Part shown: positions 1 to 64,000 of the stretch, one piece after another | Position numbering within the stretch: the stretch's first letter is position 1 | Layout of the letters: the number at the start of each line of letters is the position of its first letter | From: Pseudacidovorax sp. RU35E | GTDB taxonomy: Bacteria; Pseudomonadota; Gammaproteobacteria; Burkholderiales; Burkholderiaceae_C | Assembly (NCBI RefSeq): GCF_900156165.1 | Contig: NZ_FTMY01000005.1 | Location: 186,001-250,000, forward strand | Length of the DNA stretch: 64,000 nucleotides | Direction: 5' to 3' | Made by a program: the position numbers and the translations under genes | Notes under the pieces: model-generated | What the model saw: only the letters and a program-made list of their open reading frames with translations | Databases searched by the model: none | Told to the model about the DNA's origin: nothing

Positions 1-597
1 CGCCTGCCACTGGCCGGGGCCGCGCTGGTCGCCGCTGCGGCGCTGCTCCCAGGCTGCGAGCGCACCGCTGGCGCCGATATCCGCTACCCCGATGACGGTG
101 CCATCGCACAAGCCCTGCGGCAGAACTTCGCCGAGGACCCCGACAACGCCCGGGCCCGCGAACTCATCCAGACCCTGGGCGGTGCCGACGGGCAACTCGA
201 CTACAAGGTGCGCCGCGTGGTCTGGCGCCAGGGCAGCTTCGAGGTGCACTACGACGCCAGCCTGCGCATGGCCCAGGGCGGCGAGCAGAGTCTGCAGCGC
301 CTGTACGCCACCATGATCCCCAAGGAAGAAGCCGCCCGGCTGCCCGACCAGAGCCTGAAGGCGCAGGAGGACTGGCTCAACGCCCAGGCCGACGCCCTGG
401 CGCGCAGCGATGCCGCGCAGGGCCAGTCGCTCAAGGCCAGCCTGGAGAACCTGGGCCGCTGCTACCGGCAGGCCAAGGCCGGGGATACGGTGCCGCTGAT
501 GGAGGGGCTACACGCGCTCCTGTCGCCCGCGCGCGAAGGGTTGTACGCGGAGCGCCTGCAGGCGCCTGGCGTGCAGCTCAAGTGCCTGCCGCTTTGA
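1..597 (+). CDS. Putative exported lipoprotein, 5'-truncated
   Basis: The reading frame is open from base 1 to a TGA at 595-597 (198 codons visible), so the start lies outside the window. The visible N-terminus is hydrophobic and Ala/Leu-rich and ends in LLPGC, which fits a lipobox with the lipidated Cys at visible residue 19. The mature part is charged and helical-looking, with a Cys near residue 155 and another close to the C-terminus. I do not recognise the family. The 3' end overlaps the convergent CWC gene by 20 bases. An envelope lipoprotein of unknown role is the most that can be inferred. Confidence 0.7.
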   Translation, partial: RLPLAGAALVAAAALLPGCERTAGADIRYPDDGAIAQALRQNFAEDPDNARARELIQTLGGADGQLDYKVRRVVWRQGSFEVHYDASLRMAQGGEQSLQRLYATMIPKEEAARLPDQSLKAQEDWLNAQADALARSDAAQGQSLKASLENLGRCYRQAKAGDTVPLMEGLHALLSPAREGLYAERLQAPGVQLKCLPL

Positions 598-832
598 CCG
601 CCCAGTCTGGCGCTGGGCAGGCCTGAGCCACGCAGTTCCTGCAGATGCAGGCCAGCCCCTGCGCTTCGGCCGGCACCTGGGCCCGCAGCGCAGCCGGGAT
701 GGCCACCGTCATGCACCAGCAGTCGGTGCACGGCTCGCCGGTGCAGCGCGCCGCTTCGGCGCCGCAGGCGTTGGGCTGGCCGCACAAGGGGCACAGACTG
801 GGGTCGATGGCGGCGCCCCGGGCTTCAGGCAT
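578..832 (-). CDS. Cysteine-rich CWC family protein
   Basis: An 84-residue protein with the spacing of the cysteine-rich CWC family: CPLCGQPNxC near residues 14-23, then C-x5-C leading to CWCM around 38-41, an IPAAL segment, and a final CICRNC near 62-67. The paired cysteines suggest metal (zinc) binding, but the family has no established function. Its ATG lies inside the end of the SrkA-like kinase gene (8-base overlap), so the two are probably translated as one unit, kinase first. Its 3' end overlaps the convergent lipoprotein gene. Confidence 0.75.
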   Translation of the reverse strand: MPEARGAAIDPSLCPLCGQPNACGAEAARCTGEPCTDCWCMTVAIPAALRAQVPAEAQGLACICRNCVAQACPAPDWAVKAAGT

Positions 833-1844
833 ACAGGGGCTCCTCGGCCATCGCCTCGCACTGGTCCTGCAGCATCTGGATCTGGCCTTTCCAGTAGTCG
901 CTGCTGCCGAACCACGGGAAGTTGATCGGGAAGATCGGGTCCTGCCAGCGGCGGGCCAGCCAGGCGCTGTAGTGCAGCAGGCGCAGGGTGCGCAGCGGCT
1001 CGATCAGCGCCAGTTCGCGGCGGTCGAATTCGCGCATCTGCTCGTAGCCGTCGAGCAGGCCCGACAGCTGCCCCGTGCGCTGCGCACGGTCGCCGGAGAG
1101 CAGCATCCACAGGTCCTGCACGGCCAGACCGGTGCGGGCGTCGTCCAGGTCGACGAAATGCGGGCCGCCACCGGGCCGGTCGGTGGGCGTCCAGAGGATG
1201 TTGCCGGGATGGCAGTCGCCGTGCACCCGCAGCCAGCGCAGGTCGCCGGCCGGCCGGGTCGTGTCCAGGGCGGTGGCGCCGATCATGGCCAGCGCCTCGT
1301 TGCAGGCGGCTTCCCATTCCTTCTGCACGTCCAGCGGAACCATGTCGTGCGCCAGCAGCCAGTCGCGCGAGGCGGTGCCGAAGCCCGCCAGGTCCAGCGC
1401 GGGCCGCTCGACAAAGGGCGCCTTGCGGCCCACGGCGTGGATGCGCGCGAGGAAGCGGCCCACCCATTCCACCACCTCGAAGTCGTCCAGCTCCGGTGCG
1501 CGCCCGCCGCGCGAGGGGCTGACCGCGAAGGCGAAGCCGCCGTGGTGGTGCAGCGTGCGGCCTTCCAGCGCCAGCGGCGCCACGACGGGGATGTCGTCCG
1601 CAGCGAGTTCGGTGGCGAAGTCGTGCTCCTCCTGGATCTGCGCGTCGCTCCAGCGGCCGGGCCGGTAGAACTTGACGACCACGTTCGAGCGGTCTTCCAG
1701 GCCCGCCTGGTAGACGCGGTTCTCGTAGGAATTGAGCGTCAGCAGCCGGCCATCGCCGTACAGGCCGACGCTGGCCAGCGCATCGAGCACCGCGTCCGGC
1801 GTGAGGGATTCGTAAGGGTGGCCGAGGGCCGGGGTGTCAGGCAT
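825..1844 (-). CDS. srkA: Stress response serine/threonine kinase SrkA (YihE) family
   Basis: The product (339 residues) has the aminoglycoside-phosphotransferase/YihE fold signature. VVKFYRPGRW near 55-64 carries the ATP-binding Lys. HGDCHPGN at 208-215 is the catalytic loop, and DLDDARTG at 232-239 holds the metal-binding Asp. The length fits E. coli SrkA (328). SrkA phosphorylates Ser/Thr and protects against envelope stress death pathways; its substrates are poorly known. I chose the ATG at 1844 because the 30 codons upstream are Arg/Pro-rich and unlike the family N-terminus, whereas residues 1-40 here match it. The CWC gene follows with an 8-base overlap. Confidence 0.85.
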   Translation of the reverse strand: MPDTPALGHPYESLTPDAVLDALASVGLYGDGRLLTLNSYENRVYQAGLEDRSNVVVKFYRPGRWSDAQIQEEHDFATELAADDIPVVAPLALEGRTLHHHGGFAFAVSPSRGGRAPELDDFEVVEWVGRFLARIHAVGRKAPFVERPALDLAGFGTASRDWLLAHDMVPLDVQKEWEAACNEALAMIGATALDTTRPAGDLRWLRVHGDCHPGNILWTPTDRPGGGPHFVDLDDARTGLAVQDLWMLLSGDRAQRTGQLSGLLDGYEQMREFDRRELALIEPLRTLRLLHYSAWLARRWQDPIFPINFPWFGSSDYWKGQIQMLQDQCEAMAEEPLYA

Positions 1845-1902
1845 CGAGGCATTGTCGGCCTCGTGCCGCCGCGGCACGCCCGGTGGTGTCTTGCGCTGCA
1901 GC

Positions 1903-3018
1903 TCAGGGCGCGAGCGACACCACGTGCGCCGCACGCGGATCGCCCCGGCCGTGCATCACCGTGGGCCACAGCGCCTGCAGCGCCGCGCCGCCACGGTGCT
2001 GCTGCACCTGCAGCCACGGCGCATCGGCCTGCGTGGCGCGGGCGGTGAAGGCCTGCCAGCCCTGCGCCAGCTTCTGGCCGAAGGCCTCGGCACCCCACTC
2101 GCCAGTGCGCTTCCTGATCTGTGTCGGCGCGAAGAAGAAGGTGGCGCGCGGCCCGGGCAGCGTCTTGGCCGTGCCCTCGGGCGCGCGCTGGTCCACATGC
2201 GTGTTGCCGATCACCATGCTGTAGCGCAGCTGCCCGAAGCGCTCATGGATGGCGCGGCGCAGCTCGCCGTTGCCGGCGAAGTCCACGTAGACGCAGGGCG
2301 CATCGGCGGCGATGCGGTCCAGCTCGCCATAGGCCAGCACCTCGTCGTAGCAGCCCAGGCCTTCGCAGAAGGCACGGTTGCCGTCGGAGGTGAGGCCGAC
2401 CACGCGCACATCGGGCCGCGGCACCAGCTGGAAGGCCGTGCCGTAGGCCGTCTTGCTCGATGCGCTGGACAGCAGCACCGTGGCCCGCCCGCCCTCGGCG
2501 GCGCCGAAGAAGGCGTTGTCGCCCAGGAAGTCGTCGATCAGCCACGAGGTGATGAACAGCGGCCGCAGCAGCGCCTGGATGTCCTCCGTGTCGGCGGTGT
2601 AGAGCGGATCGCTGGCGCAGCGGAAGTACTGGTTGTAGACCGCAGGCAGCTCGGCCCGATGCGCCGCCATGTCGGTGAAGCGCTCTTGCGAGAGCCGCCC
2701 GGGCGTCAGCACCACCTTAGACGACGTGGGGAAGAAGCCATACACCCTCTCGCCCACCGCCACGCCCGCGTGCGTGGACTGCAGCACCCGCGCGAAGCCC
2801 CACACCGGCACGAAGCGCGCGTCGTCCTCGCCGGTGGGAAAGAAGCGCCAGTAGCCCATCGCGTCGCCGAAGGCGGCATAGGTGACGTTGTTGGCCGTGA
2901 GCGCGAAGCGGTCGATGCCCAGGCGCACCTGGCCGGGTTCGAGCGGGCTGTCCTCGCGCTCGCGCAGGCGCGTCTGGCCGAGGTCGGTGGGATGGACGAG
3001 GAAGTCGGTGGTGGGCAT
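1903..3018 (-). CDS. DUF2855 family protein
   Basis: A 371-residue soluble protein that I recognise as DUF2855. The N-terminus resembles a medium-chain dehydrogenase/quinone-reductase GroES-like domain (LTANNVTYAAFGDAMGYW near 46-63). A central VLLSSASSKTAYGTAF segment would occupy the cofactor-binding region. No catalytic role has been demonstrated for the family as far as I know, so an oxidoreductase-like function is inference. The ATG at 3018 was preferred because the upstream in-frame extension is Arg/Ala-rich. The gene lies 131 bp downstream of the CoA transferase on the same strand and could be a distal member of that operon. Confidence 0.75.
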   Translation of the reverse strand: MPTTDFLVHPTDLGQTRLREREDSPLEPGQVRLGIDRFALTANNVTYAAFGDAMGYWRFFPTGEDDARFVPVWGFARVLQSTHAGVAVGERVYGFFPTSSKVVLTPGRLSQERFTDMAAHRAELPAVYNQYFRCASDPLYTADTEDIQALLRPLFITSWLIDDFLGDNAFFGAAEGGRATVLLSSASSKTAYGTAFQLVPRPDVRVVGLTSDGNRAFCEGLGCYDEVLAYGELDRIAADAPCVYVDFAGNGELRRAIHERFGQLRYSMVIGNTHVDQRAPEGTAKTLPGPRATFFFAPTQIRKRTGEWGAEAFGQKLAQGWQAFTARATQADAPWLQVQQHRGGAALQALWPTVMHGRGDPRAAHVVSLAP

Positions 3019-3149
3019 GCGTCGGGTCCGTGGCAAGGAACTGCGCACCTTAGCGGCTGCGCGACCGGCCCGCGACCGGGCAAGCGCCAAGGCCGTCGCC
3101 TGGGTGACGACGGGACGCGGGCGGGCGCCGCCAGGACGGCGCGAAAGGC

Positions 3150-4280
3150 TCAGTCCCGCGGCGCGAACCGGTCACCCGGCGTCAGCGGCACATGCCGGTA
3201 GCTCGCCGGCGTGCGGTCCAGCTTGATCGGCGAGCCCAGCCCGCGCCAGCCGCCCTCCATCTCCACCACCATGCCGCGGTGCGCCGTGTGCGGATGCCGC
3301 AGGGCCGCTTCCACGTCCAGCACCGGCGCTGCGGGCACGCCCGCGGCCATCAGGTCCTCCACCAGCGCGCGGCCGTCCAGGGCGGCCATCTGCGCCTCCA
3401 GCGCCGTCTTGAGCGCATCGCGGTGGGCGGAGCGGGCGCCGGCGGTGGCGTAGTCGGGCAGCGCAGCCAGCTCGGGCCGGCCGATCACGCGGCAGAAGGC
3501 GGCGAATTGCCGGTCGTTGCCCACGGCCACGAACACGGGGTCGGTGCACGTGCGCAGCGCGTCGTAGGGATAGATGTTGGGATGCGCATTGCCGGTGCGC
3601 TTGGGGGCTCGCCCATCCATGAACCAGTTGGCCGCATGCGGGTGCAGCAGCGCGAGGCCGCTGTCGTACAGCGCCGCCTCCACCAACTGGCCCCGGCCGC
3701 TGCGCTCGCGCTCCTGCAGGGCCATCAGCACGCCCAGCGCGGCATTCATGCCGGTCACCATGTCCACCACCGGCAGGCCCACACGCAGCGGGCCGCCGTC
3801 GGCCTCGCCGTTGATGCTCATGATGCCGGTCATGGCCTGGACCGCGGCGTCGTAGCCGGGCAGCGCGCCCAGCGGGCCGTCGCTGCCGAAGCCGGTGACG
3901 CGGCACCACACCAGGCGCGGGAAGCGCTGCGACAGTTCGGCCTGGCCGATGCCCCAGCGCTCCATCGTGCCGGTCTTGAAGTTCTCGATCAGCACATCGG
4001 CTTCGGCGACCAGGGTCAGCAGCCGCTCCCGGTCCTCGGCCGTCGTCAGGTCCAGGTGCTGGATGCGCTTGTTGCGGTTGAGCCCGTGGTAGTACGAGGC
4101 CACGCCGTCGCGGAACGGCGGGCCCCAGGTGCGGGTGTCGTCGCCGCCGGGCGGCTCCACCTTGAGCACGTCGGCGCCGTGGTCGCCCAGGATCTGGCCG
4201 CAATAGGGCCCGCCGAGGATGCGCGACAGGTCGAGCACGCGGATACCGGCCAGCGCGCCGGGTTGGGAAGGCAGCTGCAT
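3150..4280 (-). CDS. CaiB/BaiF family CoA transferase (class III)
   Basis: The 376-residue product begins with the family hallmark GIRVLDLSRILGGPYCGQIL (residues 12-31), followed by GADVLKVEPPGGDDTR. GLPVVDMVTG contains the Asp that forms the acyl-anhydride intermediate in class III CoA transferases. Such enzymes move CoA between carboxylates such as formate, oxalate, succinate, carnitine or mesaconate; the substrate cannot be read from the sequence. It follows a TctC-type receptor gene by 19 bp and an acyl-CoA dehydrogenase gene, so the three probably activate and oxidise an imported carboxylate under control of the divergent LysR protein. Confidence 0.9.
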   Translation of the reverse strand: MQLPSQPGALAGIRVLDLSRILGGPYCGQILGDHGADVLKVEPPGGDDTRTWGPPFRDGVASYYHGLNRNKRIQHLDLTTAEDRERLLTLVAEADVLIENFKTGTMERWGIGQAELSQRFPRLVWCRVTGFGSDGPLGALPGYDAAVQAMTGIMSINGEADGGPLRVGLPVVDMVTGMNAALGVLMALQERERSGRGQLVEAALYDSGLALLHPHAANWFMDGRAPKRTGNAHPNIYPYDALRTCTDPVFVAVGNDRQFAAFCRVIGRPELAALPDYATAGARSAHRDALKTALEAQMAALDGRALVEDLMAAGVPAAPVLDVEAALRHPHTAHRGMVVEMEGGWRGLGSPIKLDRTPASYRHVPLTPGDRFAPRD

Positions 4281-4299
4281 GGAAAGGTCCTGTGCCTTG

Positions 4300-5289
4300 T
4301 CAGTCGAGCTGCGCGCCGGACTGCGCGACCACGCCCTTCCACTTGGCCGTCTCCGCGGCGATGAAGCGGGCCAGCTGCTGCGGCGAGGTGTCGGGCGCGG
4401 GCTCCAGGCCCTGGGCGTCGAAGGACTGCTTGACCTTGGGCGAGGCCAGCACCTCCGCGAACTGCCGGTTGAGCAGCGCGATGCGGTCGGCGGACGTGCC
4501 CGCCGGCGCCACGATGCCAAAGAACACGCTGACGTCGTAGCCCTTGTAGCCCTGCTCGGCGATGGTCGGCACCTCGGGCAGCGCGCGCGAGCGCGTCGCC
4601 GTGGCCACGCCCAGGGCGCGCAGCTTGCCGGCCTTGATGTAGGGCAGGGCGGTGAGGATGTCGGTGAAGGTCATGCTGACCTGTCCGCCCAGCAGGTCGT
4701 TGAGGGCCGGGCCGGTGCCCTTGTAGGGCACATGCAGGATCTCGGTGCCCGCCATGCTGTTGAACAGCACGCCCGCCAGGTGCGACGAGGCGCCGTTGCC
4801 CGACGAGGCATAGCTCAGCTTGTTGGGGTTGGCCTTGGCATAGGCGACCAGCTCCTTCACGTCCTTGGCCGGCAGCGCGGGGTTGACCACCAGGATGTTG
4901 GGCAGGTGCCCCACCTGGATGACGGGCGCGAAGCTCTTGGTGGGGTCGTAGCCGATCCTGCGGTACAGGCTCACGTTGATGGCCAGCGGGCCCGAGGTGC
5001 CGAACATCAGCGTGTGCCCATCGGCCTCGGCGCGCGCCACGTACTCGGCACCGATGTTGCCGCCGGCCCCGGCGCGGTTCTCGACCACCATGGGCTGGCC
5101 CAGGCGGGTGCTCATCTCGGCGGCCAGCGTGCGGGCCATGGCATCGGTCGGGCCGCCGGGCGGGAACGGCACGACGAGCATCACGGGCTTGGAAGGGAAG
5201 GGCGCCTGCGCGAAGGCCGCGGGCATCAGCGCGGCGGCGGTGGCGGCCAGGGCGAACTGGCGGCGGCGAAGAAGGGCTTGGTAGGGCAT
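4300..5289 (-). CDS. Bug/TctC-family periplasmic solute receptor
   Basis: The 329-residue protein has the Bug fold landmarks: FPSKPVMLVVPFPPGGPTDAM after the signal peptide, VENRAGAGGNIG, and HVPYKGTGPALNDLLGG. These receptors bind carboxylates for tripartite tricarboxylate transporters or act as sensors. The N-terminus RRRQFALAATAAALMPAAFA could be read by Tat as well as Sec (RRQF). The start at 5289 follows a GGAGAC ribosome site. An in-frame ATG at 5316 lacks one. No TctAB genes are adjacent, so it must share another permease or act in signalling. It is the middle gene between an acyl-CoA dehydrogenase and a CaiB-type transferase. Confidence 0.9.
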   Translation of the reverse strand: MPYQALLRRRQFALAATAAALMPAAFAQAPFPSKPVMLVVPFPPGGPTDAMARTLAAEMSTRLGQPMVVENRAGAGGNIGAEYVARAEADGHTLMFGTSGPLAINVSLYRRIGYDPTKSFAPVIQVGHLPNILVVNPALPAKDVKELVAYAKANPNKLSYASSGNGASSHLAGVLFNSMAGTEILHVPYKGTGPALNDLLGGQVSMTFTDILTALPYIKAGKLRALGVATATRSRALPEVPTIAEQGYKGYDVSVFFGIVAPAGTSADRIALLNRQFAEVLASPKVKQSFDAQGLEPAPDTSPQQLARFIAAETAKWKGVVAQSGAQLD

Positions 5290-5350
5290 GCGTGTCTCCG
5301 TTTTGTTGTCGGTCATCGGGGGTCGTGAAAGAGGTCGGTGCAAGCCCGCG

Positions 5351-7075
5351 TCAGGCGGGCGTCTGCACGGCGGGCGCGGGCGCCGTGGCCGGCGTCGCCT
5401 GCCAGCCCGCGGGCAGCGCATCGGGTGCCAGCGGGTCGCGCGGCAGCACGCGGTGCAGCAGCGCCAGCTGCGCCCAGCGCAGCCGGTCGGCCGAACCGGT
5501 GCGCACCGCTTCCCAGGCCATGGCGGTGGCGCTGGTGCAGTGGTAGAGGGCCGAGGCCGCCTGCCGCGCCAGCACGTCGCCGCCGTCCCGCGTGGCCGTC
5601 TCGGCCAGCGCGCAGGCGCGGTCCATGGCACTGCGCAGCGCCTGCGCGAAGGCAGGGGCCAGCGCATGCCCGGCCTCGGTCAGCAAGCCATCCACATGGG
5701 CCCGCAACACCGGCAGCGAGCCCTCGCGCCGTATAGCGCGCAGCACGTCCAGCGCCACGATGTTGCTGGTGCCTTCCCAGATCGAGCCGAGGTGCGCGTC
5801 GCGCACCAGACGCGGGTCGCTCCATTCCTCGATGTAGCCGCAGCCGCCGCGCACTTCCATGGCGTCGCCGGTGACTTGGCGCGCGTCGCGGCAGGCGCGG
5901 AACTTGATGAGGGGCGTGAGGATGCGCAGCAGCGCATAGGCCTGCGCATCGCCGCCGTCGGAGCGCTCCAGCGTGCGCGCGGTCTGGAAGGCCATCGTGC
6001 GGGCCTGCTCGGCCGGCACGCGCAGCTTGTCGAGCTGGCGCTGCATCAGTGGCATCTGCGCCAGCGTGCGGCCGAAGGCGCGGCGCTCGCGGGCGATGAA
6101 CTCGGCCTCGGCCACCGCGCGGCGCATCAGGCCGGCGGCGCGCACGCCGTTGGACAGGCGCGAGTTGTTGACCATGTCGGCCATCTGCACGAAGCCGCGG
6201 CCGGCCTCGCCCACCAGGTGCGCGATGGCGCCGTCGAGCCGGATCTCGCCGCTGGCCATGGAGCGCGTGCCCAGCTTGTTCTTGAGCCGCACGATGCGGT
6301 AGTGGTTGAGCGCACCATCCGGCAGGCGGCGCGGCAGCAGGAAGAGCGAGACGCCCTTCATGCCGGCCGGCGCGCCATCCGCGCGGGCCAGCACCATGGC
6401 GAAGTCGGCGTCGGGGTTGGAGCAGAACCACTTGTCGCCCGACAGCCGCCACTGGCCGGCCTCGTCCTGCCAGGCGCGCGTCTCGGTGGCGGCGATGTCG
6501 GAGCCTGCGGCCTGCTCGGTCATGAACATGGCGCCCTGGGCCAGCTCGTCGAAGTCCAGCGAGGTGAGCCGCGGCAGGAAGCGCGCCACCAGCTCGGGGC
6601 TGCCGAACTTGCGCAGCGTGCGGGTGAGCGAGTCGGTCATCGAGACCGGGCAGCACAGCCCGAACTCGGCCTGCACGAAGAGGAAGGTCAGCGCGTACTT
6701 GACCGCAGGCGGCATCTTGCCGCGCCAGCCCAGCGTCTCCTCGCGGTGCGACATGGCGCCCAGGCCGAATTCGGCCAGCGCCAGCCGTTCCATCTCCACA
6801 TAGGCCGGGTGTTTGGCGATGCGCTGCTCGTCCTGGCCCGTGCGGCTGCGCAGGCTCAGCGTGGGCGGATTCTGGTCGGCGGTAGCGGCCAGCGTGTCCA
6901 GCCGGCCGCCGGCCAGGGCGCCCAGCCGGTGCAGGTGCAGCTGCAGGTGCGCGAGCAGAGGCGCGGGCAGGTACAGCGCCAGCAGGCGCTGCAGTTCGTC
7001 ATCGGTGGCGTAGAGGTTCTGGCCGTGGCGGTCGGGAATGGCGGCGGTCGCCGCGGGCGGGCGGGTATCGGGCAT
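5351..7075 (-). CDS. Acyl-CoA dehydrogenase, AidB-like
   Basis: At 574 residues this is longer than ordinary acyl-CoA dehydrogenases (about 380) and closer to the AidB-type subfamily (about 540). Recognisable motifs are MTEQAAGSDIAATET (substrate/FAD loop), WFCSNPDADFAM, the ERRAFGRTLAQMPLMQRQL helix, and SIWEGTSNIVALDV, where the Glu aligns with the catalytic base. It should introduce a 2,3 double bond into an acyl-CoA with FAD, passing electrons to ETF. The ATG at 7075 is preceded by AGGAGA. It is the first gene of a minus-strand operon (dehydrogenase, Bug receptor, CoA transferase), divergent from lysR. Confidence 0.88.
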   Translation of the reverse strand: MPDTRPPAATAAIPDRHGQNLYATDDELQRLLALYLPAPLLAHLQLHLHRLGALAGGRLDTLAATADQNPPTLSLRSRTGQDEQRIAKHPAYVEMERLALAEFGLGAMSHREETLGWRGKMPPAVKYALTFLFVQAEFGLCCPVSMTDSLTRTLRKFGSPELVARFLPRLTSLDFDELAQGAMFMTEQAAGSDIAATETRAWQDEAGQWRLSGDKWFCSNPDADFAMVLARADGAPAGMKGVSLFLLPRRLPDGALNHYRIVRLKNKLGTRSMASGEIRLDGAIAHLVGEAGRGFVQMADMVNNSRLSNGVRAAGLMRRAVAEAEFIARERRAFGRTLAQMPLMQRQLDKLRVPAEQARTMAFQTARTLERSDGGDAQAYALLRILTPLIKFRACRDARQVTGDAMEVRGGCGYIEEWSDPRLVRDAHLGSIWEGTSNIVALDVLRAIRREGSLPVLRAHVDGLLTEAGHALAPAFAQALRSAMDRACALAETATRDGGDVLARQAASALYHCTSATAMAWEAVRTGSADRLRWAQLALLHRVLPRDPLAPDALPAGWQATPATAPAPAVQTPA

Positions 7076-7139
7076 GGCGCGTGTCTCCTGGTTCGGTGGC
7101 CGGCGCCACTCGAACGATGGGCGGGCCTTGCGCGCATTG

Positions 7140-7168
7140 TTGGAAGCCGATCCATGCAGGTCTAATAT
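7140..7168 (+). promoter_or_regulatory. Candidate promoter for the divergent lysR gene
   Basis: TTGGAA at 7140-7145 and TAATAT at 7163-7168 are separated by 17 bp, which fits a sigma-70 promoter reading toward the LysR gene with a leader of about 28 nt. It sits in the 127-bp space shared with the acyl-CoA dehydrogenase operon, where LysR autoregulation and operon control would be expected. The match is partial (4 of 6 in each box). Confidence 0.35.
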
Positions 7169-7202
7169 CGTTTGACACATGTTCCATTCGAAGGAGATAT
7201 CG

Positions 7203-8087
7203 ATGGATCTGCGGCAGCTGCGCTACTTCGCCGTGCTGGCCGAGGAGCTGCACTTCGGCCGTGCCGCGCAGCGGCTCGCCATCTCGCAGCCGCCGCTGTC
7301 GGTGGCGATCCGCCAGCTGGAGGCACGTCTGGGCGCGCGCCTGTTCGAGCGCACCAGCAAGGCCGTGCGCCTGACGCCGGCGGGCCTGGCGCTGCAGACC
7401 TCGGCCGCCCGGCTGCTGGCCCAGGCTGCCGAGGCCGCGCAGGAGGTGCGCGACGTGGCCGAGGGCTCGGCCGGCCGGCTGCGCGTGGGTTTCGTCGGCG
7501 CCATGCTCTACCGCGGGCTGCCGCAGGCGCTGCGGCGCTTCCAGGCGGCGCATCCGCGCGTGAAGCTCAGCCTGACCGAACTCAACTCGGCCGAGCAGAC
7601 CGCACGCCTGCAGCACGACCAGCTGGACCTGGGCTTCATCCACACCAGCCGCATCCCCGACGAGCTGGCGCAGCGCCTGCTGGTGCGCGAGCCCTTCGTC
7701 TGCTGCCTGCCCAGCGGTCACGCGCTGGCACGCCGGCGCGAGGTGGCGCTGCCGGCCCTGCGCGAGCAGACCCTGGTGCTCTTCTCGCGCGAGGCCTCGC
7801 CCGACTACCACGAGCGCATCCTCGACCTGTGCGTGGCGGCCGGCTTCGTGCCCCAGGTGCGCCACGAGGTGCGCCACTGGCTGGCCGTGCTGGCGCTGGT
7901 GGCCGAGGGGCTGGGCGTGGGGCTGGTGCCGGCCGCCATGCAGCGCGCCGGGCTGCGCGGCGTGGTCTTTCGTCCGCTCGCCGATGCGTCGGGGCAGTCC
8001 GAGGCCCACGCCATCTGGCGCCGCGGCCCGCCGCATGTGCATGCGCAGCGCCTGCTGGCGCTGATGGAGGACGGGGCCCCGGGTTGA
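7203..8087 (+). CDS. LysR-family transcriptional regulator
   Basis: A 294-residue LysR protein. The winged helix-turn-helix occupies residues 1-60 (MDLRQLRYFAVLAEELHFGR, then AAQRLAISQPPLSVAIRQLE), and the rest is an inducer-binding domain of the BenM/CatM-like type. The ATG at 7203 follows AAGGAG at 7191-7196 with ideal spacing. An upstream ATG at 7179 has no such site. By family habit it should regulate the divergent acyl-CoA dehydrogenase/Bug/CaiB operon in response to a pathway acid or acyl-CoA. Confidence 0.9.
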   Translation: MDLRQLRYFAVLAEELHFGRAAQRLAISQPPLSVAIRQLEARLGARLFERTSKAVRLTPAGLALQTSAARLLAQAAEAAQEVRDVAEGSAGRLRVGFVGAMLYRGLPQALRRFQAAHPRVKLSLTELNSAEQTARLQHDQLDLGFIHTSRIPDELAQRLLVREPFVCCLPSGHALARRREVALPALREQTLVLFSREASPDYHERILDLCVAAGFVPQVRHEVRHWLAVLALVAEGLGVGLVPAAMQRAGLRGVVFRPLADASGQSEAHAIWRRGPPHVHAQRLLALMEDGAPG

Positions 8088-8115
8088 AGCGCCCTGGACC
8101 GCCGCGCCGAGCCGA

Positions 8116-9096
8116 TCAGCGCGGCGCGGGGGCGCCCAGCTGCTGGCGGAAGAAGGCCACGACCGCTGCGTTGAAACGCTGGTGGAAGGCCGTGCGGTCG
8201 AAGCCGGGGCCGTCCTTGCAGATCTCGGGCGCCATGCGCATGAACGCGGCCGAGCAGGGGGCCAGGAAGGCGAAGTGCGCCGCGCCCTCGGCCACCTGCC
8301 ATTGCGGCGGCGTGGGCAGGCCGTCGCGCACGGCAGCCACGCTCTCGGGCGTCACGCCGTCGCCGCCGAACTGCGAGGCCCACAGCTGCACCGGCACGCG
8401 CACGTTCTTCAGCCCCGGGGCAGCGAACACGCTCAGCGGATCCACCACCACGGCGGCCCGGATGCGGGCGTCCGGCACTGGCGGCGGCGGCACTTCGCCG
8501 CGGGCCGCCTCCTGGCACAGCGGCACGGTCGAGCCGGCCGGGCACAGGTCGCGCCGCAGCGTCCAGTCCGGCTGTGCGCCGATGAGCGCCAGGGCGGTGT
8601 AGCCGCCGCGCGAGAAGCCGAAGACGCCGATGCGCTGCGGGTCCAGCGCCACATGGCCGGGCCAGCGCCCGAGCATGTGGTCGATGAGCCGCCGCATGTC
8701 CACAGGCCGTGTGGCGAAGGCGGACAGCCGGGCCTGGCGGCTCAGGTCGCGGAAGTTGTCGCCCGGGTGCGCGATGGCGGCCACGACGAAGCCCGCATCG
8801 GCCAGCGCAGCCGCCGTGTCGTGGTGGCCCATGGCCGAGCCGCCCGTGCCGTGCGACATCACGACCAGCGGCAGCCCGCTGCCGACCACCGGGCAGTCGC
8901 GCACGCCCTTCACCACGAGCGGCTCGAGCACGATGTCCGCTGCGGGCGTGGCGCATGGCGACCAGACCGCGCCCTGCAGGGCAGGACCGTCGGCGGCGGC
9001 GGGTATTGCGATGAACGCCAGGCCCGCGGCGTGCGCGCCGGGACCGAGCAGGGCGGCGAGCAGTGCAAGCAGGACTGCGGCGTGTAAGGGCTTCAT
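8116..9096 (-). CDS. Exported alpha/beta hydrolase (dienelactone hydrolase/PAF-acetylhydrolase-like)
   Basis: A 326-residue protein with an N-terminal Sec signal peptide (Leu/Ala-rich, cleaved near AHAAG). It has an LVVMSHGTGGSAMGHH oxyanion region and the nucleophile elbow GFSRGG in the middle. A DGVTPESV segment and a late His (EGAAHFAF) could complete the Ser-Asp/Glu-His triad. Family members hydrolyse esters or lactones; the substrate is unknown. The start at 9096 was chosen because the signal peptide begins there. It is convergent with lysR. The C-terminal CS-containing segments suggest disulphides in the periplasm. Confidence 0.8.
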   Translation of the reverse strand: MKPLHAAVLLALLAALLGPGAHAAGLAFIAIPAAADGPALQGAVWSPCATPAADIVLEPLVVKGVRDCPVVGSGLPLVVMSHGTGGSAMGHHDTAAALADAGFVVAAIAHPGDNFRDLSRQARLSAFATRPVDMRRLIDHMLGRWPGHVALDPQRIGVFGFSRGGYTALALIGAQPDWTLRRDLCPAGSTVPLCQEAARGEVPPPPVPDARIRAAVVVDPLSVFAAPGLKNVRVPVQLWASQFGGDGVTPESVAAVRDGLPTPPQWQVAEGAAHFAFLAPCSAAFMRMAPEICKDGPGFDRTAFHQRFNAAVVAFFRQQLGAPAPR

Positions 9097-9296
9097 CGGT
9101 CGTGGTCGGGCAGATGGGAAGGAACCGGCTCCTGCATCGGTCGGCGCAAGGGAGCGGGCGGGCGAGTGGCAGCCGTTGCGGCACATCGCCAACGCTTGCG
9201 GCGGCCGTGCTCCGATGCGAGTGTGCTGCCGGATCCGCGCCGCTGTTTAGCCGGGTTTGCGCGAATGCCGACATCGGCGACGCAGGAGCACAAAGC

Positions 9297-9323
9297 AAAA
9301 AAAACGCCACCCGAAGGTGGCGT
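9297..9323 (-). terminator. Rho-independent terminator of ohrR-ohr
   Basis: On the minus strand an 8-bp stem ACGCCACC/GGTGGCGT with a four-base loop (TTCG on the transcript) is followed by eight T residues, 26 bp after the ohr stop codon. This is a textbook intrinsic terminator. Confidence 0.9.
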
Positions 9324-9349
9324 CTTTCGTCGCGGAGTCAGCGAGATGA

Positions 9350-9775
9350 TCAGGCGATCGACAGCTCGACCTCGACGTTGCCGCGGGTGGCGTTGGAGTA
9401 GGGGCACACCTCGTGGGCGGCGTCGACCAGCTTCTTCTTCTGCTCGTCGTCCAGGCCCGGCAGCGTGATGGCCAGCTTGGCGGCGATGCCGTAGGCGGCG
9501 CCGCCCTTGATCGGGCCCAGGGAGACGCTGGCGTCGATGCTCACGTCATCGGGCACCTTCACGCCGACCTTGGGGCCGACGGCCTTCATGGCGCCGATGA
9601 AGCAGGCGGAGTAGCCAGCCGCGAACAGCTGCTCTGGGTTGGTGCCGGGCTTGCCGGAGCCGGGGGAGCTCAGCGTCACGTCCAGGGCGCCGTCGCTGGT
9701 CTTGCTGGCGCCTTCGCGACCACCGGTGGTGTGGGCTTGGGCGGTGTAGAGCACTTTTTCGAGCTTGTGGGTCAT
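9350..9775 (-). CDS. ohr: Organic hydroperoxide resistance protein Ohr
   Basis: The 141-residue protein matches Ohr over its whole length. Cys58 (in GYSACF) and Cys124 (in HEVCPYS) are the peroxidatic and resolving cysteines, and Arg20 and Glu48 (NPEQLF) fit the catalytic network. Ohr reduces organic and fatty-acid hydroperoxides in the cytoplasm using lipoylated proteins as reductant. It lies 49 bp downstream of ohrR on the same strand and ends at a strong terminator, so the two form an operon derepressed by organic peroxides. Confidence 0.96.
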   Translation of the reverse strand: MTHKLEKVLYTAQAHTTGGREGASKTSDGALDVTLSSPGSGKPGTNPEQLFAAGYSACFIGAMKAVGPKVGVKVPDDVSIDASVSLGPIKGGAAYGIAAKLAITLPGLDDEQKKKLVDAAHEVCPYSNATRGNVEVELSIA

Positions 9776-9824
9776 GGTCTTTCTCCTGGGTTGAATGGGG
9801 GAAAACAAGGGAGGCAAGGAACGA

Positions 9825-10274
9825 TCAGGCGGCGGACACGCGGTCGCGCAGCGCCTGCAATTGCCGGGTGAGCTGCGAGAGCTCCTCCAGCGAACACTGA
9901 CTTGCGGCCAGCAGGCACTGCGGCACCTGCACGGCCCGGGCCCGCAGCGCCCGGCCCTCGGCCGTCAGGCGGATCAGCACGCGCCGCTCGTCGGCCACGT
10001 CGCGCATGCGGGTGAGGTACCCGGTCGCTTCGAGGCGCTTGAGCAGGGGGGTGAGCGTGCCGGAGTCCAGTGACAGCCGTGTGCCGAGTTCCGACACGGT
10101 GACGCCATCGGCCTCCCACAGTGCCAGCATCACCAGGTACTGCGGGTAGGTCAACGCCAACTCGTCGAGCAGCGGCTTGTACAGCCGCGTCATGGACAGG
10201 GACGCCGAATACAGCGCGAAGCACAGCTGGTTGTCCAGGCTGAGCAGTTCGGCGGTGGTGGGCGTCTTGGGCAT
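9825..10274 (-). CDS. ohrR: OhrR, peroxide-sensing MarR-family repressor
   Basis: A 149-residue MarR protein with the OhrR signature: the reactive Cys18 in [11 protein letters not shown] near the N-terminus, the tyrosines that hold it (near residues 22 and 31), and a winged helix with [20 protein letters not shown] as recognition region and DVADERRV as wing. Two additional Cys residues near 119 and 126 could form the second redox partner of a 2-Cys type OhrR. It is upstream of ohr, and the DNA just before it carries a palindromic operator. Confidence 0.95.
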
Positions 10275-10285
10275 GGGCCGGATTG

Positions 10286-10323
10286 TGCGCGCAATTCAAT
10301 TGCGCGCAAACCAATTGCGTGCA
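10286..10323. promoter_or_regulatory. OhrR operator, palindrome plus extra half-site
   Basis: A 23-bp palindrome with 11-bp arms (TGCGCGCAATT, one central C, AATTGCGCGCA) occupies 10286-10308, starting 12 bp upstream of the ohrR ATG. A further half-site AATTGCGTGCA follows at 10313-10323. The CAATT/AATTG core is the type of site bound by OhrR-class MarR repressors. The three half-sites could let two dimers bind and cover the ohrR-ohr promoter. Confidence 0.8.
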
Positions 10324-10369
10324 AGACCATGGCGCGGACAGGGCCGTCGTCCCTGTCCACCGTGCGCCC

Positions 10370-11188
10370 TCAGCGGCCGGTGAAGCGCGCCGGCCGGCGT
10401 TCGACGAAGGCGCGCACACCCTCGGCGGCGTCCTCCGTCGTCTGCAGGCGTTGCTGCACCGGGCCGAAGTCGGCCACGGCGGCGGCCTGGCCCAGTTCGA
10501 TCGCCTTGAGCACGTTCAGACGCGTGGCGACCACCGCCTGCGGCGCCTGCGCGGCGATGCGGCGGGCGATGCCCACGGCGGCGTCCAGCACCTCGGCGGC
10601 CGGCACCACCTTCTGCACGAAGTTGCAGCGGTAGGCCTCGGCGGCATCGAACTCGTCGGCGGTGAGCAGGTGCAGCAGCGCATTGCCCACGCCGGCGCGC
10701 TCGGGCATGCGCAGCGTGGCGCCGCCGGTCGGCAGGATGCAGCGCTGCACTTCCATCTGCGAGAAGCGGCAGTCGTCGGCCGCCACGGTGATGTCGGCGC
10801 CCAGCATCAGCTCGATGCCCACCGTGTAGCAGATGCCCTTGACGGCCGCGACCATGGGCTTGGTGCGGCGGCGGTAGCCGGGCAGGCCGAAGTCGTGCGG
10901 CTCGACCAGGCCCATGGGCGCGAGCTTTTCGCCGCGGCGCAGATGCTCCACCACCTGCGGCAGGTCCAGCCCGGCGGTGAAGTGGTCGCCGAAGGCATGC
11001 AGCACGCCCACGCGCAGATCGGGCTCGTCGTCCAGCCGCGTGTAGGCCTCGGCCAGCTCGCGGAACATGCGCGGCGTCCAGCCGTTGCGCTTGGCCGGGC
11101 GGTTGATGCCGATGAGCAGGATGTGCGTGTCGACGACTTCGCAGCTGATGCAGCCTTCGGGCGGTGGGGCGGGGGTCTGGATGTCCAT
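10370..11188 (-). CDS. Enoyl-CoA hydratase/isomerase family protein
   Basis: A 272-residue crotonase-fold protein. The oxyanion-hole segments are HAFGDHFTAGLDL (near 66-78) and VKGICYTVGIELMLGADI (near 112-129). The second catalytic Glu of true hydratases is not obvious: the region reads MEVQRCILPTGG, where many hydratases have an E in the ExxxGxxP pattern, so hydratase, isomerase or thioesterase activity are all possible. The ATG at 11188 starts MDIQTPAP. It is transcribed divergently from arfB. It fits the beta-oxidation theme of the window. Confidence 0.85.
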   Translation of the reverse strand: MDIQTPAPPPEGCISCEVVDTHILLIGINRPAKRNGWTPRMFRELAEAYTRLDDEPDLRVGVLHAFGDHFTAGLDLPQVVEHLRRGEKLAPMGLVEPHDFGLPGYRRRTKPMVAAVKGICYTVGIELMLGADITVAADDCRFSQMEVQRCILPTGGATLRMPERAGVGNALLHLLTADEFDAAEAYRCNFVQKVVPAAEVLDAAVGIARRIAAQAPQAVVATRLNVLKAIELGQAAAVADFGPVQQRLQTTEDAAEGVRAFVERRPARFTGR

Positions 11189-11356
11189 GGGGCCGTGTGT
11201 CCTGGGTGTTGTCTCCAGCGGCGGAACATAGGGCATCGGCGCGCGGATGGCGGTCGCGCAGACGACGGCCCGCCACCACGACCCGGATCGCCCGAATCCG
11301 CACATGCCCACGGCCGGCGCATGCATGGGGCGCATCCCCTAGACTGCCCGTCCGCC

Positions 11357-11761
11357 ATGCCCCTCACCATCGACCCCCACGACATCGAGTTCAGCGCCGT
11401 CCGCGCGCAGGGGCCGGGCGGGCAGAACGTCAACAAGGTGTCGAGCGCCGTGCACCTGCGCTTCGACATCCGCCGCTCCTCGCTGCCCGACGCGGTCAAG
11501 GAGCGGCTGCTGCAGCGCCAGGATCAGCGCATCACCAAGGACGGCGTCATCGTCATCAAGGCGCAGTCCTCGCGCAGCCAGGACCAGAACAAGGCCGAGG
11601 CCGTGAGCCGGCTGGAGGAGATCGTCGCCTCGGCCGCCACCGTGCGCCGGCCGAGACGGGCGACCGCGCCCACCTTCGGCTCCCGGCAGCGGCGACTCGC
11701 GTCCAAGGCCTTGCGCTCCACCATCAAGTCTGGCCGGGGCAAGGTGTCGCTTCAGGGGTGA
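11357..11761 (+). CDS. arfB: Peptidyl-tRNA hydrolase ArfB (ribosome rescue)
   Basis: A 134-residue release-factor-like protein with GPGGQNVNKV (GGQ at residues 21-23), the loop that hydrolyses peptidyl-tRNA. Its C-terminal Arg/Lys-rich tail (RRPRRATAPTFGSRQRR onward) is the extension that enters the empty mRNA channel of stalled ribosomes. ArfB (YaeJ) rescues non-stop ribosomes without a stop codon. The length matches E. coli ArfB (140). It stands alone, divergent from the enoyl-CoA hydratase. Confidence 0.93.
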   Translation: MPLTIDPHDIEFSAVRAQGPGGQNVNKVSSAVHLRFDIRRSSLPDAVKERLLQRQDQRITKDGVIVIKAQSSRSQDQNKAEAVSRLEEIVASAATVRRPRRATAPTFGSRQRRLASKALRSTIKSGRGKVSLQG

Positions 11762-11802
11762 GCCTGGCGGCCGGGCGTAGACGGTGCGCGCGTCAGGGGC
11801 GA

Positions 11803-12312
11803 TCAGTCCGCGCGACCGCCGAGCTGCTGGAGCCCGAGCCAGGCCACGTTCGCCAGGCCCAGCCCACCGGTGGTGGCGGCAGGTTCGAAGGTGGCGCTCG
11901 AACGCGCATTCGGCCGCGGAAAGGTGGGTCCAGCCGCTGCAGTGGCCGCCGGCACACCGATGTGGACCATCGTGCCGAAGACCTGCTGCGGCTGCACCGC
12001 GAATGAGCGGCTGGCGCCCTGCGACAGATCCAGGTTGAGGGCGGCGACGCCGGCCCGTGCATCGGGCGCCGCGTGCACAACGGCCTGCGGTGCAGGCGCC
12101 GCGTTCTCGAGCGCCAAGTTTTCGGTGGCCAGTGCCGGCGCGGTAGAAGCGATCAGCATCAGGGCCGACGCGGCCTGGCGGAGCGAGAGAGCGGGAATGG
12201 GTGATCCTTGGCGGGGGGTGGCTTGGGCCGCGAACGGCCGGGCGAACCGACCCGCAGACGCGGGTTGCGGCGACGAGCGTACCGCATGACGGGTGCGGCA
12301 AGACAGCCGCAT
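11803..12312 (-). CDS. Small exported protein of unknown function, start uncertain
   Basis: An in-frame stretch encodes a hydrophobic segment SALMLIASTAPALA that looks like a signal peptide, followed by about 115 residues rich in Ala, Pro and Gln without a family I know. The ATG at 12312 gives about 50 Arg-rich residues before the signal, which is unusual. Alternatives are an ATG at 12159, which truncates the signal peptide, or an ATT at 12198 that sits six bases after AAGGA. I keep the longest ATG start but consider the N-terminus unresolved. The gene could be spurious upstream of the signal segment. Confidence 0.45.
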   Translation of the reverse strand: MRLSCRTRHAVRSSPQPASAGRFARPFAAQATPRQGSPIPALSLRQAASALMLIASTAPALATENLALENAAPAPQAVVHAAPDARAGVAALNLDLSQGASRSFAVQPQQVFGTMVHIGVPAATAAAGPTFPRPNARSSATFEPAATTGGLGLANVAWLGLQQLGGRAD

Positions 12313-12352
12313 GCGCAGGACGCAGCGGGCCAAAGCGATGTCCGGCCGCCGC

Positions 12353-13330
12353 TCAATCCAGCTTGATGCCCGCGGCGCGGATCACTCCGCCCAGCTTGAC
12401 GGCGTCGTCCCTGATCGCCTGGCCGAATTGCTCGGGCGTGCTGGCCACCACGTCCATGCCCATGGCCCCCAGCTTCTCCGACGTCTCTGGCTGGCGCAGG
12501 ATGCGGGTGATCTCGCCGTTGAGCTTGGCGACGATGGCGCGGTCGGTGCCGGCCGGTGCAACGAAGCCGATCCAGGTCACCAGGTCCATGCCGGGCAGGC
12601 CGCACTCGGCCATGGTCGGCACGTCCGGCAGTTGCGGCGAGCGCTTGGCGCTGGTCACCGCGATCGCGCGCACCTTGCCGGCCTTCACGAAGGACATGGC
12701 GGGGCCAAGGGCATCGAAGATCACGGGCACCTGGCCGCCGACGACATCGGTCATGGCCGGGCCGCTGCCCTTGTAGGGCACGGCCACCATGTCCACCTTG
12801 GCCGAGGCCTTGAAGGCTTCACCGGCCACCTGGGCCGGCAGCGCGCCATGCGCATAGGCGAGGCTGCCGTTGCGCGACTTGGCGAGTGCCACGACATCGG
12901 CCACCTGGCGGGCGGGCAGGCTGGGGTGGGCCGCCATCACCATGGGCATGGTCACGGCCAGGGTCACGGGCGCAAAGCTCTGGATGGGGTCGTAGGGCAG
13001 CTTGGCGTACAGGCTCTGGTTCATCGACAGGGTGGCGTCGATGGGCAGGAAGAGCGTGTAGCCGTCGGGTGCCGCGCGTGCCGCCAGGTCGGCGGCAATG
13101 ACGGTGTTGCCGCCCGGGCGGTTGTCGACCGTGACGGGCACCTTCCAGTGTTCGGTGAGCTTGGCGGCCACCACGCGCGCGACGGTGTCGGTGCCGCCGC
13201 CCGGCGGGAAGGGCACGATGATGCGGATCGGCCGCTCGGGGTAGCTGTCCGCGGCCGACGCAGCGACGGCAGCGGCATGGGCGAGCGGCAGCGCGAGCGC
13301 GCCGACCAGGAGTTTTAGCAGGGTTCTCAC
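12353..13330 (-). CDS. Bug/TctC-family periplasmic solute receptor
   Basis: A 325-residue receptor with a Sec signal peptide (LLVGALALPLAHAAAVAASA), then PERPIRIIVPFPPGGGTDTV, TVDNRPGGNTVIAADLAA and AVPYKGSGPAMTDVVGGQVP, the conserved carboxylate-binding loops of Bug proteins. No transport genes flank it, as is common for this expanded betaproteobacterial family, so the partner permease must be encoded elsewhere. It has its own promoter about 100 bp upstream of the ATG and is probably monocistronic. Confidence 0.9.
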   Translation of the reverse strand: MRTLLKLLVGALALPLAHAAAVAASAADSYPERPIRIIVPFPPGGGTDTVARVVAAKLTEHWKVPVTVDNRPGGNTVIAADLAARAAPDGYTLFLPIDATLSMNQSLYAKLPYDPIQSFAPVTLAVTMPMVMAAHPSLPARQVADVVALAKSRNGSLAYAHGALPAQVAGEAFKASAKVDMVAVPYKGSGPAMTDVVGGQVPVIFDALGPAMSFVKAGKVRAIAVTSAKRSPQLPDVPTMAECGLPGMDLVTWIGFVAPAGTDRAIVAKLNGEITRILRQPETSEKLGAMGMDVVASTPEQFGQAIRDDAVKLGGVIRAAGIKLD

Positions 13331-13437
13331 GGCTGGGGCCTTTCAGGAAATCGACCGGGCGCGACGCCGCTGAAGCGCGCGGTGGACCGATTTCGCGGCA
13401 CCCTGGAACGTCATCACCTCGCCGTCGCAACGCAGAT

Positions 13438-13466
13438 ACGTTACTTTTCAATAATTGAGGTGTCAA
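13438..13466 (-). promoter_or_regulatory. Sigma-70 promoter for the Bug receptor gene
   Basis: On the minus strand a perfect -35 box TTGACA (13466-13461) is followed after 17 bp by TAACGT (13443-13438). It lies in an unusually AT-rich patch for this genome and would give a leader of about 100 nt to the ATG at 13330. Confidence 0.6.
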
Positions 13467-13581
13467 CTAGTTGGGTATTGGCATGGCGGTGGTGCGCCGT
13501 GCCTCGGGCGGTGCACCGCCCAGGGGCGCCGGCGTTGCGCGCGCGGCCTGCCTTGCGCAGGCGCGACGCGCGCCATACTCC

Positions 13582-14430
13582 TCAGTAGCTGTACACCCCA
13601 CGCCCCGTCTTGCGCCCGAGCTGGCCCGCCGCGACCATCTCCTTGAGCAGCGGGCAGGGCCGGTACTTGGAGTCGCCGAATTCGTCCAGGTAGACCTCCA
13701 TCACCGCCAGGCACACGTCCAGGCCGATCATGTCGGCCAGGGCCAGCGGGCCGATCGGGTGGTTGCAGCCCAGCTTCATGCCGGCGTCGATGTCCTCCGG
13801 CGTGGCCAGGCCCTCGGCCAGCACGAAGAAGGCCTCATTGATCATCGGCACCAGGATGCGGTTGACCACGAAACCCGGCGCGTTCTTCACGGTGATGGGC
13901 TGCTTGCCCAGCTTGAGGGCCAGCGCCTTCACGGCGTCGTGCGTGGCGTCGCTGGTGAGGTAGCCGCGGATCAGCTCCACCAGCGCCATCATCGGCACCG
14001 GGTTGAAGAAGTGCATGCCGATGAAGCGGTCGGCGCGCGAGGTGTCGGCGGCCAGCTGCGTGATCGAGATGGACGAGGTGTTGGACGCGACGATCACCTC
14101 GGGCGCCAGCAGCGCATCGACCTGCTTGAGGATCTTGCGCTTGAGTTCGTGGTTCTCAGTGGCGGCCTCGATGACCAGCTGCGCAGCCTTGAGGTCATCG
14201 TAGTTCGTCGAACCCTGGATCAGCCCGAGCGCGGCGGCCTTCTGCGCCTCAGTGAGCTTTTCCTTCTTGATCAGCCGGTCGAGGCTGCCTGAGACGGTGG
14301 CGAGGCCCTTGTCCACGGCGGCCTGGTTGATGTCCACCATCACCACCTTGACGCCCGACACGGCACAGGCCTGCGCGATGCCGTTGCCCATGGTGCCGGC
14401 ACCGATGATGCCCACGGTCTGGATGTCCAT
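13582..14430 (-). CDS. 3-hydroxybutyryl-CoA dehydrogenase
   Basis: The 282-residue protein has GIIGAGTMGNGIAQ (NAD-binding Rossmann loop, residues 8-21), EAATEN near 89-94, SNTSS at 116-120 and MHFFNPVPMM with catalytic His140. Then comes NAPGFVVNR, marking the C-terminal dimerisation domain. The length equals PaaH/HbdA/BHBD single-domain enzymes, which oxidise (S)-3-hydroxyacyl-CoA to 3-ketoacyl-CoA with NAD(P). It is monocistronic here, divergent from the AraC gene, and could serve butyrate, PHB or phenylacetate catabolism. Confidence 0.94.
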   Translation of the reverse strand: MDIQTVGIIGAGTMGNGIAQACAVSGVKVVMVDINQAAVDKGLATVSGSLDRLIKKEKLTEAQKAAALGLIQGSTNYDDLKAAQLVIEAATENHELKRKILKQVDALLAPEVIVASNTSSISITQLAADTSRADRFIGMHFFNPVPMMALVELIRGYLTSDATHDAVKALALKLGKQPITVKNAPGFVVNRILVPMINEAFFVLAEGLATPEDIDAGMKLGCNHPIGPLALADMIGLDVCLAVMEVYLDEFGDSKYRPCPLLKEMVAAGQLGRKTGRGVYSY

Positions 14431-14882
14431 TGATTCGCTCCTCGAGATTGGAAAGGAAGAAAGGAAAAAAGAGGCGGAAGGATCTGCAGGCAATGCTAAC
14501 GGCCCATGCGGGAGCCGCCTGTTGCGCAGGCGCAGGGTGACCGCGGTCGCGGAGCGGGGGGCGCGCCTCGGGCCTTCGGGTCAGTCCCGATGCCGGCAGC
14601 CGCCGGACAGCCAGTTGTCGCAAGCGCTGCGAGTGGGCGACTGCCTACCCTCGCGGCCACGACCGGGCCTCCAGAGCCCCGGCCCCAGAACCGCCGGAGA
14701 CACCGTCCATGCGCCCTAGGGTAAGTCCCTCGACCCGTCCGCTTCCAAGTGCCCAGACGCGCCACTACGATGGCGCGCGCTTCCCGTCGACCCGGCTGCC
14801 GGATGCGGCCGGGCCGGGGGCCGACCCGCACCACGGTGGCGGCCTGGCGGGGCCGCACCTTCTGCCAGGAGGAGACACGAGG
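14431..14882. other. Intergenic region between divergent dehydrogenase and AraC genes
   Basis: This 452-bp space holds an AGGAGGA ribosome site for the AraC gene at 14867-14873. The AraC frame is open back to an ATG at 14709, so up to 58 extra residues cannot be formally excluded, but that extension is Pro/Gly/Arg-rich and lacks a ribosome site. No further gene, terminator or convincing promoter was seen. Confidence 0.6.
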
Positions 14883-15689
14883 ATGCACATGAGCAGGGCG
14901 AACCGCGCCGCAGGCGAGCGCGTGATGTGGCTGACGTCTCAGCGCGTCTTCTACGCCGGGCTGCTGGGCGCGACGCGCACCCGCAGTCTGGGTGGCCATG
15001 CCGTGTACGTGTCGCCGCGCGGCCTGCCCAATCGCGTGAGCATCGATGGCGGCCCCTGGCAGTCGGGCGAACTGCTCGTGGTGCCGCCGCATGTGCCCCA
15101 TCGCGTCGAAAGCCCCGAGCCGCAGGTGCTCAACGTGGTGGTCGAGGCCGAGTCGGTCCGTGCCGAGGCGCTGCCACCGGTGCTGCAGCAAAGCGGCGCA
15201 GTGCACGACGACGCCATGGTGCGCCGCGTGCGGGTGGCCCATGCGCAGCTGCTGGCCGCCTGCGAGGGCGAGGCGCCCCCGCCGGCCGACTTCGACCGGC
15301 TCTTCTTCGGCGAAGCGCTGGCGCCGCGCTGCGTCGATCCGCGCATCGCACAGGTCATCGCCCGCATCTGCGCCAACCCGGCCGAAGCCCTGGCCGCCGA
15401 GGCCTGCGCGGAGTCGGTGGGGCTGTCCTTCTCGCGCTTCCTGCATCTGTTCCGCGACCAGGTGGGCGTGCCCTTCCGCGTGTTCCGCGCCTGGAAGCGG
15501 GCGCGCAGCCTGCTGCGCTACGTGCACCAGGGCACGAGCCTCACCGACATCGCGCTGGAAGCGGGCTATCCCGATTCCACCCACTTCAGCCATTCGATCC
15601 GGCAGGTGTATGGCCTCACGCCCAGCGACATCGTCGCGGGCTCGCGCCGCCTGGCCGTGATGGACGCGCACGGGCCCGCGGCGGCCTGA
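14883..15689 (+). CDS. AraC-family transcriptional regulator
   Basis: A 268-residue protein with a cupin-like N-terminal effector domain (residues 20-110, including PHVPHRVESPEPQ) and a C-terminal double helix-turn-helix. Its first helix pair is around VGLSFSRFLHLFRDQVGVPF, and its second around SLTDIALEAGYPDSTHFSHS with the conserved RQVYGLTPSD. It is 49 bp upstream of livH in the same direction, so it is probably the local regulator of the liv-fadD cassette and may be co-transcribed. The inducer is unknown. Confidence 0.9.
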   Translation: MHMSRANRAAGERVMWLTSQRVFYAGLLGATRTRSLGGHAVYVSPRGLPNRVSIDGGPWQSGELLVVPPHVPHRVESPEPQVLNVVVEAESVRAEALPPVLQQSGAVHDDAMVRRVRVAHAQLLAACEGEAPPPADFDRLFFGEALAPRCVDPRIAQVIARICANPAEALAAEACAESVGLSFSRFLHLFRDQVGVPFRVFRAWKRARSLLRYVHQGTSLTDIALEAGYPDSTHFSHSIRQVYGLTPSDIVAGSRRLAVMDAHGPAAA

Positions 15690-15738
15690 GCGCGCCCCGC
15701 ATCCGCCCCCTCGCGACGGACGCCGCGCGCACACGCAC

Positions 15739-16614
15739 ATGCAGGTGCTGCAACTCCTGCTCTCGGGCATCGCCCAGGGCTGCATCTACGGGCTGATCGC
15801 CCTGGGCTTCGTGCTCATCTACAAGGCCACCGAGACCGTCAGCTTCGCGCAGGGCGACCTGATGATGCTCGGCGCCTTCGCGGCCTTTGCGGCCATGACG
15901 CTGCTGGGCCTGCCCTTCTGGCTCGCGGCGGTGCTGGCGGTGGCGGCGCTGGTGGCCTTCGGCGCGCTGCTGGAGCTGGTGGTGATTCGGCCCATCCTGG
16001 GCCAGCCGCAGTTCTCCATCGTGATGCTGACCATCGGCATCGGCTACGTGGCGCGCGGGCTGATCACCATGGTGCCCGGCATCGGCACCGAGACGCACAC
16101 GCTGCCCGTGCCCTACAAGGACCAGGTCTGGAACCTGGGCGGCCTGGTGGTGAACGTGGAGCAGGCAGTGGTGATCGTGGCCACGGCCGTGCTGTGCGGC
16201 CTGCTCTTTGCCATGTTCCGCTACAGCAAGCTGGGCATCGCGATGCAGGCCAGCTCGCAGAACCAGCTGGCGGCGTACTACATGGGCATTCCGGTCAAGC
16301 GGCTCAACGGACTGGTGTGGGGCCTCGCAGCGGCGGTGGCCACGGTGGCGGGCATCCTGCTCGCGCCCATCACCTTCGTGCACGCCAACATGGGCTTCAT
16401 CGGGCTCAAGGCCTTTCCGGCGGCGGTGGTGGGCGGCTTCGGCAGCCTGCCGGGCGCCATCGTCGGCGGGCTGGTCATCGGCGTGGTGGAGTCGATGGCG
16501 GGCTTCTACCTGCCCGACGGCTTCAAGGACACGGCGCCGTACATCGTGGTGCTGGCCATGCTGATGGTGAAGCCCAACGGGTTGTTCGGCGAGAAGCTGC
16601 GCAAGAAGGTCTGA
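15739..16614 (+). CDS. LivH-type ABC permease (cassette 1)
   Basis: A 291-residue inner-membrane permease of the branched-chain amino acid (HAAT) ABC family. IYGLIALGFVLIYKATETVS and the FAQGDLMMLGAF segment at the N-terminus, and PAAVVGGFGSLPGAIVGGLV near 235-254, are signature stretches, with about eight membrane helices. It pairs with the LivM homologue three bases downstream. Genetic linkage to an acyl-CoA ligase suggests an organic acid rather than an amino acid as substrate, which is inference. Confidence 0.92.
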   Translation: MQVLQLLLSGIAQGCIYGLIALGFVLIYKATETVSFAQGDLMMLGAFAAFAAMTLLGLPFWLAAVLAVAALVAFGALLELVVIRPILGQPQFSIVMLTIGIGYVARGLITMVPGIGTETHTLPVPYKDQVWNLGGLVVNVEQAVVIVATAVLCGLLFAMFRYSKLGIAMQASSQNQLAAYYMGIPVKRLNGLVWGLAAAVATVAGILLAPITFVHANMGFIGLKAFPAAVVGGFGSLPGAIVGGLVIGVVESMAGFYLPDGFKDTAPYIVVLAMLMVKPNGLFGEKLRKKV

Positions 16615-16617
16615 GCC

Positions 16618-17694
16618 ATGCGTTTCATCTTCAAGACCTCCTACGCGCAGGACATCGACCTGGCCAAGCACGGCGGGCACCGCTTCTGGTATGCGCTGCT
16701 GGGCGTGGTGCTGCTGGCGGCGCCTTGGTTGCTGGACGAATACTGGCTGGCGCAGCTCAACTTCGTGCTCATCTACTCGGTGGTGGGGCTGGGGCTGATG
16801 CTGTTGGCGGGCTTCACCGGGCAGTTCTCCATCGGCCATGCGGCCTTCCTGGGCACGGGCGCGTACACGCAGGGCGTGCTGGTCAACCTGGGCGTGCCCT
16901 TTCCGGTGGCGATGGTGGCGGCGGCGCTGCTGTCCGCGGCGGTGGGCGTGGTGGTGGCCATGCCGGCGCTGCGGGTCAAGGGCATCTACCTGGGCATCGC
17001 CACGCTGGCCTTCGGCTTCATCGTCGAAGAGGTGTTCGCGCGCTGGGAAGGGCTCACGGGTGGCAACGCCGGCCTGCACGTCAAGTCGCCCCGGCTCTTC
17101 GGGCTGGACTTCGGCGGTGGCGAGGCCTTCTACTTCGTCTGCCTCGCCACGGCCGTGCTGTGCACGCTGGGCGTGCTCAACCTGCTGCGCGCGCCCACGG
17201 GCCGGGCCTTCGTGGCCATCCGCGATTCGGAGATCTCGGCGCAGAGCATGGGCATCCACCTGGCCCGCTACAAGACGCTGGCCTTCGCGCTGTCGGCGGC
17301 GCTCGCGGGGCTGGGCGGGGCGCTCTATGCGCACAAGATCAGCTTCCTCTCGCCCGACCAGTTCAGCATCCTGCAGTCCATCGACCTGCTGCTGCTGGTG
17401 GTGATCGGCGGGCTGGGCTCGGTGCACGGCGTGTTCCTGGGCGCCATCTTCCTGATCTCGATGCCGCAGCTCATCGCGTTGAGCAAGGACTGGTTGCCCG
17501 AAGCCGTGGGCCAGGCGCCCGGCCTGCAGGGGCTGGTGTACGGCCTGGTGCTGATCGCCTTCGTGCTCTTCGAGCCCATGGGCCTGTACGGCCGCTGGCT
17601 CAAGGTGCGCGCGTGGCTGCAGCTCTTTCCCTTCTACCGCCGCGGCATGTTCAAGCGGCAGAAGTCCTTCACCAAATCGGACCGGCTGAAATGA
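16618..17694 (+). CDS. LivM-type ABC permease (cassette 1)
   Basis: A 358-residue LivM-family permease with [20 protein letters not shown] near 63-82, the [20 protein letters not shown] segment, and [19 protein letters not shown] near the end. After the last helix comes a cytoplasmic basic tail of about 30 residues ([20 protein letters not shown], then KRQKS). The stop overlaps the start of the next gene as ATGA, showing translational coupling with the ATPase. Confidence 0.92.
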
Positions 17695-18509
17695 GCGACG
17701 TGCTGCTTTCCGCCCAGGACCTCAGCGTGCGCTTCGGCGGCGTGCTGGCGGTCAACCAGGTGAGCTTCGACGTGCGGCGCGGCGAGGTGTTCACGCTGAT
17801 CGGCCCGAATGGCGCGGGCAAGACGACGGTGTTCAACCTCATCAGCCGCATCTACCAGCCCACGACGGGCCGCATCACCTGGAATGGCGGCGCGGCGCCG
17901 CTGACGCTGACCGACCAGCCGCCGCACGCGATCGCGGCGCTGGGCATCGCGCGCACCTTCCAGAACATCGAGCTCTTCGAGCATGCGACGGTGCTGCACA
18001 ACCTGCTGATCGGCCGGCATGTACACCGGCGCACCGGGTTCTGGTCGGAACTCATCTTCACGCCGGCCACCCGCGCCGCCGAAGTCGCCGCGCGCGAGAA
18101 GGCCGAGCAGGTGATCGACCTGCTGGACCTGCAGCACCACCGCGATTCGCTGGTGGCCGGCCTGCCCTATGGCGTGCGCAAGGTGGTCGAGCTGGCCCGC
18201 GCGCTGTGCACCGAGCCCCAGCTGCTGCTGCTGGACGAGCCCTCGTCCGGCCTGAACGTGGAGGAGACCGCGGACATGGCCTTCTGGATCCAGGACATCC
18301 AGCACGAGCTGGGCATCTCCGTGCTGATGGTGGAGCACGACATGACGCTGGTCTCCAAGGTGTCGGACCGCGTGCTCGCGATGGCCCAAGGCGAGGTGCT
18401 GGCCCTGGGCAGCGCCCGCGAGGTGCAGGCCGATGCGCGGGTCATCGAGGCCTACCTGGGCACCGCCGAGGACGTGAGCAGCCTGCGGCGGCCGAAGGTG
18501 GCGGCATGA
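17691..18509 (+). CDS. LivG-type ABC ATPase (cassette 1)
   Basis: A 272-residue ATP-binding subunit: Walker A GPNGAGKT at 38-45, the family-typical [13 protein letters not shown]-loop region, a signature helix [15 protein letters not shown], Walker [13 protein letters not shown] and switch His in MVEHDM. LivG proteins are recognised by the extended Q-loop region and the SGLN (instead of LGL) after Walker B. Its ATG overlaps the livM stop. It energises import through the LivH/LivM pair together with LivF. Confidence 0.93.
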
Positions 18510-18564
18510 CACGCGCCGACGCATCGCGCGAATGTCGCGCCGCGGGTCACGAAGGAGCACGCCC

Positions 18565-19413
18565 ATGAGCACCGGCATCGCCATCGCCTCGACCACGCTG
18601 CCGGTGCACGCCGGCCTGCCGCTGGGCGCCGGTACCGAGCCTGCGGAGGACGTGCTGCAGCTGCTCAACGTCGAGAGCGCCTACGGCCCCATCAAGGCCA
18701 TCCGCGGCGTCAGCCTCAAGGTGCGGCGCGGCGAGATCGCCACCGTGCTGGGCAGCAATGGCGCGGGCAAGACCACCATCCTCAAGACCATCTCCGGCAT
18801 CATCGATCCGCGCAAGGGCACGGTGCATTTCAAAGGCCGCGACATCACCGCGCGCGATCCGGCCTTCATCGTGCAGCAGGGCCTGTCGCATGTGCCCGAG
18901 GGGCGCGAGGTGTTCCCGCTGCTGTCGGTGCGCGACAACCTGCTGATGGGCGCCTACACCCGCCGCGACCGCGATGGCGTGGCGCGCGACCTGGAGACGG
19001 TGTTTGGCTACTTCCCCATCCTGCGCGAGCGTGCCGCGCAGGACGCGGGCCTGCTCTCGGGCGGCCAGCAGCAGATGCTGGCCATCTCGCGCGCACTCAT
19101 GGCTGCGCCCGAGCTGATCCTGCTGGACGAGCCCTCGCTGGGCCTGTCGCCCAAGCTCACCAAGGAGATCTTCGAGATCGTGGTGCGCATCAACCGCGAG
19201 CGCGGCACCACGCTGCTGGTGGTGGAGCAGAACGCCAACATGGCGCTCAATGCGGCCGACTACGGCTACGTGCTCGAGAACGGCCGCATCGTCATGGAGG
19301 ACAGCTGCGAGCGCCTGCGCGAGAAGGAGGACATCAAGGAGTTCTACCTCGGCATGCAGGAGACCGGCGCCCGCGGCGAGCGGCGCTGGAAGAAAAAGAA
19401 GACCTGGCGTTGA
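18565..19413 (+). CDS. LivF-type ABC ATPase with basic C-terminal tail (cassette 1)
   Basis: The product has 282 residues, against about 237 for E. coli LivF. Walker A is GSNGAGKT (63-70), followed by SHVPEGREVFPLLSVRDNL, LLSGGQQQMLAISRAL and LILLDEPSLGLSP. The extra length comes from an N-terminal extension of about 27 residues and a C-terminal tail after EFYLGMQE that is highly charged and ends in RRWKKKKTWR. The paralogue in cassette 2 has a similar basic tail. The start at 18565 follows GAAGGAG. Confidence 0.93.
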   Translation: MSTGIAIASTTLPVHAGLPLGAGTEPAEDVLQLLNVESAYGPIKAIRGVSLKVRRGEIATVLGSNGAGKTTILKTISGIIDPRKGTVHFKGRDITARDPAFIVQQGLSHVPEGREVFPLLSVRDNLLMGAYTRRDRDGVARDLETVFGYFPILRERAAQDAGLLSGGQQQMLAISRALMAAPELILLDEPSLGLSPKLTKEIFEIVVRINRERGTTLLVVEQNANMALNAADYGYVLENGRIVMEDSCERLREKEDIKEFYLGMQETGARGERRWKKKKTWR

Positions 19414-19432
19414 CCGACGAAAGGCCCGCACC

Positions 19433-21409
19433 ATGCGCACCACGCCCTTCCACCTCGCCCGCACCGCGACGGCCGTCCTGCGCGCCGGGCTCGATGCCTC
19501 GGCACCGGCGGCCGCTTCTGCCGCGCCCGCCACCGGCCCCGCCCGCGTGCCCGCGGGACTCTGGGACACGGCCCACATGGCGCCGCGCACCGACATCGTG
19601 GTGCCCGGCGAGACGCTGCCCGCCGTGTTCTGGAACGCTGCCCGCGTGCGCGGCGAGCGCGTGTGGATGCGCCAGAAGGAGCTGGGCATCTGGCGCGCCT
19701 GGACCTGGCAGCAGACGGCCGAGGCCGTGGCCGAGATCGCGCATGGCCTCATGGCCCTGGACTTCGCGCCCGGCGACTGCGCGTCGATCCTGTCCAACAC
19801 GGTGATCGAATGGGTGCTGGCCGACCTGGCGGTGCTCAGCTGCGCGGGCGTTTCGAACGGCATCTATCCCACCGACGCGGCCAGCCAGGTGCACTACCTG
19901 TGCGAGGACTCGTCGACCACCGTCCTCTTCGTCGAGGACGACGAGCAGCTCGACAAGGCGCTGGCCGTGCGCGCGCAGCTGCCGCGGTTGCGCAAGGTGG
20001 TGGTCTTCGACATGAAGGGGCTGCGCGACTTCCACGACCCCGACGTGATGTCGCTGCAGGACCTGCGCGCCCTGGGCCGCGAGCATTTGCGGCTGCATCC
20101 GCAGGCCATCGATGAGCGCGTGGGCCGGTTGAAGCCGGCCGACCTGGCCATCCTCATCTACACCTCCGGCACCACCGGCAAGCCCAAGGGCGCGATGCAC
20201 AGTCATGGCGGCCTGGTGTACGCCATGCGCGGCTACAACACGCTGATCGCGCAGGACGAGCGCGACGAGCGCATGTGCTTCCTGCCGCTGTGCCACGTCG
20301 CCGAACGCATGGGCGGCGAGTACTTCGCCATGTACACCGGCTCGGTGCTCAACTTCGTCGAGAACCCCGAGACGGTGCCCGAGAACGTGCGCGAGATCGC
20401 GCCCACGGTCTTCCTGGCCGTGCCGCGGGTGTGGGAGAAGTTCTATTCCGGCGTGATGATCGCGCTCAAGGAGGCCACGCCGCTGCAGCGCGCCGCCTAT
20501 GCCTGGGCCATCGGCGTGGGCGAGCGCATCGCCGACCGCGTGCTGGCGGGCCAGCCGGTCGATGGCGCGCTGAAGCTGCAGTTCCGCCTCGCGCGCGTGC
20601 TGGCGCTGGACAACGTGCGCAAGCTCATCGGCATCCACCGCGCGCGTTTTCTGGTGACGGGCGCGGCGCCCATCTCGCCTGACCTGGTGCGCTGGTACCT
20701 GGCGCTGGGCGTGCCCATGCTGGAGGTGTGGGGCATGACCGAGACCGGTGGCGCCTCCACCGGCATGCCGGCCGACCGCATCAAGCCCGGCTCCATCGGC
20801 CCGGCCACGTCGTACAACGAGGTGCGCATCGACGAGGGCACCGGCGAGATCCGCGTGCGCGGCCCCAACGTCTTCATGGGCTACCTCAATCAGCCCGAGA
20901 AGACGGCCGAGACCATCGACCCCGATGGCTGGCTGCACACGGGCGATGTGGGCACGGTGGACGCGGACGGGTTTTTCCGCATCACCGACCGCATGAAGGA
21001 CATCATCATCACCGCGGGCGGCAAGAACATCACGCCCAGCGAGCTGGAGAACGAGCTCAAGTTCAGCCCGTACATCACCGACGCGGTGGTGATCGGCGAT
21101 GCCAGGCCCTACCTCACGGTGATCATCATGATCGACCAGGAGAACGTCGAGAAATTCGCGCAGGACCACGACGTGCCCTTCAGCAACTACGCCAGCCTGA
21201 CGCGCGCCCGCGAGGTGCAGGACCTGATCCAGGGCGAGATCGACCGCGTCAACGCCAAGTTCGCGCGCGTCGAGCAGATCAAGAAGTTCTTCCTGCTCGA
21301 CACCCAACTCAGTGCCGAGGACGAGGAGCTGACGCCCACCATGAAGCTCAAGCGCAAGCTGGTGCAGTTGAAGTACGCCTCGCAGATCGAGGCGATGTAT
21401 GCGGCGTGA
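19433..21409 (+). CDS. AMP-forming long-chain-type acyl-CoA ligase (cassette 1)
   Basis: A 658-residue adenylate-forming enzyme. The P-loop YTSGTTGKPKGA is at 243-254, the A5 motif EVWGMTETGG and A7 GWLHTGDVG are intact, and RMKDIIITAGGKNITPSELE is the hinge. The C-terminal Lys (TPTMKLKRK) is present. Architecture and length match long-chain/very-long-chain acyl-CoA synthetases, which make acyl-CoA from acid, ATP and CoA. The first 48 residues are Ala/Pro-rich; an in-frame ATG at 19577 is an alternative start. Its place between livF and livK suggests it activates the imported acid. Confidence 0.93.
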   Translation: MRTTPFHLARTATAVLRAGLDASAPAAASAAPATGPARVPAGLWDTAHMAPRTDIVVPGETLPAVFWNAARVRGERVWMRQKELGIWRAWTWQQTAEAVAEIAHGLMALDFAPGDCASILSNTVIEWVLADLAVLSCAGVSNGIYPTDAASQVHYLCEDSSTTVLFVEDDEQLDKALAVRAQLPRLRKVVVFDMKGLRDFHDPDVMSLQDLRALGREHLRLHPQAIDERVGRLKPADLAILIYTSGTTGKPKGAMHSHGGLVYAMRGYNTLIAQDERDERMCFLPLCHVAERMGGEYFAMYTGSVLNFVENPETVPENVREIAPTVFLAVPRVWEKFYSGVMIALKEATPLQRAAYAWAIGVGERIADRVLAGQPVDGALKLQFRLARVLALDNVRKLIGIHRARFLVTGAAPISPDLVRWYLALGVPMLEVWGMTETGGASTGMPADRIKPGSIGPATSYNEVRIDEGTGEIRVRGPNVFMGYLNQPEKTAETIDPDGWLHTGDVGTVDADGFFRITDRMKDIIITAGGKNITPSELENELKFSPYITDAVVIGDARPYLTVIIMIDQENVEKFAQDHDVPFSNYASLTRAREVQDLIQGEIDRVNAKFARVEQIKKFFLLDTQLSAEDEELTPTMKLKRKLVQLKYASQIEAMYAA

Positions 21410-21443
21410 TGCCGAGCGCCCAGACCACCCAAAGGAGACAGCC

Positions 21444-22613
21444 ATGAAGACCATCCGCCCCGCCGCGACCTCGGTCGCCCTTCTCGCGCTCGGCCTCCCG
21501 CTGGCCCATGCCCAGCAGCAGGGCGTGAGCAAGGACGAGATCCGCATCGGCACCATCCAGGACCTGTCCGGCCCATTGGCCGGCTTCGGCAAGCAGGCCC
21601 GCAACGGCATGCAGCTGCGCGTGGAAGAGATCAACGAGCAGGGCGGCATCAACGGCCGCAAGCTCAAGCTCTATGTCGAGGACTCGGGCTACGACCCCAA
21701 GAAGGCCGTGCTGGCGGCGCAGAAGCTGGTCAACCAGGACAAGATCTTCATCATGGCCGGCCACATCGGCACCGCCCAGAACATGGCGGCCATGCCGGTG
21801 CAGTTCGACAAGAACATCATCAACTTCTTCCCGATCACGGCGGCGCGCGAGATGTACGAGCCGCTCAACCGGCTCAAGTATTCCTTCGCCGCCACGTACT
21901 ACGACCAGATCCGCATGGCGCTGCCGAAGATGGTGAAGGAGAAGAACGTCAAGAAGGTCTGCACCATCTACCAGGACGACGAGTTCGGCCTGGAGGTGAA
22001 CCGCGGTGCCGAGGCCGGCCTGAAGGCCGCGGGCATGGAGCTGGCCGAGAAGACCAGCTTCAAGCGCGGCGCGACCGACTTCAGCAGCCAGGTGGCCAAG
22101 ATGAAGGCGGCCGGCTGTGAGGTGGTGGTGCTGGGCACCATCATCCGCGAGACCATCGGCACCATCGGCGAGTCGCGCAAGACCGGCTTCAACCCGGTCT
22201 TCCTGGGCTCCAGCGCGGCCTATACCGACCTGATCCACAAGCTGGGCGGCAAGGCGATGGACGGCATGTACGCCACCATGACGGTGCAGAACCCGTACAC
22301 CGACGAGCAGAACGACAAGATCCGTTTCTGGGCCAACAAGTACAAGACCAAGTTCAACGAGGACCCGACGGTGTTCTCGGTCTATGGCTATTCCATCGTG
22401 GACGACTTCGCGCAGGTGGCGCAGAAGGCGGGCGCCAACCTGACGACTGATTCATTCATCAAGATCATGGACGCGAGCACCTTCGAGCCGGACATGTTCG
22501 GCTCGCCCAAGATGACGTTCACGGCGACCAAGCGGCTGGGCAACAACGCGTCGCGGCTGTCGCAGATCGTGGATGGCAAGTGGAAGGTGGTGTCGGACTA
22601 TGTGGCGGAGTGA
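21444..22613 (+). CDS. LivK-type periplasmic receptor (cassette 1)
   Basis: A 389-residue substrate-binding protein (type I periplasmic fold) with a Sec signal peptide cleaved near AHAQQ. Landmarks are IRIGTIQDLSGPLAGFGKQA, INEQGGINGRKLKLYVEDSG and YQDDEFGLEVNRGAEAGLKA. It is preceded by AAAGGAGAC. It is the sixth and last gene of the cassette, and supplies ligand to LivHMGF. The coupling with a CoA ligase argues for a carboxylic or aromatic acid ligand; the identity is open. Confidence 0.92.
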   Translation: MKTIRPAATSVALLALGLPLAHAQQQGVSKDEIRIGTIQDLSGPLAGFGKQARNGMQLRVEEINEQGGINGRKLKLYVEDSGYDPKKAVLAAQKLVNQDKIFIMAGHIGTAQNMAAMPVQFDKNIINFFPITAAREMYEPLNRLKYSFAATYYDQIRMALPKMVKEKNVKKVCTIYQDDEFGLEVNRGAEAGLKAAGMELAEKTSFKRGATDFSSQVAKMKAAGCEVVVLGTIIRETIGTIGESRKTGFNPVFLGSSAAYTDLIHKLGGKAMDGMYATMTVQNPYTDEQNDKIRFWANKYKTKFNEDPTVFSVYGYSIVDDFAQVAQKAGANLTTDSFIKIMDASTFEPDMFGSPKMTFTATKRLGNNASRLSQIVDGKWKVVSDYVAE

Positions 22614-23549
22614 GGTTCGCGATTCGGGGCCGAGGGCCTGAGGCTGACGACCTGACCTGACCTGACTGGCGTGGGTCGAGTTGGGCTGAGTTGAGCCTTG
22701 GGGTTCGGTTTGGGTGGGGTTGGTCTCGGGGCTGGGGCCTGGGTGCGCGCCGGTGCCGGGCCCAGGGCGCGCGGGCTCATACGGGGTCGGTCGGCCCTGC
22801 GGGCCGACTCCGCTGCGGTGCTCGGATGGACGGGCACGCGGCATAACTCGCTACGCGCTTCGCGCTGCGCTCAGACAAACGCCGCGAGTCAGATCACGAA
22901 GCAGGCCTGTCCTGCGGCAGGCCTGCAGCCCGTCCATCCTGCGCTCCTCGCCGACCCCGAAATCGCCCGCGCACCCTGAGCCCGTCACCAGCGCGTGGAG
23001 ACAGGCGTGGGTGATCGACGGAGGCCAGTGCTCCCCGCGTCGATCGCGCAGCGCCTCTTGCTCCCTCTCCCCTTGCGGGAGAGGGCGGGGGAGAGGGGCG
23101 GTGGCCCGCAAGAAGCGCAGTGGTGGTGTGCCCCCCCTCTCCCCAACCCCTCTCCCGCGAGGGGAGAGGGGCTACGCGCAGCAGTCATGCCGGCCGAGCC
23201 GTTCGAACGCAGGCCCTGGTGCCGGTGAGGGCGTGGCGGCGCGCCTGTGGGGCGCCGAGGAGCGCAGGGCGGACGGGCTGCGGGCCTGCCGAAGGACAGG
23301 CCCGCTTCGTGAACTGACTCGCGGCAGTTGTCCGAGCAGAGTGAACGCAGTGAACGTCGCGAGTTATGCCGCGGCCCGTCCGACCGAGCACCGGAGGGAA
23401 GTCGGCGCACAGCGCCGACCGCCCCACTTGAAGCGCCGACACGCCCTCACCGGCGCCAGGGCCGGACCATCGCCCCAAGTGCCCCAACCAGAACACAGGC
23501 CAGGTCGCGCCACCCCCACGAGAGCCATTCAGTTAAACCCCGAGAGCGC
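22614..23549. repeat. Nested inverted-repeat region without genes
   Basis: About 0.94 kb with no supportable gene. An outer inverted repeat has arms of roughly 173 bp at 22785-22957 and 23251-23423 (for example GCGGCATAACTCGC in the left arm and GCGAGTTATGCCGC in the right). Inside, a second inverted pair at 23061-23100 and 23131-23171 is made of CTCTCCC/GGGAGAG-rich hairpin units. GC-rich boxes around CCGGTGAGGGC or its complement recur near 23220 and 23449. The arms are imperfect, with substitutions and short indels. This looks like a compound intergenic repeat, possibly a non-autonomous element. No transposase is present. Confidence 0.75.
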
Positions 23550-23578
23550 AAAAAAAAAGGGGCCCATCAAGGGCCCCT
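23550..23578 (-). terminator. Rho-independent terminator after tctA
   Basis: The minus-strand transcript folds into an 8-bp stem AGGGGCCC/GGGCCCCT with a five-base loop followed by nine T residues, 49 bp after the tctA stop. Strong intrinsic terminator of the tctBA operon. Confidence 0.92.
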
Positions 23579-23626
23579 GAAGAAAGCAGGCATGGCGACC
23601 CATGCCCGCTCGGATGAAGCAGCGCC

Positions 23627-25144
23627 TCACTCCTCGACGAAGGCCTCTTCGCGCTTGGACTTCACCGCCGGCAGCAGCACGATGGTCAGCAGCGCCAGGG
23701 CGGCGACCAGCAGGCCGGCCGAGATCGGACGCGTGACCAGCACGCTCCAGCTGCCACGCGACAGCAGCAGCGCGCGACGCAGGTTCTCTTCCATCATCGG
23801 CCCCAGGATGAAACCCAGCAGCAGCGGCGCCGGTTCCACCCGCAGCTTGATGAACACATAGCCGATGAAGCCGAAGATCGCCACCATCCACACGTCGAAG
23901 GTGTTGTTGTTGGTCGAGTACACGCCGATGGCGCAGAACAGCACGATGGCCGGGAACAGCAGGCGGTACGGAACCTTCAGCAGCTTGATCCACATGCCGA
24001 TCAGCGGCAGGTTCAGGATGATCAGCATCAGGTTGCCCAGCCACATCGAGGCGATCAGGCCCCAGAACAGCTCGGGGTTGCTGGTCATCACCTGCGGACC
24101 CGGCTGGATGTTGTGGATGGTCATGGCACCCACCATCAGCGCCATCACCGGGTTGGGCGGAATGCCCAGCGTCAGCAGCGGGATGAAGGAGGTCTGCGCA
24201 CCGGCGTTGTTGGCCGACTCGGGGCCTGCCACGCCGCGGATGTTGCCGCGGCCGAAGGCCACTTCGCCGGGGGACATCTTCAGCTTCTTCTCCAGCGCGT
24301 ACGAGGCGAACGAAGCCAGCAGCGCACCGCCGCCCGGCAGGATGCCCAGCGCGGAGCCCAGCGTCGTGCCGCGCAGCACGGCCGGGGCCATGCGCTTGAA
24401 GTCGTCGCCGGTGGGCCACAGGCCGGTCACCTTGCTGGTGAAGACCTCGCGCTCCTCTTCGCCCTGCGACAGGTTGCCGATGATTTCGCCGTAGCCGAAC
24501 ACGCCCATCGACACCACGATGAAGCCGATGCCGTCCGTCAGTTCGGGAATGTCGAAGCTGAAGCGCGCCACGCCGGAGTTCACGTCCGTGCCCACCAGGC
24601 CCAGCAGCAGGCCCAGCACCACCATCGCGATGGCCTTGAGCAGTGAGCCCGAAGCCAGCACCACGGCGCCGATCAGGCCCAGCACCATCAGGCTGAAGTA
24701 CTCGGCCGGGCCGAACTTGAAGGCCAGTTCGGTCAGCGGCGGCGCAAAGGCGGCCAGGATGATCGTGCCCACGCAACCGGCGAAGAACGAGCCCAGGCCG
24801 GCCGCTGCGAGCGCAGGGCCCGCCCGGCCCTGCCGCGCCATCTGATAGCCGTCGATACAGGTGACCACCGATGACGATTCGCCCGGCAGGTTCACCAGGA
24901 TGGCGGTGGTCGAGCCGCCGTACTGCGCACCGTAGTAGATGCCCGCCAGCATGATCAGCGCCGACACCGGTGGCAGCGCATACGTGGCCGGCAGCAGCAT
25001 GGCGATGGTCGCGACCGGGCCGATGCCCGGCAGCACGCCGATCAGCGTGCCCAGAATGCAGCCGATCAGGCAATACAGCAGGTTGGTCCAGGTGACGGCG
25101 ACGCCGAAGCCCGTGGCCAGGTTGGAGATCAGGTTGAAGTCCAT
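23627..25144 (-). CDS. tctA: TctA, large permease of tripartite tricarboxylate transporter
   Basis: A 505-residue protein with about 11-12 membrane helices. TctA hallmarks are GTLIGVLPGIGPVATIAMLL (residues 32-51), the YYGAQYGGSTTAILVNLPGE loop, and GSALGILPGGGALLASF near 263-279. TctA forms the channel of an ion-coupled secondary transporter for citrate-like or other carboxylates. It follows tctB by 19 bp, and the receptor tctC is divergent 0.7 kb away, so this is the only complete TTT system in the window. It ends in a strong terminator. Confidence 0.95.
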   Translation of the reverse strand: MDFNLISNLATGFGVAVTWTNLLYCLIGCILGTLIGVLPGIGPVATIAMLLPATYALPPVSALIMLAGIYYGAQYGGSTTAILVNLPGESSSVVTCIDGYQMARQGRAGPALAAAGLGSFFAGCVGTIILAAFAPPLTELAFKFGPAEYFSLMVLGLIGAVVLASGSLLKAIAMVVLGLLLGLVGTDVNSGVARFSFDIPELTDGIGFIVVSMGVFGYGEIIGNLSQGEEEREVFTSKVTGLWPTGDDFKRMAPAVLRGTTLGSALGILPGGGALLASFASYALEKKLKMSPGEVAFGRGNIRGVAGPESANNAGAQTSFIPLLTLGIPPNPVMALMVGAMTIHNIQPGPQVMTSNPELFWGLIASMWLGNLMLIILNLPLIGMWIKLLKVPYRLLFPAIVLFCAIGVYSTNNNTFDVWMVAIFGFIGYVFIKLRVEPAPLLLGFILGPMMEENLRRALLLSRGSWSVLVTRPISAGLLVAALALLTIVLLPAVKSKREEAFVEE

Positions 25145-25163
25145 GGTTGTCGTTCTTTCCCGA

Positions 25164-25652
25164 TCAGCCCGAAATGAAGGTGGGCCACACCTGGATCTGC
25201 AGCTTGAGGGCCACGATGAAGGCCAGGTAGCTGCCGACGGCGAGCACGACGGCCAGGATCAGCGAGTCGCGCAGATTGAACTGGTTGCCCGCCATGCTGG
25301 CGATGATGGTCAGCGCGAAGATGGCGATGATCAGCCCCATGGCCGGCAGCCCGATGCTGGGCAGGCCGCCCAGCAGCACGCCGAAGGCCAGGTTGGCGCC
25401 GAGCACGAAGGCCAGCGGCTTCCAGGCCCAGCGGCCGATCTTGCCGCCGTCGGCCGTCTCGACCACCATCGACTGCAGCGAGATCACCGCGCCGATCAGG
25501 GCCAGCAGGATGCCCAGCATCAGCGGAAAATAGCCCGGGCCCATGCGGGCCCCGTCACCGATGGTGTAGTTGGTGGAGCCGACCGCGAACGTTGCGCCCA
25601 CGGCCATGAACATCACACCTGAAAAAAAATCTGCCTGGCTTTTGATGGCCAT
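25164..25652 (-). CDS. tctB: TctB, small permease of tripartite tricarboxylate transporter
   Basis: A 162-residue membrane protein with four predicted helices. The first begins near residue 9 (FFSGVMFMAVGATFAVG) and is followed by GARMGPGYFPLMLGILLALI, the conserved TctB segment. The poorly conserved TctB stabilises the TctA/TctC system. The ATG at 25652 follows a GAGGAG site. It is the first gene of the tctBA operon, opposite tctC. Confidence 0.92.
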   Translation of the reverse strand: MAIKSQADFFSGVMFMAVGATFAVGSTNYTIGDGARMGPGYFPLMLGILLALIGAVISLQSMVVETADGGKIGRWAWKPLAFVLGANLAFGVLLGGLPSIGLPAMGLIIAIFALTIIASMAGNQFNLRDSLILAVVLAVGSYLAFIVALKLQIQVWPTFISG

Positions 25653-25889
25653 TTCGTTGCTTCTCCTCGAGACCTTGTGTTGAAACGGGGGCGAGCGTCG
25701 TCGCCTGAGGCTGACCATTGGCTGACTTGATGTGTAGGGATAAGCGCGTAAGCAGTCTCCACATCGAGGTGTGCCAAATGATTGACGGAGGCTTGAAAGG
25801 CCTGATTTTTTTGCTATGAAAGTCGTAGCGTTTTTCCGTGCGCCGCGCCGTCAGGTCGGCGCTTTTTCCCTGACTGGAGACAGACTGAG
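25653..25889. promoter_or_regulatory. Divergent promoter region tctB/tctC
   Basis: A 237-bp region of lower GC than its surroundings between divergent tctB and tctC. It should contain both promoters, but I could not assign unambiguous -35/-10 pairs. No regulator gene is adjacent. Confidence 0.5.
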
Positions 25890-26879
25890 ATGACTGCCAC
25901 CCGCCGCGACTTCGTCGCTTCCTCCCTTGCCGCCGCCGGTTTTGCACTGGCCGGCGTCCCCGCCTTCGCCCAGTCCGACTGGCCGGCCAAGCCGATCCGG
26001 CTGATCGTGCCCTTCCCGCCGGGCGGCGGCACCGACATCCTGTCGCGCCTGATCGCCAACAAGCTCACCGAGGTCAGCAAGTGGACCGTGGTGCCCGACA
26101 ACCGGGGCGGCGCGGGCGGCACCATCGGCATCGCCGAGGCCGCGCGCGCCCAGCCCACGGGCTACGACCTGGTGATGGGCCAGAAGGACAACATGGTCGT
26201 CGCGCCCTGGCTCTACAAGAACCTGAGCTACGACCCGGTCAAGGATCTGACCGCCGCGGCCCACGTGGCCTACACGCCGGTGGTGATCGTGGTGCGCAGC
26301 GAATCGCGCTTCAAGACGCTCAAGGACGTGGTCGAGGCCGCGCGCGCGCAGCCCGATACGGTGACCTTCGGCTCACCGGGCAACGGCACCACCATCCACC
26401 TGGCCGGCGAGATCTTCAAGACCGCCGCCAAGATCCAGATCCGCCACGTGCCCTACAAGGGCAGCAACCCGGCGCTCATGGACGTTCTGGCCGGCAACGT
26501 GGACCTGCTGGTCTCGTCGCTGCCCTCGGCCATCGCGCAGATCAAGGCCGGCAAGCTGCGCCCGCTGGCCGTGACCTCGGCCAAGCGCAGCACCTCGCTG
26601 CCCGACATCCCGACCGTGGCCGAGCTGGGCTATGGCAAGGACTTCGACGTCAGCACCTGGTACGGCATCTTCGCGCCGGCCGGCACGCCCAAGCCGGTGG
26701 TCGACAAGGTCAATGCCGAGGTCAACAAGCTGCTGGCCCGCCCCGACGTGCAGGCCGCCATCCACGAGCAGGGCGCTGAGTACCAGGCCATGTCTACCAC
26801 CGAGTTCGCCACGCTGGTCAAGGACGACGTGGCCAAGTGGAAGGGCATCGTCCAGGCATCCGGCGCGCGCATCGAGTGA
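25890..26879 (+). CDS. tctC: TctC/Bug periplasmic receptor of the TTT system
   Basis: A 329-residue Bug-family receptor. The N-terminus is a twin-arginine-like signal (TRRDFVASSLAAAGFALAG) rather than a plain Sec signal. The mature part has PAKPIRLIVPFPPGGGTDIL, NRGGAGGTIGIAEAA and RHVPYKGSNPALMDVLAG. It should bind the carboxylate that TctAB transports. Divergence from tctBA is typical. It is convergent with the bamA-like gene, 16 bp apart. Confidence 0.93.
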   Translation: MTATRRDFVASSLAAAGFALAGVPAFAQSDWPAKPIRLIVPFPPGGGTDILSRLIANKLTEVSKWTVVPDNRGGAGGTIGIAEAARAQPTGYDLVMGQKDNMVVAPWLYKNLSYDPVKDLTAAAHVAYTPVVIVVRSESRFKTLKDVVEAARAQPDTVTFGSPGNGTTIHLAGEIFKTAAKIQIRHVPYKGSNPALMDVLAGNVDLLVSSLPSAIAQIKAGKLRPLAVTSAKRSTSLPDIPTVAELGYGKDFDVSTWYGIFAPAGTPKPVVDKVNAEVNKLLARPDVQAAIHEQGAEYQAMSTTEFATLVKDDVAKWKGIVQASGARIE

Positions 26880-26895
26880 GCGCGGCGGCACGTCC

Positions 26896-29310
26896 TCAGA
26901 ACGACGTGCCGATCTGGAATTGGAAGCGCTGCGTGCGGTCCGCCGTGATGCCGGTCGCGGTGTCTTCCTTCTGGTAGAGCACCGGCACCGCATAGGCCAG
27001 GCTCAGGGGGCCCAGCGGCGAGAGCCAGCTCACGCCCAGGCCGACCGAGGCGCGCAGCTTCTGCTGCGCCTTCCACTGCGCATCCGTCAGCGACGAGGTG
27101 CGGTCGGCAAAGACATTGCCCGCGTCGAAGAAGCCGAAGAGCCGCAGCGTGCGGTCGTTGCCCGCACCCGGGAAGGGCGTGCTCAGTTCCGCATTGACGA
27201 TGGCCTTGCGCAGGCCGCCCAGCGCACCAGCCGTCACGCTGTCGCGCGGGCCGAGCGAGTTGCTTTCGAAGCCGCGCACCGAGCCCAGGCCGCCCGCATA
27301 GAAATTCTTGAACACCGGGTAGGTGTCGCCGCCCAGCGCGCGCGCCCAGCCCAGCTCGCCATTGACCGCGAAGGTGTACTGCTTGCTGATCGGGAAGTAG
27401 CGCTGGTACTGGTAGCTGGTCTTCAGATAGCGCGCGCCCGATGCCACGCCCCATTCCGCATTGGCGTTCTGCAGCGTGCCGCGCGTCGGGGTCAGGCCGC
27501 TGTCGCGGGTGTCGCGCGACCAGCCCACGGTCAGCGGCACGCCGGTGACGGCGTCGCGCGCGCACACCACGCTGGGCGCCGTGCCCGTGCACTGGAAGTA
27601 GTCCAGGTAGGCCTGCGGCGTGGCCGTGTAGGCGTAGCTGCCATCCACCAGCGTGTAGGCGCCGTTGCTGCCGGGCTTGAAGGAATAGCGCTCCAGCCCG
27701 ATGCCGAAGAACACGCGGTTGAGTTCGTCGAACGGCACGCCGAACTTGAGCGACACGCCCTGCGTGGTGAGCTTGTAGTTGCCGTCGGCGGCGTACGCGG
27801 GCCGCGAGGTGTTCTGGTAGACGCTGATGGCACGCGAGATGCCGTCGGCCGTGAAGTACGGGTCGACCGCCGAAACCGACACCGAGGTGCTGTACGAGCC
27901 GATGCTCGCGTTCAACCCCAGGTAGTTGCCCGAGCCGAAGACGTTCTCCTGCGTGATGCCGAAGGTCAGCGTCACCTTGTCGGTGCTGGAGTAGCCCGCG
28001 CCCAGGTTCAGCGAGCCGGTGGGCTTTTCCTTCACGTCGACCATCAGGTCCACCGTGTCGGGCGAGCCGGGCACTTCCTGCGTCTGGATGTCCACCTCGC
28101 TGAAGTAGCCGAGGCGGTCCAGCCGGTCGCGCGAGAGCTTGATCTTGTCGCCCTCGTACCAGGCGGACTCGTACTGCCGCATCTCACGACGGATCACCTC
28201 GTCGCGGGTGCGCGCGTTGCCGCCCACCAGGATGCGGCGCACGAACACGCGCTGGCGCGGCAGGCCCTTGAACAGCAGCGTCACGCGCCCCTGCGTGCGG
28301 TCGGCGTCCGGCACGGCCTCCACCTTGGCGAAGGCGAAACCGAAACGCGCGTAGTACTCGGTGAAGGCGCGCGTGGTCGCGGTGACATCCTGGCCGTTGT
28401 AGTAGTCGCCAGGCCGCACGGTCACCAGCGACTTGAAGTCGTCCTCGCGACCCAGGTAGTCGCCATCGAGCTTCACACCCGCCACCACGAAGCGCTCGCC
28501 TTCGGTGATGTTGACCGTCAGCGTGAGCGACTGGCGATCCGCCGACAGGGCCACCTGCGTGGAGTCGATGCGGAAGTCCATGTAGCCGCGCGTCAGGTAG
28601 TACTGGCGCAGCGTCTCCAGGTCGGCGTCGAGCTTGGCGCGTGAATACTGGTTGGACTTGGTATACCAGCTCATCCAGTTGCCCGCGTCCAGGTCGAACA
28701 GGCCCAGCAGCGTCTTCTCGCTGAAGGCGCTGGCGCCCACCACGCGCACCGCGGTGATATGCGCGGTGTCGCCCTCGGTCACCGTGAAGCTGATATTGAC
28801 GCGGTTGTGCTCCAGCGGCGTGGCGGTGGTCTGCACGCTGGCACTGTAGAAGCCCTTGCCGATGTACTGGCGCTTGAGCTCCTGCTCGGCGCGGTCGGCC
28901 AGCGCCTTGTCGTAGGGCCGGCCCTCCGCCAGGCCTACCTCGCGCAGGGCCTTGGTCATGGCCTGCTTGTCGAATTCCTTGGCGCCCTCGAAGTCCACGC
29001 CCGCGATGGTCGGGCGCTCCTCCACGATCACCACCAGCACGTTGCCCGAGATGTCGAGCCGCACGTCCTTGAACAGGCCCAGCTCGTACAGCGCGCGGAT
29101 GGCGGTGGAGCCGCGATCGTCGGTGTAGGTGTCGCCCACATGCAGGGGCAGGGCATGGAAGATCGTGCCGGGTTCCACCCGCTGCAGGCCCTCCACCCGC
29201 AGGTCGCGGATGGTGAAGGGCTCGGCGGCCCATGCGGCATGACTGCCGGCGAAGAGGGCGAAGGCGCCGAGGGCGGTATGCAGCGGTCGGCCGCAGAACA
29301 GGAAACGCAT
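26896..29310 (-). CDS. BamA-family outer membrane assembly factor (paralogue)
   Basis: The 804-residue protein has a signal peptide (to about residue 28, AWAAEP) and five POTRA domains starting FTIRDLRVEGLQRVEPGTIF. They are followed by a 16-stranded Omp85 barrel with GSVRGFESNSLGPRD (the lid-loop VRGF motif) and a terminal Phe in QFQIGTSF, the barrel insertion signal. BamA folds barrel proteins into the outer membrane. In most betaproteobacteria bamA lies between rseP and skp. Here it stands alone between tctC and nadE, so it is probably a second copy or a specialised Omp85 rather than the housekeeping gene. Confidence 0.88.
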   Translation of the reverse strand: MRFLFCGRPLHTALGAFALFAGSHAAWAAEPFTIRDLRVEGLQRVEPGTIFHALPLHVGDTYTDDRGSTAIRALYELGLFKDVRLDISGNVLVVIVEERPTIAGVDFEGAKEFDKQAMTKALREVGLAEGRPYDKALADRAEQELKRQYIGKGFYSASVQTTATPLEHNRVNISFTVTEGDTAHITAVRVVGASAFSEKTLLGLFDLDAGNWMSWYTKSNQYSRAKLDADLETLRQYYLTRGYMDFRIDSTQVALSADRQSLTLTVNITEGERFVVAGVKLDGDYLGREDDFKSLVTVRPGDYYNGQDVTATTRAFTEYYARFGFAFAKVEAVPDADRTQGRVTLLFKGLPRQRVFVRRILVGGNARTRDEVIRREMRQYESAWYEGDKIKLSRDRLDRLGYFSEVDIQTQEVPGSPDTVDLMVDVKEKPTGSLNLGAGYSSTDKVTLTFGITQENVFGSGNYLGLNASIGSYSTSVSVSAVDPYFTADGISRAISVYQNTSRPAYAADGNYKLTTQGVSLKFGVPFDELNRVFFGIGLERYSFKPGSNGAYTLVDGSYAYTATPQAYLDYFQCTGTAPSVVCARDAVTGVPLTVGWSRDTRDSGLTPTRGTLQNANAEWGVASGARYLKTSYQYQRYFPISKQYTFAVNGELGWARALGGDTYPVFKNFYAGGLGSVRGFESNSLGPRDSVTAGALGGLRKAIVNAELSTPFPGAGNDRTLRLFGFFDAGNVFADRTSSLTDAQWKAQQKLRASVGLGVSWLSPLGPLSLAYAVPVLYQKEDTATGITADRTQRFQFQIGTSF

Positions 29311-29565
29311 GGATCGGGTCGGGGCGCCAGCGCAGGGGCGCAGGTCGCCGAAGTGGCGTGGCGCGGATCATGGGCGGGCACTTGGGAGGAATCGTGGACG
29401 AGCGCGCGCTGCGCTCCCGCCTTTGTCCGACAAGGGCGGCGCAAGCGTCGGGGTGCCCACGGCCAGCCGTTGTCGTAGAGTGCTTGGCCATGCGGCCCGC
29501 GCCGCTCAACCGCATGGCGCTGCGCCCCACCGCACCCGCCCATTGCCCGCTCCGCCGTCCCGACC

Positions 29566-31635
<2,070 letters not shown>

Positions 31636-31660
31636 GGGCCGCCACGTTCTCTTCGGCGGC

Positions 31661-31681
31661 TTGTATTCGAGTGGATACAAT
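31661..31681 (+). promoter_or_regulatory. Operator/-10 box of the toxin-antitoxin operon
   Basis: An inverted repeat TTGTAT-N8-ATACAA (31661-31680) overlaps TACAAT at 31676-31681, a good -10 box. With a start site near 31688 the toxin mRNA would be nearly leaderless. The repeat is placed where the complex of the two proteins would block transcription. Confidence 0.5.
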
Positions 31682-31687
31682 TCGGCG

Positions 31688-31978
31688 ATGCTGGACGTCC
31701 AGCTCACCACCACCTTCCAACGTTGGCTCGGCGGCCTGATCGACCTCCGCGCCCGCATTGCCATTGCGCGCCGGCTGGAGCGCTTGGCCGCGGGCAACGC
31801 GGGCGACAGCAAGTCCGTCGGCGAGGGCGTGACCGAGATGCGCGTCGACGTCGGGCCCGGCTATCGCGTGTATTACACGCGCCGCGGGCAGCAGATCGTC
31901 ATCGTGCTTGCGGGCGGCGACAAGTCTTCGCAGCAACGCGACATCCAGCGCGCACAGGCCATGGCCAAGGAGTATTGA
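31688..31978 (+). CDS. RelE/HigB-like toxin of type II TA module
   Basis: A 96-residue basic protein of the Gp49/RelE-like addiction-module killer family. FQRWLGGLIDLRARIAIARR opens the fold, GVTEMRVDVGPGYRVYYTRR carries the conserved Arg-Tyr core, and IVIVLAGGDKSSQQRDIQRA is the C-terminal strand-helix. The family cleaves ribosome-bound mRNA. Its stop codon is followed after one base by the antitoxin ATG, so toxin precedes antitoxin, the higBA order. A TTG at 31661 would add nine residues but falls in the operator. Confidence 0.85.
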   Translation: MLDVQLTTTFQRWLGGLIDLRARIAIARRLERLAAGNAGDSKSVGEGVTEMRVDVGPGYRVYYTRRGQQIVIVLAGGDKSSQQRDIQRAQAMAKEY

Positions 31979-31979
31979 G

Positions 31980-32267
31980 ATGCCCGACACCCTTCATGCC
32001 TTCGACATGTCCGAGATGCTCGACAGCGACGAGGCGATTGCCGAGTACCTGTCGCAGGTGATGGCGGACGGTGATGCCGACGAGCTGGTGGCCGCGCTCG
32101 GCCACATCGCGCGGGCCAGAGGCATGGCGCAGATCGCCCGCGATGCCGGCCTGGGCCGCGAGTCGCTCTACAAGGCGCTGGCGCCCGGCGCCAAGCCCCG
32201 CTTCGACACGGTGCTGCGTGTGGTCAGGGCGCTGGGTGTGCGGCTGGAGGCCCGCCCAGCCGGTTGA
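31980..32267 (+). CDS. HigA-like antitoxin with helix-turn-helix
   Basis: A 95-residue acidic protein of the addiction-module antidote family: DSDEAIAEYLSQVMADGDAD at the N-terminus (toxin-binding side) and an XRE-type helix-turn-helix around MAQIARDAGLGRESLYKALA. It should neutralise the preceding RelE-like protein and repress the operon through the TTGTAT/ATACAA operator. One base separates it from the toxin gene. Confidence 0.85.
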   Translation: MPDTLHAFDMSEMLDSDEAIAEYLSQVMADGDADELVAALGHIARARGMAQIARDAGLGRESLYKALAPGAKPRFDTVLRVVRALGVRLEARPAG

Positions 32268-32278
32268 CCTGGCGCGGG

Positions 32279-32515
32279 TCAACCACTTGGCGGGCGCCGG
32301 CCGGGCGCCTGCCTGAGCGGCGCCAGCAGCGGCCGCAGGCCGTTGTGGTCGATCTCCAGCATCAGGGCGAGCAGCCGGCCGATCTCGCCCTTGGGGAAGC
32401 CTTCGCGCGCGAACCACGCCAGGTAGTTGCCGGGCAGGTCGGCGATGAGCGTGCCCTTGTGCTTGCCGAAAGGCATGGGCAGCGTGGCCAGGCGTTCGAG
32501 GTCTTCGGGTTTCAT
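32279..32515 (-). CDS. DUF3820 family protein
   Basis: A 78-residue protein. PMPFGKHKGTLIADLPGNYL (residues 14-33) is the hallmark of DUF3820, sometimes annotated as quorum-sensing-regulated virulence factor. It is also reminiscent of exonuclease-associated segments; no biochemical role is established. Its ATG overlaps the stop of the upstream lipoprotein gene (ATGA), so the two are co-translated. It is convergent with the antitoxin gene, 11 bp apart. Confidence 0.8.
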   Translation of the reverse strand: MKPEDLERLATLPMPFGKHKGTLIADLPGNYLAWFAREGFPKGEIGRLLALMLEIDHNGLRPLLAPLRQAPGRRPPSG

Positions 32516-32928
32516 CGGGTCTGGGTCCAGGTCAGGCCGTCCTTCGAGCGGTAGGTGCCGCCCGTGGCGCAGCAGCCGCCCGCGCCGAAGGCCATGCGGC
32601 CCAGCTCGGCCGTCACGCCCTGCGCCTCGGCCGCCAGCGACTGACGTTGGCAACTGGTGAGGATGTTTCCGGGGTAGTAGGGCTTCGGCGCCAGCACCTG
32701 CTCCCATTGCACCTGTGTGCCCTGCATCGACACGATGCGGTACACCGCGCAGTCGTGGACCACCAGGTGAACGGGCTGGCCGTTCAACATGCCCTGGAAC
32801 ACGTCTTCCGGCGCGGCCTTCTGCAGCGCGACCGCGGCCTCTGTGGGTTCGGGCGGCGGCTCCTTGCAGCCCGCGCTCAGGCTGGCGACCAGCAACGCTG
32901 CGAAAGCCGGGCGAATGGAGAAGGGCAT
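32512..32928 (-). CDS. Small lipoprotein of unknown function
   Basis: A 138-residue protein with a lipoprotein signal peptide ending LSAGC (Cys near residue 21), followed by a Pro/Glu-rich linker and a compact domain with five more cysteines (HDCAVYRI, TSCQRQ, GGCCATGGTY). These suggest disulphides. It ends in SKDGLTWTQTR. I do not recognise a family. The ATG at 32928 was chosen because the signal peptide begins there. Confidence 0.7.
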   Translation of the reverse strand: MPFSIRPAFAALLVASLSAGCKEPPPEPTEAAVALQKAAPEDVFQGMLNGQPVHLVVHDCAVYRIVSMQGTQVQWEQVLAPKPYYPGNILTSCQRQSLAAEAQGVTAELGRMAFGAGGCCATGGTYRSKDGLTWTQTR

Positions 32929-32970
32929 CCGGCCATTGTGCGTTCGGACCGCCGACTGTTCGACCCATGA

Positions 32971-33082
32971 CCGTTCGGGCTGAGCCCCACCCCCAACCGT
33001 TCCGACTGAGTTCCACCTCAACCGTTCGGGCTGAGCTTGTCGAAGCCGGGCGCGGCGCTTCGACAGGCTCAGCGTGAACGGT
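32971..33082. repeat. REP-like inverted repeat with extra half-copies
   Basis: A hairpin at 33021-33082 has arms CCGTTCGGGCTGAGC... and ...GCTCAGCGTGAACGG joined through CTTGTCGAAGC/GCTTCGACAGG. Two further left half-copies lie upstream at 32971-32984 (CCGTTCGGGCTGAG) and 32997-33010 (CCGTTCCGACTGAG). The GAGCTTGTCGAAG/CTTCGACAGGCTC element is a very common dispersed hairpin in proteobacterial genomes. Confidence 0.75.
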
Positions 33083-33130
33083 GAGGGGAGATCGGCCGGC
33101 CCAGGGTTCCCGCTCAGACTTTGGCCGCGT

Positions 33131-34288
33131 TCAGCGCGGCGGCCGCTTCGCGATGCCCAAGGTCTTCGCCAGGATGCCCAGCATCACCTCGTCCGCCCCG
33201 CCGCCGATCGACGCCAGCCGCCCGTCGCGGTACAGGCGCGACACGCGGTTCTCCAGCGTGAAGCCCATGCCGCCCCAGAACTGCAGGCAGGTGTCGGCCA
33301 CCTCGCGCGTGAGCCGGCCGGCCTTGAGCTTGGCCATGGAGGCGAGCGTGAGCACGTCCTCGCGCTGCAGATGCAGGTCGCAGGCGCGGTAGGTGAGGGC
33401 GCGCAGCGCCTCCACCTCGGTCTGCAGTTCGGCCAGCTTGAACTGCACCCACTGCTGGTCGGCCAGCGTGGCGCCGAACATGCGGCGCTCCTGCGCCCAC
33501 TGCACCGTCTCGGCGATGCACTCCTCCATGGGCAGCAGCGAGCTGGCGGCGCACCACAGACGCTCTTCCTGGAACTGCTGCATCTGGTAGATGAAGCCCT
33601 GGCCTTCCTCGCCGATGCGAAAGCGCTGCGGCACGCGCACCTCGTCGAAGTAGATGAGTCCGGTGTCGCTGCTGTGCATGCCGATCTTGCGGATCTTGCG
33701 CGCCTTCTCGATGCCCGGGAGGTTCATCGGCACCATCACCAGCGACTTGTTGCGGTGCGCCGGCCCGTCGCTGGTGTTGACCAGCATGCACATCCAGTCG
33801 GCCTGCAGGCTGTTGGTGATCCACATCTTCTGGCCGGAGATGACGTAGTCGTCGCCGTCCTTGCGCGCGGTGCTGCGGATGGCTGCCACGTCGCTGCCGG
33901 CGCCGGGCTCGCTCACGCCGATACAGCCGACCTGCTCGCCGGCAATGGCTGGTGCCAGGAACTCGCGCTTGAGCTCCTCGCTGCCGAAGCGCGCCAGCGC
34001 GGGTGTGCACATGTCCGTCTGCACGCCGATGGCCATGGGAATGCCGCCGCAGCGCACATGGCCCAGCTCCTCGGCCATGGCCATGGCGTAGCTGTAGTCC
34101 AGCCCGCCGCCGCCATATTCCTCGGGCTTGTTCAGGCCCAGCAGGCCAAGCGCGCCCAGGCCCTGGAAGATCTCGTGCAGCGGCGCGATCTCGGCCTCTT
34201 CCCAGTCGTCGACCCGCGGGTTGATGGCTTCGTCGATGTAGCGGCGCAGGGTCTTGCGGATCTCTAGATGCTCGTGCGTGTACTGCAT
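33131..34288 (-). CDS. Acyl-CoA dehydrogenase (citronellyl/isovaleryl-type)
   Basis: The 385-residue flavoprotein has the usual three domains: IGVSEPGAGSDVAAIRSTAR (FAD/substrate loop), KMWITNSLQADWMC, and a C-terminal helical domain with AQERRMFGATLADQQWVQFK. At the usual catalytic position (EGT in most members) this protein reads GGGADEVMLGIL. The base may instead be a Glu in QQFQEERLW, as in isovaleryl-CoA dehydrogenase. The fit is with citronellyl-CoA dehydrogenase-like enzymes of branched-acid breakdown, but the substrate is not proven. Confidence 0.88.
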   Translation of the reverse strand: MQYTHEHLEIRKTLRRYIDEAINPRVDDWEEAEIAPLHEIFQGLGALGLLGLNKPEEYGGGGLDYSYAMAMAEELGHVRCGGIPMAIGVQTDMCTPALARFGSEELKREFLAPAIAGEQVGCIGVSEPGAGSDVAAIRSTARKDGDDYVISGQKMWITNSLQADWMCMLVNTSDGPAHRNKSLVMVPMNLPGIEKARKIRKIGMHSSDTGLIYFDEVRVPQRFRIGEEGQGFIYQMQQFQEERLWCAASSLLPMEECIAETVQWAQERRMFGATLADQQWVQFKLAELQTEVEALRALTYRACDLHLQREDVLTLASMAKLKAGRLTREVADTCLQFWGGMGFTLENRVSRLYRDGRLASIGGGADEVMLGILAKTLGIAKRPPR

Positions 34289-34459
34289 GGCGAGGGTGTC
34301 TCCTGTCGGCCTCTGTGACGCGCGCACGGCGGTGCGCGGCCGGCCTCTGGCGACTCTAGGAGCCGGCCGGCCTGGCGGCTTGTGCCAAGTGGCTGCCTCG
34401 TCCGCGCAGACGGCCCCTGGCTACCATTGCGGCCTCTTCCGATCCTGCCCTCCGAAAGC

Positions 34460-35683
34460 ATGCCCATGACCCGCCTCGGCACCCCTCTTTCTCCTTCGGC
34501 CACCCGTGTGATGCTCCTGGGCTCCGGCGAGCTCGGCAAGGAAGTGCTGATCGCGCTGCAGCGCCTGGGCGTGGAGACCATCGCCGTCGACCGCTACGAG
34601 AACGCCCCCGGCCAGCAGGTGGCCCACCGCGCCCGCACCATCACCATGAGCGACCCTGCGCAGCTCGAAGCGCTGCTGTCGGCCGAGCGGCCGCATCTGG
34701 TGGTGCCCGAGATCGAGGCCATCGCCACCGCCAAGCTCGAAGAGCTGGAAGAAGCCGGCCTGGTGCGCGTGATCCCCACCGCCCGCGCCGCGCGCTTGAC
34801 CATGGACCGCGAAGGCATCCGCCGCCTGGCCGCCGAGACGCTGGGCCTGCCCACCAGCCCCTACAAGTTCTGCGACTCGCTGGCCGAACTGCAGGCCGCC
34901 ATCGATGGGAAGGACGGCAAGGGCATCGGCTACCCCTGCATCGTCAAGCCGGTGATGAGCAGCTCCGGCAAGGGCCAGAGCAAGATCGACGGCCCCGCCG
35001 ACGTGCAGAAGGCCTGGGACTACGCCATGGCCGGCGGCCGCGTGAGCAAGGGCCGCGTCATCGTCGAAGGCTTCATCGACTTCGACTACGAGATCACGCT
35101 GCTCACGGTGCGCGCCCTGGGCGCCGACGGCCAGGTGCAGACGCAGTTCTGCGCGCCCATCGGCCACCTGCAGGTCAGCGGCGACTATGTCGAAAGCTGG
35201 CAGCCCCACCCCATGCACCCCGAGGCGCTGCGCAAGGCGCAGGACATCGCCGAGCGCGTGACGGCCGACCTGGGCGGCCAGGGCCTCTTCGGCGTGGAGC
35301 TGTTCGTCAAGGGCGAGGAGGTGTGGTTCAGCGAAGTGAGCCCCCGCCCGCACGACACCGGCCTGGTCACGCTGGCCACGCAGTGGCAGAGCGAATTCGA
35401 GCTGCATGCCCGCGCCATCCTGGGCCTGCCGGTGGACACCACCCTCAAGAGCCCCGGCGCCAGTGCCGTCATCTACGGCGGCGTGGATGCCACCGGCATC
35501 GTCTTCGACGGCGTGGCCGAGGCCCTGGCCGTGCCCGGCACCGACCTGCGCCTCTTCGGCAAGCCCGAGAGCTTCACCAAGCGCCGCATGGGCGTGGCGC
35601 TGGCCCATGCGGAGGACGTGGACACGGCCCGTGCGCGGGCCAAGGAGGCGGCGGGGAAGGTCCAGCCGCGCGTGCCGGACTGA
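34460..35683 (+). CDS. purT: Formate-dependent GAR transformylase PurT
   Basis: A 407-residue ATP-grasp enzyme. [20 protein letters not shown] (18-37) is the N-terminal nucleotide-binding motif, followed by [19 protein letters not shown] (ATP-grasp phosphate loop) and [19 protein letters not shown] (metal site). PurT makes formyl-GAR from GAR, formate and ATP, the folate-independent route of purine step 3. The start at 34460 is one of two close ATGs (34460, 34466). It is monocistronic. Confidence 0.96.
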
Positions 35684-35692
35684 TTACGCGCT

Positions 35693-36448
35693 TCAGGCCG
35701 CGTAGCGCAGCCGCACCTCGCCCAGCCCCTCGATGGCGCCGACCACGTCGGTGTCCAGGGGCGCCGCCAGCAACCCCGTGCACGAGCCTGTGGTGACGAT
35801 CTGCCCGGGCGACAGGGGCACGCCGCGCTCGGTGCAATGCCGGGCCAGCCAACCCACCAACCGCCACACGTCCTGCGCCGGATTGCCGCCGGTGGTGCGG
35901 GCGACTTCTTCTTCACCGAATCGCAGAGCGGCCTGCAGCGTGCGCAGGTCCAGTGCCGACGGGGCGAGCGGGGCCGGCTCGCCGACGACCAGCGCGCCGT
36001 GGCTCTGCAGGTCGGCCAGCCGCAGCGGCACGGGCGCTTCGCGGCCGGCGGCCAGACGGCTTTCCACACATTCGAGCGTGGGCACGACAGCGTCGAAGAA
36101 GCCCGCGAGTTCGGTGGGCGTGGGCATGTCCTGCCGCACTTCCAGCAGACGGCCTACGCGCAGGGCGGCCTCTAGCTCGACCCATCGGGCCGCGAAGCGC
36201 GCGGCCGGCAGTACGGCGCCCGAGGCATGGACGCCCGACGCCGGCAGCGGCCCGCAGTTGGGCTCGGTCTCGGCATTGGGCGCCCCGACCTTCCATCCGC
36301 CGATGCCGCCACCCAGGTGCGCAAGCACGGAATCCTGCACGGCATAGGCCTCGGCGGCGGTCGCGGGGAGTCCGCCGGTGGGCGTGATGCGGCGGGCGTC
36401 GGTGAAGGCGGTGGCCAGTTGCTGGCCGAGGTTGGAGATGGCGGTCAT
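35693..36448 (-). CDS. 2-keto-4-pentenoate hydratase-like protein (MhpD/FAH fold)
   Basis: A 251-residue protein of the MhpD/HpaH hydratase family. AEAYAVQDSVLAHLGGGIGG and WKVGAPN at the N-terminus, ELEAALRVGRLL as metal-binding region, and PGQIVTTGSCTGLLAAP at the end are typical. Such enzymes hydrate 2-hydroxypenta-2,4-dienoate in meta-cleavage pathways. No other meta-cleavage gene is nearby, so the role here is open. It is convergent with purT, 9 bp apart. Confidence 0.82.
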   Translation of the reverse strand: MTAISNLGQQLATAFTDARRITPTGGLPATAAEAYAVQDSVLAHLGGGIGGWKVGAPNAETEPNCGPLPASGVHASGAVLPAARFAARWVELEAALRVGRLLEVRQDMPTPTELAGFFDAVVPTLECVESRLAAGREAPVPLRLADLQSHGALVVGEPAPLAPSALDLRTLQAALRFGEEEVARTTGGNPAQDVWRLVGWLARHCTERGVPLSPGQIVTTGSCTGLLAAPLDTDVVGAIEGLGEVRLRYAA

Positions 36449-36642
36449 GGAAGGGCGCGGTGGGGGAAACGGAGAAGGCAGCGAGGGAGTATGCCGGCCC
36501 GTGCAGGCCAGCCCAACCAACCGCTCGCCCCATAGCCGCGTCACGGTTCTGGGGCGATGAGCGGTGCCGCCACGCCGATGCCACATCTGCAGAGCGCCTG
36601 AATGCGACGCATGAACTGCGCCGAGTCCCGTGAAGGCAACAA

Positions 36643-36665
36643 GAAAGGCGCCCGCGGCGCCTTTC
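36643..36665 (-). terminator. Terminator hairpin downstream of htpG
   Basis: A perfect 10-bp stem GAAAGGCGCC/GGCGCCTTTC with a three-base loop, 45 bp after the htpG stop, followed on the minus strand by a short T-rich tract (TTCTTGTTG). Moderate intrinsic terminator. Confidence 0.65.
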
Positions 36666-36709
36666 TCAACCTGTGTCACGCCCCACCCAGGGGCGCGAGC
36701 ACATCCGCC

Positions 36710-38710
36710 TCAGACCAACAACGCATTCACCCTTCGCACATAAGCCGCCGGATCCTCCGGCAATCCCCCCTCGGCCAGCAGCGCCTGGTCGAACAGGATG
36801 TTCGCCAGGTCATCGAAGTGCGCCTCGTCGCGCTCCAGCTTCTTGACCAGCGGGTGCTCGGCGTTCACTTCCAGCACGGGCTTGACCTCGGGGGCCTTCT
36901 GGCCGGCCTGCTTGAGCATGCGGGCCAGTTGCGTGCTCATGCCGTGTTCCTGCACGACCAGGCAGGCAGGCGAGTCGACCAGGCGGGTGGTCACGCGCAC
37001 GTCCTCGGCCTTGTCCTTGAGCGAGGCCTTCAGCTTTTCCAGCACGGGCTTGAAGGCTTCGGCGGCCTCTTCGGCGGCCTTCTTCTCGGCCTCGTCCTGC
37101 AGTTGGCCCAGGTCCACCGCGCCCTTGGCCACGCTCTGCAGCGGCGTGCCGTCGAACTCGGTCAGGTACGACAGCGCCCACTCGTCCACGCGGTCGGTCA
37201 TCAGCAGCACCTCGATGCCCTTCTTCTTGAAGACTTCGAGCTGCGGGCTGTTCTTGGCGGCGGCCAGGGTGTCGGCGGTGATGTAGTAGATGGCCTCCTG
37301 GCCGTCCTTCATGCGCGCCTTGTAGTCGGCCAGCGAGACGGTGGCCGCGTCGCTGGTAGTCGAGGCAAAGCGCAGCAGCTTGGCGATGCGGTCGCGGTTG
37401 GCAAAGTCCTCGCCCAGGCCTTCCTTGAGCACCGAGCCGAACTCGGCGTAGAACTTGGCGTACTTGCCGGCGTCCTCGCTGGCCTTGGCGGCGTCGGCGT
37501 CGGCCGGCTCGCCTTCCTTCTTGTCGACCACGTCGGTCACGCCGTCGGCGGCCGGCGATTCGGCGGGCGCAGCAGCAGTGGAAGCGGCGGCCTTCTTGGC
37601 CAGGTCTTCCAGCATCGACAGCACGCGCTTCGTGCTGCCTTCGCGGATCGCCTTCACGTCGCGGCTTTCCTGCAGCAGCTCGCGGCTGACGTTCAGCGGC
37701 AGGTCGGCGGAGTCGATCACGCCCTTCACGAAGCGCAGGTAAGAGGGCAGCAGCGCCTCGGCCTCGTCCATGATGAACACGCGCTTCACGTACAGCTTCA
37801 GGCCGCCCTTGTGGTCACGGTTCCACAGGTCCATGGGCGCTTTGGCCGGGATGTACAGCAGCTGCGTGTACTCGGTGCTGCCTTCCACGCGGTTGTGGCT
37901 CCAGGCCAGGGGCGCTTCGTAGTCGTGGCTGATGCTCTTGTAGAACTCGACGTACTGCTCTTCGCTCACGTCCTTCTTGGCGCGGGCCCACAGGGCGCTG
38001 GCCTTGTTGACGGGCTCCCACTCGCCGGTGGCGACCATCTCGCCGCCCTTGTCGTCCTCGCCTTCCTTCCACTCTTCCTTCTCCATCAGGATGGGCAGGG
38101 AGATGTGGTCCGAATACTTGCTGATGACCTGCTTGAGCTTCCAGCCGTTGAGGAACTCGTCGGCGTCCTCGCGGAGGTGCAGGATCACGCTGGTGCCGCG
38201 CTTGTCGCGGGCGATGGTCTCGACCTCGAAGTCGCCGGTGCCGGTGCTGCTCCAGCGCACGCCCTGATCGGCCGGCAGGCCGGCGCGGCGGGACTCGACC
38301 ACGATGCGGTCGGCCACGATGAAGCCCGAATAGAAGCCCACGCCGAACTGGCCGATGAGCTGGGCGTCTGCCTTCTGGTCGCCCGACAGGCGGCTCATGA
38401 ATTCGCGCGTGCCGCTCTTGGCGATGGTGCCCAGGTGGTCGATGGCCTCCTGCTGCGACAGGCCGATGCCGTTGTCGGTGATGGTCAGGGTGCGGGCCTT
38501 CTTGTCGAAGGCGACGCGCACTTCGAGGTTGGGCGCGTCTTCATACAGGGCCGCGTTGTCCAGGGCCTCGAAACGCAGCTTGTCGCAGGCGTCGGAGGCG
38601 TTGGAGATCAGCTCGCGGAGAAAGATCTCCTTGTTGGAGTAGAGCGAGTGGGTGACCAGGTGCAGGAGCTGGGCCACTTCGGCCTGGAAGGAATGGGTGT
38701 TCTTGCTCAT
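36710..38710 (-). CDS. htpG: Chaperone protein HtpG (Hsp90)
   Basis: A 666-residue Hsp90. The N-terminal GHKL ATPase has [37 protein letters not shown] and [11 protein letters not shown]. The middle domain includes [20 protein letters not shown]. It is about 40 residues longer than E. coli HtpG because of an Ala/Glu-rich insertion after [12 protein letters not shown], around residues 367-410. A terminator hairpin follows, and it is separately transcribed from the upstream exported-protein gene. Confidence 0.96.
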
Positions 38711-38742
38711 GTGGTGCTGCTAAGTGGTTGAAATGCCGCCCA

Positions 38743-38772
38743 AAAACGGAAAAGCCCCCAAAGCTTGGGGGC
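38743..38772 (-). terminator. Rho-independent terminator upstream of htpG
   Basis: On the minus strand an 8-bp stem GCCCCCAA/TTGGGGGC with a three-base loop is followed by CTTTTCCGTTTTTGG. It ends transcription from the repeat-containing exported-protein gene and insulates htpG. Confidence 0.8.
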
Positions 38773-38868
38773 GGTGGGCAGATTATCAACCCCCGTCGCG
38801 GAGCGAATCGGCCGGACGGGGCGGGCGTTCCGAGCGGCGCCAGGGCACCGGCGGAGCGCGCAGCGGGC

Positions 38869-39222
38869 TCAGTTGAGCGGCAGCGAGGTCGACTGGCCGA
38901 TGGCCTCGGAGCCGGCGGAGTGCGCGGCGGCGATGGCCTCGGCCTGGGCCCGGCTGCCATCGGCGGGCTGCAGCAGGGCGGGCATCACGGTCGATTGGCC
39001 GATGGCCTCGGTGCCCACCGGATGGGCGGCCGCCATGGCGCCGGCATTGACCTCGTCGCGCGACATCGTCGAGCCGAGCGCGGCCATGCCGGTGGATTGG
39101 CCGATGGCCTCGCTGCCGCCGCCGTTCCAGGCGGATTGGGCCCAGGCGCCCGCGGTGCCGGTGGCCAGAACAGTACCCAGTGCCAGGCCGGCGGCCAGGC
39201 GGAAAGTTGCAGGTGCGCGCAT
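38869..39222 (-). CDS. Exported Ala-rich protein with triple EAIGQST repeat
   Basis: A 117-residue protein with a Sec signal peptide cleaved after GAWAQS. The mature part contains three copies of a (G/T)xEAIGQST motif (GSEAIGQSTGMAAL, GTEAIGQSTVMPAL, GSEAIGQSTSLPLN) spaced by about 35 residues, with MSRDEVNAGAMAAA between the first two. The SRxEV-A-AAA phrase recalls small periplasmic DUF4148-type proteins of betaproteobacteria. Function is unknown. It lies 83 bp downstream of a two-component system on the same strand, and may be its target or partner. Confidence 0.7.
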   Translation of the reverse strand: MRAPATFRLAAGLALGTVLATGTAGAWAQSAWNGGGSEAIGQSTGMAALGSTMSRDEVNAGAMAAAHPVGTEAIGQSTVMPALLQPADGSRAQAEAIAAAHSAGSEAIGQSTSLPLN

Positions 39223-39305
39223 GTCGATCTCCTCGTTCACAACAACAGGTGGGTCGCGCGCCGGCTGCGCCATGCTGGCCGGCGGACCCGCCCTGAGCCG
39301 CCACT

Positions 39306-40718
39306 CTAGGTGCCGTTTCTGAGCTGTGAATGAGTCGGCGCCTGCGCCAGGTGCACGCGGGCGCGCAGGCCGCTGCGGCGCTCCGGGCCGCGACGGTTCA
39401 GCAGTTCGACACGCAGGCCGTGCCGGCGCGCCACGCTGGCCGCGATGGCCAGGCCCAGCCCGCTGCCGCCGGCCGCCGCACCGGGCGCGCGGTAGAAGCG
39501 GTCGAACACGCGCGGCAGCACGTCCTCGGCGATGCCCGGCCCCTCGTCCACCACGTCGACCACGGCGTCGCCGGAGGGAAGAGCGTGCAGCACCAGGTCA
39601 ACGCAGCCGCCGGGCAGGCTGTGGCGCACGGCGTTGTCCAGCAGGTTGTCGAACAGGCTGCGCAGCTCCACCGGGGCGCCTTGCAGCTGCAACGACTGCA
39701 GCGCGGGCGCGGCGAGAAAGCCCAGGTCCACGCGACGCTGCTCGGCCATCTCGGTGAACTGGGCCACGGCGTCGCGCAGCAGCGGAACCAGAGGCACGGC
39801 CTCGGGCTGCAGCGGCTCGGCCGCCTCCTGATGCGACAGGCGCAGCAGCTGCGCCTGCAGCCGCTGGGCCCGCGCGACGCCGGCCTCCAGCGCCGCGAAG
39901 TTCTGGCGGGCCGCGCCCTCGGGCACGTGTGGCCGCAGGTTGTCCAGCTGCAGGCCGATGGCGGTGAAGGGCGTGCGCAGCTCGTGCGCCGCGTCGGCCA
40001 CGAAGCGTTGCTGCGCCTGCAGGGCGGCGCGCAGCCGGCCCAGCAGGGCGTTGAAGGCCTGCACCAGGGGGCGGATCTCGGCGGGCACCCGCTCGGGCGG
40101 CATGTCGCGTGGGCTGCGCTCGTCCTGCGCGGCCACGTCGCGCGCCACTGCGCGCAGCGAGCGCGTGGCGCGCCACACCACCAGCCACTGCAGCAGCAGC
40201 GCGGCCGGCAGCAGCGCGAGGATGGGCAGCCCTTCGGCCAGCGCACGCCTGATCGAACGCTGCTGGCGGAAGGCGCGGCTCTGCAGCACCTGTACCCGCA
40301 GCCGGTCGGCGCCTTCGGCCGGCGCGGTGTAGACGCGCCAGCGCTGCGTGGCCAGCGGGCCGGTGTGCAGGTCCGCAAAGCCCGCCCGGGCCTGCAGCCC
40401 CACGGGCAGCTCGGCGGAGGCGACCTCCTGCCGCTGGCCGTCGGGCGTCCACAGCTGCACCACCAGGGCGCCGCGCTGCTGGATGGCATCGGCGCCGACG
40501 TTGGGCAGCTCACGCACATGGCGTCGGCCGGCATAGGAATCGGCCATGGAGCGCATCTGCTCGTCGCGCAGGTCTTCGATCACGTGGCCGTACACCGAGT
40601 AGGCGGCCCATGTGGCCAGCAGGCCGGCCGTCAGGTGCAGCAGCACCAGCCACGCGAAGAGATGCCGGCGCAGCGGGGGCGCGGGTCGAAGGGGCGTAGG
40701 GGTGACGGTCGCGGTCAT
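39306..40718 (-). CDS. Sensor histidine kinase (QseC/TctE-like)
   Basis: A 470-residue membrane kinase. Helix 1 is near residues 20-42 and helix 2 near 163-183, flanking a 120-residue periplasmic sensor domain. The HAMP-like linker is followed by the H-box AAHELRTPFTAIGLQLDNLR (phospho-acceptor His245), then the N-box NLLDNAVRHS, DEGPGIAED and GGSGLGLAI. It overlaps the response regulator gene by four bases (ATGA). The signal is unknown. The nearby gene products suggest an envelope or carboxylate cue, which is inference. Confidence 0.92.
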   Translation of the reverse strand: MTATVTPTPLRPAPPLRRHLFAWLVLLHLTAGLLATWAAYSVYGHVIEDLRDEQMRSMADSYAGRRHVRELPNVGADAIQQRGALVVQLWTPDGQRQEVASAELPVGLQARAGFADLHTGPLATQRWRVYTAPAEGADRLRVQVLQSRAFRQQRSIRRALAEGLPILALLPAALLLQWLVVWRATRSLRAVARDVAAQDERSPRDMPPERVPAEIRPLVQAFNALLGRLRAALQAQQRFVADAAHELRTPFTAIGLQLDNLRPHVPEGAARQNFAALEAGVARAQRLQAQLLRLSHQEAAEPLQPEAVPLVPLLRDAVAQFTEMAEQRRVDLGFLAAPALQSLQLQGAPVELRSLFDNLLDNAVRHSLPGGCVDLVLHALPSGDAVVDVVDEGPGIAEDVLPRVFDRFYRAPGAAAGGSGLGLAIAASVARRHGLRVELLNRRGPERRSGLRARVHLAQAPTHSQLRNGT

Positions 40719-41428
40719 GCCGGGGCGCGCGCGGGCGACGCGCCGGCGGGGCCTGCGGGGCCGGCGGCCTGGGTGCTCACGCGCCAGCCCAGGCCGCGCA
40801 CGTTGAGGATCGTCCCGGCCCCCAGGCGTCGGCGCAGGCCGTAGATGAGCACGTCCAGCGCGTTGCTGCTGACCTCGTCGTCCCAGCCGTAGAGGCGCTG
40901 CTCCAGCTGGGCACGCGAGAGCACCGCGCCGGGGCGCTCCAGCAGCGCGTGCATCAGCGCGAACTCGCGGGCGCTCAGCGGCTCGCGGCGGCCGCCTGGC
41001 AGTTGCAGCTCACGCGTGGCCAGGTCCAGCTGCAGCTGCATCGTGCCGATCAGCGGCTGCGCGGCGCCGCCCTGTCGTCGCACCACGGCGCGCATGCGGG
41101 CCAGCAACTCGCGCAGCGCAAAGGGCTTGGGCAGGTAGTCGTCGGCGCCCAGGTCCAGGCCGGCCACGCGGTCGTCCAGGCCGTCGCGGGCGGTGAGCAC
41201 CACCACGGGCGTGCGGTCGCCGCGGGCGCGGGCACGGCGCAGCAGGGTGGTGCCTTCCTGGCCGGGCAGTCCCAGGTCGAGCAGCACGCAGGCATAGGCG
41301 CCATCGGCCAGGGCGCGCTCGCCGCTGAGCCCGTCGGCCGCCCAGTCCAGCGACCAGCCTTCGCGTGCCAGGCCCTGGCGCAGGCTGGCCGCGATCATCT
41401 CGTCGTCTTCCACCAGCAGGGCGCGCAT
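40715..41428 (-). CDS. OmpR-family response regulator
   Basis: The 237-residue protein has a receiver domain with the acidic pair ED at 7-8, the phospho-acceptor Asp51 (LLDLGLPGQ) and Lys in LPKPF. The C-terminal winged helix begins near residue 125 with the RELQLPGGRREPLSAREFAL segment. It is the first gene of a regulator-kinase operon. The last 20 residues are Ala/Gly/Pro-rich. Confidence 0.93.
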   Translation of the reverse strand: MRALLVEDDEMIAASLRQGLAREGWSLDWAADGLSGERALADGAYACVLLDLGLPGQEGTTLLRRARARGDRTPVVVLTARDGLDDRVAGLDLGADDYLPKPFALRELLARMRAVVRRQGGAAQPLIGTMQLQLDLATRELQLPGGRREPLSAREFALMHALLERPGAVLSRAQLEQRLYGWDDEVSSNALDVLIYGLRRRLGAGTILNVRGLGWRVSTQAAGPAGPAGASPARAPA

Positions 41429-41555
41429 GGGATGTCTCCGGGGTCGTTGAGCGCGCGGATGCTGGGCGGGGCGACTTAAGGCAGGCTGATCTGGGTGCCC
41501 TCCGTGCCCGACCTCACGAACATGTGCTCGGCGAATAAATCCTGCAGAATGGGTC

Positions 41556-41578
41556 TTAAGCGGAAAATCGACGTTTAA
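41556..41578 (+). promoter_or_regulatory. Candidate HipB operator
   Basis: TTAAGCG (41556-41562) and CGTTTAA (41572-41578) form an imperfect inverted repeat (one mismatch, 9-bp spacing) in an AT-rich patch 11 bp before the antitoxin ATG. Position and symmetry fit autoregulation by the HipB-like protein; sequence does not match the E. coli TATCC operator. Confidence 0.35.
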
Positions 41579-41589
41579 AACACAACAGA

Positions 41590-41904
41590 ATGGAATTGAC
41601 GCTCAGCCCCCCTGCCGAGATCGCCAGCACCCTGTGCGCCCGGCTGCGCACCGAACGGCTTGCGCAGGGCATGACCCAGGCGGAGGTGGCGGCACGCGCC
41701 GGCATGGCGGTCAATACCGTCTCCAACCTCGAGGCCGGCCGCAGCACCGCGTTCGAGAACGTGGTGCGCGTCGCCATCGTCCTGGGCCGGCGCGAGGAAC
41801 TGGCGGCGCTGTTCCAGCCGCGGTTGGAAAGCCTGCACGACATCGCGCGCTACGAGGGCAGCGCCAGGCGCCAGCGCGTGCGCCGGAAGGCCGGCGATGC
41901 CTGA
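41590..41904 (+). CDS. HipB-like antitoxin (XRE helix-turn-helix)
   Basis: A 104-residue DNA-binding protein. The helix-turn-helix is LRTERLAQGMTQAEVAARAG with MAVNTVSNLEAGRST as recognition helix, and a basic tail ends the protein (RRQRVRRKAGDA). It overlaps the start of hipA by eight bases, the classical hipBA organisation. It should neutralise the HipA-like kinase and repress the operon. Confidence 0.85.
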   Translation: MELTLSPPAEIASTLCARLRTERLAQGMTQAEVAARAGMAVNTVSNLEAGRSTAFENVVRVAIVLGRREELAALFQPRLESLHDIARYEGSARRQRVRRKAGDA

Positions 41905-43159
41905 GCGCATCGATGTCTGGTACGAAGGCTGGGGCGAGCGCTGGCATTGGGGCTCGCTGGTGTCCTCCACCGCCATCACGGGCCGACCGCTGATCGCCTT
42001 CGAGTACGGCGACGAGGCCCTGCGTCGCGGACTGGAGCTGTCGGCCCACACGCTGCCACTCAAGGGGCCGCGGCTGCGCCATGGCTTTCCCGTCCATCAG
42101 CTGGGCCTGCCGGGCCCGGTGTACGACGCGCTGCCCGACGGCTGGGGCCTGCTGCTGATGGACCGGCTGTTCAAGCAGCGCGGCCTCAACCCGGCCCGCA
42201 TCGGCCCGCTCGGGCGGCTGGCGTACGTCGGCCGCAGCGCCATGGGCGCGCTGTCCTTCGAGCCCCCCGCGGCAGACGCGGAGGCCCCGCCGGGCCAGGT
42301 GCTGCTGGGCCAGCTCGCGGCGGAGGTCCAGGAGGTGCAACGTGGCGAAGGCGGCGCCTTCCTGCAGCGCCTGCTGCAGATGGGCGGCTCGCCGCAGGGC
42401 GCGCGGCCCAAGGTGCTGCTGTACCGCGAGCCCGCTACGGGCACCTTCAGCACGGCCGACGCGCCGGGGCTGGAGCCCTGGCTCGTCAAGTTTCCGGCGC
42501 AGCACGAGCCGGCCGAGGTCTGCGCCATCGAAGCAGCCTATGCCCAGGCCCTGCGCGACTGCGGTATCGACGCGCCGGCCACCGAGCACTTCGCGCTGCC
42601 CGGCGGGCAGGCCGCATTCGGCAGCCGGCGCTTCGACCGCGAGGCGGGCCTGCGCGTGCCGATCCAGAGCCTGGCTGCCTTCACCGGTGCCGACTTCCGC
42701 ACGCCCGGTGCGCTCGATGCCGCGACCTTCCTGCGCGCCACGCTGCTGTGCACCAACGATGTCCGCGAGCGCACGCGGGCCTACGAGCGCGTGGTCTTCA
42801 ATGTCGCCTTCCACAACCGGGACGACCATCCGAAGAACTTCGCGTACCGCCTCTCGGCGCGGGGGCACTGGCAACTGGCTCCGGCCTTCGATGTGACCTT
42901 CTGCGAAGGCCCCGGCGGCTATCACCAGATGGACGTGATGGGCGAGGCGCTGGACATCGGCCGCGCGGCATTGCTGCGACTCGGCGAGCAGGAGGCAGAG
43001 CTATCGCGCACGCAGGCCAGCGAGACGATCGAGCGCATCGCTGCCGTGGCCAGCGGCTTCGCGCAGTCGGCGCGGCAAGGTTTCCCGCACCTGGTCGCGC
43101 CGGACACGCTGGCGCTGATCCAGCGCCGCATCGACGACAACCTGCGCCGGATGCGCTAG
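41897..43159 (+). CDS. HipA-like serine/threonine kinase toxin
   Basis: A 420-residue protein with the HipA fold. The N-terminal part is the HipA_N-like region to about residue 120. Then come EPWLVKFPAQHEPAEVCAIE (ATP-binding Lys near 198), HNRDDHPKNFAY (catalytic Asp and metal-binding Asn, near 306-317) and APAFDVTF (Asp332, DFG-like). E. coli HipA phosphorylates glutamyl-tRNA synthetase and causes persistence; target here unknown. All catalytic residues appear intact, so the toxin should be active. Confidence 0.88.
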   Translation: MPERIDVWYEGWGERWHWGSLVSSTAITGRPLIAFEYGDEALRRGLELSAHTLPLKGPRLRHGFPVHQLGLPGPVYDALPDGWGLLLMDRLFKQRGLNPARIGPLGRLAYVGRSAMGALSFEPPAADAEAPPGQVLLGQLAAEVQEVQRGEGGAFLQRLLQMGGSPQGARPKVLLYREPATGTFSTADAPGLEPWLVKFPAQHEPAEVCAIEAAYAQALRDCGIDAPATEHFALPGGQAAFGSRRFDREAGLRVPIQSLAAFTGADFRTPGALDAATFLRATLLCTNDVRERTRAYERVVFNVAFHNRDDHPKNFAYRLSARGHWQLAPAFDVTFCEGPGGYHQMDVMGEALDIGRAALLRLGEQEAELSRTQASETIERIAAVASGFAQSARQGFPHLVAPDTLALIQRRIDDNLRRMR

Positions 43160-43229
43160 CCGCTGAAGCTGCACGCACGACGGGTGCGGTGCGCGGGGCA
43201 ACGGCTGCAGGCCGTGGTCTGGCGGCCGC

Positions 43230-44009
43230 TCAGAACCGCTCGTCTGCCCCCAGGTAGCGCCACTGCCCTTGTGGCAGCTGGCCCAGCACCACGTTGCCGA
43301 TGCGGATGCGCTTGAGGCCCACCACGCGCAGGCCCACGGCCTCGCACATGCGGCGGATCTGGCGCTTCTTGCCTTCCTTGAGCACGAAGCGCAACTGCTC
43401 GGGGTTCTGCCAGTCGACGCGCGCGGGTTTCAGCGGTTGGCCGTCGAGCGACAGGCCGTGGCGCAGGCGCGCGATCTGCTCGCGCGGAAACACCGACTGC
43501 ACGTCCGTCGTGCGCTCCTGGCCGCCCATGGGCCAGCTCACGCGCACGAGGTATTCCTTCTCGATGTCTGAGTCCTCGCCGATCAGCTGGCGGGCGACGC
43601 GGCCGTCCTGCGTCAGCACCAGCAGGCCGACGGAGTCGATGTCCAGCCGGCCGGCGGGCGCCAGGCCGCGCAGCTGGTCGGGCGCAAAGCGCTGGCGGCT
43701 GCCGTCGCCGCGCCAGTGGTTGCGCGGCTGCACCAGCGTCACGGCGGGCTGGTGGCCGTCCTCGGCCTGGCCGCTCACGTAGCCCACGGGCTTGTGCAGC
43801 AGGATGGTGACGCGCTGCTCCTGCTGGCCCTGGGCGCGCTTGTCGACCTCGATGCGGTCGGCGGGGCCCACCTTGACGCCCATGGCCGCCACCTGGCCAT
43901 TGACCTTGACCCAGCCGCGCTCGATCCAGGCATCGGCCTCGCGCCGCGAGCACAGGCCCAGGTCGGCCATGCGCTTGTTGAGTCGGATCGGGTCGGGCGT
44001 GTCGGTCAT
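43230..44009 (-). CDS. rRNA pseudouridine synthase, RluF-like
   Basis: A 259-residue protein with an N-terminal S4 domain ([20 protein letters not shown]) and the RsuA/RluB/E/F catalytic domain: [19 protein letters not shown] (catalytic Asp123) and [20 protein letters not shown] near the end. The S4 segment and the length favour RluF (23S U2604) over RsuA, though RluB is possible. The ATG at 44009 begins the S4 domain after a short linker. Confidence 0.85.
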
Positions 44010-44064
44010 CGGGCGGGCAGGGAAGGGCGGGAACGGGGATGGCAGGCAGCCGGCCATTGTCTGC

Positions 44065-44664
44065 TCAGACGAATCCCAGCACCCCCAGCACCGCGCCGGC
44101 ACCCAGCAGCCACAGCAGGTGCACCCGCGTGCGCCAGACGATGAGTCCGGCCACGCCGGCCAGCAGCCAGACGGGCCAGCGCGCGTGGCTGACCTGCTCG
44201 TTGCTGCGCGCCAGCACCCAGCCGGTGGCCACCAGCAGCCCGACGGCCACCGGCGCCAGGCCCTGCTTGAAGGCGCGCACGCCGCGGTGCGTGCGATTGC
44301 GGTGCGCCCAGCGCGTGGCCAGCAGGGTGAGCACGCTGCTGGGCAGCATGATGCCGGTCATGGTCGTGGCCACGCCCAGCAGGCCGAGCAGCCAGGCATG
44401 CACGCCGGCCCCGATGCCGCCGCCGGCGTTCAGGCCCACGTTCCAGCCCATCAGGGCCACGAACAGGATGTTGGGCCCCGGGGCGGCCTGGGCGATGGCC
44501 ACCGAGGCGTTGAACTGCGTCGGGTCCAGCCAGCCCTTCTGCGCCACCAGGTAGCGCTGCATGTCGGGCAGGGTGGTGATGGCGCCGCTCACCGCCATCA
44601 GCGACAGCAGCATGTATTGGCCGAGCAGGCTCAGCCAGTCGTGCCAGTGCAGGGTGATGCTCAT
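44065..44664 (-). CDS. Chromate transporter family protein, half 2
   Basis: A 199-residue membrane protein of the CHR family (single-domain type). [20 protein letters not shown] and [20 protein letters not shown] carry the conserved CHR motifs, with about six helices. Single-domain CHR proteins occur in pairs of opposite membrane topology that together equal one ChrA. The partner gene lies 12 bp upstream. Chromate export is known for some pairs; other substrates are possible. Confidence 0.88.
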
Positions 44665-44676
44665 GGTCGCCTTGCC

Positions 44677-45279
44677 TCAGGGCCGCAGCCGCGTGAAGGT
44701 CCACACGCAGGCACCGCCGCCCACGAGCAGAAGCACCCAGCCCAGCGGCACACGGGCCAGGGCGATGAGCACGAACACGAGCGCCGCGATGCCCACGCCT
44801 GCCGCGAAGCCCAGCGGGTGCGCCCGCAGCGAGGGGATCAGCTTGACGCCGGTGGCGGCGATCACGCCGCCGGCCACCGTGCTCATGCCGCGCAGCGCTC
44901 CGGCCACGCGCGGGTCGTTGGCAAAGTGCGCATGCAGCACGGCCAGCGCCAGGATCACCGCGAGCGGCACCACCAGCATGCCGGCCAGCCCGGCGATGGC
45001 GCCGCGCAGGCCGAAGTGGCGGTCGCCCAGCATCAGCGCCAGATTGATGACGTTGGGGCCCGGCAGTACCTGCGCCACGGCCCAGTCCTCGATGAACTGT
45101 TCCTGCGTGAGCCATCGCTTGCGCTCCACCAGCTCCCGCTGCACAACGGCCAGCACACCGCCGAAGCCCTGGAGCGCGAGGATGGTGAAGGAGAAGAAGA
45201 GATCGGCGAGGGATTCGGGCCGCGCGGGCGCGCCTGGCGGGGCGGCGTCGGCAACGGCCCCGGAGGGCGGCACTGGCAT
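44677..45279 (-). CDS. Chromate transporter family protein, half 1
   Basis: A 200-residue CHR-family protein, 12 bp upstream of its partner. FFSFTILALQGFGGVLAVVQ and AQVLPGPNVINLALMLGDRH are the conserved segments. A Pro/Ala-rich N-terminus of about 20 residues precedes the first helix. No ChrB regulator is adjacent, so resistance to chromate is not assured. Confidence 0.88.
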   Translation of the reverse strand: MPVPPSGAVADAAPPGAPARPESLADLFFSFTILALQGFGGVLAVVQRELVERKRWLTQEQFIEDWAVAQVLPGPNVINLALMLGDRHFGLRGAIAGLAGMLVVPLAVILALAVLHAHFANDPRVAGALRGMSTVAGGVIAATGVKLIPSLRAHPLGFAAGVGIAALVFVLIALARVPLGWVLLLVGGGACVWTFTRLRP

Positions 45280-45381
45280 GGCGGCGGATTATGCGGGCGC
45301 CCCCGCTCCGACGCGGCGGGCGCGTCAGGGGCGCCTCAGTCGCTGCTCATCGGGCGCTCAGAAAGGCAGCGCCCGCCGCGG

Positions 45382-45864
45382 CTATCGCCCCCGCCGGGCC
45401 AGTGCGAGGTGCAGCGCCGCCATGCCCACCGCCAGCGCCGCGCCCCACCAGTAGTCCACCGGCAGCCCCAGCAGCCAGTGCGGATGCCAGTGCGCATGCA
45501 CCGGGTCGAGCCGCGCCCAGCCGTAGGCGGGGTTGACCACGAACCACAGGCAGTCCTCGCTGACCCAGAAGGTGGCCAGGCCGCCGACCGACAGCACGAA
45601 GTCGCTCCAGCGCCAGCGGCCGTTGAAGGCCATCGGCATGAAGAACACCAGCAGCATGAAGCTGAACACCCAGGCGTGGTAGCCGGTCATGGCGCGGCCG
45701 CCCCAGAAGATGTCGAGCAGCCAGTGGTGCTCAATGCGCCAGGTGGGCAGCGAGGTCGCCCAGCCCGCGCCGCCTTCGATCTGGATCTCGGCGTTGGCGA
45801 AGAAGAAGCCCATCAGCAGCACCCAGGCGTAGTACCCAAGCACGCGGCGCAGGCCGGCGCTCAT
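45382..45864 (-). CDS. Trp/His-rich membrane protein of unknown function
   Basis: A 160-residue protein with four or five predicted helices (near 8-23, 56-78, 85-100, 135-155). It contains an unusual number of Trp and His residues, including IEHHWLLDIFWGGRAMTGYH and HAHWHPHWLLGLPVDYWW. I do not recognise the family. Its ATG overlaps the stop of the glycosyltransferase gene (ATGA), so it is translationally coupled and probably acts in the same membrane-lipid process. The His clusters could bind metal. Confidence 0.75.
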   Translation of the reverse strand: MSAGLRRVLGYYAWVLLMGFFFANAEIQIEGGAGWATSLPTWRIEHHWLLDIFWGGRAMTGYHAWVFSFMLLVFFMPMAFNGRWRWSDFVLSVGGLATFWVSEDCLWFVVNPAYGWARLDPVHAHWHPHWLLGLPVDYWWGAALAVGMAALHLALARRGR

Positions 45865-47009
45865 CGGCCGGCTCCTTCGATCACCTGCGCCAGCACGGCG
45901 CGCGCGGCACCCGGCTTGCCCAGCGCGCGGCTGCGCTCGGCCATGGCCCGCAGCCGGGGCGCGTCGGCCATCAGGCGCGCGATCTTGTAGTCCAGCCCGA
46001 TGGCGTCGTCGGTGAGCCAGGCGGCGCCTTCCTCCAGCAGGTGGACGGCGTTGTGCTCTTCCTGTCCCGGGATGGGCGAGGTCAGCAGCATCGGCCGGCC
46101 CAGCGCCATGCATTCGGAGATGGTGAGCCCGCCGGGCTTGGTCACGACCAGGTCGGCGGCGGTCATCAGCCGGTCCATCTCCGTGGTGAAGCCGATGGGC
46201 AACAGGCGCCCGCCATGCTGTGCGGCCAGCGCCTGCAGCTGCGCATGGGCCTCGGCATTGCGGCCGGCCACGGCGATGAGCTGGAAATCCTGCCCCGGCA
46301 GCGCGAGCACGCGGCGCGCCATGCTGGGCAGGTCGCCCACGCCCGCGCCGCCAGAGACCATCAGCACCACGCCCCGCGCCGTGTCCAGCCCCAGGCTGCG
46401 CACGGCGGCCTCGCGCTCGGTGGTGGCGACGTCGAAGGCCGGCATCACCGGGATGCCCGTGACATGGATGCGCGCCGCCGGCAGGCCGCGGGCGCGCATG
46501 CGGAAGGCCACCTCGTCATTGGCTGCGAAGTAGCCCGCCATGCCCGGCACGATCCACATGTTGTGCAGGTCGTAGTCGGTCACCTGCAGCCACAGCGAGG
46601 CCGCGAGGCGCGCACGCTGCTGCTCGCGCGCCAGCAGCTCGGCCGGCAAAAAGTGCGTGCAGACGATGGCGTCGGGCCGCTCGCGGGCGATCTGCCGCAG
46701 CAGCTCGCGTGCGCTCAGCCGCTCGATGCCGCGGCGCAGGCGCTGCGAGGCGGCGCTGTGCGGCGTCGCGTCGGCCTTGCCGTGCAGGTACGACCACACG
46801 TCGGGCGCGCGGTCGACGAGCTTGATGTACCAGTCGGTGTAGACCTTGCGGAAGCCCGCGGCCACGTGCGCCATCGCGTCGATGTGCACGCATTGCCAGC
46901 CGGGCCAGTGCAGTTGCGCCGTGGCCGCGAGGGCCTGGGCTGCGCGGACATGGCCGTTGCCTGCGCTGACGCTGAGGATGAGAAGCTTGCCGGGATGCGG
47001 AGGTGTCAT
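45861..47009 (-). CDS. GT28 glycosyltransferase, MGDG synthase/UgtP-like
   Basis: A 382-residue GT-B enzyme. LILSVSAGNGHVRAAQALAA (10-29) is the N-terminal MGDG-synthase motif, and VVTKPGGLTISECMALGRPM with SPIPGQEEHN is the donor-binding C-terminal region. Relatives transfer galactose or glucose from UDP-sugar to diacylglycerol. In proteobacteria such enzymes make glycolipids, often to replace phospholipids under phosphate limitation. It overlaps both neighbours by four bases, and lies between a Crp-type regulator and a small membrane protein. Confidence 0.87.
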   Translation of the reverse strand: MTPPHPGKLLILSVSAGNGHVRAAQALAATAQLHWPGWQCVHIDAMAHVAAGFRKVYTDWYIKLVDRAPDVWSYLHGKADATPHSAASQRLRRGIERLSARELLRQIARERPDAIVCTHFLPAELLAREQQRARLAASLWLQVTDYDLHNMWIVPGMAGYFAANDEVAFRMRARGLPAARIHVTGIPVMPAFDVATTEREAAVRSLGLDTARGVVLMVSGGAGVGDLPSMARRVLALPGQDFQLIAVAGRNAEAHAQLQALAAQHGGRLLPIGFTTEMDRLMTAADLVVTKPGGLTISECMALGRPMLLTSPIPGQEEHNAVHLLEEGAAWLTDDAIGLDYKIARLMADAPRLRAMAERSRALGKPGAARAVLAQVIEGAGR

Positions 47010-47785
47010 GGTTCGGTGTTCTGGCGGCGCGCCGCGCGCCGTCCCTGTGCGGCGCGCCCGCCCTGCCGCAGGGCGGGGAGGTCGAGCACGCGCAGGCCAC
47101 CGTACTCCACCTGTATGACACCTTGACCGGCGAGCGCCATCAGCGACTCGTTGACCCGCTGGCGCGACAGGCCCACCAGATAGGCCAGCTCCTGTTGCGT
47201 GATGCGCAGCATCTCGCCCACACGCGGGAACAGCACCGGGTTGAACAGCGCCGCCAGGTTGCGCGCCACGCGGGCGTCGGTGTTGTTCAGCCGGTCGATC
47301 TCCACCGCCGCGATGAACTGCCCCAGCCGCTCGTTGAGCTGGTTCATGACGAAGCGGTTGAAGCCGATGGAGTGGTCGAGCAGCCAGTGGAAGCTGTCCA
47401 GCGGCAGCCCGGCCACCACGCTGCGGCGCAGCGCGCTCACGTTGTAGCGGTAGGGCTCGCGCTTGATGGCCGTGCCCTCGCCGAACCAGCCGCCTGGTGA
47501 GAGGCCGCTGTAGGTCACCTGGCTGCCGTCGGCGCGGTCGTTGCTCATCTTGAGCAGGCCTTCGATCACGCCGAACCAGTAGGTGGGCGCGCGGCCCACG
47601 CGGCAGACCTGATCGCCCACCTCGGCCTCGCCCACCACCAGCGCGGCCTCGGCCCGGCGGCGCTCGGCGGGGGCCAGCGCGTCCAGCCAGGGAATGGCCT
47701 GCAGTTCGGCGTCCGTTGCGGGACGCACCCGGTCGCGGATCCCACGGACAGTGGCCTTGGCGTGGCGTGAGCTGCGTTCGCTCAT
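47006..47785 (-). CDS. Crp/Fnr-family transcriptional regulator
   Basis: A 259-residue protein with a cyclic-nucleotide-binding beta-roll (about 45-130, YWFGVIEGLLKMSNDRADGS) and a C-terminal winged helix ITQQELAYLVGLSRQRVNES near 195-214. The four N-terminal cysteines of FNR are absent. The last 20 residues are Arg/Gln-rich. It overlaps the glycosyltransferase gene by four bases, making a regulator-enzyme-membrane protein operon, and is divergent from the fadD-liv cassette 2, which it may also control. Confidence 0.9.
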   Translation of the reverse strand: MSERSSRHAKATVRGIRDRVRPATDAELQAIPWLDALAPAERRRAEAALVVGEAEVGDQVCRVGRAPTYWFGVIEGLLKMSNDRADGSQVTYSGLSPGGWFGEGTAIKREPYRYNVSALRRSVVAGLPLDSFHWLLDHSIGFNRFVMNQLNERLGQFIAAVEIDRLNNTDARVARNLAALFNPVLFPRVGEMLRITQQELAYLVGLSRQRVNESLMALAGQGVIQVEYGGLRVLDLPALRQGGRAAQGRRAARRQNTEP

Positions 47786-47867
47786 GGGGAAAGTCCCGAG
47801 AGTGGAGTCCCTAGGATTGTCGTCACAACGACACCATGGCGTCAAAGTGCCGCCTAAATTGCGCGGC
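47786..47867. promoter_or_regulatory. Divergent control region between Crp-type gene and cassette 2
   Basis: Only 82 bp separate the two start codons. It contains the inverted repeat TGTCGT-CACA-ACGACA at 47818-47833, a plausible site for a dimeric Crp/Fnr-type protein, but it departs from the canonical TGTGA/TTGAT half-sites. No clear -35/-10 pair was identified. Confidence 0.35.
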
Positions 47868-49835
47868 GTGGAACCTCAAGCCAACACCTTCCCCCGCCTG
47901 CTGATGGCCCATGCACGCCAGCGCCCGGACGCACCCGCCGTGCGCGAGAAGGACCTGGGCATCTGGCAGACCTGGAACTGGTCGCAGGCGGCGACCGAAG
48001 TGCGCGAGCTGGCCTGCGGCCTGGCCAGCCTGGGCTTCTCGGCCGGCGCCAACCTGGCCATCGTGGGCGCCAACCGGCCGCACCTGTACTTCGCCGTGGT
48101 GGCGGCCCAGAGCGTGGGCGGCGTGCCGGTGCCGCTCTACCAGGACGCGGCCGCGGCCGAGATGGTGTTCATGCTGGGCGACGCGGGCATCGAGTTCGTC
48201 TTCGCCGAGGACCAGGAGCAGGTCGACAAGCTGCTCGAATGCCGCGAGCTGCAGCAGGCGGCCGGCGAGGGCGGCACGGCGGCCTTGCGCACCATCGTCT
48301 ACGACGACCCACGCGGCCTGCGTCACTACGACCAGCCCGGCCTGATGAGCTACGAGCAGCTGCGCGAACTGGGCCGGGCCTTCGATGCCGCCACCCCCGG
48401 CTTCTTCGACCGCGCCGTGGCGGCCGGCCAGCCCGATGACGTGGCCGTGATCCTCTACACCTCGGGCACCACCGGCCGGCCCAAGGGCGTGTGCCAGACG
48501 CATGCCAGCTTCATGTCCGCGGGCCGGGGCGGCGTCGAGACCGACCGCCTGGGCCCGGGCGACGACATCATGAGCTACCTGCCCATGGCCTGGGTGGGCG
48601 ACCACCTCTTCTCGGTGGCGCAGTGGCTGGTGGGTGGCTTCACGCTCAACTGTCCCGAGTCCGCCGCCACGGTGATGAACGACATGCGCGAAATCGGCCC
48701 CAGCTACTACTTCGGCCCGCCGCGCACCTTCGAAGGCCTGCTCACGGCGGTGTCGATCCGCATGGAAGACGCGGCCGCGCCCAAGCGCTGGATGTACGGC
48801 AAGTTCATGGCCCTGGCGCGCCGCGTGGGCGCCGACATCCTCGCCGGGCGACCGGTGGGCTTTGTCGACCGGCTGATGTACGGCCTGGGCAACCTGATGG
48901 TCTACGGCCCGCTGCGCAACGTGCTGGGCATGAGCCGCATCCGCGTGGCCTACACCGCGGGCGCGGCCATCGGGCCCGACCTGTTCCGCTTCTACCGCTC
49001 CATCGGCGTCAACCTCAAGCAGTTCTATGGCCAGACCGAGACCTGCGCCTATGTCTGCGTGCAGCGCGATGGCGAGGTCAAGCTCACCAGCGTGGGCACG
49101 GCCGCGCCAGGCATGGAGCTCAAGATCGCCGACAACGGCGAGGTGCTGGTGCGCGGCGTGTCGGTGCTCAAGGAGTACTACAAGCGCCCCGATGCCACCG
49201 CCGAGGTGCTCGATGCCGAGGGCTACTTCCACACCGGCGATGCCGGCGTGATCGACCACGATGGCCATCTGCGCATCATCGACCGCGCCAAGGACGTGGG
49301 CCGCCTCTCGGGCGGCGCCATGTTCGCGCCCAACTACATCGAGAACAAGCTCAAGTTCTTCCCGCAGATCAAGGAGGCCGTGTGCTTCGGCCACGCCCGC
49401 GACGAGGTCTGCGCCTTCATCAACATCGACTACGAGGCGGTGGGCAACTGGGCCGAGCGCCGCGCGCTGCCCTACGGCGGCTACGTGGACCTGGCCGGCA
49501 AACCCGAGGTGCTGCAGCTGGTGCGCGAATGCATCGAGCAGGTCAACGCCGACCTGGCGGCGGAGGAGGGCATGGGCGACACGCAGATCGCCCGCTTCCT
49601 GGTGCTGCACAAGGAGCTGGACCCGGACGACGACGAGCTCACGCGCACCCGCAAGGTCCGCCGCGGCTTCATCGCCGACAAGTACGCGGTGCTGGTCGAG
49701 GCGCTCTATGCCGGCAGGACCGAGCAGTTCATCGAGACCCAGGTCAAGTTCGAGGACGGCCGCACCGGCAGCGTGAGCGCCACGCTCAAGATCGTGGAGG
49801 CGCGCTGCTTCCCACCCGTGAAGGCTGCAGCATGA
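47868..49835 (+). CDS. AMP-forming acyl-CoA ligase (cassette 2)
   Basis: A 655-residue adenylate-forming ligase of the long-chain type. The P-loop YTSGTTGRPKGVC is near 197-209, A5 is QFYGQTETCAY, A7 is GYFHTGDAG, and the hinge RAKDVGRLSGGAMFAPNYIE is intact. No in-frame ATG exists near the N-terminus. GTG at 47868 fits the family start. GTG 47847 and TTG 47859 are alternatives, and the ATG at 47836 is out of frame. It opens the operon and overlaps the next small frame. Likely role: CoA activation of the imported acid. Confidence 0.9.
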   Translation: MEPQANTFPRLLMAHARQRPDAPAVREKDLGIWQTWNWSQAATEVRELACGLASLGFSAGANLAIVGANRPHLYFAVVAAQSVGGVPVPLYQDAAAAEMVFMLGDAGIEFVFAEDQEQVDKLLECRELQQAAGEGGTAALRTIVYDDPRGLRHYDQPGLMSYEQLRELGRAFDAATPGFFDRAVAAGQPDDVAVILYTSGTTGRPKGVCQTHASFMSAGRGGVETDRLGPGDDIMSYLPMAWVGDHLFSVAQWLVGGFTLNCPESAATVMNDMREIGPSYYFGPPRTFEGLLTAVSIRMEDAAAPKRWMYGKFMALARRVGADILAGRPVGFVDRLMYGLGNLMVYGPLRNVLGMSRIRVAYTAGAAIGPDLFRFYRSIGVNLKQFYGQTETCAYVCVQRDGEVKLTSVGTAAPGMELKIADNGEVLVRGVSVLKEYYKRPDATAEVLDAEGYFHTGDAGVIDHDGHLRIIDRAKDVGRLSGGAMFAPNYIENKLKFFPQIKEAVCFGHARDEVCAFINIDYEAVGNWAERRALPYGGYVDLAGKPEVLQLVRECIEQVNADLAAEEGMGDTQIARFLVLHKELDPDDDELTRTRKVRRGFIADKYAVLVEALYAGRTEQFIETQVKFEDGRTGSVSATLKIVEARCFPPVKAAA

Positions 49836-49897
49836 GCGCCCGCCCGGCCGTCCCGAAGGGCGCTCGCACCGCAGGCGAAGCCGAAGGTTATCTATGA
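49832..49897 (+). CDS. Tiny 21-codon frame linking ligase and livG
   Basis: ATGAGC starts inside the ligase stop (ATGA at 49832) and reads 21 codons, MSARPAVPKGAR onward, to a TGA that overlaps the livG ATG (ATGA at 49894). Overlap at both ends would allow ribosomes to move from ligase to livG without release. It has no recognisable family, and may be only a coupling device rather than a functional peptide. Confidence 0.3.
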   Translation: MSARPAVPKGARTAGEAEGYL

Positions 49898-50727
49898 ACG
49901 CGACGACCGCCCAGGAGCTGGCCATGGCCGCCAGCGCGCCCGTCACCGGGCGCCGCATCGGGGACGTGATCCTCGATGTGCAGAACATCACCTTGCGCTT
50001 CGGCGGCGTCAAGGCGCTCACCGACATCAGCTTCGACGTGCGCGAGCACGAGGTGCGCTCGATCATCGGGCCCAATGGCGCAGGCAAGAGCTCGATGCTC
50101 AACTGCATCAACGGCGTCTACCAGCCGCAGGAAGGGCAGATCACCTTCCGCGGCAAGACCTTCCGCCACATGAACTCGCGCCAGGTGGCCGAGATGGGCG
50201 TGGCCCGCACCTTCCAGAACCTGGCCCTGTTCAAGGGCATGAGCGTGCTGGACAACATCATGACGGGCCGCAACCTCAAGATGAAGTGCGGGCTGCTGGC
50301 GCAGGCCTTCCGCCTCGGCCCGGCCGAGCGAGAGGAGATCCGCCACCGCGAGTTCGTCGAACGCATCATCGACTTCCTGGAGATACAGGCCTGGCGCAAG
50401 ACACCGGTGGGCCGCCTGCCCTACGGCCTGCAGAAGCGCGTGGACCTGGGACGCGCCCTGGCCATGGAGCCGCAGGTGCTGCTGCTGGACGAGCCCATGG
50501 CCGGCATGAACGTCGAGGAGAAGCAGGACATGAGCCGCTTCATCCTGGACGTGAACGACGAGTTCGGCACCACCATCGTGCTGATCGAGCACGACATGGG
50601 TGTGGTGATGGACATCAGCGACCGCGTCGTGGTGCTGGACTACGGCAAGAAGATCGGCGACGGCACGCCCGACGAGGTGCGCAACAACCCGGAAGTCATC
50701 CGGGCCTACCTGGGTGCGGAGCACTGA
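49894..50727 (+). CDS. LivG-type ABC ATPase (cassette 2)
   Basis: A 277-residue ATPase. Walker A is GPNGAGKS (59-66), followed by VARTFQNLALFKGMSVLDNI, the signature helix LPYGLQKRVDLGRALAMEP, Walker B VLLLDEPMAGMN and the switch His in LIEHDMG. The MAGMN variant after Walker B is typical of the ligase-linked LivG group. It follows the acyl-CoA ligase and is followed by livH one base after its stop. Confidence 0.93.
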   Translation: MNATTAQELAMAASAPVTGRRIGDVILDVQNITLRFGGVKALTDISFDVREHEVRSIIGPNGAGKSSMLNCINGVYQPQEGQITFRGKTFRHMNSRQVAEMGVARTFQNLALFKGMSVLDNIMTGRNLKMKCGLLAQAFRLGPAEREEIRHREFVERIIDFLEIQAWRKTPVGRLPYGLQKRVDLGRALAMEPQVLLLDEPMAGMNVEEKQDMSRFILDVNDEFGTTIVLIEHDMGVVMDISDRVVVLDYGKKIGDGTPDEVRNNPEVIRAYLGAEH

Positions 50728-50728
50728 C

Positions 50729-51658
50729 ATGGGCTTTTTCCTCGAAACCCTTTTCGGCGGCCTCATGGTGGGCATGCTGTATTCGCTGATCGCGCTGGGC
50801 TTCGTGCTCATCTACAAGGCCAGCGGCGTCTTCAACTTCGCGCAGGGTGCCATGGTGCTGTTCGCGGCGCTGGCCATGGCGCGCTTTGCCGAATGGCTGC
50901 CCAAGCTGCTGGGCTTCGAAAGCCTGCTGCTGGCCAACCTGCTGGCCTTCGTCGCGGCCATGGGCGTGATGGTGATCGTGGCCTGGCTGATCGAGCGGCT
51001 GGCGCTGTCCAAGCTGGTCAACCAGGAGCACATCACGCTGCTCATGGCCACGCTGGGCATCACCTACTTCCTCGACGGCCTGGGCCAGACGCTGTTCGGC
51101 AACGACATCTACAAGATCGATGTCGGCATGCCCAAGGACCCGATGATGCTGTTCGAGGGCACCTTCGAAGGCGGCCTTCTGGTCAGCAAGGAAGACCTCA
51201 TCGCCGCATTGGTGGCGGCGGCCCTGGTGCTGGCACTGAGCCTGTTCTTCCAGAAGACCTCCACCGGCCGCGCACTGCGTGCGGTGGCCGACGACCACCA
51301 GGCGGCGCAGTCCATCGGCATCCCGCTCAACCGCATCTGGGTGATCGTGTGGTCGGTGGCCGGCTTCGCGGCCCTGGTGGCCGGGATCATCTGGGGCTCC
51401 AAGCTGGGCGTGCAGTTCTCGCTGTCGCTGGTGGCGCTCAAGGCGCTGCCGGTGGTGATCCTCGGCGGCCTCACCTCGGTGCCCGGCGCCATCATCGGCG
51501 GACTGCTGATCGGCGTGGGCGAGAAGCTGTCCGAGATCTACCTGGGGCCCATGCTGGGCGGGGGCATCGAGATCTGGTTCGCCTATGTGCTCGCGCTTGT
51601 CTTCCTGCTCGTGCGGCCCCAGGGGCTGTTCGGCGAAAAGATCATCGACCGCGTCTGA
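50729..51658 (+). CDS. LivH-type ABC permease (cassette 2)
   Basis: A 309-residue permease with about eight helices. LYSLIALGFVLIYKASGVFN and FAQGAMVLFAALAM are the N-terminal hallmarks, QAAQSIGIPLNRIWVIVWSV is the coupling region, and VVILGGLTSVPGAIIGGLLI lies near the C-terminus. It pairs with the LivM homologue starting nine bases downstream. Confidence 0.92.
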   Translation: MGFFLETLFGGLMVGMLYSLIALGFVLIYKASGVFNFAQGAMVLFAALAMARFAEWLPKLLGFESLLLANLLAFVAAMGVMVIVAWLIERLALSKLVNQEHITLLMATLGITYFLDGLGQTLFGNDIYKIDVGMPKDPMMLFEGTFEGGLLVSKEDLIAALVAAALVLALSLFFQKTSTGRALRAVADDHQAAQSIGIPLNRIWVIVWSVAGFAALVAGIIWGSKLGVQFSLSLVALKALPVVILGGLTSVPGAIIGGLLIGVGEKLSEIYLGPMLGGGIEIWFAYVLALVFLLVRPQGLFGEKIIDRV

Positions 51659-51667
51659 AGGACCCTC

Positions 51668-52732
51668 ATGCTGTACAGAGAGAACGGACAGTTCAAGTCG
51701 AGTTACAGAGCCGACCAGCAGATCTTTCCGATCCTGCAGGATCGCGTCGCCATCCTTGCGCTGCTGGTGCTGGCCTTCGCCGCGGTGCCGGCGCTGGCCT
51801 CGGAATACTGGCTGCGCGCCATCTTCACGCCCTTCCTCATCCTGTCGCTGGCGGCGCTGGGACTGAACATCCTGGTGGGCTATTGCGGGCAGATCTCGCT
51901 GGGCACCGGCGCCTTCATGGCGGTGGGCGCCTATGCGGCCTACAACTTCCATGTGCGCATCGAGGGCATGCCGCTGATCGCCTCGCTGCTGCTGGGCGGG
52001 CTGTGCGCCACGGGCGTGGGCGTGCTCTTCGGCATCCCCAGCCTGCGCATCAAGGGCCTGTACCTGGCAGTGGCGACGCTGGCGGCGCAGTTCTTCACCG
52101 ACTGGGCCTTCCTGCGCATCCAGTGGTTCACCAACAACTCGGCCTCGGGGTCGGTGAGCGTGGCGGGCCTGAACGTCTTCGGGCTGCCGGTGGAGACGCC
52201 CGCGCAGAAGTACCTGCTGTGCCTTGCCTTCGTCAGCGTGTTCGCGCTGCTGGCCAAGAACCTCACGCGCAGCAGCATCGGCCGCGAATGGATGGCCATG
52301 CGCGACATGGACGTGGCCGCCGCCGTCATCGGCATCCGCCCGGTGTACGCCAAGCTGACGGCCTTCGCGGTCAGCAGCTTCATCGTGGGCGTGGCCGGGG
52401 CGCTGTGGGGCTTCGTGCACCTGGGCGCCTGGGAGCCGGCGGCCTTCAGCATCGACCGCTCCTTCCAGCTGCTGTTCATGGTGATCATCGGCGGGCTCGG
52501 CTCGATCATGGGCAGCTTCTTCGGCGCGGCCTTCATCGTGCTGCTGCCCATCTTCCTGAACCAGCTGCCCGGCTGGTTCGGCGTGTCGATGTCGACGGCG
52601 CTGGCCTCGCACCTCGAATTCATGATCTTCGGCGCGCTGATCGTGTTCTTCCTGATCGTGGAACCACATGGCCTTGCAAGGCTGTGGTCCACGTTCAAAG
52701 AGAAGCTGCGACTTTGGCCCTTCCCACATTGA
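51668..52732 (+). CDS. LivM-type ABC permease (cassette 2)
   Basis: A 354-residue LivM permease with VGYCGQISLGTGAFMAVGAY near 77-96, LRIKGLYLAVATLAAQFFTD and IIGGLGSIMGSFFGAAFIV. An N-terminal extension of about 35 charged residues precedes helix 1. The protein ends in a short basic tail (FKEKLRLWPFPH) resembling the LQLFPFYRR part of the cassette 1 tail. Confidence 0.92.
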   Translation: MLYRENGQFKSSYRADQQIFPILQDRVAILALLVLAFAAVPALASEYWLRAIFTPFLILSLAALGLNILVGYCGQISLGTGAFMAVGAYAAYNFHVRIEGMPLIASLLLGGLCATGVGVLFGIPSLRIKGLYLAVATLAAQFFTDWAFLRIQWFTNNSASGSVSVAGLNVFGLPVETPAQKYLLCLAFVSVFALLAKNLTRSSIGREWMAMRDMDVAAAVIGIRPVYAKLTAFAVSSFIVGVAGALWGFVHLGAWEPAAFSIDRSFQLLFMVIIGGLGSIMGSFFGAAFIVLLPIFLNQLPGWFGVSMSTALASHLEFMIFGALIVFFLIVEPHGLARLWSTFKEKLRLWPFPH

Positions 52733-52769
52733 GTTCCCGTCGTTCATGCCCAACCAGAAGGAGACAACC

Positions 52770-54092
52770 ATGAAGCTGAAATCCCTCGTCCTGGCCGCAG
52801 CGGCCTTCGCTGCCCTGGCCGGCACGGCCGGTCAGGCCCTGGCGCAGGCCAAGGAGCAGTTCTTTCCGTTGCTGGTCTACCGCACGGGGCCCTATGCGCC
52901 CAACGGCACGCCGTGGGCCAACGGCAAGCAGGACTACATCAAGCTGGTCAATGCCCAGGGCGGCATCAATGGCGTGAAGATCGCCTACGAGGAGTGCGAG
53001 ACGGGCTACGCCACCGACAAGGGCGTCGAATGCTACGAGCGCCTCAAGGGCCGCCCCGGCGTGGCCGTGTTCGACCCGCAGGCCACCGGCATCACCTTCG
53101 CGCTGACCGACAAGGTGCCGCAGGACAAGATCCCGCTCATCACGCTGGGCTACGGCCTGGGCGCGTCGCAGGACGGGAATGTGTTCAAGTGGAACTTCCC
53201 GCTCATGGGCAGCTACTGGACGGCGGCCGACATCCTCATCCAGCACCTGGGCAAGAAGGAAGGCGGGCTCGACAAGCTCAAGGGCAAGAAGATCGCGCTG
53301 GTCTACCACGACTCGCCCTTCGGCAAGGAGCCGATCCCGCTGCTGCAGGAGCGCGCCAAGCTGCATGGCTTCGACCTGTCGCTGATCCCGGTGACGGCGC
53401 CGGGCGTGGAGCAGAAGTCGGCCTGGCTGCAGGTGCGCCAGCAGCGGCCCGACTTCGTGCTGCTGTGGGGCTGGGGCGTGATGAACTCCACCGCCCTCAA
53501 GGAAGCCGTGGCCACCGGCTACCCGCGCGAGAAGATGTACGGTGTGTGGTGGGCCGGCGCCGAGCCCGACGTGCGCGACGTGGGCGCCAATGCCAAGGGC
53601 TACAACGCGCTGGCGCTCAACACCTCGGGCACCGAGCCCAAGGTGATCCAGGACATCCTCAAGACCGTGCACGACAAGGGCCAGGGCACGGGCCCGCGCG
53701 ACGAGGTGGGCTCGGTGCTCTACACCCGCGGCGTGATCATCCAGATGCTCACCGTGGAAGCCGTCAAGCGCGCTCAGGAACGCTTCGGCAAGGGCAAGGT
53801 CATGACCGGCGAACAGGTGCGCTGGGGCCTGGAGAACCTGGCGCTCGACCAGAAGAAGCTGGACGCACTGGGCTTCGCGGGCGTGATGCGGCCGGTCAGC
53901 ACCAGCTGCCAGGACCACATGGGCTCCAGCTGGGCGCGCGTGCACACCTGGGACGGCGCCAAGTGGGGCGGCATGTCCGACTGGTACCAGGCGGACGAGG
54001 CCATCCTCAAGCCGCTGGTCAAGACGACCGCGGACAAGTACGCGGCCGAGAAGAAGCTGACGCGACGCGACACCGCTGATTGCGGCGCCTGA
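52770..54092 (+). CDS. LivK-type periplasmic receptor, long form (cassette 2)
   Basis: The 440-residue substrate-binding protein, longer than usual (about 370-390), has a Sec signal peptide cleaved near ALAQAK. Landmarks are LVYRTGPYAPNGTPWANGKQ, VNAQGGINGVKIAYEECETG and VYHDSPFGKEPIPLLQERAK. Two Cys pairs (EECETGYATDKGVECYE; STSCQDH with TADCGA at the end) suggest disulphides. It belongs to the receptor group that accompanies CoA ligases, which bind organic or aromatic acids; ligand unknown. Confidence 0.9.
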   Translation: MKLKSLVLAAAAFAALAGTAGQALAQAKEQFFPLLVYRTGPYAPNGTPWANGKQDYIKLVNAQGGINGVKIAYEECETGYATDKGVECYERLKGRPGVAVFDPQATGITFALTDKVPQDKIPLITLGYGLGASQDGNVFKWNFPLMGSYWTAADILIQHLGKKEGGLDKLKGKKIALVYHDSPFGKEPIPLLQERAKLHGFDLSLIPVTAPGVEQKSAWLQVRQQRPDFVLLWGWGVMNSTALKEAVATGYPREKMYGVWWAGAEPDVRDVGANAKGYNALALNTSGTEPKVIQDILKTVHDKGQGTGPRDEVGSVLYTRGVIIQMLTVEAVKRAQERFGKGKVMTGEQVRWGLENLALDQKKLDALGFAGVMRPVSTSCQDHMGSSWARVHTWDGAKWGGMSDWYQADEAILKPLVKTTADKYAAEKKLTRRDTADCGA

Positions 54093-54095
54093 ACG

Positions 54096-54173
54096 GCACC
54101 GCAAACTGCGGTGCTCGGCGCGAGCGCCGGTACTGAGGCACCCTCCCCTGCCTCTCCCGCCGGGCGGGAGGGG
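54096..54173 (+). other. Tandem RNA hairpins between receptor and livF
   Basis: A perfect 8-bp hairpin GCACCGCA-AAC-TGCGGTGC (54096-54114) begins four bases after the receptor stop codon. A second with 9-bp arms CCTCTCCCG/CGGGAGGGG (one mismatch, 54151-54173) follows. No T-tract follows either, so they are more likely to stabilise the 3' end of the receptor message or lower livF expression than to terminate. Confidence 0.5.
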
Positions 54174-54246
54174 TGGCCTGCCAACCGGCTGGACGACGCG
54201 TGCGCATTTGATCGCCGTTCGCATCCCTGATGCCCGAAGGAACTTC

Positions 54247-55059
54247 ATGAGCCAAGGCAATCCTCTCCTCGACGTCAACGGCATCGAGGTCATCTACAAC
54301 CACGTGATCCTGGTGCTCAAGGGCGTCTCGCTGCAGGTGCCCGAGGGCGGGATCGTGGCGCTGCTGGGCGGCAACGGCGCGGGCAAGACGACCACGCTGC
54401 GCGCGGTCTCCAACCTGCTGGCCGGCGAGCGCGGGGCAGTGACCAAGGGCAGCATCACGCTGCGCGGCGAGCGCATCGAGGCGCTGTCGCCGGCGGCGCT
54501 GGTCAAGCGCGGGCTGGTGCAGGTGATGGAAGGGCGCCACTGCTTCGCGCACCTGAGCATCGAGGACAACCTCATGACCGGCGCCTACACCCGCACCGAC
54601 GGCAAGGCCGCGGTGGCCGAGACGCTGGAGAAGGTCTATGCCTACTTTCCGCGGCTCAAGACCCGGCGCACCAGCCAGGCGGCCTACACCTCGGGCGGCG
54701 AGCAGCAGATGTGCGCGATCGGGCGCGCGCTGATGGCCAACCCCAGCATGGTGCTGCTGGACGAACCCTCCATGGGCCTCGCCCCGCAGATCGTGGAGGA
54801 GGTGTTCGCCATCGTGAAGGACCTCAACGAGAAGGAGCGCGTGACCTTCCTGCTGGCCGAGCAGAACACGCGCATGGCGCTGCGCTTCGCCAACTACGGC
54901 TACATCATGGAAAGCGGCCGCATCGTGATGGACGGCCCCGCCGAGAGCCTGCGCGAGAACGAGGACGTGAAGGAGTTCTACCTCGGCATGGGCGGCGCCG
55001 ACCGCAAGAGCTTCCGCGACGTCAAGAGCTACAAGCGCCGCAAGCGCTGGCTGGCCTGA
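54247..55059 (+). CDS. LivF-type ABC ATPase with basic C-terminal tail (cassette 2)
   Basis: A 270-residue ATPase. Walker A is GGNGAGKT (41-48), with VQVMEGRHCFAHLSIEDNLM, YTSGGEQQMCAIGRAL and VLLLDEPSMGLAP. After the LivF end EFYLGMGG it carries a charged tail RKSFRDVKSYKRRKRWLA, about 25 residues, that E. coli LivF lacks and that resembles the tail of the cassette 1 paralogue. Separated from the rest of the cassette by the hairpin-containing 154-bp gap. Confidence 0.93.
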   Translation: MSQGNPLLDVNGIEVIYNHVILVLKGVSLQVPEGGIVALLGGNGAGKTTTLRAVSNLLAGERGAVTKGSITLRGERIEALSPAALVKRGLVQVMEGRHCFAHLSIEDNLMTGAYTRTDGKAAVAETLEKVYAYFPRLKTRRTSQAAYTSGGEQQMCAIGRALMANPSMVLLDEPSMGLAPQIVEEVFAIVKDLNEKERVTFLLAEQNTRMALRFANYGYIMESGRIVMDGPAESLRENEDVKEFYLGMGGADRKSFRDVKSYKRRKRWLA

Positions 55060-55094
55060 GCAATCCCACGCCCATCGAACCCGCGCTGTTTGCC

Positions 55095-56342
55095 ATGACC
55101 GATTTCTACGACGACCTCGAGACCCGCTCGCCGCAGGCGCGCGAAGCCGCCCTGATGGCCGCGCTGCCCGCGCAGATCCGCCATGCGCAGCAGAAGGCGC
55201 CGGCCTTTGGCCGCATCCTGCAGGGCGTCGACGCCACCACAGTGAACATGCGGGCCGCGCTGGCCCGGCTGCCCGTGACGCGCAAGAGCGAACTGCTGGC
55301 GCTGCAGCAGGCCCAGCGGACGGAGGACGCCTTCGGCGGCTTCTCGGCCGTGCCGCGTGGGCCGGCGATGCCGCGCGTCTTTGCCAGCCCCGGGCCCATC
55401 TATGAACCGCAGGGCGCGCATGGTGACCACTGGCGGGTGGGCCGTGCGCTGTTCGCGGCCGGCTTCCGGGCGGGCGAGCTGGTGCACAACAGCTTCAGCT
55501 ATCACATGACCCCGGCCGGGGCCATGATGGAAAGCGGTGCGCATGCATTGGGTTGCAGCGTATTCCCGGGCGGCACCGGCCAGACCGAGCAGCAGCTGGA
55601 GGCCATGGCCGATCTGAGGCCCGACGGCTATGCAGGCACGCCCAGCTTCCTCAAGATCCTGCTGGAGAAGGCGGCCGAGAAGGGCGTCCGCCTGCCGTCG
55701 CTGACCAAGGCGCTGGTCTCGGGCGAGGCCTTCCCACCGAGCCTGCGCGCGCATCTGGCCAGCCTGGGCGTGCAGGGCCTGCAGTGCTACGCCACGGCCG
55801 ACCTGGGCCTGATCGCCTACGAGACGGAGGCCCGCGAAGGGCTGGTGGTGGACGAAGGCGTGCTGGTCGAGATCGTGCGCCCTGGCACGGGCGACCCGGT
55901 GCCCGAGGGTGAAGTGGGCGAGGTGGTGGTGACCACCTTCAATGCCGACTACCCGCTGGTGCGCTTTGGCACCGGCGACCTGTCGGCGGTGATGTCGGGC
56001 GTCTGCCCGACGGGGCGCACCAACCAGCGCATCAAAGGCTGGATGGGCCGCGCGGACCAGACCACCAAGATCCGCGGCATGTTCGTGCACCCCGGCCAGG
56101 TGGCCGACATTGCGCGGCGCTTTCCGGAGATTGCGCGCGCGCGGCTCGTGGTCGAGGGTGCGACGGGCGACGACCGCATGACACTCAAGGTCGAATGCAG
56201 TCAGGCGCCCGACGGACTGCATGAGCGGGTCGCCGCCGCCATCCGCGACGTGACCAAGCTGCGAGGCGATGTGCGCATCGAGCCCCCCGGCAGCCTGCCC
56301 AACGATGGCAAGGTCATCGAGGACGCGCGCAGCTACGAGTGA
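55095..56342 (+). CDS. PaaK-like AMP-dependent ligase family protein lacking canonical P-loop
   Basis: A 415-residue protein of the phenylacetate-CoA ligase-like group. Present are SFSYHMTPAGAMMESGAHAL, FPGGTGQTEQQLEAMADLRP, YAGTPSFLKILLEKA, RFGTGDLSAV (A7), WMGRADQTTKIRGMFVHPGQ (A8/hinge) and a Lys near the end (NDGKVIED). Where PaaK has SSGTTGKP this protein reads FASPGPIYEPQ, and the A5 region is YATADLGLIAYE. It may still activate an aromatic acid with altered ATP binding, or have another role. It closes the cassette 35 bp after livF. Confidence 0.8.
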   Translation: MTDFYDDLETRSPQAREAALMAALPAQIRHAQQKAPAFGRILQGVDATTVNMRAALARLPVTRKSELLALQQAQRTEDAFGGFSAVPRGPAMPRVFASPGPIYEPQGAHGDHWRVGRALFAAGFRAGELVHNSFSYHMTPAGAMMESGAHALGCSVFPGGTGQTEQQLEAMADLRPDGYAGTPSFLKILLEKAAEKGVRLPSLTKALVSGEAFPPSLRAHLASLGVQGLQCYATADLGLIAYETEAREGLVVDEGVLVEIVRPGTGDPVPEGEVGEVVVTTFNADYPLVRFGTGDLSAVMSGVCPTGRTNQRIKGWMGRADQTTKIRGMFVHPGQVADIARRFPEIARARLVVEGATGDDRMTLKVECSQAPDGLHERVAAAIRDVTKLRGDVRIEPPGSLPNDGKVIEDARSYE

Positions 56343-56348
56343 AAGCGC

Positions 56349-56381
56349 AAAGGCCGCCTGCGTTTCGTCAGGCGGCCTTTT
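56349..56381. terminator. Bidirectional terminator
   Basis: A 12-bp perfect stem AAAGGCCGCCTG/CAGGCGGCCTTT with an eight-base loop lies between convergent genes. A T run follows on the plus strand and an A-rich flank serves the minus strand. It ends cassette 2 and probably also the DJ-1-like gene. Confidence 0.85.
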
Positions 56382-56411
56382 GCGGCAGAACCCGGGCGGT
56401 TCGGTGGAGCG

Positions 56412-56966
56412 TCAGGCGTTAGCCACGGCCGCTGCGAACAGCTTCACCATTTCGCGGTTGAAGGCCGGGATGTCCTTGGGATTGCGGCTGGTGAGCAACT
56501 GGCCGTCGACCACGGCCTCCTGGTCCACCCAGCGCGCACCGGCGTTGGACAGGTCGTTCTTCAGGGAAGGCCAGGACGTCATCTGCTTGCCCCTGACGGC
56601 ACCGGCGTCGATCAGCGTCCACGGGCCGTGGCAGATGGCGGCGATGGGCTTGCCCGCATCGGCAAACGCCTTCACGAGGGCGATGGCCTTCGGCTCCAGG
56701 CGCAGGGCGTCCGGGTTGACCACGCCGCCGGGTAGCAGCAGGGCGTCGAAGTCGTCGACCTTGGCGCCATCCAGCGCCATATCGACCGGGAACTTGTCGG
56801 CCTTGTCATGGTGGTTCCAGCCTTGCACCTGGTCCTTCATGGGCGAGACGATCTGCGTCTTCGCGCCGGCCTGGTCCAGCGCCTTGCGGGGCTCGGTCAT
56901 TTCGACCTGTTCGAAACCGTCGGCGACGAGGATGGCGACCTTGAGGTCCTTCAGCGAGTCGGGCAT
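56412..56966 (-). CDS. DJ-1/PfpI family protein (YhbO-like)
   Basis: A 184-residue protein with the PfpI fold. Glu19 (GFEQVE), the nucleophile elbow AAICHGPW with Cys112 and His113, and LLLPGGVVNPDALR are conserved. Family members are glyoxalase III/deglycase-type stress proteins or proteases; E. coli YhbO and YajL are the nearest by length. Divergent or isolated, with a terminator shared with cassette 2. Confidence 0.9.
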   Translation of the reverse strand: MPDSLKDLKVAILVADGFEQVEMTEPRKALDQAGAKTQIVSPMKDQVQGWNHHDKADKFPVDMALDGAKVDDFDALLLPGGVVNPDALRLEPKAIALVKAFADAGKPIAAICHGPWTLIDAGAVRGKQMTSWPSLKNDLSNAGARWVDQEAVVDGQLLTSRNPKDIPAFNREMVKLFAAAVANA

Positions 56967-57085
56967 GGATGTTCCTTTCGTGTGTGGGTGGGCAGTACGA
57001 AGGGTTCACCCTATGAGGATGCGGTCACCACCCCATCGGCCGGGGACCGCAACCCGTGTCGGACAGGTCGACGGGCAGCAGGCGC

Positions 57086-57517
57086 TCAGTACCGCATCTC
57101 GATCAGCCGTTCGCGCATGGCCTGCAGCGCCGTGCGCATCCGGTCCACCTCGGCCGGCGGGCACGCCGACAGGATGTCGTCCGTGAGCGAGCTCACCGCC
57201 TTCTCGGCCCGGGCATACAGCCGGCGCCCTTTGGCAGAAATGCTCACCACCACCGCGCGGCCGTCATGGTCTGCGCCGCCGCGGGTCACCAGGCCCCGCT
57301 CTTCCAGCCCGTGCAACATGCGTGTGAGCCGGGTCCGTTCATAGGCGGTCCACTGTGCCAGCTCCTGCATGGCCATGGGCCCGCGACTGTGCAGGGTGCC
57401 CAGCGTGCGCCATTCGGTGGTGAGCAGGCCGTGGGGGCGCAGCACGTCCTGCAGGGCGCGGTCGCGCCGGTACACCACCTGGGTGCAGAGAAAGAAGATG
57501 TGGTCTTCGAGTTCCAT
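57086..57517 (-). CDS. MarR-family transcriptional regulator
   Basis: A 143-residue MarR protein. MAMQELAQWTAYERTRLTRM with LHGLEERGLVTRGGADHDGR is the winged helix, preceded by LLTTEWRTLGTLHSRGP. No reactive-Cys OhrR pattern. It is divergent from the FAD-oxidase gene, and the intervening DNA has two palindromic sites of its probable operator class. It likely represses both directions until a phenolic or heterocyclic ligand binds. Confidence 0.9.
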   Translation of the reverse strand: MELEDHIFFLCTQVVYRRDRALQDVLRPHGLLTTEWRTLGTLHSRGPMAMQELAQWTAYERTRLTRMLHGLEERGLVTRGGADHDGRAVVVSISAKGRRLYARAEKAVSSLTDDILSACPPAEVDRMRTALQAMRERLIEMRY

Positions 57518-57580
57518 GGGGCCGCGCCTCCCGTCACGGCCTCGCCAATGTAGCCGCGGCGTCCGTGACTGCAAGCGCGT

Positions 57581-57687
57581 TGCGTGCATATGCACGCAGT
57601 GGCACGCTCTTTGCTCGAATTGACCTGACGACGTGTCCAGCCCAGGGTCCGTGCGCCAGATCCGTGCATGCGCACGCAGATGGCACC
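57581..57687. promoter_or_regulatory. Two MarR-type operator copies
   Basis: TGCGTGCATATGCACGCA at 57581-57598 is a perfect 18-bp palindrome. A second site beginning TCCGTGCATGCGCACGCA at 57661-57678 matches it at 15 of 18 positions. Both are followed by a related flank, AGTGGCAC in the first and AGATGGCAC in the second. The copies lie 80 bp apart in the divergent promoter region. Best explained as operators of the adjacent MarR protein. Confidence 0.7.
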
Positions 57688-57755
57688 CGGCAAATTGAAC
57701 CGCCCCGCAGCGACGGCGCCACAACCTCAACCGACTGTTTGTGGAGAAGCCACGC

Positions 57756-59177
57756 ATGCATGACACCGCCGCCTTCCTGGCTGCGCTGGGCGATGTGCCC
57801 GCCATTTCCGATCCCGACATCGTCCGGCGCAAGAGCCGCGACATGACGGCCAACTTCAGCCCCGTGATGAAGGACGACGCGCTGCGCCACGTCGCCGACG
57901 TGCTGGTGCAGCCGCGCGACCGCGCAGACGTCCTGCGCGTGGCCTCGGCCGCGGCGCGCACCCGCATGCCGCTGGTGATGCGCGGCGCAGGCACCTGCAA
58001 CTTCGGCCAGGGCATTCCGCTGGCGGGTGGCGCCATGGTCGACATGACCGCGCTCGACCGGGTGCTGGCCGTGGATGGTGCCCGCGTGCGGGCCGAGCCC
58101 GGCGCCCGCATGGCAGCCATCGACGAGGCCACGCGGCCCGGCGGCTGGGAGCTGCGCATCCATCCCTCCACCAAGCGGGTGGCCACGCTGGGCGGCTTCG
58201 TCGGTGGCGGCCATGCCGGCGTGGGCAGCTGTGCCTGGGGCATCCTGCGCGACCGCGGCAACATCCTCGGCCTCGAGGTGGTGAGCGTGGAGGAAGAGCC
58301 CCGCACCGTGCAGTTGCGCGGCGACGCGGTCAACCGCGTGCACCATGCCTATGGCAGCAACGGCATCATCACCGCCATCGACATGCCGCTGGCGCCCGCC
58401 TGGGCCTGGCGCGAGGCGGTGGTGGTCTTCCCGGAGTTCATGACGGCGGTGGAGTTCGCGCATGCGCTCGCCACCTCCGATGGCATCGTCAAGAAGCTGG
58501 TGAGCGTGCTGGGCGGGCCCATCTGGCGCATGATGCGCATGCTCAAGGAGCTGGGTGGCGCGGACAACGACGGCATGGTGCTGGCCATGGTGGCCGAGCC
58601 CTTCATGGAGGCCTTCGAGGCGCTGGTGGCCGAGTTCGGCGGCCATGTTGCCAGCCTGGCGGCCGAGGGCCAGGGCCCGTACCGCGTGCCCATCTACGAG
58701 CTGGCCTGGGGCCACACCCGCCTGCATGTGAATCGCGACCATCCCGAGGTGGTGAGCAACGTGGGCCTGTACCTGGACCCGGACCTGGTGGGCGCCATCC
58801 GCCGCAGCCACCGCCGCTTCGGCCATCTGCTGGGCATGCACTTCGAGGCCAAGCGCTTCGACGGCAAGCTGAGCTTCCAGGGCTCGCCCTTCTTCCGCTA
58901 CGAAGGCGACGCGCACCTGGCCGAGGTCATGCGCGGCATGGCCGAGGACGGCGCCATGGTGGCCAACAACCACACCTTCCTGGTCAAGGAAGGCGGCATG
59001 AAGTCCGTCGACGCCGACGACCGCGCCTTCAAGCAGGCCATGGACCCGCACGGGCTGATGAACCCCGGCAAGCTGCGCTTCGACGAGGCCGCGGCCCGCG
59101 AGAGCAAGGGCGGTGACCTGCCCAGCGCCGGCTGGCGCTTCCGCGGGGCGCAGGCCGCCGAATCCGCCGACGCCTGA
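57756..59177 (+). CDS. FAD-binding oxidoreductase (VAO/PCMH family)
   Basis: A 473-residue flavoprotein of the FAD/FMN-containing dehydrogenase group. RMPLVMRGAGTCNFGQGIPL is the pyrophosphate-binding loop of the PCMH domain, and GARMAAIDEATRPGGWELRI with VATLGGFVGGGHAGVG follows. Members oxidise 2-hydroxy acids, alditols or alcohols. The ATG at 57756 follows GGAGAAG; a GTG at 57741 lacks a site. First gene of the MarR-controlled unit oxidase-receptor-amidohydrolase; electron acceptor and substrate unknown. Confidence 0.87.
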   Translation: MHDTAAFLAALGDVPAISDPDIVRRKSRDMTANFSPVMKDDALRHVADVLVQPRDRADVLRVASAAARTRMPLVMRGAGTCNFGQGIPLAGGAMVDMTALDRVLAVDGARVRAEPGARMAAIDEATRPGGWELRIHPSTKRVATLGGFVGGGHAGVGSCAWGILRDRGNILGLEVVSVEEEPRTVQLRGDAVNRVHHAYGSNGIITAIDMPLAPAWAWREAVVVFPEFMTAVEFAHALATSDGIVKKLVSVLGGPIWRMMRMLKELGGADNDGMVLAMVAEPFMEAFEALVAEFGGHVASLAAEGQGPYRVPIYELAWGHTRLHVNRDHPEVVSNVGLYLDPDLVGAIRRSHRRFGHLLGMHFEAKRFDGKLSFQGSPFFRYEGDAHLAEVMRGMAEDGAMVANNHTFLVKEGGMKSVDADDRAFKQAMDPHGLMNPGKLRFDEAAARESKGGDLPSAGWRFRGAQAAESADA

Positions 59178-59224
59178 TGCGCGCGCCCCTCCACATCCAA
59201 CATCCCCGCCCGAGGACCTCTGCC

Positions 59225-60247
59225 ATGAACGCTCCCCACACCCTCACCCGCCGCAAGACCCTCGCCGCCCTTGGCGGCGCGGCGCTCGTCTCCGGCATGC
59301 CTGCCTTTCTGCCGCGCGCCAATGCGCAGGGCCTGAACAAGGTGAGCTTCCAGACCGGCTGGCTGGCCCAGGCCGAGCATGGCGGCATGTACCAGGCGGC
59401 CGCCACCGGCATCTACAAGGAACACGGCCTGGAGGTGGAGATCCGCCCCGGCGGCCCGCAGGTCAACACGGTGCAGCTCTTCATGGCCGGCAGCTCCGAC
59501 TTCGCGGAGGCCGACGGCTTCCGCGCCTTCGCCTATGCCAAGGACAAGCTGCCCGCCGTGGCCATCGCCGCCTACTTCCAGAAGGACCCACGGGTGCTGA
59601 TGTCGCACCCGGGCACGGGCAGCGACACGCTGGCCGGCCTCAAGGGCAAGCCGCTGTTCGTCGCCACCACCGGCCGCCAGACCTACTGGCTGTGGCTCAA
59701 GGCCAAGTACGGCCTCACCGACGACCAGCTCAAGCCCTATGCCTTCAGCCTCGCGCCCTGGCTGGTCGACAAGCAGTCGACGGTGCAGGGCTACCTGACG
59801 AGCGAGCCCTTCAACGCCCGCAAGTCCGGCGTGGAGCCGGTGGTGCACCTGCTGGCCGACCAGGGCTTCGACAACTACGCCAGCGTGGCCATGGCCACAC
59901 CCAAGATGGTCAAGGAGCAGCCGGAGCTGGTGCAGCGCTTCGTCGATGCCACGGCCAAGGGCTGGAAGAGCTACCTGAACGGCGACCCCGCGCCGGGCAA
60001 TGCCCTCATCAAGAAGCACAACCCGCAGATGGGCGATGACGTGATCGCCTATGCCATCGGCGCCATGCGTCAGTACGGCATCGTCGAGACGCCCGAGGCA
60101 CAAGCCGCCGGGGGCATCGGCGCGATGAGTGCGGCGCGCTGGCAACGCTTCTACGATGCGATGGTCGCCGCGGGTGCGCTGGCGCCCGGGCTGGACGTCA
60201 AGTCTGCCTACACGATGCAGTTCGTCGGCGGAAAGCGCACGGCCTGA
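59225..60247 (+). CDS. NMT1/SsuA-like ABC receptor, Tat-type signal
   Basis: A 340-residue periplasmic receptor of the NMT1/THI5-like (nitrate/sulfonate/pyrimidine) family. The signal TRRKTLAALGGAALVSG has a twin-arginine motif. FQTGWLAQAEHGGMYQAAAT, YKEHGLEVEIRPGGPQVN and GYLTSEPFNARKSG are family stretches. No permease or ATPase gene is nearby, so it is an orphan receptor in this window. Adjacent oxidase and cytosine-deaminase-like genes suggest an N-heterocycle or pyrimidine-like ligand, by inference. Confidence 0.85.
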   Translation: MNAPHTLTRRKTLAALGGAALVSGMPAFLPRANAQGLNKVSFQTGWLAQAEHGGMYQAAATGIYKEHGLEVEIRPGGPQVNTVQLFMAGSSDFAEADGFRAFAYAKDKLPAVAIAAYFQKDPRVLMSHPGTGSDTLAGLKGKPLFVATTGRQTYWLWLKAKYGLTDDQLKPYAFSLAPWLVDKQSTVQGYLTSEPFNARKSGVEPVVHLLADQGFDNYASVAMATPKMVKEQPELVQRFVDATAKGWKSYLNGDPAPGNALIKKHNPQMGDDVIAYAIGAMRQYGIVETPEAQAAGGIGAMSAARWQRFYDAMVAAGALAPGLDVKSAYTMQFVGGKRTA

Positions 60248-60261
60248 CTTCTTTCCTGCCC

Positions 60262-61617
60262 ATGACCCACGCCTTCTTCCAGCCGCCCGAGGGCGGCACC
60301 TATGCCTTGCGCCAAGTGCGCGCACCGCGCTGCCTGATCGACGATCCGGCGGCCGACCGCCTCGCGCCCGCGGGCGACGGCGACCTGGTGGCGCTGGACC
60401 TCGCCATCGAGGCCGGCCGCATCGCCGCCATCGCGCCCGCCGGCAGCCTGGCGCCCGAGCGCGGGCCGCACCTGGACGACTCGCTGGCGCTGCCCTGCTT
60501 CGTCGACCTGCACACGCATCTGGACAAGGGCCACATCTGGCCGCGCAAGGCCAATCCCACCGGCGACGGCGCGGGCGCCTCGCGCGCGACGATGGAGGAC
60601 CGCACGAAGAACTGGCATGCCGAGGATGTACGCCGGCGCATGGACTTCGCGCTGCGCACGGCCTATGCCAAGGGCGTGTCGGCCATCCGCACGCACCTCG
60701 ATTCGCTGGCGCCGCAGGCCGACATCTCTTTCCCGGTGTTCCGCGAGATGCGCGAGCGCTGGGCCGGGCGCATCGCGCTGCAGGTGTCGTCCATCGCGCC
60801 GGTGGACATCTTCCTGGGCGACGAAGGCGTGCACCTGGCCAATGTGGTGGCCGAGAGCGGCGGCAACCTGGGTTGCGTGACCAAGTCGCAGCGCCATCCG
60901 GCCGAGGCCACGCCGCCCGAGATCGACGAGGGCATCGGGCGCCTCCTGACGCTGGCCACCGAGCGCGGCCTGGACGTGGATCTGCACGTGGACGAATCCA
61001 CCGACCCGCGCGCCCGCTCGCTGATCCGCATCGCGAAGGTGGCACTGGCGCAGGGCTTCAAGGGCCGCATCCTGTGCGGGCACTGCACCTCGCTGGCGCT
61101 GCAGACCGACGAGTTCATCGCCGAGACCATCGCGGCCTGCCGCGCAGCCGGCATTGCCATCGTCAGCCTGCCCACCGTCAACATGTACCTGCAGGACCGA
61201 AGTCTGGAGGCCGTGCGCACGCCGCGCTGGCGGGGCGTGACGGTGATGCACGAGCTCAAGGCGGCCGGCGTGCCGGTGGCCGTGGCCGGCGACAACTGCC
61301 GCGACCCCTTCCATGCCTACGGCGACCACGACATGCTGGACACCTACACCCAGGCGGTGAAGATCCTGCACCTGGACCATCCCTTCGCAGACTGGATCCG
61401 CGCCGCCAGCGCCACGCCGGCGCAGATCATGGGCCTGGACGGCTCTGGCCTGCTGCGCGTGGGCAACCCGGCCGACCTGACGGTGCTGCGCGCGCGCAGC
61501 TATTCGGAGCTGCTGGCCCGCGCGCCCTTCGACCGCGCCGTGATCCGCGCCGGCCGCGCCATCGACACCACGCTGCCCGACTACCGCGAGCTGGACGACA
61601 TCGTCATGCCGCGCTGA
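60262..61617 (+). CDS. Cytosine deaminase-like amidohydrolase
   Basis: A 451-residue metal-dependent hydrolase of the CodA group. Metal ligands visible are His84 and His86 (DLHTHLDKGH), His242 (HVDES, with Glu245 as catalytic acid/base), His274 (LCGHCTS) and Asp344 (GDNCRDPF), all matching the CodA pattern. It would deaminate or hydrolyse a pyrimidine-like or other N-heterocycle. It follows the receptor gene by 14 bp. Its 3' end overlaps the convergent LysR gene by 14 bases. Confidence 0.9.
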   Translation: MTHAFFQPPEGGTYALRQVRAPRCLIDDPAADRLAPAGDGDLVALDLAIEAGRIAAIAPAGSLAPERGPHLDDSLALPCFVDLHTHLDKGHIWPRKANPTGDGAGASRATMEDRTKNWHAEDVRRRMDFALRTAYAKGVSAIRTHLDSLAPQADISFPVFREMRERWAGRIALQVSSIAPVDIFLGDEGVHLANVVAESGGNLGCVTKSQRHPAEATPPEIDEGIGRLLTLATERGLDVDLHVDESTDPRARSLIRIAKVALAQGFKGRILCGHCTSLALQTDEFIAETIAACRAAGIAIVSLPTVNMYLQDRSLEAVRTPRWRGVTVMHELKAAGVPVAVAGDNCRDPFHAYGDHDMLDTYTQAVKILHLDHPFADWIRAASATPAQIMGLDGSGLLRVGNPADLTVLRARSYSELLARAPFDRAVIRAGRAIDTTLPDYRELDDIVMPR

Positions 61618-62548
61618 GCGGCGTCGACGGGGGCGCCGGTGCACCGGCATCGCGCACGCCCGGCAGCGCACGCAGGTGCGCGGCGATGGCCTCGATGGCA
61701 TGCCGCACCTTGGCCGGCTGGCCGTCGCGCTGCGGCGTCACGGCCCAGACGGGCAGGGCGGGCGGCTGCCACTGCGGCAGCACGGGCACCAGCCGGCCGG
61801 TCTGGAGGTCTTCTTCCACATCGGCCCGCACGGCCAGCGTGAGCCCCAGGCCGCTGGCGGCCATCTGGTGCAGGCTGAGCTGGTTGTTGCTGGTCACGCG
61901 CACCGGCACGGTCTGCTCGGACTGCGCGCCGCCCGGGCCCGCGAGCGACAGCGCCAGCGTACGGCCGTCGCGCGGCGCGCCCACCCACTGGTGCGCGGCC
62001 AGGTCCTCCGGTGCGCGCGGCATGCCGGCGGCGGCGATGTAGGCCGGCGCGGCGCAGATCAGGCTCTGGAAGTCGCACAGCCGCCGCGCCGCCCAGCCCG
62101 AGTCGGGCAGTCGGCCGGCACGCAGAGCCAGGTCGATGCGCGCATCCACCAGGTCGATCAGGGCATCGTCCACCTGCAGGCGCAGCTGCAGCGCGGCATG
62201 GGCGGCCAGCAGGGGCGCCAGCGCGGGCGCCAGGTGCCGGGCGAAGCCGACGGGCGCCGACACGCGCAGCTCGCCCTCCGGCGCCTCGCGCGCCAGCGCC
62301 AGTTGGGCGCGGGCCAGCTCGGCCGCTTCGACCATGCGCTGGCAGTGCGTGGCGAAGCGCGCGCCGGCCTCGGTGAGCGACAGCTTGCGGGTGGTGCGAT
62401 GCAGCAGCGTCACACCATGGGCCTGCTCCAGCGCGCGCAGTTGCTGGCTGACGGCCGAGGTGCTCACGCCCAGCCGACGGGCCGCGGCGCTGAAGGAGCC
62501 GCGACGCACCACCTCGGCAAAGAGCGCGAGCCGCTTGAGGTCGTCCAT
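61604..62548 (-). CDS. LysR-family transcriptional regulator
   Basis: A 314-residue LysR protein with helix-turn-helix residues 1-60 (RGSFSAAARRLGVSTSAVSQ) and an effector domain typical of the CrgA/AaeR subgroup, ending in a Pro/Ala-rich tail. It is divergent from the NmrA-like reductase gene, with inverted repeats in the 123-bp gap, and is convergent with the amidohydrolase gene (14-base overlap). Confidence 0.92.
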   Translation of the reverse strand: MDDLKRLALFAEVVRRGSFSAAARRLGVSTSAVSQQLRALEQAHGVTLLHRTTRKLSLTEAGARFATHCQRMVEAAELARAQLALAREAPEGELRVSAPVGFARHLAPALAPLLAAHAALQLRLQVDDALIDLVDARIDLALRAGRLPDSGWAARRLCDFQSLICAAPAYIAAAGMPRAPEDLAAHQWVGAPRDGRTLALSLAGPGGAQSEQTVPVRVTSNNQLSLHQMAASGLGLTLAVRADVEEDLQTGRLVPVLPQWQPPALPVWAVTPQRDGQPAKVRHAIEAIAAHLRALPGVRDAGAPAPPSTPLSAA

Positions 62549-62572
62549 TGTGAAGCTGGGCTAAATGAAATT

Positions 62573-62608
62573 GTCTGGATTCTCAGACTTCTGGCGGAAT
62601 CGTGAAGT
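62573..62608. promoter_or_regulatory. Candidate LysR operator
   Basis: GTCTG-N6-CAGAC at 62573-62588 and ACTTC-N12-GAAGT at 62587-62608 are adjacent dyads between the lysR start (62548) and the reductase start (62672). Two offset dyads are typical for LysR recognition and activation sites, but sequence alone cannot assign them. Confidence 0.4.
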
Positions 62609-62671
62609 AAATAAGCTTCGGGGCATCGTCATCCAAACGGTGCGTCTCCCGCGCCACGAAAGGAAAGAACC

Positions 62672-63328
62672 ATGAACGTCGCCCTGATCGGCGCCACCGG
62701 CTTCGTCGGTGCCGCCCTGCTCGAAGAACTGCTCGCCCGCGGCCATCAGGTGCGTGCCCTGGCGCGTACGCCGTCCAAGCTGGCGGCCCGCGCGGGTCTC
62801 ACGGTCGTCCAGGCCGATGTGCTGGACGCGGCGCAGGTCGCGAAGGCCGTGGCCGGCACCGACGCCGTGGTCAGCGCCTTCAACCCGGGCTGGGAGCACC
62901 CGGACCTGTACAACCAGTTCCTGGTCGGCAGCCAGGCCATCGCTGAAGGCACGAGGCAGGCGGGCGTGAAGCGCCTGGTCGCCGTGGGCGGCGCGGGAAG
63001 CCTGTTCGTGGCACCGGGCGTGCAACTGGTGGACACGCCCGAATTCAAGAACCACGTGCCGGCCAACGTGGTGCCCGGCGCGCAGGCCGCGCGCGACGAA
63101 CTCACGCGGCTGCAGAAGGAAGAGGCCGCGCTGGACTGGACCTTCGTCTCGCCCGCGCCCATGCTGGCGCCGGGCGAGCGCACGGGCCGCTACCAGTTCG
63201 GTGGCGACGCCGTGCCGATGAAGGATGGCCAGCTGGCCGGCATCACCGCCGCTGACCTCGCCGCCGCCATCGTGGACGTGCTGGAGCAGGGCCGCTACGT
63301 GCGCGAGCGCTTCGTCGCGTTCTCCTGA
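62672..63328 (+). CDS. NAD(P)-binding NmrA/YwnB-like reductase
   Basis: A 218-residue atypical short-chain dehydrogenase. The cofactor loop is NVALIGATGFVGAALLEEL (GxxGFxG at 7-13), ending with VRALARTPSK. RLVAVGGAGSLFV and WTFVSPAPMLAPGERTGRY are shared with the NmrA-like/YwnB group. The catalytic Tyr-Lys pair is missing, as in that group, so a quinone/flavin reductase or redox sensor role is possible. AAGGAAAG precedes the ATG. Confidence 0.87.
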   Translation: MNVALIGATGFVGAALLEELLARGHQVRALARTPSKLAARAGLTVVQADVLDAAQVAKAVAGTDAVVSAFNPGWEHPDLYNQFLVGSQAIAEGTRQAGVKRLVAVGGAGSLFVAPGVQLVDTPEFKNHVPANVVPGAQAARDELTRLQKEEAALDWTFVSPAPMLAPGERTGRYQFGGDAVPMKDGQLAGITAADLAAAIVDVLEQGRYVRERFVAFS

Positions 63329-63330
63329 GC

Positions 63331-63768
63331 TCAGTTCTGCCGCCAGGGCAGGCCGCGCAGGCGCCAGCCCCCCTTGTTGCCGCGGTGGGCGTCGCCATCT
63401 GCATCGCCCTCGAAGCCCTCGAGGATGTTGTAGGCCTCGATGCCCAGCTCGGTCGCCCGCCTGGCTGCCGCCACCGAGCGCACGCCGCTGCGGCACAGCA
63501 GCACCACCTTGCCGCCCGGAGGCACGGCCGCGCGCAGGGCGTCGTCGAAGCCGGCGTTCATCGCCATGCCGGGCCATTGCTTCCAGGCCACGGCCACGGC
63601 GCCGGGGACGAAGCCCACCCATTCGCGCTCGGCGTCGGTGCGCACGTCCACCATCACGGCCTCGCCGCTGGCCAGCCAGCGCGCCGCCAGCTCGGGCGTC
63701 ACGTCGCCGGCATAGCCTTCGGCAGGGCGGGGCTGATTGTCATCGTGGGGGGCAGGGGCTTGGGTCAT
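63331..63768 (-). CDS. Rhodanese-like domain protein
   Basis: A 145-residue single rhodanese domain. MVDVRTDAEREWVGFVPGAV near 39-58 and the active-site loop LLCRSGVRS (Cys92) are intact, so sulfurtransferase activity is expected. An N-terminal, Pro-rich stretch of about 20 residues precedes the domain. The ATG at 63768 is chosen; the upstream in-frame extension is of low complexity. Convergent with the reductase gene, two bases apart. Confidence 0.88.
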   Translation of the reverse strand: MTQAPAPHDDNQPRPAEGYAGDVTPELAARWLASGEAVMVDVRTDAEREWVGFVPGAVAVAWKQWPGMAMNAGFDDALRAAVPPGGKVVLLCRSGVRSVAAARRATELGIEAYNILEGFEGDADGDAHRGNKGGWRLRGLPWRQN

Positions 63769-63881
63769 GGTCGGCGGTCCGCAAAAAGATCGGCTGCTAT
63801 TGTTCCCCGAAGCCCGCGCGCCGCGCGCTTGCCGCCCTTTCCGGCCAACGGTCTGGCCTTTCCACGCGTTGAAAGCCAACC

Positions 63882-64000
63882 ATGATCCTTCGCCCCCGCA
63901 GATCCGTTCCTCATGCGCTGCTGGCCCTCCTGATGGCCGGGGCCGCCACCCTGGCTGCGGCCCAGGGCACCGACACCCGCAAGCCCGGCCCGTTCGAGCG
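63882..64000 (+). CDS. Exported protein, 3'-truncated
   Basis: Starts at the ATG of 63882 and runs off the window (39 codons visible). A Sec signal peptide (HALLALLMAGAATLAAAQG) is evident, with cleavage expected after AAA or AAAQ. The mature part begins GTDTRKPGPFER. Too little is visible for a family call. Confidence 0.6.
   Translation, partial: MILRPRRSVPHALLALLMAGAATLAAAQGTDTRKPGPFE

Follow-up and report, generated by a model that had tools for sequence, protein, structure and literature searches.

Two Liv-type importer and acyl-CoA ligase operons in Pseudacidovorax sp. RU35E, one with a PaaK-fold protein that lacks the ATP phosphate loop

It is still an open matter by what means bacteria import hydrophobic acids against a gradient, and whether activation with CoA belongs to transport itself. 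Both questions arise in a 64,000-nucleotide stretch of the Pseudacidovorax sp. RU35E genome (contig NZ_FTMY01000005.1, positions 186,001 to 250,000; hereafter the window), where two Liv-type ABC importer operons each include a gene for an acyl-CoA ligase. A first-pass annotation had read both as physically coupled import and CoA-trapping devices, one under an AraC-type and the other under a Crp-type regulator. Pfam profiles and open reading frames place the two cassettes where that annotation had put them, in the gene orders that it gave, and Pfam domains confirm both regulators as real:

14709..15689, + strand: AraC-family regulator (PF12833/PF00165), upstream of cassette 1 and co-oriented with it, gap 49 nt
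15739..16614, + strand: LivH-type permease 1 (PF02653)
16618..17694, + strand: LivM-type permease 1 (PF02653)
17691..18509, + strand: LivG-type ATPase 1 (PF00005 and PF12399), start placed by reading the sequence near the livM stop
18565..19413, + strand: LivF-type ATPase 1 (PF00005), best NCBIfam match LivF, under its cut-off
19433..21409, + strand: AMP-forming acyl-CoA ligase 1 (PF00501 and PF23562)
21444..22613, + strand: substrate-binding protein 1, LivK-type (PF13458)
47006..47785, - strand: Crp/Fnr-type regulator (PF00027 and PF13545), divergent from cassette 2
about 47868..49835, + strand: AMP-forming acyl-CoA ligase 2 (PF00501 and PF23562), start codon guessed
49894..50727, + strand: LivG-type ATPase 2 (PF00005 and PF12399)
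50729..51658, + strand: LivH-type permease 2 (PF02653)
51668..52732, + strand: LivM-type permease 2 (PF02653)
52770..54092, + strand: substrate-binding protein 2, LivK-type (PF13458)
54247..55059, + strand: LivF-type ATPase 2 (PF00005)
55095..56342, + strand: PaaK-fold protein with SPGPIYEP replacing the A3 phosphate loop (by motif, structure model, and fold match to PaaK)

In cassette 1, livM and livG overlap by 4 nt and the remaining gaps measure 3-55 nt. Each operon encodes a Liv/HAAT-type ABC importer, with two PF02653 permeases, two PF00005 ATPases, and one PF13458 binding protein. The family name and the PF02653/PF13458 domains would suit ordinary branched-chain amino acid importers that lie beside ligases by chance, a reading that we consider extremely unlikely. 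The amino acid clamp of the leucine-binding protein (LBP), which we take to be Ser79, Thr102, Tyr202, and Glu226, is largely missing from LivK1, where T110, A133, I233, and S257 occupy these positions; by this measure, LivK1 does not belong to a true branched-chain amino acid importer. A PDB search with LivK2 returned 4ru0 as its sole strong relative (E 5e-111) and matched no LBP relative. The Rhodopseudomonas palustris COG0683 binding proteins mostly bound no leucine, isoleucine, or valine, as described in PMC3223731, and the linkage of these importers to one particular ligase clade, set out below, also speaks against amino acid import.

Both cassette ligases, like their clade, are AMP-forming acyl-CoA ligases of the ANL class by their A3 loop and A10 lysine. 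Among 192 aligned liv-clade ligase rows, a loose A10-lysine pattern matches all 192, and the A3 loop follows the strict pattern in 171 and a variant in 20, the remaining row being a fragment. The two enzymes are just 35% identical to each other. They score 419.7 and 314.8 bits against NCBIfam FadD11 (NF038343), under its cut-off of 950, and the best 60 of 186 PDB sequence matches to ligase 2 were general ANL enzymes alone.

The arrangement is not confined to these two operons. Seven clusters of a Liv importer with an AMP-forming ligase were counted in the genome, both cassettes among them, which rules out a solitary pair. A PF00501 site lies within 6.5 kb of 8 of the 28 PF02653 permease groups, against 2.2 expected (P about 0.001), under a crude random-placement model and with a profile that also takes in sugar-type importers; the 8 linked groups make up 7 distinct clusters because one ligase sits between two groups. 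Conservation of order across genomes is far stronger evidence of linkage than this placement test. On the count that the first-pass annotation proposed, ligases of this clade are almost always found in Liv operons in a Burkholderiales sample: of 44 fetched loci, 40 have a permease no more than 3 kb away, versus 0 of 25 fetched sister-clade loci, a control set taken from a longer list of lower-scoring matches. The family sample gives 39 of 40 fetched loci. These searches scored the best 12 candidates per genome at most (10 for the family-level ligase search and 6 for the phylum-level search described below). The same parts recur in several gene orders, and individual loci vary. In L260, from the family sample, no Liv gene lies near the ligase; livK is the only Liv gene by the ligase in L170 and L171; L176 has a single ATPase before the contig ends; L202, on a short contig, has an ATPase fragment immediately upstream of the ligase; and in the control locus L158 a permease pair lies 3.7 kb off. 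Import and CoA trapping as a single genetic unit is well supported, and published precedents exist. The coupling demonstrated between ligase and importer is genetic.

The suggestion of two substrates under two regulators is plausible, but the regulators recur unevenly. Next to the cassette-2 ligase, a divergent Crp-type gene is present in 48 of the 56 named loci and, where enough upstream DNA was available at order level, in 13 of 27, whereas the AraC gene of cassette 1 recurs in only 1 of 21 cassette-1 loci, from the same genus. Of 32 order-level cassette-2 loci, 6 have a co-oriented 3-hydroxyacyl-CoA dehydrogenase gene upstream. Matches to ligase 1 of at least 785 bits occur in 48 of 120 family genomes, our own included (best 10 candidates per genome at most), and the order H-M-G-F-ligase-K is found in 20 of 20 fetched orthologues. 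Around cassette 1 of relatives, 21 stretches yielded matches to acyl-CoA dehydrogenase (13 stretches), a hotdog-type thioesterase named by eye (12), TetR (6), and AtuA (5).

The last gene of cassette 2 had been called paaK-like. The PaaK fold is indeed present, but the protein is not an ordinary PaaK: the motif SPGPIYEP occupies the place of the phosphate loop SSGTTGKP. This SPG motif, for which we call the protein SPG-PaaK, is present in all 111 aligned cassette-type rows and in 30 of 30 phylum-level loci, whereas all 19 non-cassette homologues have the canonical loop. Residue-by-residue alignment to 2y4o and 2y27 rules out an alignment slip. The structure model (pLDDT 91) shows an intact PaaK fold, the A7 aspartate is retained, the A10 lysine is kept in 98% of rows, and new invariant residues are present. 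Search scores, for the best 6 candidates per genome at most, fall into two groups, at least 545 bits and at most 237 bits. SPG-PaaK adjoins ligase and Liv operons in 13 of 14 wide phylum-level contexts, some of them outside this class. Placement varies here as well: the SPG gene at L297, which is also the L281 gene, stands in 12 kb of sequence free of ligase and Liv genes; L286, from the same genus, has none within its 1.5-kb flanks; and in L294 the gene is divergent from the operon. PaaK is absent from the fetched stretches of L182, L187, and L221, of which the last stops soon after livF; in the L182 genome, an SPG-PaaK gene follows about 8 kb farther along, where stretch L309 ends. A separate locus, L307, lacks Liv genes, and its distant PaaK-like frame matches neither motif in a regular-expression search.

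SPG-PaaK is under purifying selection. Its dN/dS is 0.09-0.10 to near relatives and 0.30 and 0.31 to more distant ones; against the same near relative it is 0.093, versus 0.022-0.074 for the other six genes. A decaying copy is ruled out by the invariant motif and the dN/dS of about 0.1 to near relatives. With its A7 aspartate, A10 lysine, and fold in place, the protein might instead have an unusual phosphate loop that still works, making it a fully active second acyl-CoA ligase. We judge this improbable, given that the canonical loop is missing from every cassette-type row and that the score against the PaaK model TIGR02155 is 128.1 bits, under a cut-off of 646.3. From these sequence features, SPG-PaaK is probably a repurposed, non-adenylating partner of import and activation. 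We found no description of an operon combining Liv genes, ligase, and PaaK, or of a PaaK pseudoenzyme, in the titles and abstract openings of the open-access literature, and the words "ABC transporter," "branched-chain," and "degenerate" are all absent from the main text of a paper on PaaK evolution (PMC13186573).

Our preferred reading, to which we assign a probability of roughly two in three, is that each cassette imports and CoA-activates an acid and that SPG-PaaK serves cassette 2 as a partner without adenylation of its own. The importer would bring in a carboxylic acid that has no alpha-amino group and is most likely medium-chain, branched/terpenoid, or otherwise hydrophobic. The dedicated ligase would activate the acid at once, leaving the CoA thioester trapped and available for beta-oxidation, a trapping step suggested by the chemistry of the ligase family. 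Without the ATP phosphate loop, but with the A10 lysine and an otherwise complete fold, SPG-PaaK most likely makes no adenylates from ATP and may partner the ligase/ATPase side as an adaptor, as a binder of acyl-adenylate or acyl-CoA, or as a CoA-dependent enzyme that works without ATP. The retained lysine counts against a pure adaptor, which would not need it. Support for the preferred reading comes from the clade-specific linkage through several gene orders, the missing clamp residues of LivK1, the acyl-CoA dehydrogenase, thioesterase, and 3-hydroxyacyl-CoA dehydrogenase genes around the cassettes, and the constancy of the SPG motif; the separate exchange of permease/binding-protein genes and ligase, described below, the higher dN/dS values of SPG-PaaK, and the isolated SPG genes of L297 and L286 weigh against it. 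A bolder reading, which we consider less likely than not, sees SPG-PaaK as a separate branch of the adenylate-forming superfamily. Having lost ATP adenylation, it would have come to serve, in several lineages of the phylum, as an accessory subunit dedicated to Liv importer and acyl-CoA ligase systems, carrying the substrate, its adenylate, or its CoA thioester between permease and ligase in a three-part machine for import, activation, and retention.

Known systems resemble the cassettes in part. The mbdB1-B5 and mbdA operon of Azoarcus sp. CIB, which serves 3-methylbenzoate import and CoA ligation, likewise is described as holding a five-gene ABC importer and a CoA ligase together (PMC4424350). 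It differs in belonging to an anaerobic aromatic pathway and in that growth needed the ligase and not the importer: in an importer-gene insertion mutant, supplying just the ligase gene brought back growth on 3-methylbenzoate. An importer can thus be dispensable, which counts against our reading. The available passages of that paper mention no PaaK-fold partner. In R. palustris, the RPA3723-3725 ABC cluster adjoins pimFABCDE; binding proteins of the same class are described as binding fatty and dicarboxylic acids, with a ligand profile that matches the neighboring PimA ligase, but that ligase is encoded in the adjacent beta-oxidation operon, outside the transporter operon (PMC3223731). In Ralstonia sp. 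CL21, importer ABZR87_RS12600-20 and ligase ABZR87_RS12625 are both described as having a pimelate-specific fitness defect, and their tag numbers suggest that the genes are adjacent (PMC12543098).

Importer and ligase could simply be co-expressed for one catabolic pathway, with trapping adding nothing specific, which we regard as unlikely. Operons for peripheral catabolism often follow this plan. The mbd case, as described in PMC4424350, also fits. On the other side, the linkage exceeds that of sister-clade ligases and persists through different gene orders, but sequence hardly separates co-regulation from an import-plus-trapping unit.

In vectorial acylation of the FadD/FATP type, CoA ligation acts as a metabolic trap, a feature shared with the proposed cassettes, which differ in that their ligase is linked, genetically, to an importer that runs on ATP and has a binding protein of its own. 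If the cassettes performed true vectorial acylation, the ligase, joined in cassette 2 by the PaaK-fold protein, would bind the LivF/LivG side and take its substrate directly from the permease. The near-obligate ligase-Liv linkage, the company that the PaaK-fold partner keeps with the operon across many families, and a higher pairwise-distance correlation for ligase-LivF (0.73) than for ligase-LivK (0.24) in 57 cassettes, uncorrected for species phylogeny and seen even though the ligase and LivF genes are not neighbors, are consistent with such contact. We nevertheless find it distinctly unlikely. No ligase-Liv fusion was seen in loci L001-L261. In some operons the permease and binding-protein block (H-M-K) has been exchanged while the ligase stays, and in others the ligase has been exchanged while the remaining genes stay, a pattern hard to square with a rigid complex of one importer and one ligase; the mbd importer, as described, is dispensable (PMC4424350). 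The physical coupling put forward by the first-pass annotation finds no support in these analyses.

A ligase clade nearly tied to ABC importers offers a clean set of operons for testing how transport and activation are related. SPG-PaaK differs from the PaaK phenylacetate-CoA ligases (2y27, 2y4n, and 2y4o) in its A3 loop, its Liv-associated gene, and its score far under the PaaK equivalog cut-off. Because its nearest curated models are nonetheless those of PaaK, it is likely annotated as phenylacetate-CoA ligase, and the family may be misnamed wherever it is found. It may also show what the ligase fold does without the ATP phosphate loop.

The first-pass annotation described two clusters that combine a Liv-type importer with an acyl-CoA ligase, and our analysis confirms both, with the gene orders, overlap and gaps listed here.

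Layout of the two cassettes in the window
15739-22613: cassette 1, livH-livM-livG-livF-ligase-livK; livM and livG overlap by 4 nt, gaps of 3 to 55 nt
5' of cassette 1, same strand: AraC-type gene
47868-56342: cassette 2, ligase-livG-livH-livM-livK-livF-PaaK-like; gaps of 1 to 154 nt
Divergent from cassette 2: Crp-type gene

Genes of the tripartite tricarboxylate transporter type (named by eye) lie on both sides of cassette 1 (12353-13330 and 23627-26879), and TctC-like genes, also named by eye, are frequent 3' of cassette 2 in its relatives. A FAD-binding oxidase gene (57741-59177) and a MarR gene (57086-57553) are found 3' of cassette 2; among the named loci tested, only L001, L002 and L009 carry them at these sites.

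To test the proposed co-occurrence of importer and ligase, we used ligase 1 as the query against 100 genomes of the order, with up to 12 candidates scored in each. Full-length matches divide at 311 versus 281 bits. Besides the two from the window, the 46 matches of at least 311 bits (the liv clade) include 44 from other genomes, whose loci we scanned with profiles made from Liv, ligase and PaaK proteins. A permease gene lies within 3 kb of the ligase in 40 of these 44 loci; of the four exceptions, two carry livK as the sole Liv gene and the other two lie on truncated contigs. By contrast, none of 25 matches from the upper end of the lower-scoring band has a Liv gene within 3 kb, so the proposed co-occurrence of this ligase clade with liv operons in Burkholderiales is borne out. 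In a family sample of 120 genomes, 39/40 examined matches of at least 369 bits are Liv-linked. Cassette-1 orthologs (at least 785 bits) occur in 48 of the 120, our own included, and all 20 examined loci (L222-L241) keep the H-M-G-F-ligase-K order, some with a second livK. Elsewhere the same parts appear as G-H-M-K-F-ligase or with the ligase flanked by ATPase genes on one side and permease genes on the other. Such repeated assembly in differing orders points to selection for linkage of importer and ligase.

Within the Pseudacidovorax genome itself, we counted 33 PF00501 genes and 53 PF02653 permease matches, the latter forming 28 groups. A PF00501 site lies within 6.5 kb of eight permease groups, versus 2.2 expected under random placement. 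These eight form seven distinct clusters, five of them outside the window (L081 and L082 on contig G000:C12, L083 on C20, L084 on C19 and L085 on C3); their ligases match the cassette-ligase profile weakly and piecemeal, as distant kin. Apparent LivM-LivG type permease-ATPase fusions in a single open frame are seen in L084 (6920-9793) and in the cassette-1 locus L224 (1991-4759).

Cassette 2 is one conserved operon. Among the relatives listed, its nearest named ones are Pseudacidovorax contigs. Of 80 named loci that encode a PaaK-like protein (the 80 best among at least 588 relatives), 60 have the complete set of seven genes, arranged as ligase-G-H-M-K-F-PaaK apart from minor additions; the other 20 stretches start within the operon. 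The arrangement recurs in 25 of the 44 liv-clade loci, and one further locus has livK and livF exchanged. Where enough upstream DNA is available, a divergent Crp-type gene adjoins the ligase in 48/56 named and 13/27 order-level loci. In the 18 loci whose ligase identity exceeds 80%, livH, livM and livK switch jointly between two forms, a close one in 13 loci (livK 85-99%) and a distant one in 5 (livK 61-72%), while ligase, livG, livF and PaaK keep the same identity range across both. The apparent block exchange involves 50729-54092 of the window and L006, L011, L013, L014 and L033. Two ligase types, about 40% apart, occur among 57 full cassettes (32 with one type and 25 with the other), with livG and PaaK differing between types little more than within them; both types stand at one and the same position in an operon that is uniform in other respects (window 47868-49835; L001-L080). 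From the block switching and the two ligase types, we conclude that import specificity and ligase are exchangeable parts.

The cassette importer would bring in a carboxylic acid, which CoA ligation would trap. Direct contact between ligase and importer, the coupling originally suggested, is a candidate addition: in its favor, pairwise ligase distances track those of LivF (0.73) more closely than those of LivK (0.24), a weak, uncorrected correlation, whereas no ligase-Liv fusion occurs in L001-L261, and the exchangeability of ligase and import-specificity genes in cassette 2 argues against it. So does the mbd operon of Azoarcus sp. CIB, where an importer-gene insertion mutant regained growth with the ligase gene alone (PMC4424350).

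Stretches around cassette-1 relatives contain acyl-CoA dehydrogenase matches (13/21), a hotdog-type thioesterase named by eye (12/21), TetR (6/21) and AtuA (5/21), which prompts the guess that cassette 1 handles an aliphatic acid, possibly branched or terpenoid. LivK1 lacks three of four leucine-binding protein residues that we take to form the ligand clamp. For LivK2, the sole close relative in the PDB is 4ru0. Published cases support this importer and ligase class: Rhodopseudomonas palustris binding proteins of this family take fatty, dicarboxylic or aromatic acids and have adjoining ligases (PMC3223731), and in Ralstonia an importer and the ligase numbered directly after it by locus tag both show a pimelate defect (PMC12543098).

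Operons that combine importer and ligase are of a known kind; what was not expected is the last gene product of cassette 2 (55095-56342), termed SPG-PaaK, in which SPGPIYEP replaces the A3 phosphate loop. It is predicted to fold as PaaK and may be a partner in import and activation. Our search of open-licence papers found no description of SPG-PaaK or of the seven-gene operon. A distant intermediate (L301; 237 bits) has the motif SPGPVFE and the order livG-ligase-livH-livM-livK-livF-PaaK. Two genomes of one genus carry SPG-PaaK without Liv genes, in the 12 kb seen around L297 (the same gene as in L281) and in the 1.5-kb flanks of L286, and these Liv-free genes might reveal a stand-alone role of the protein.
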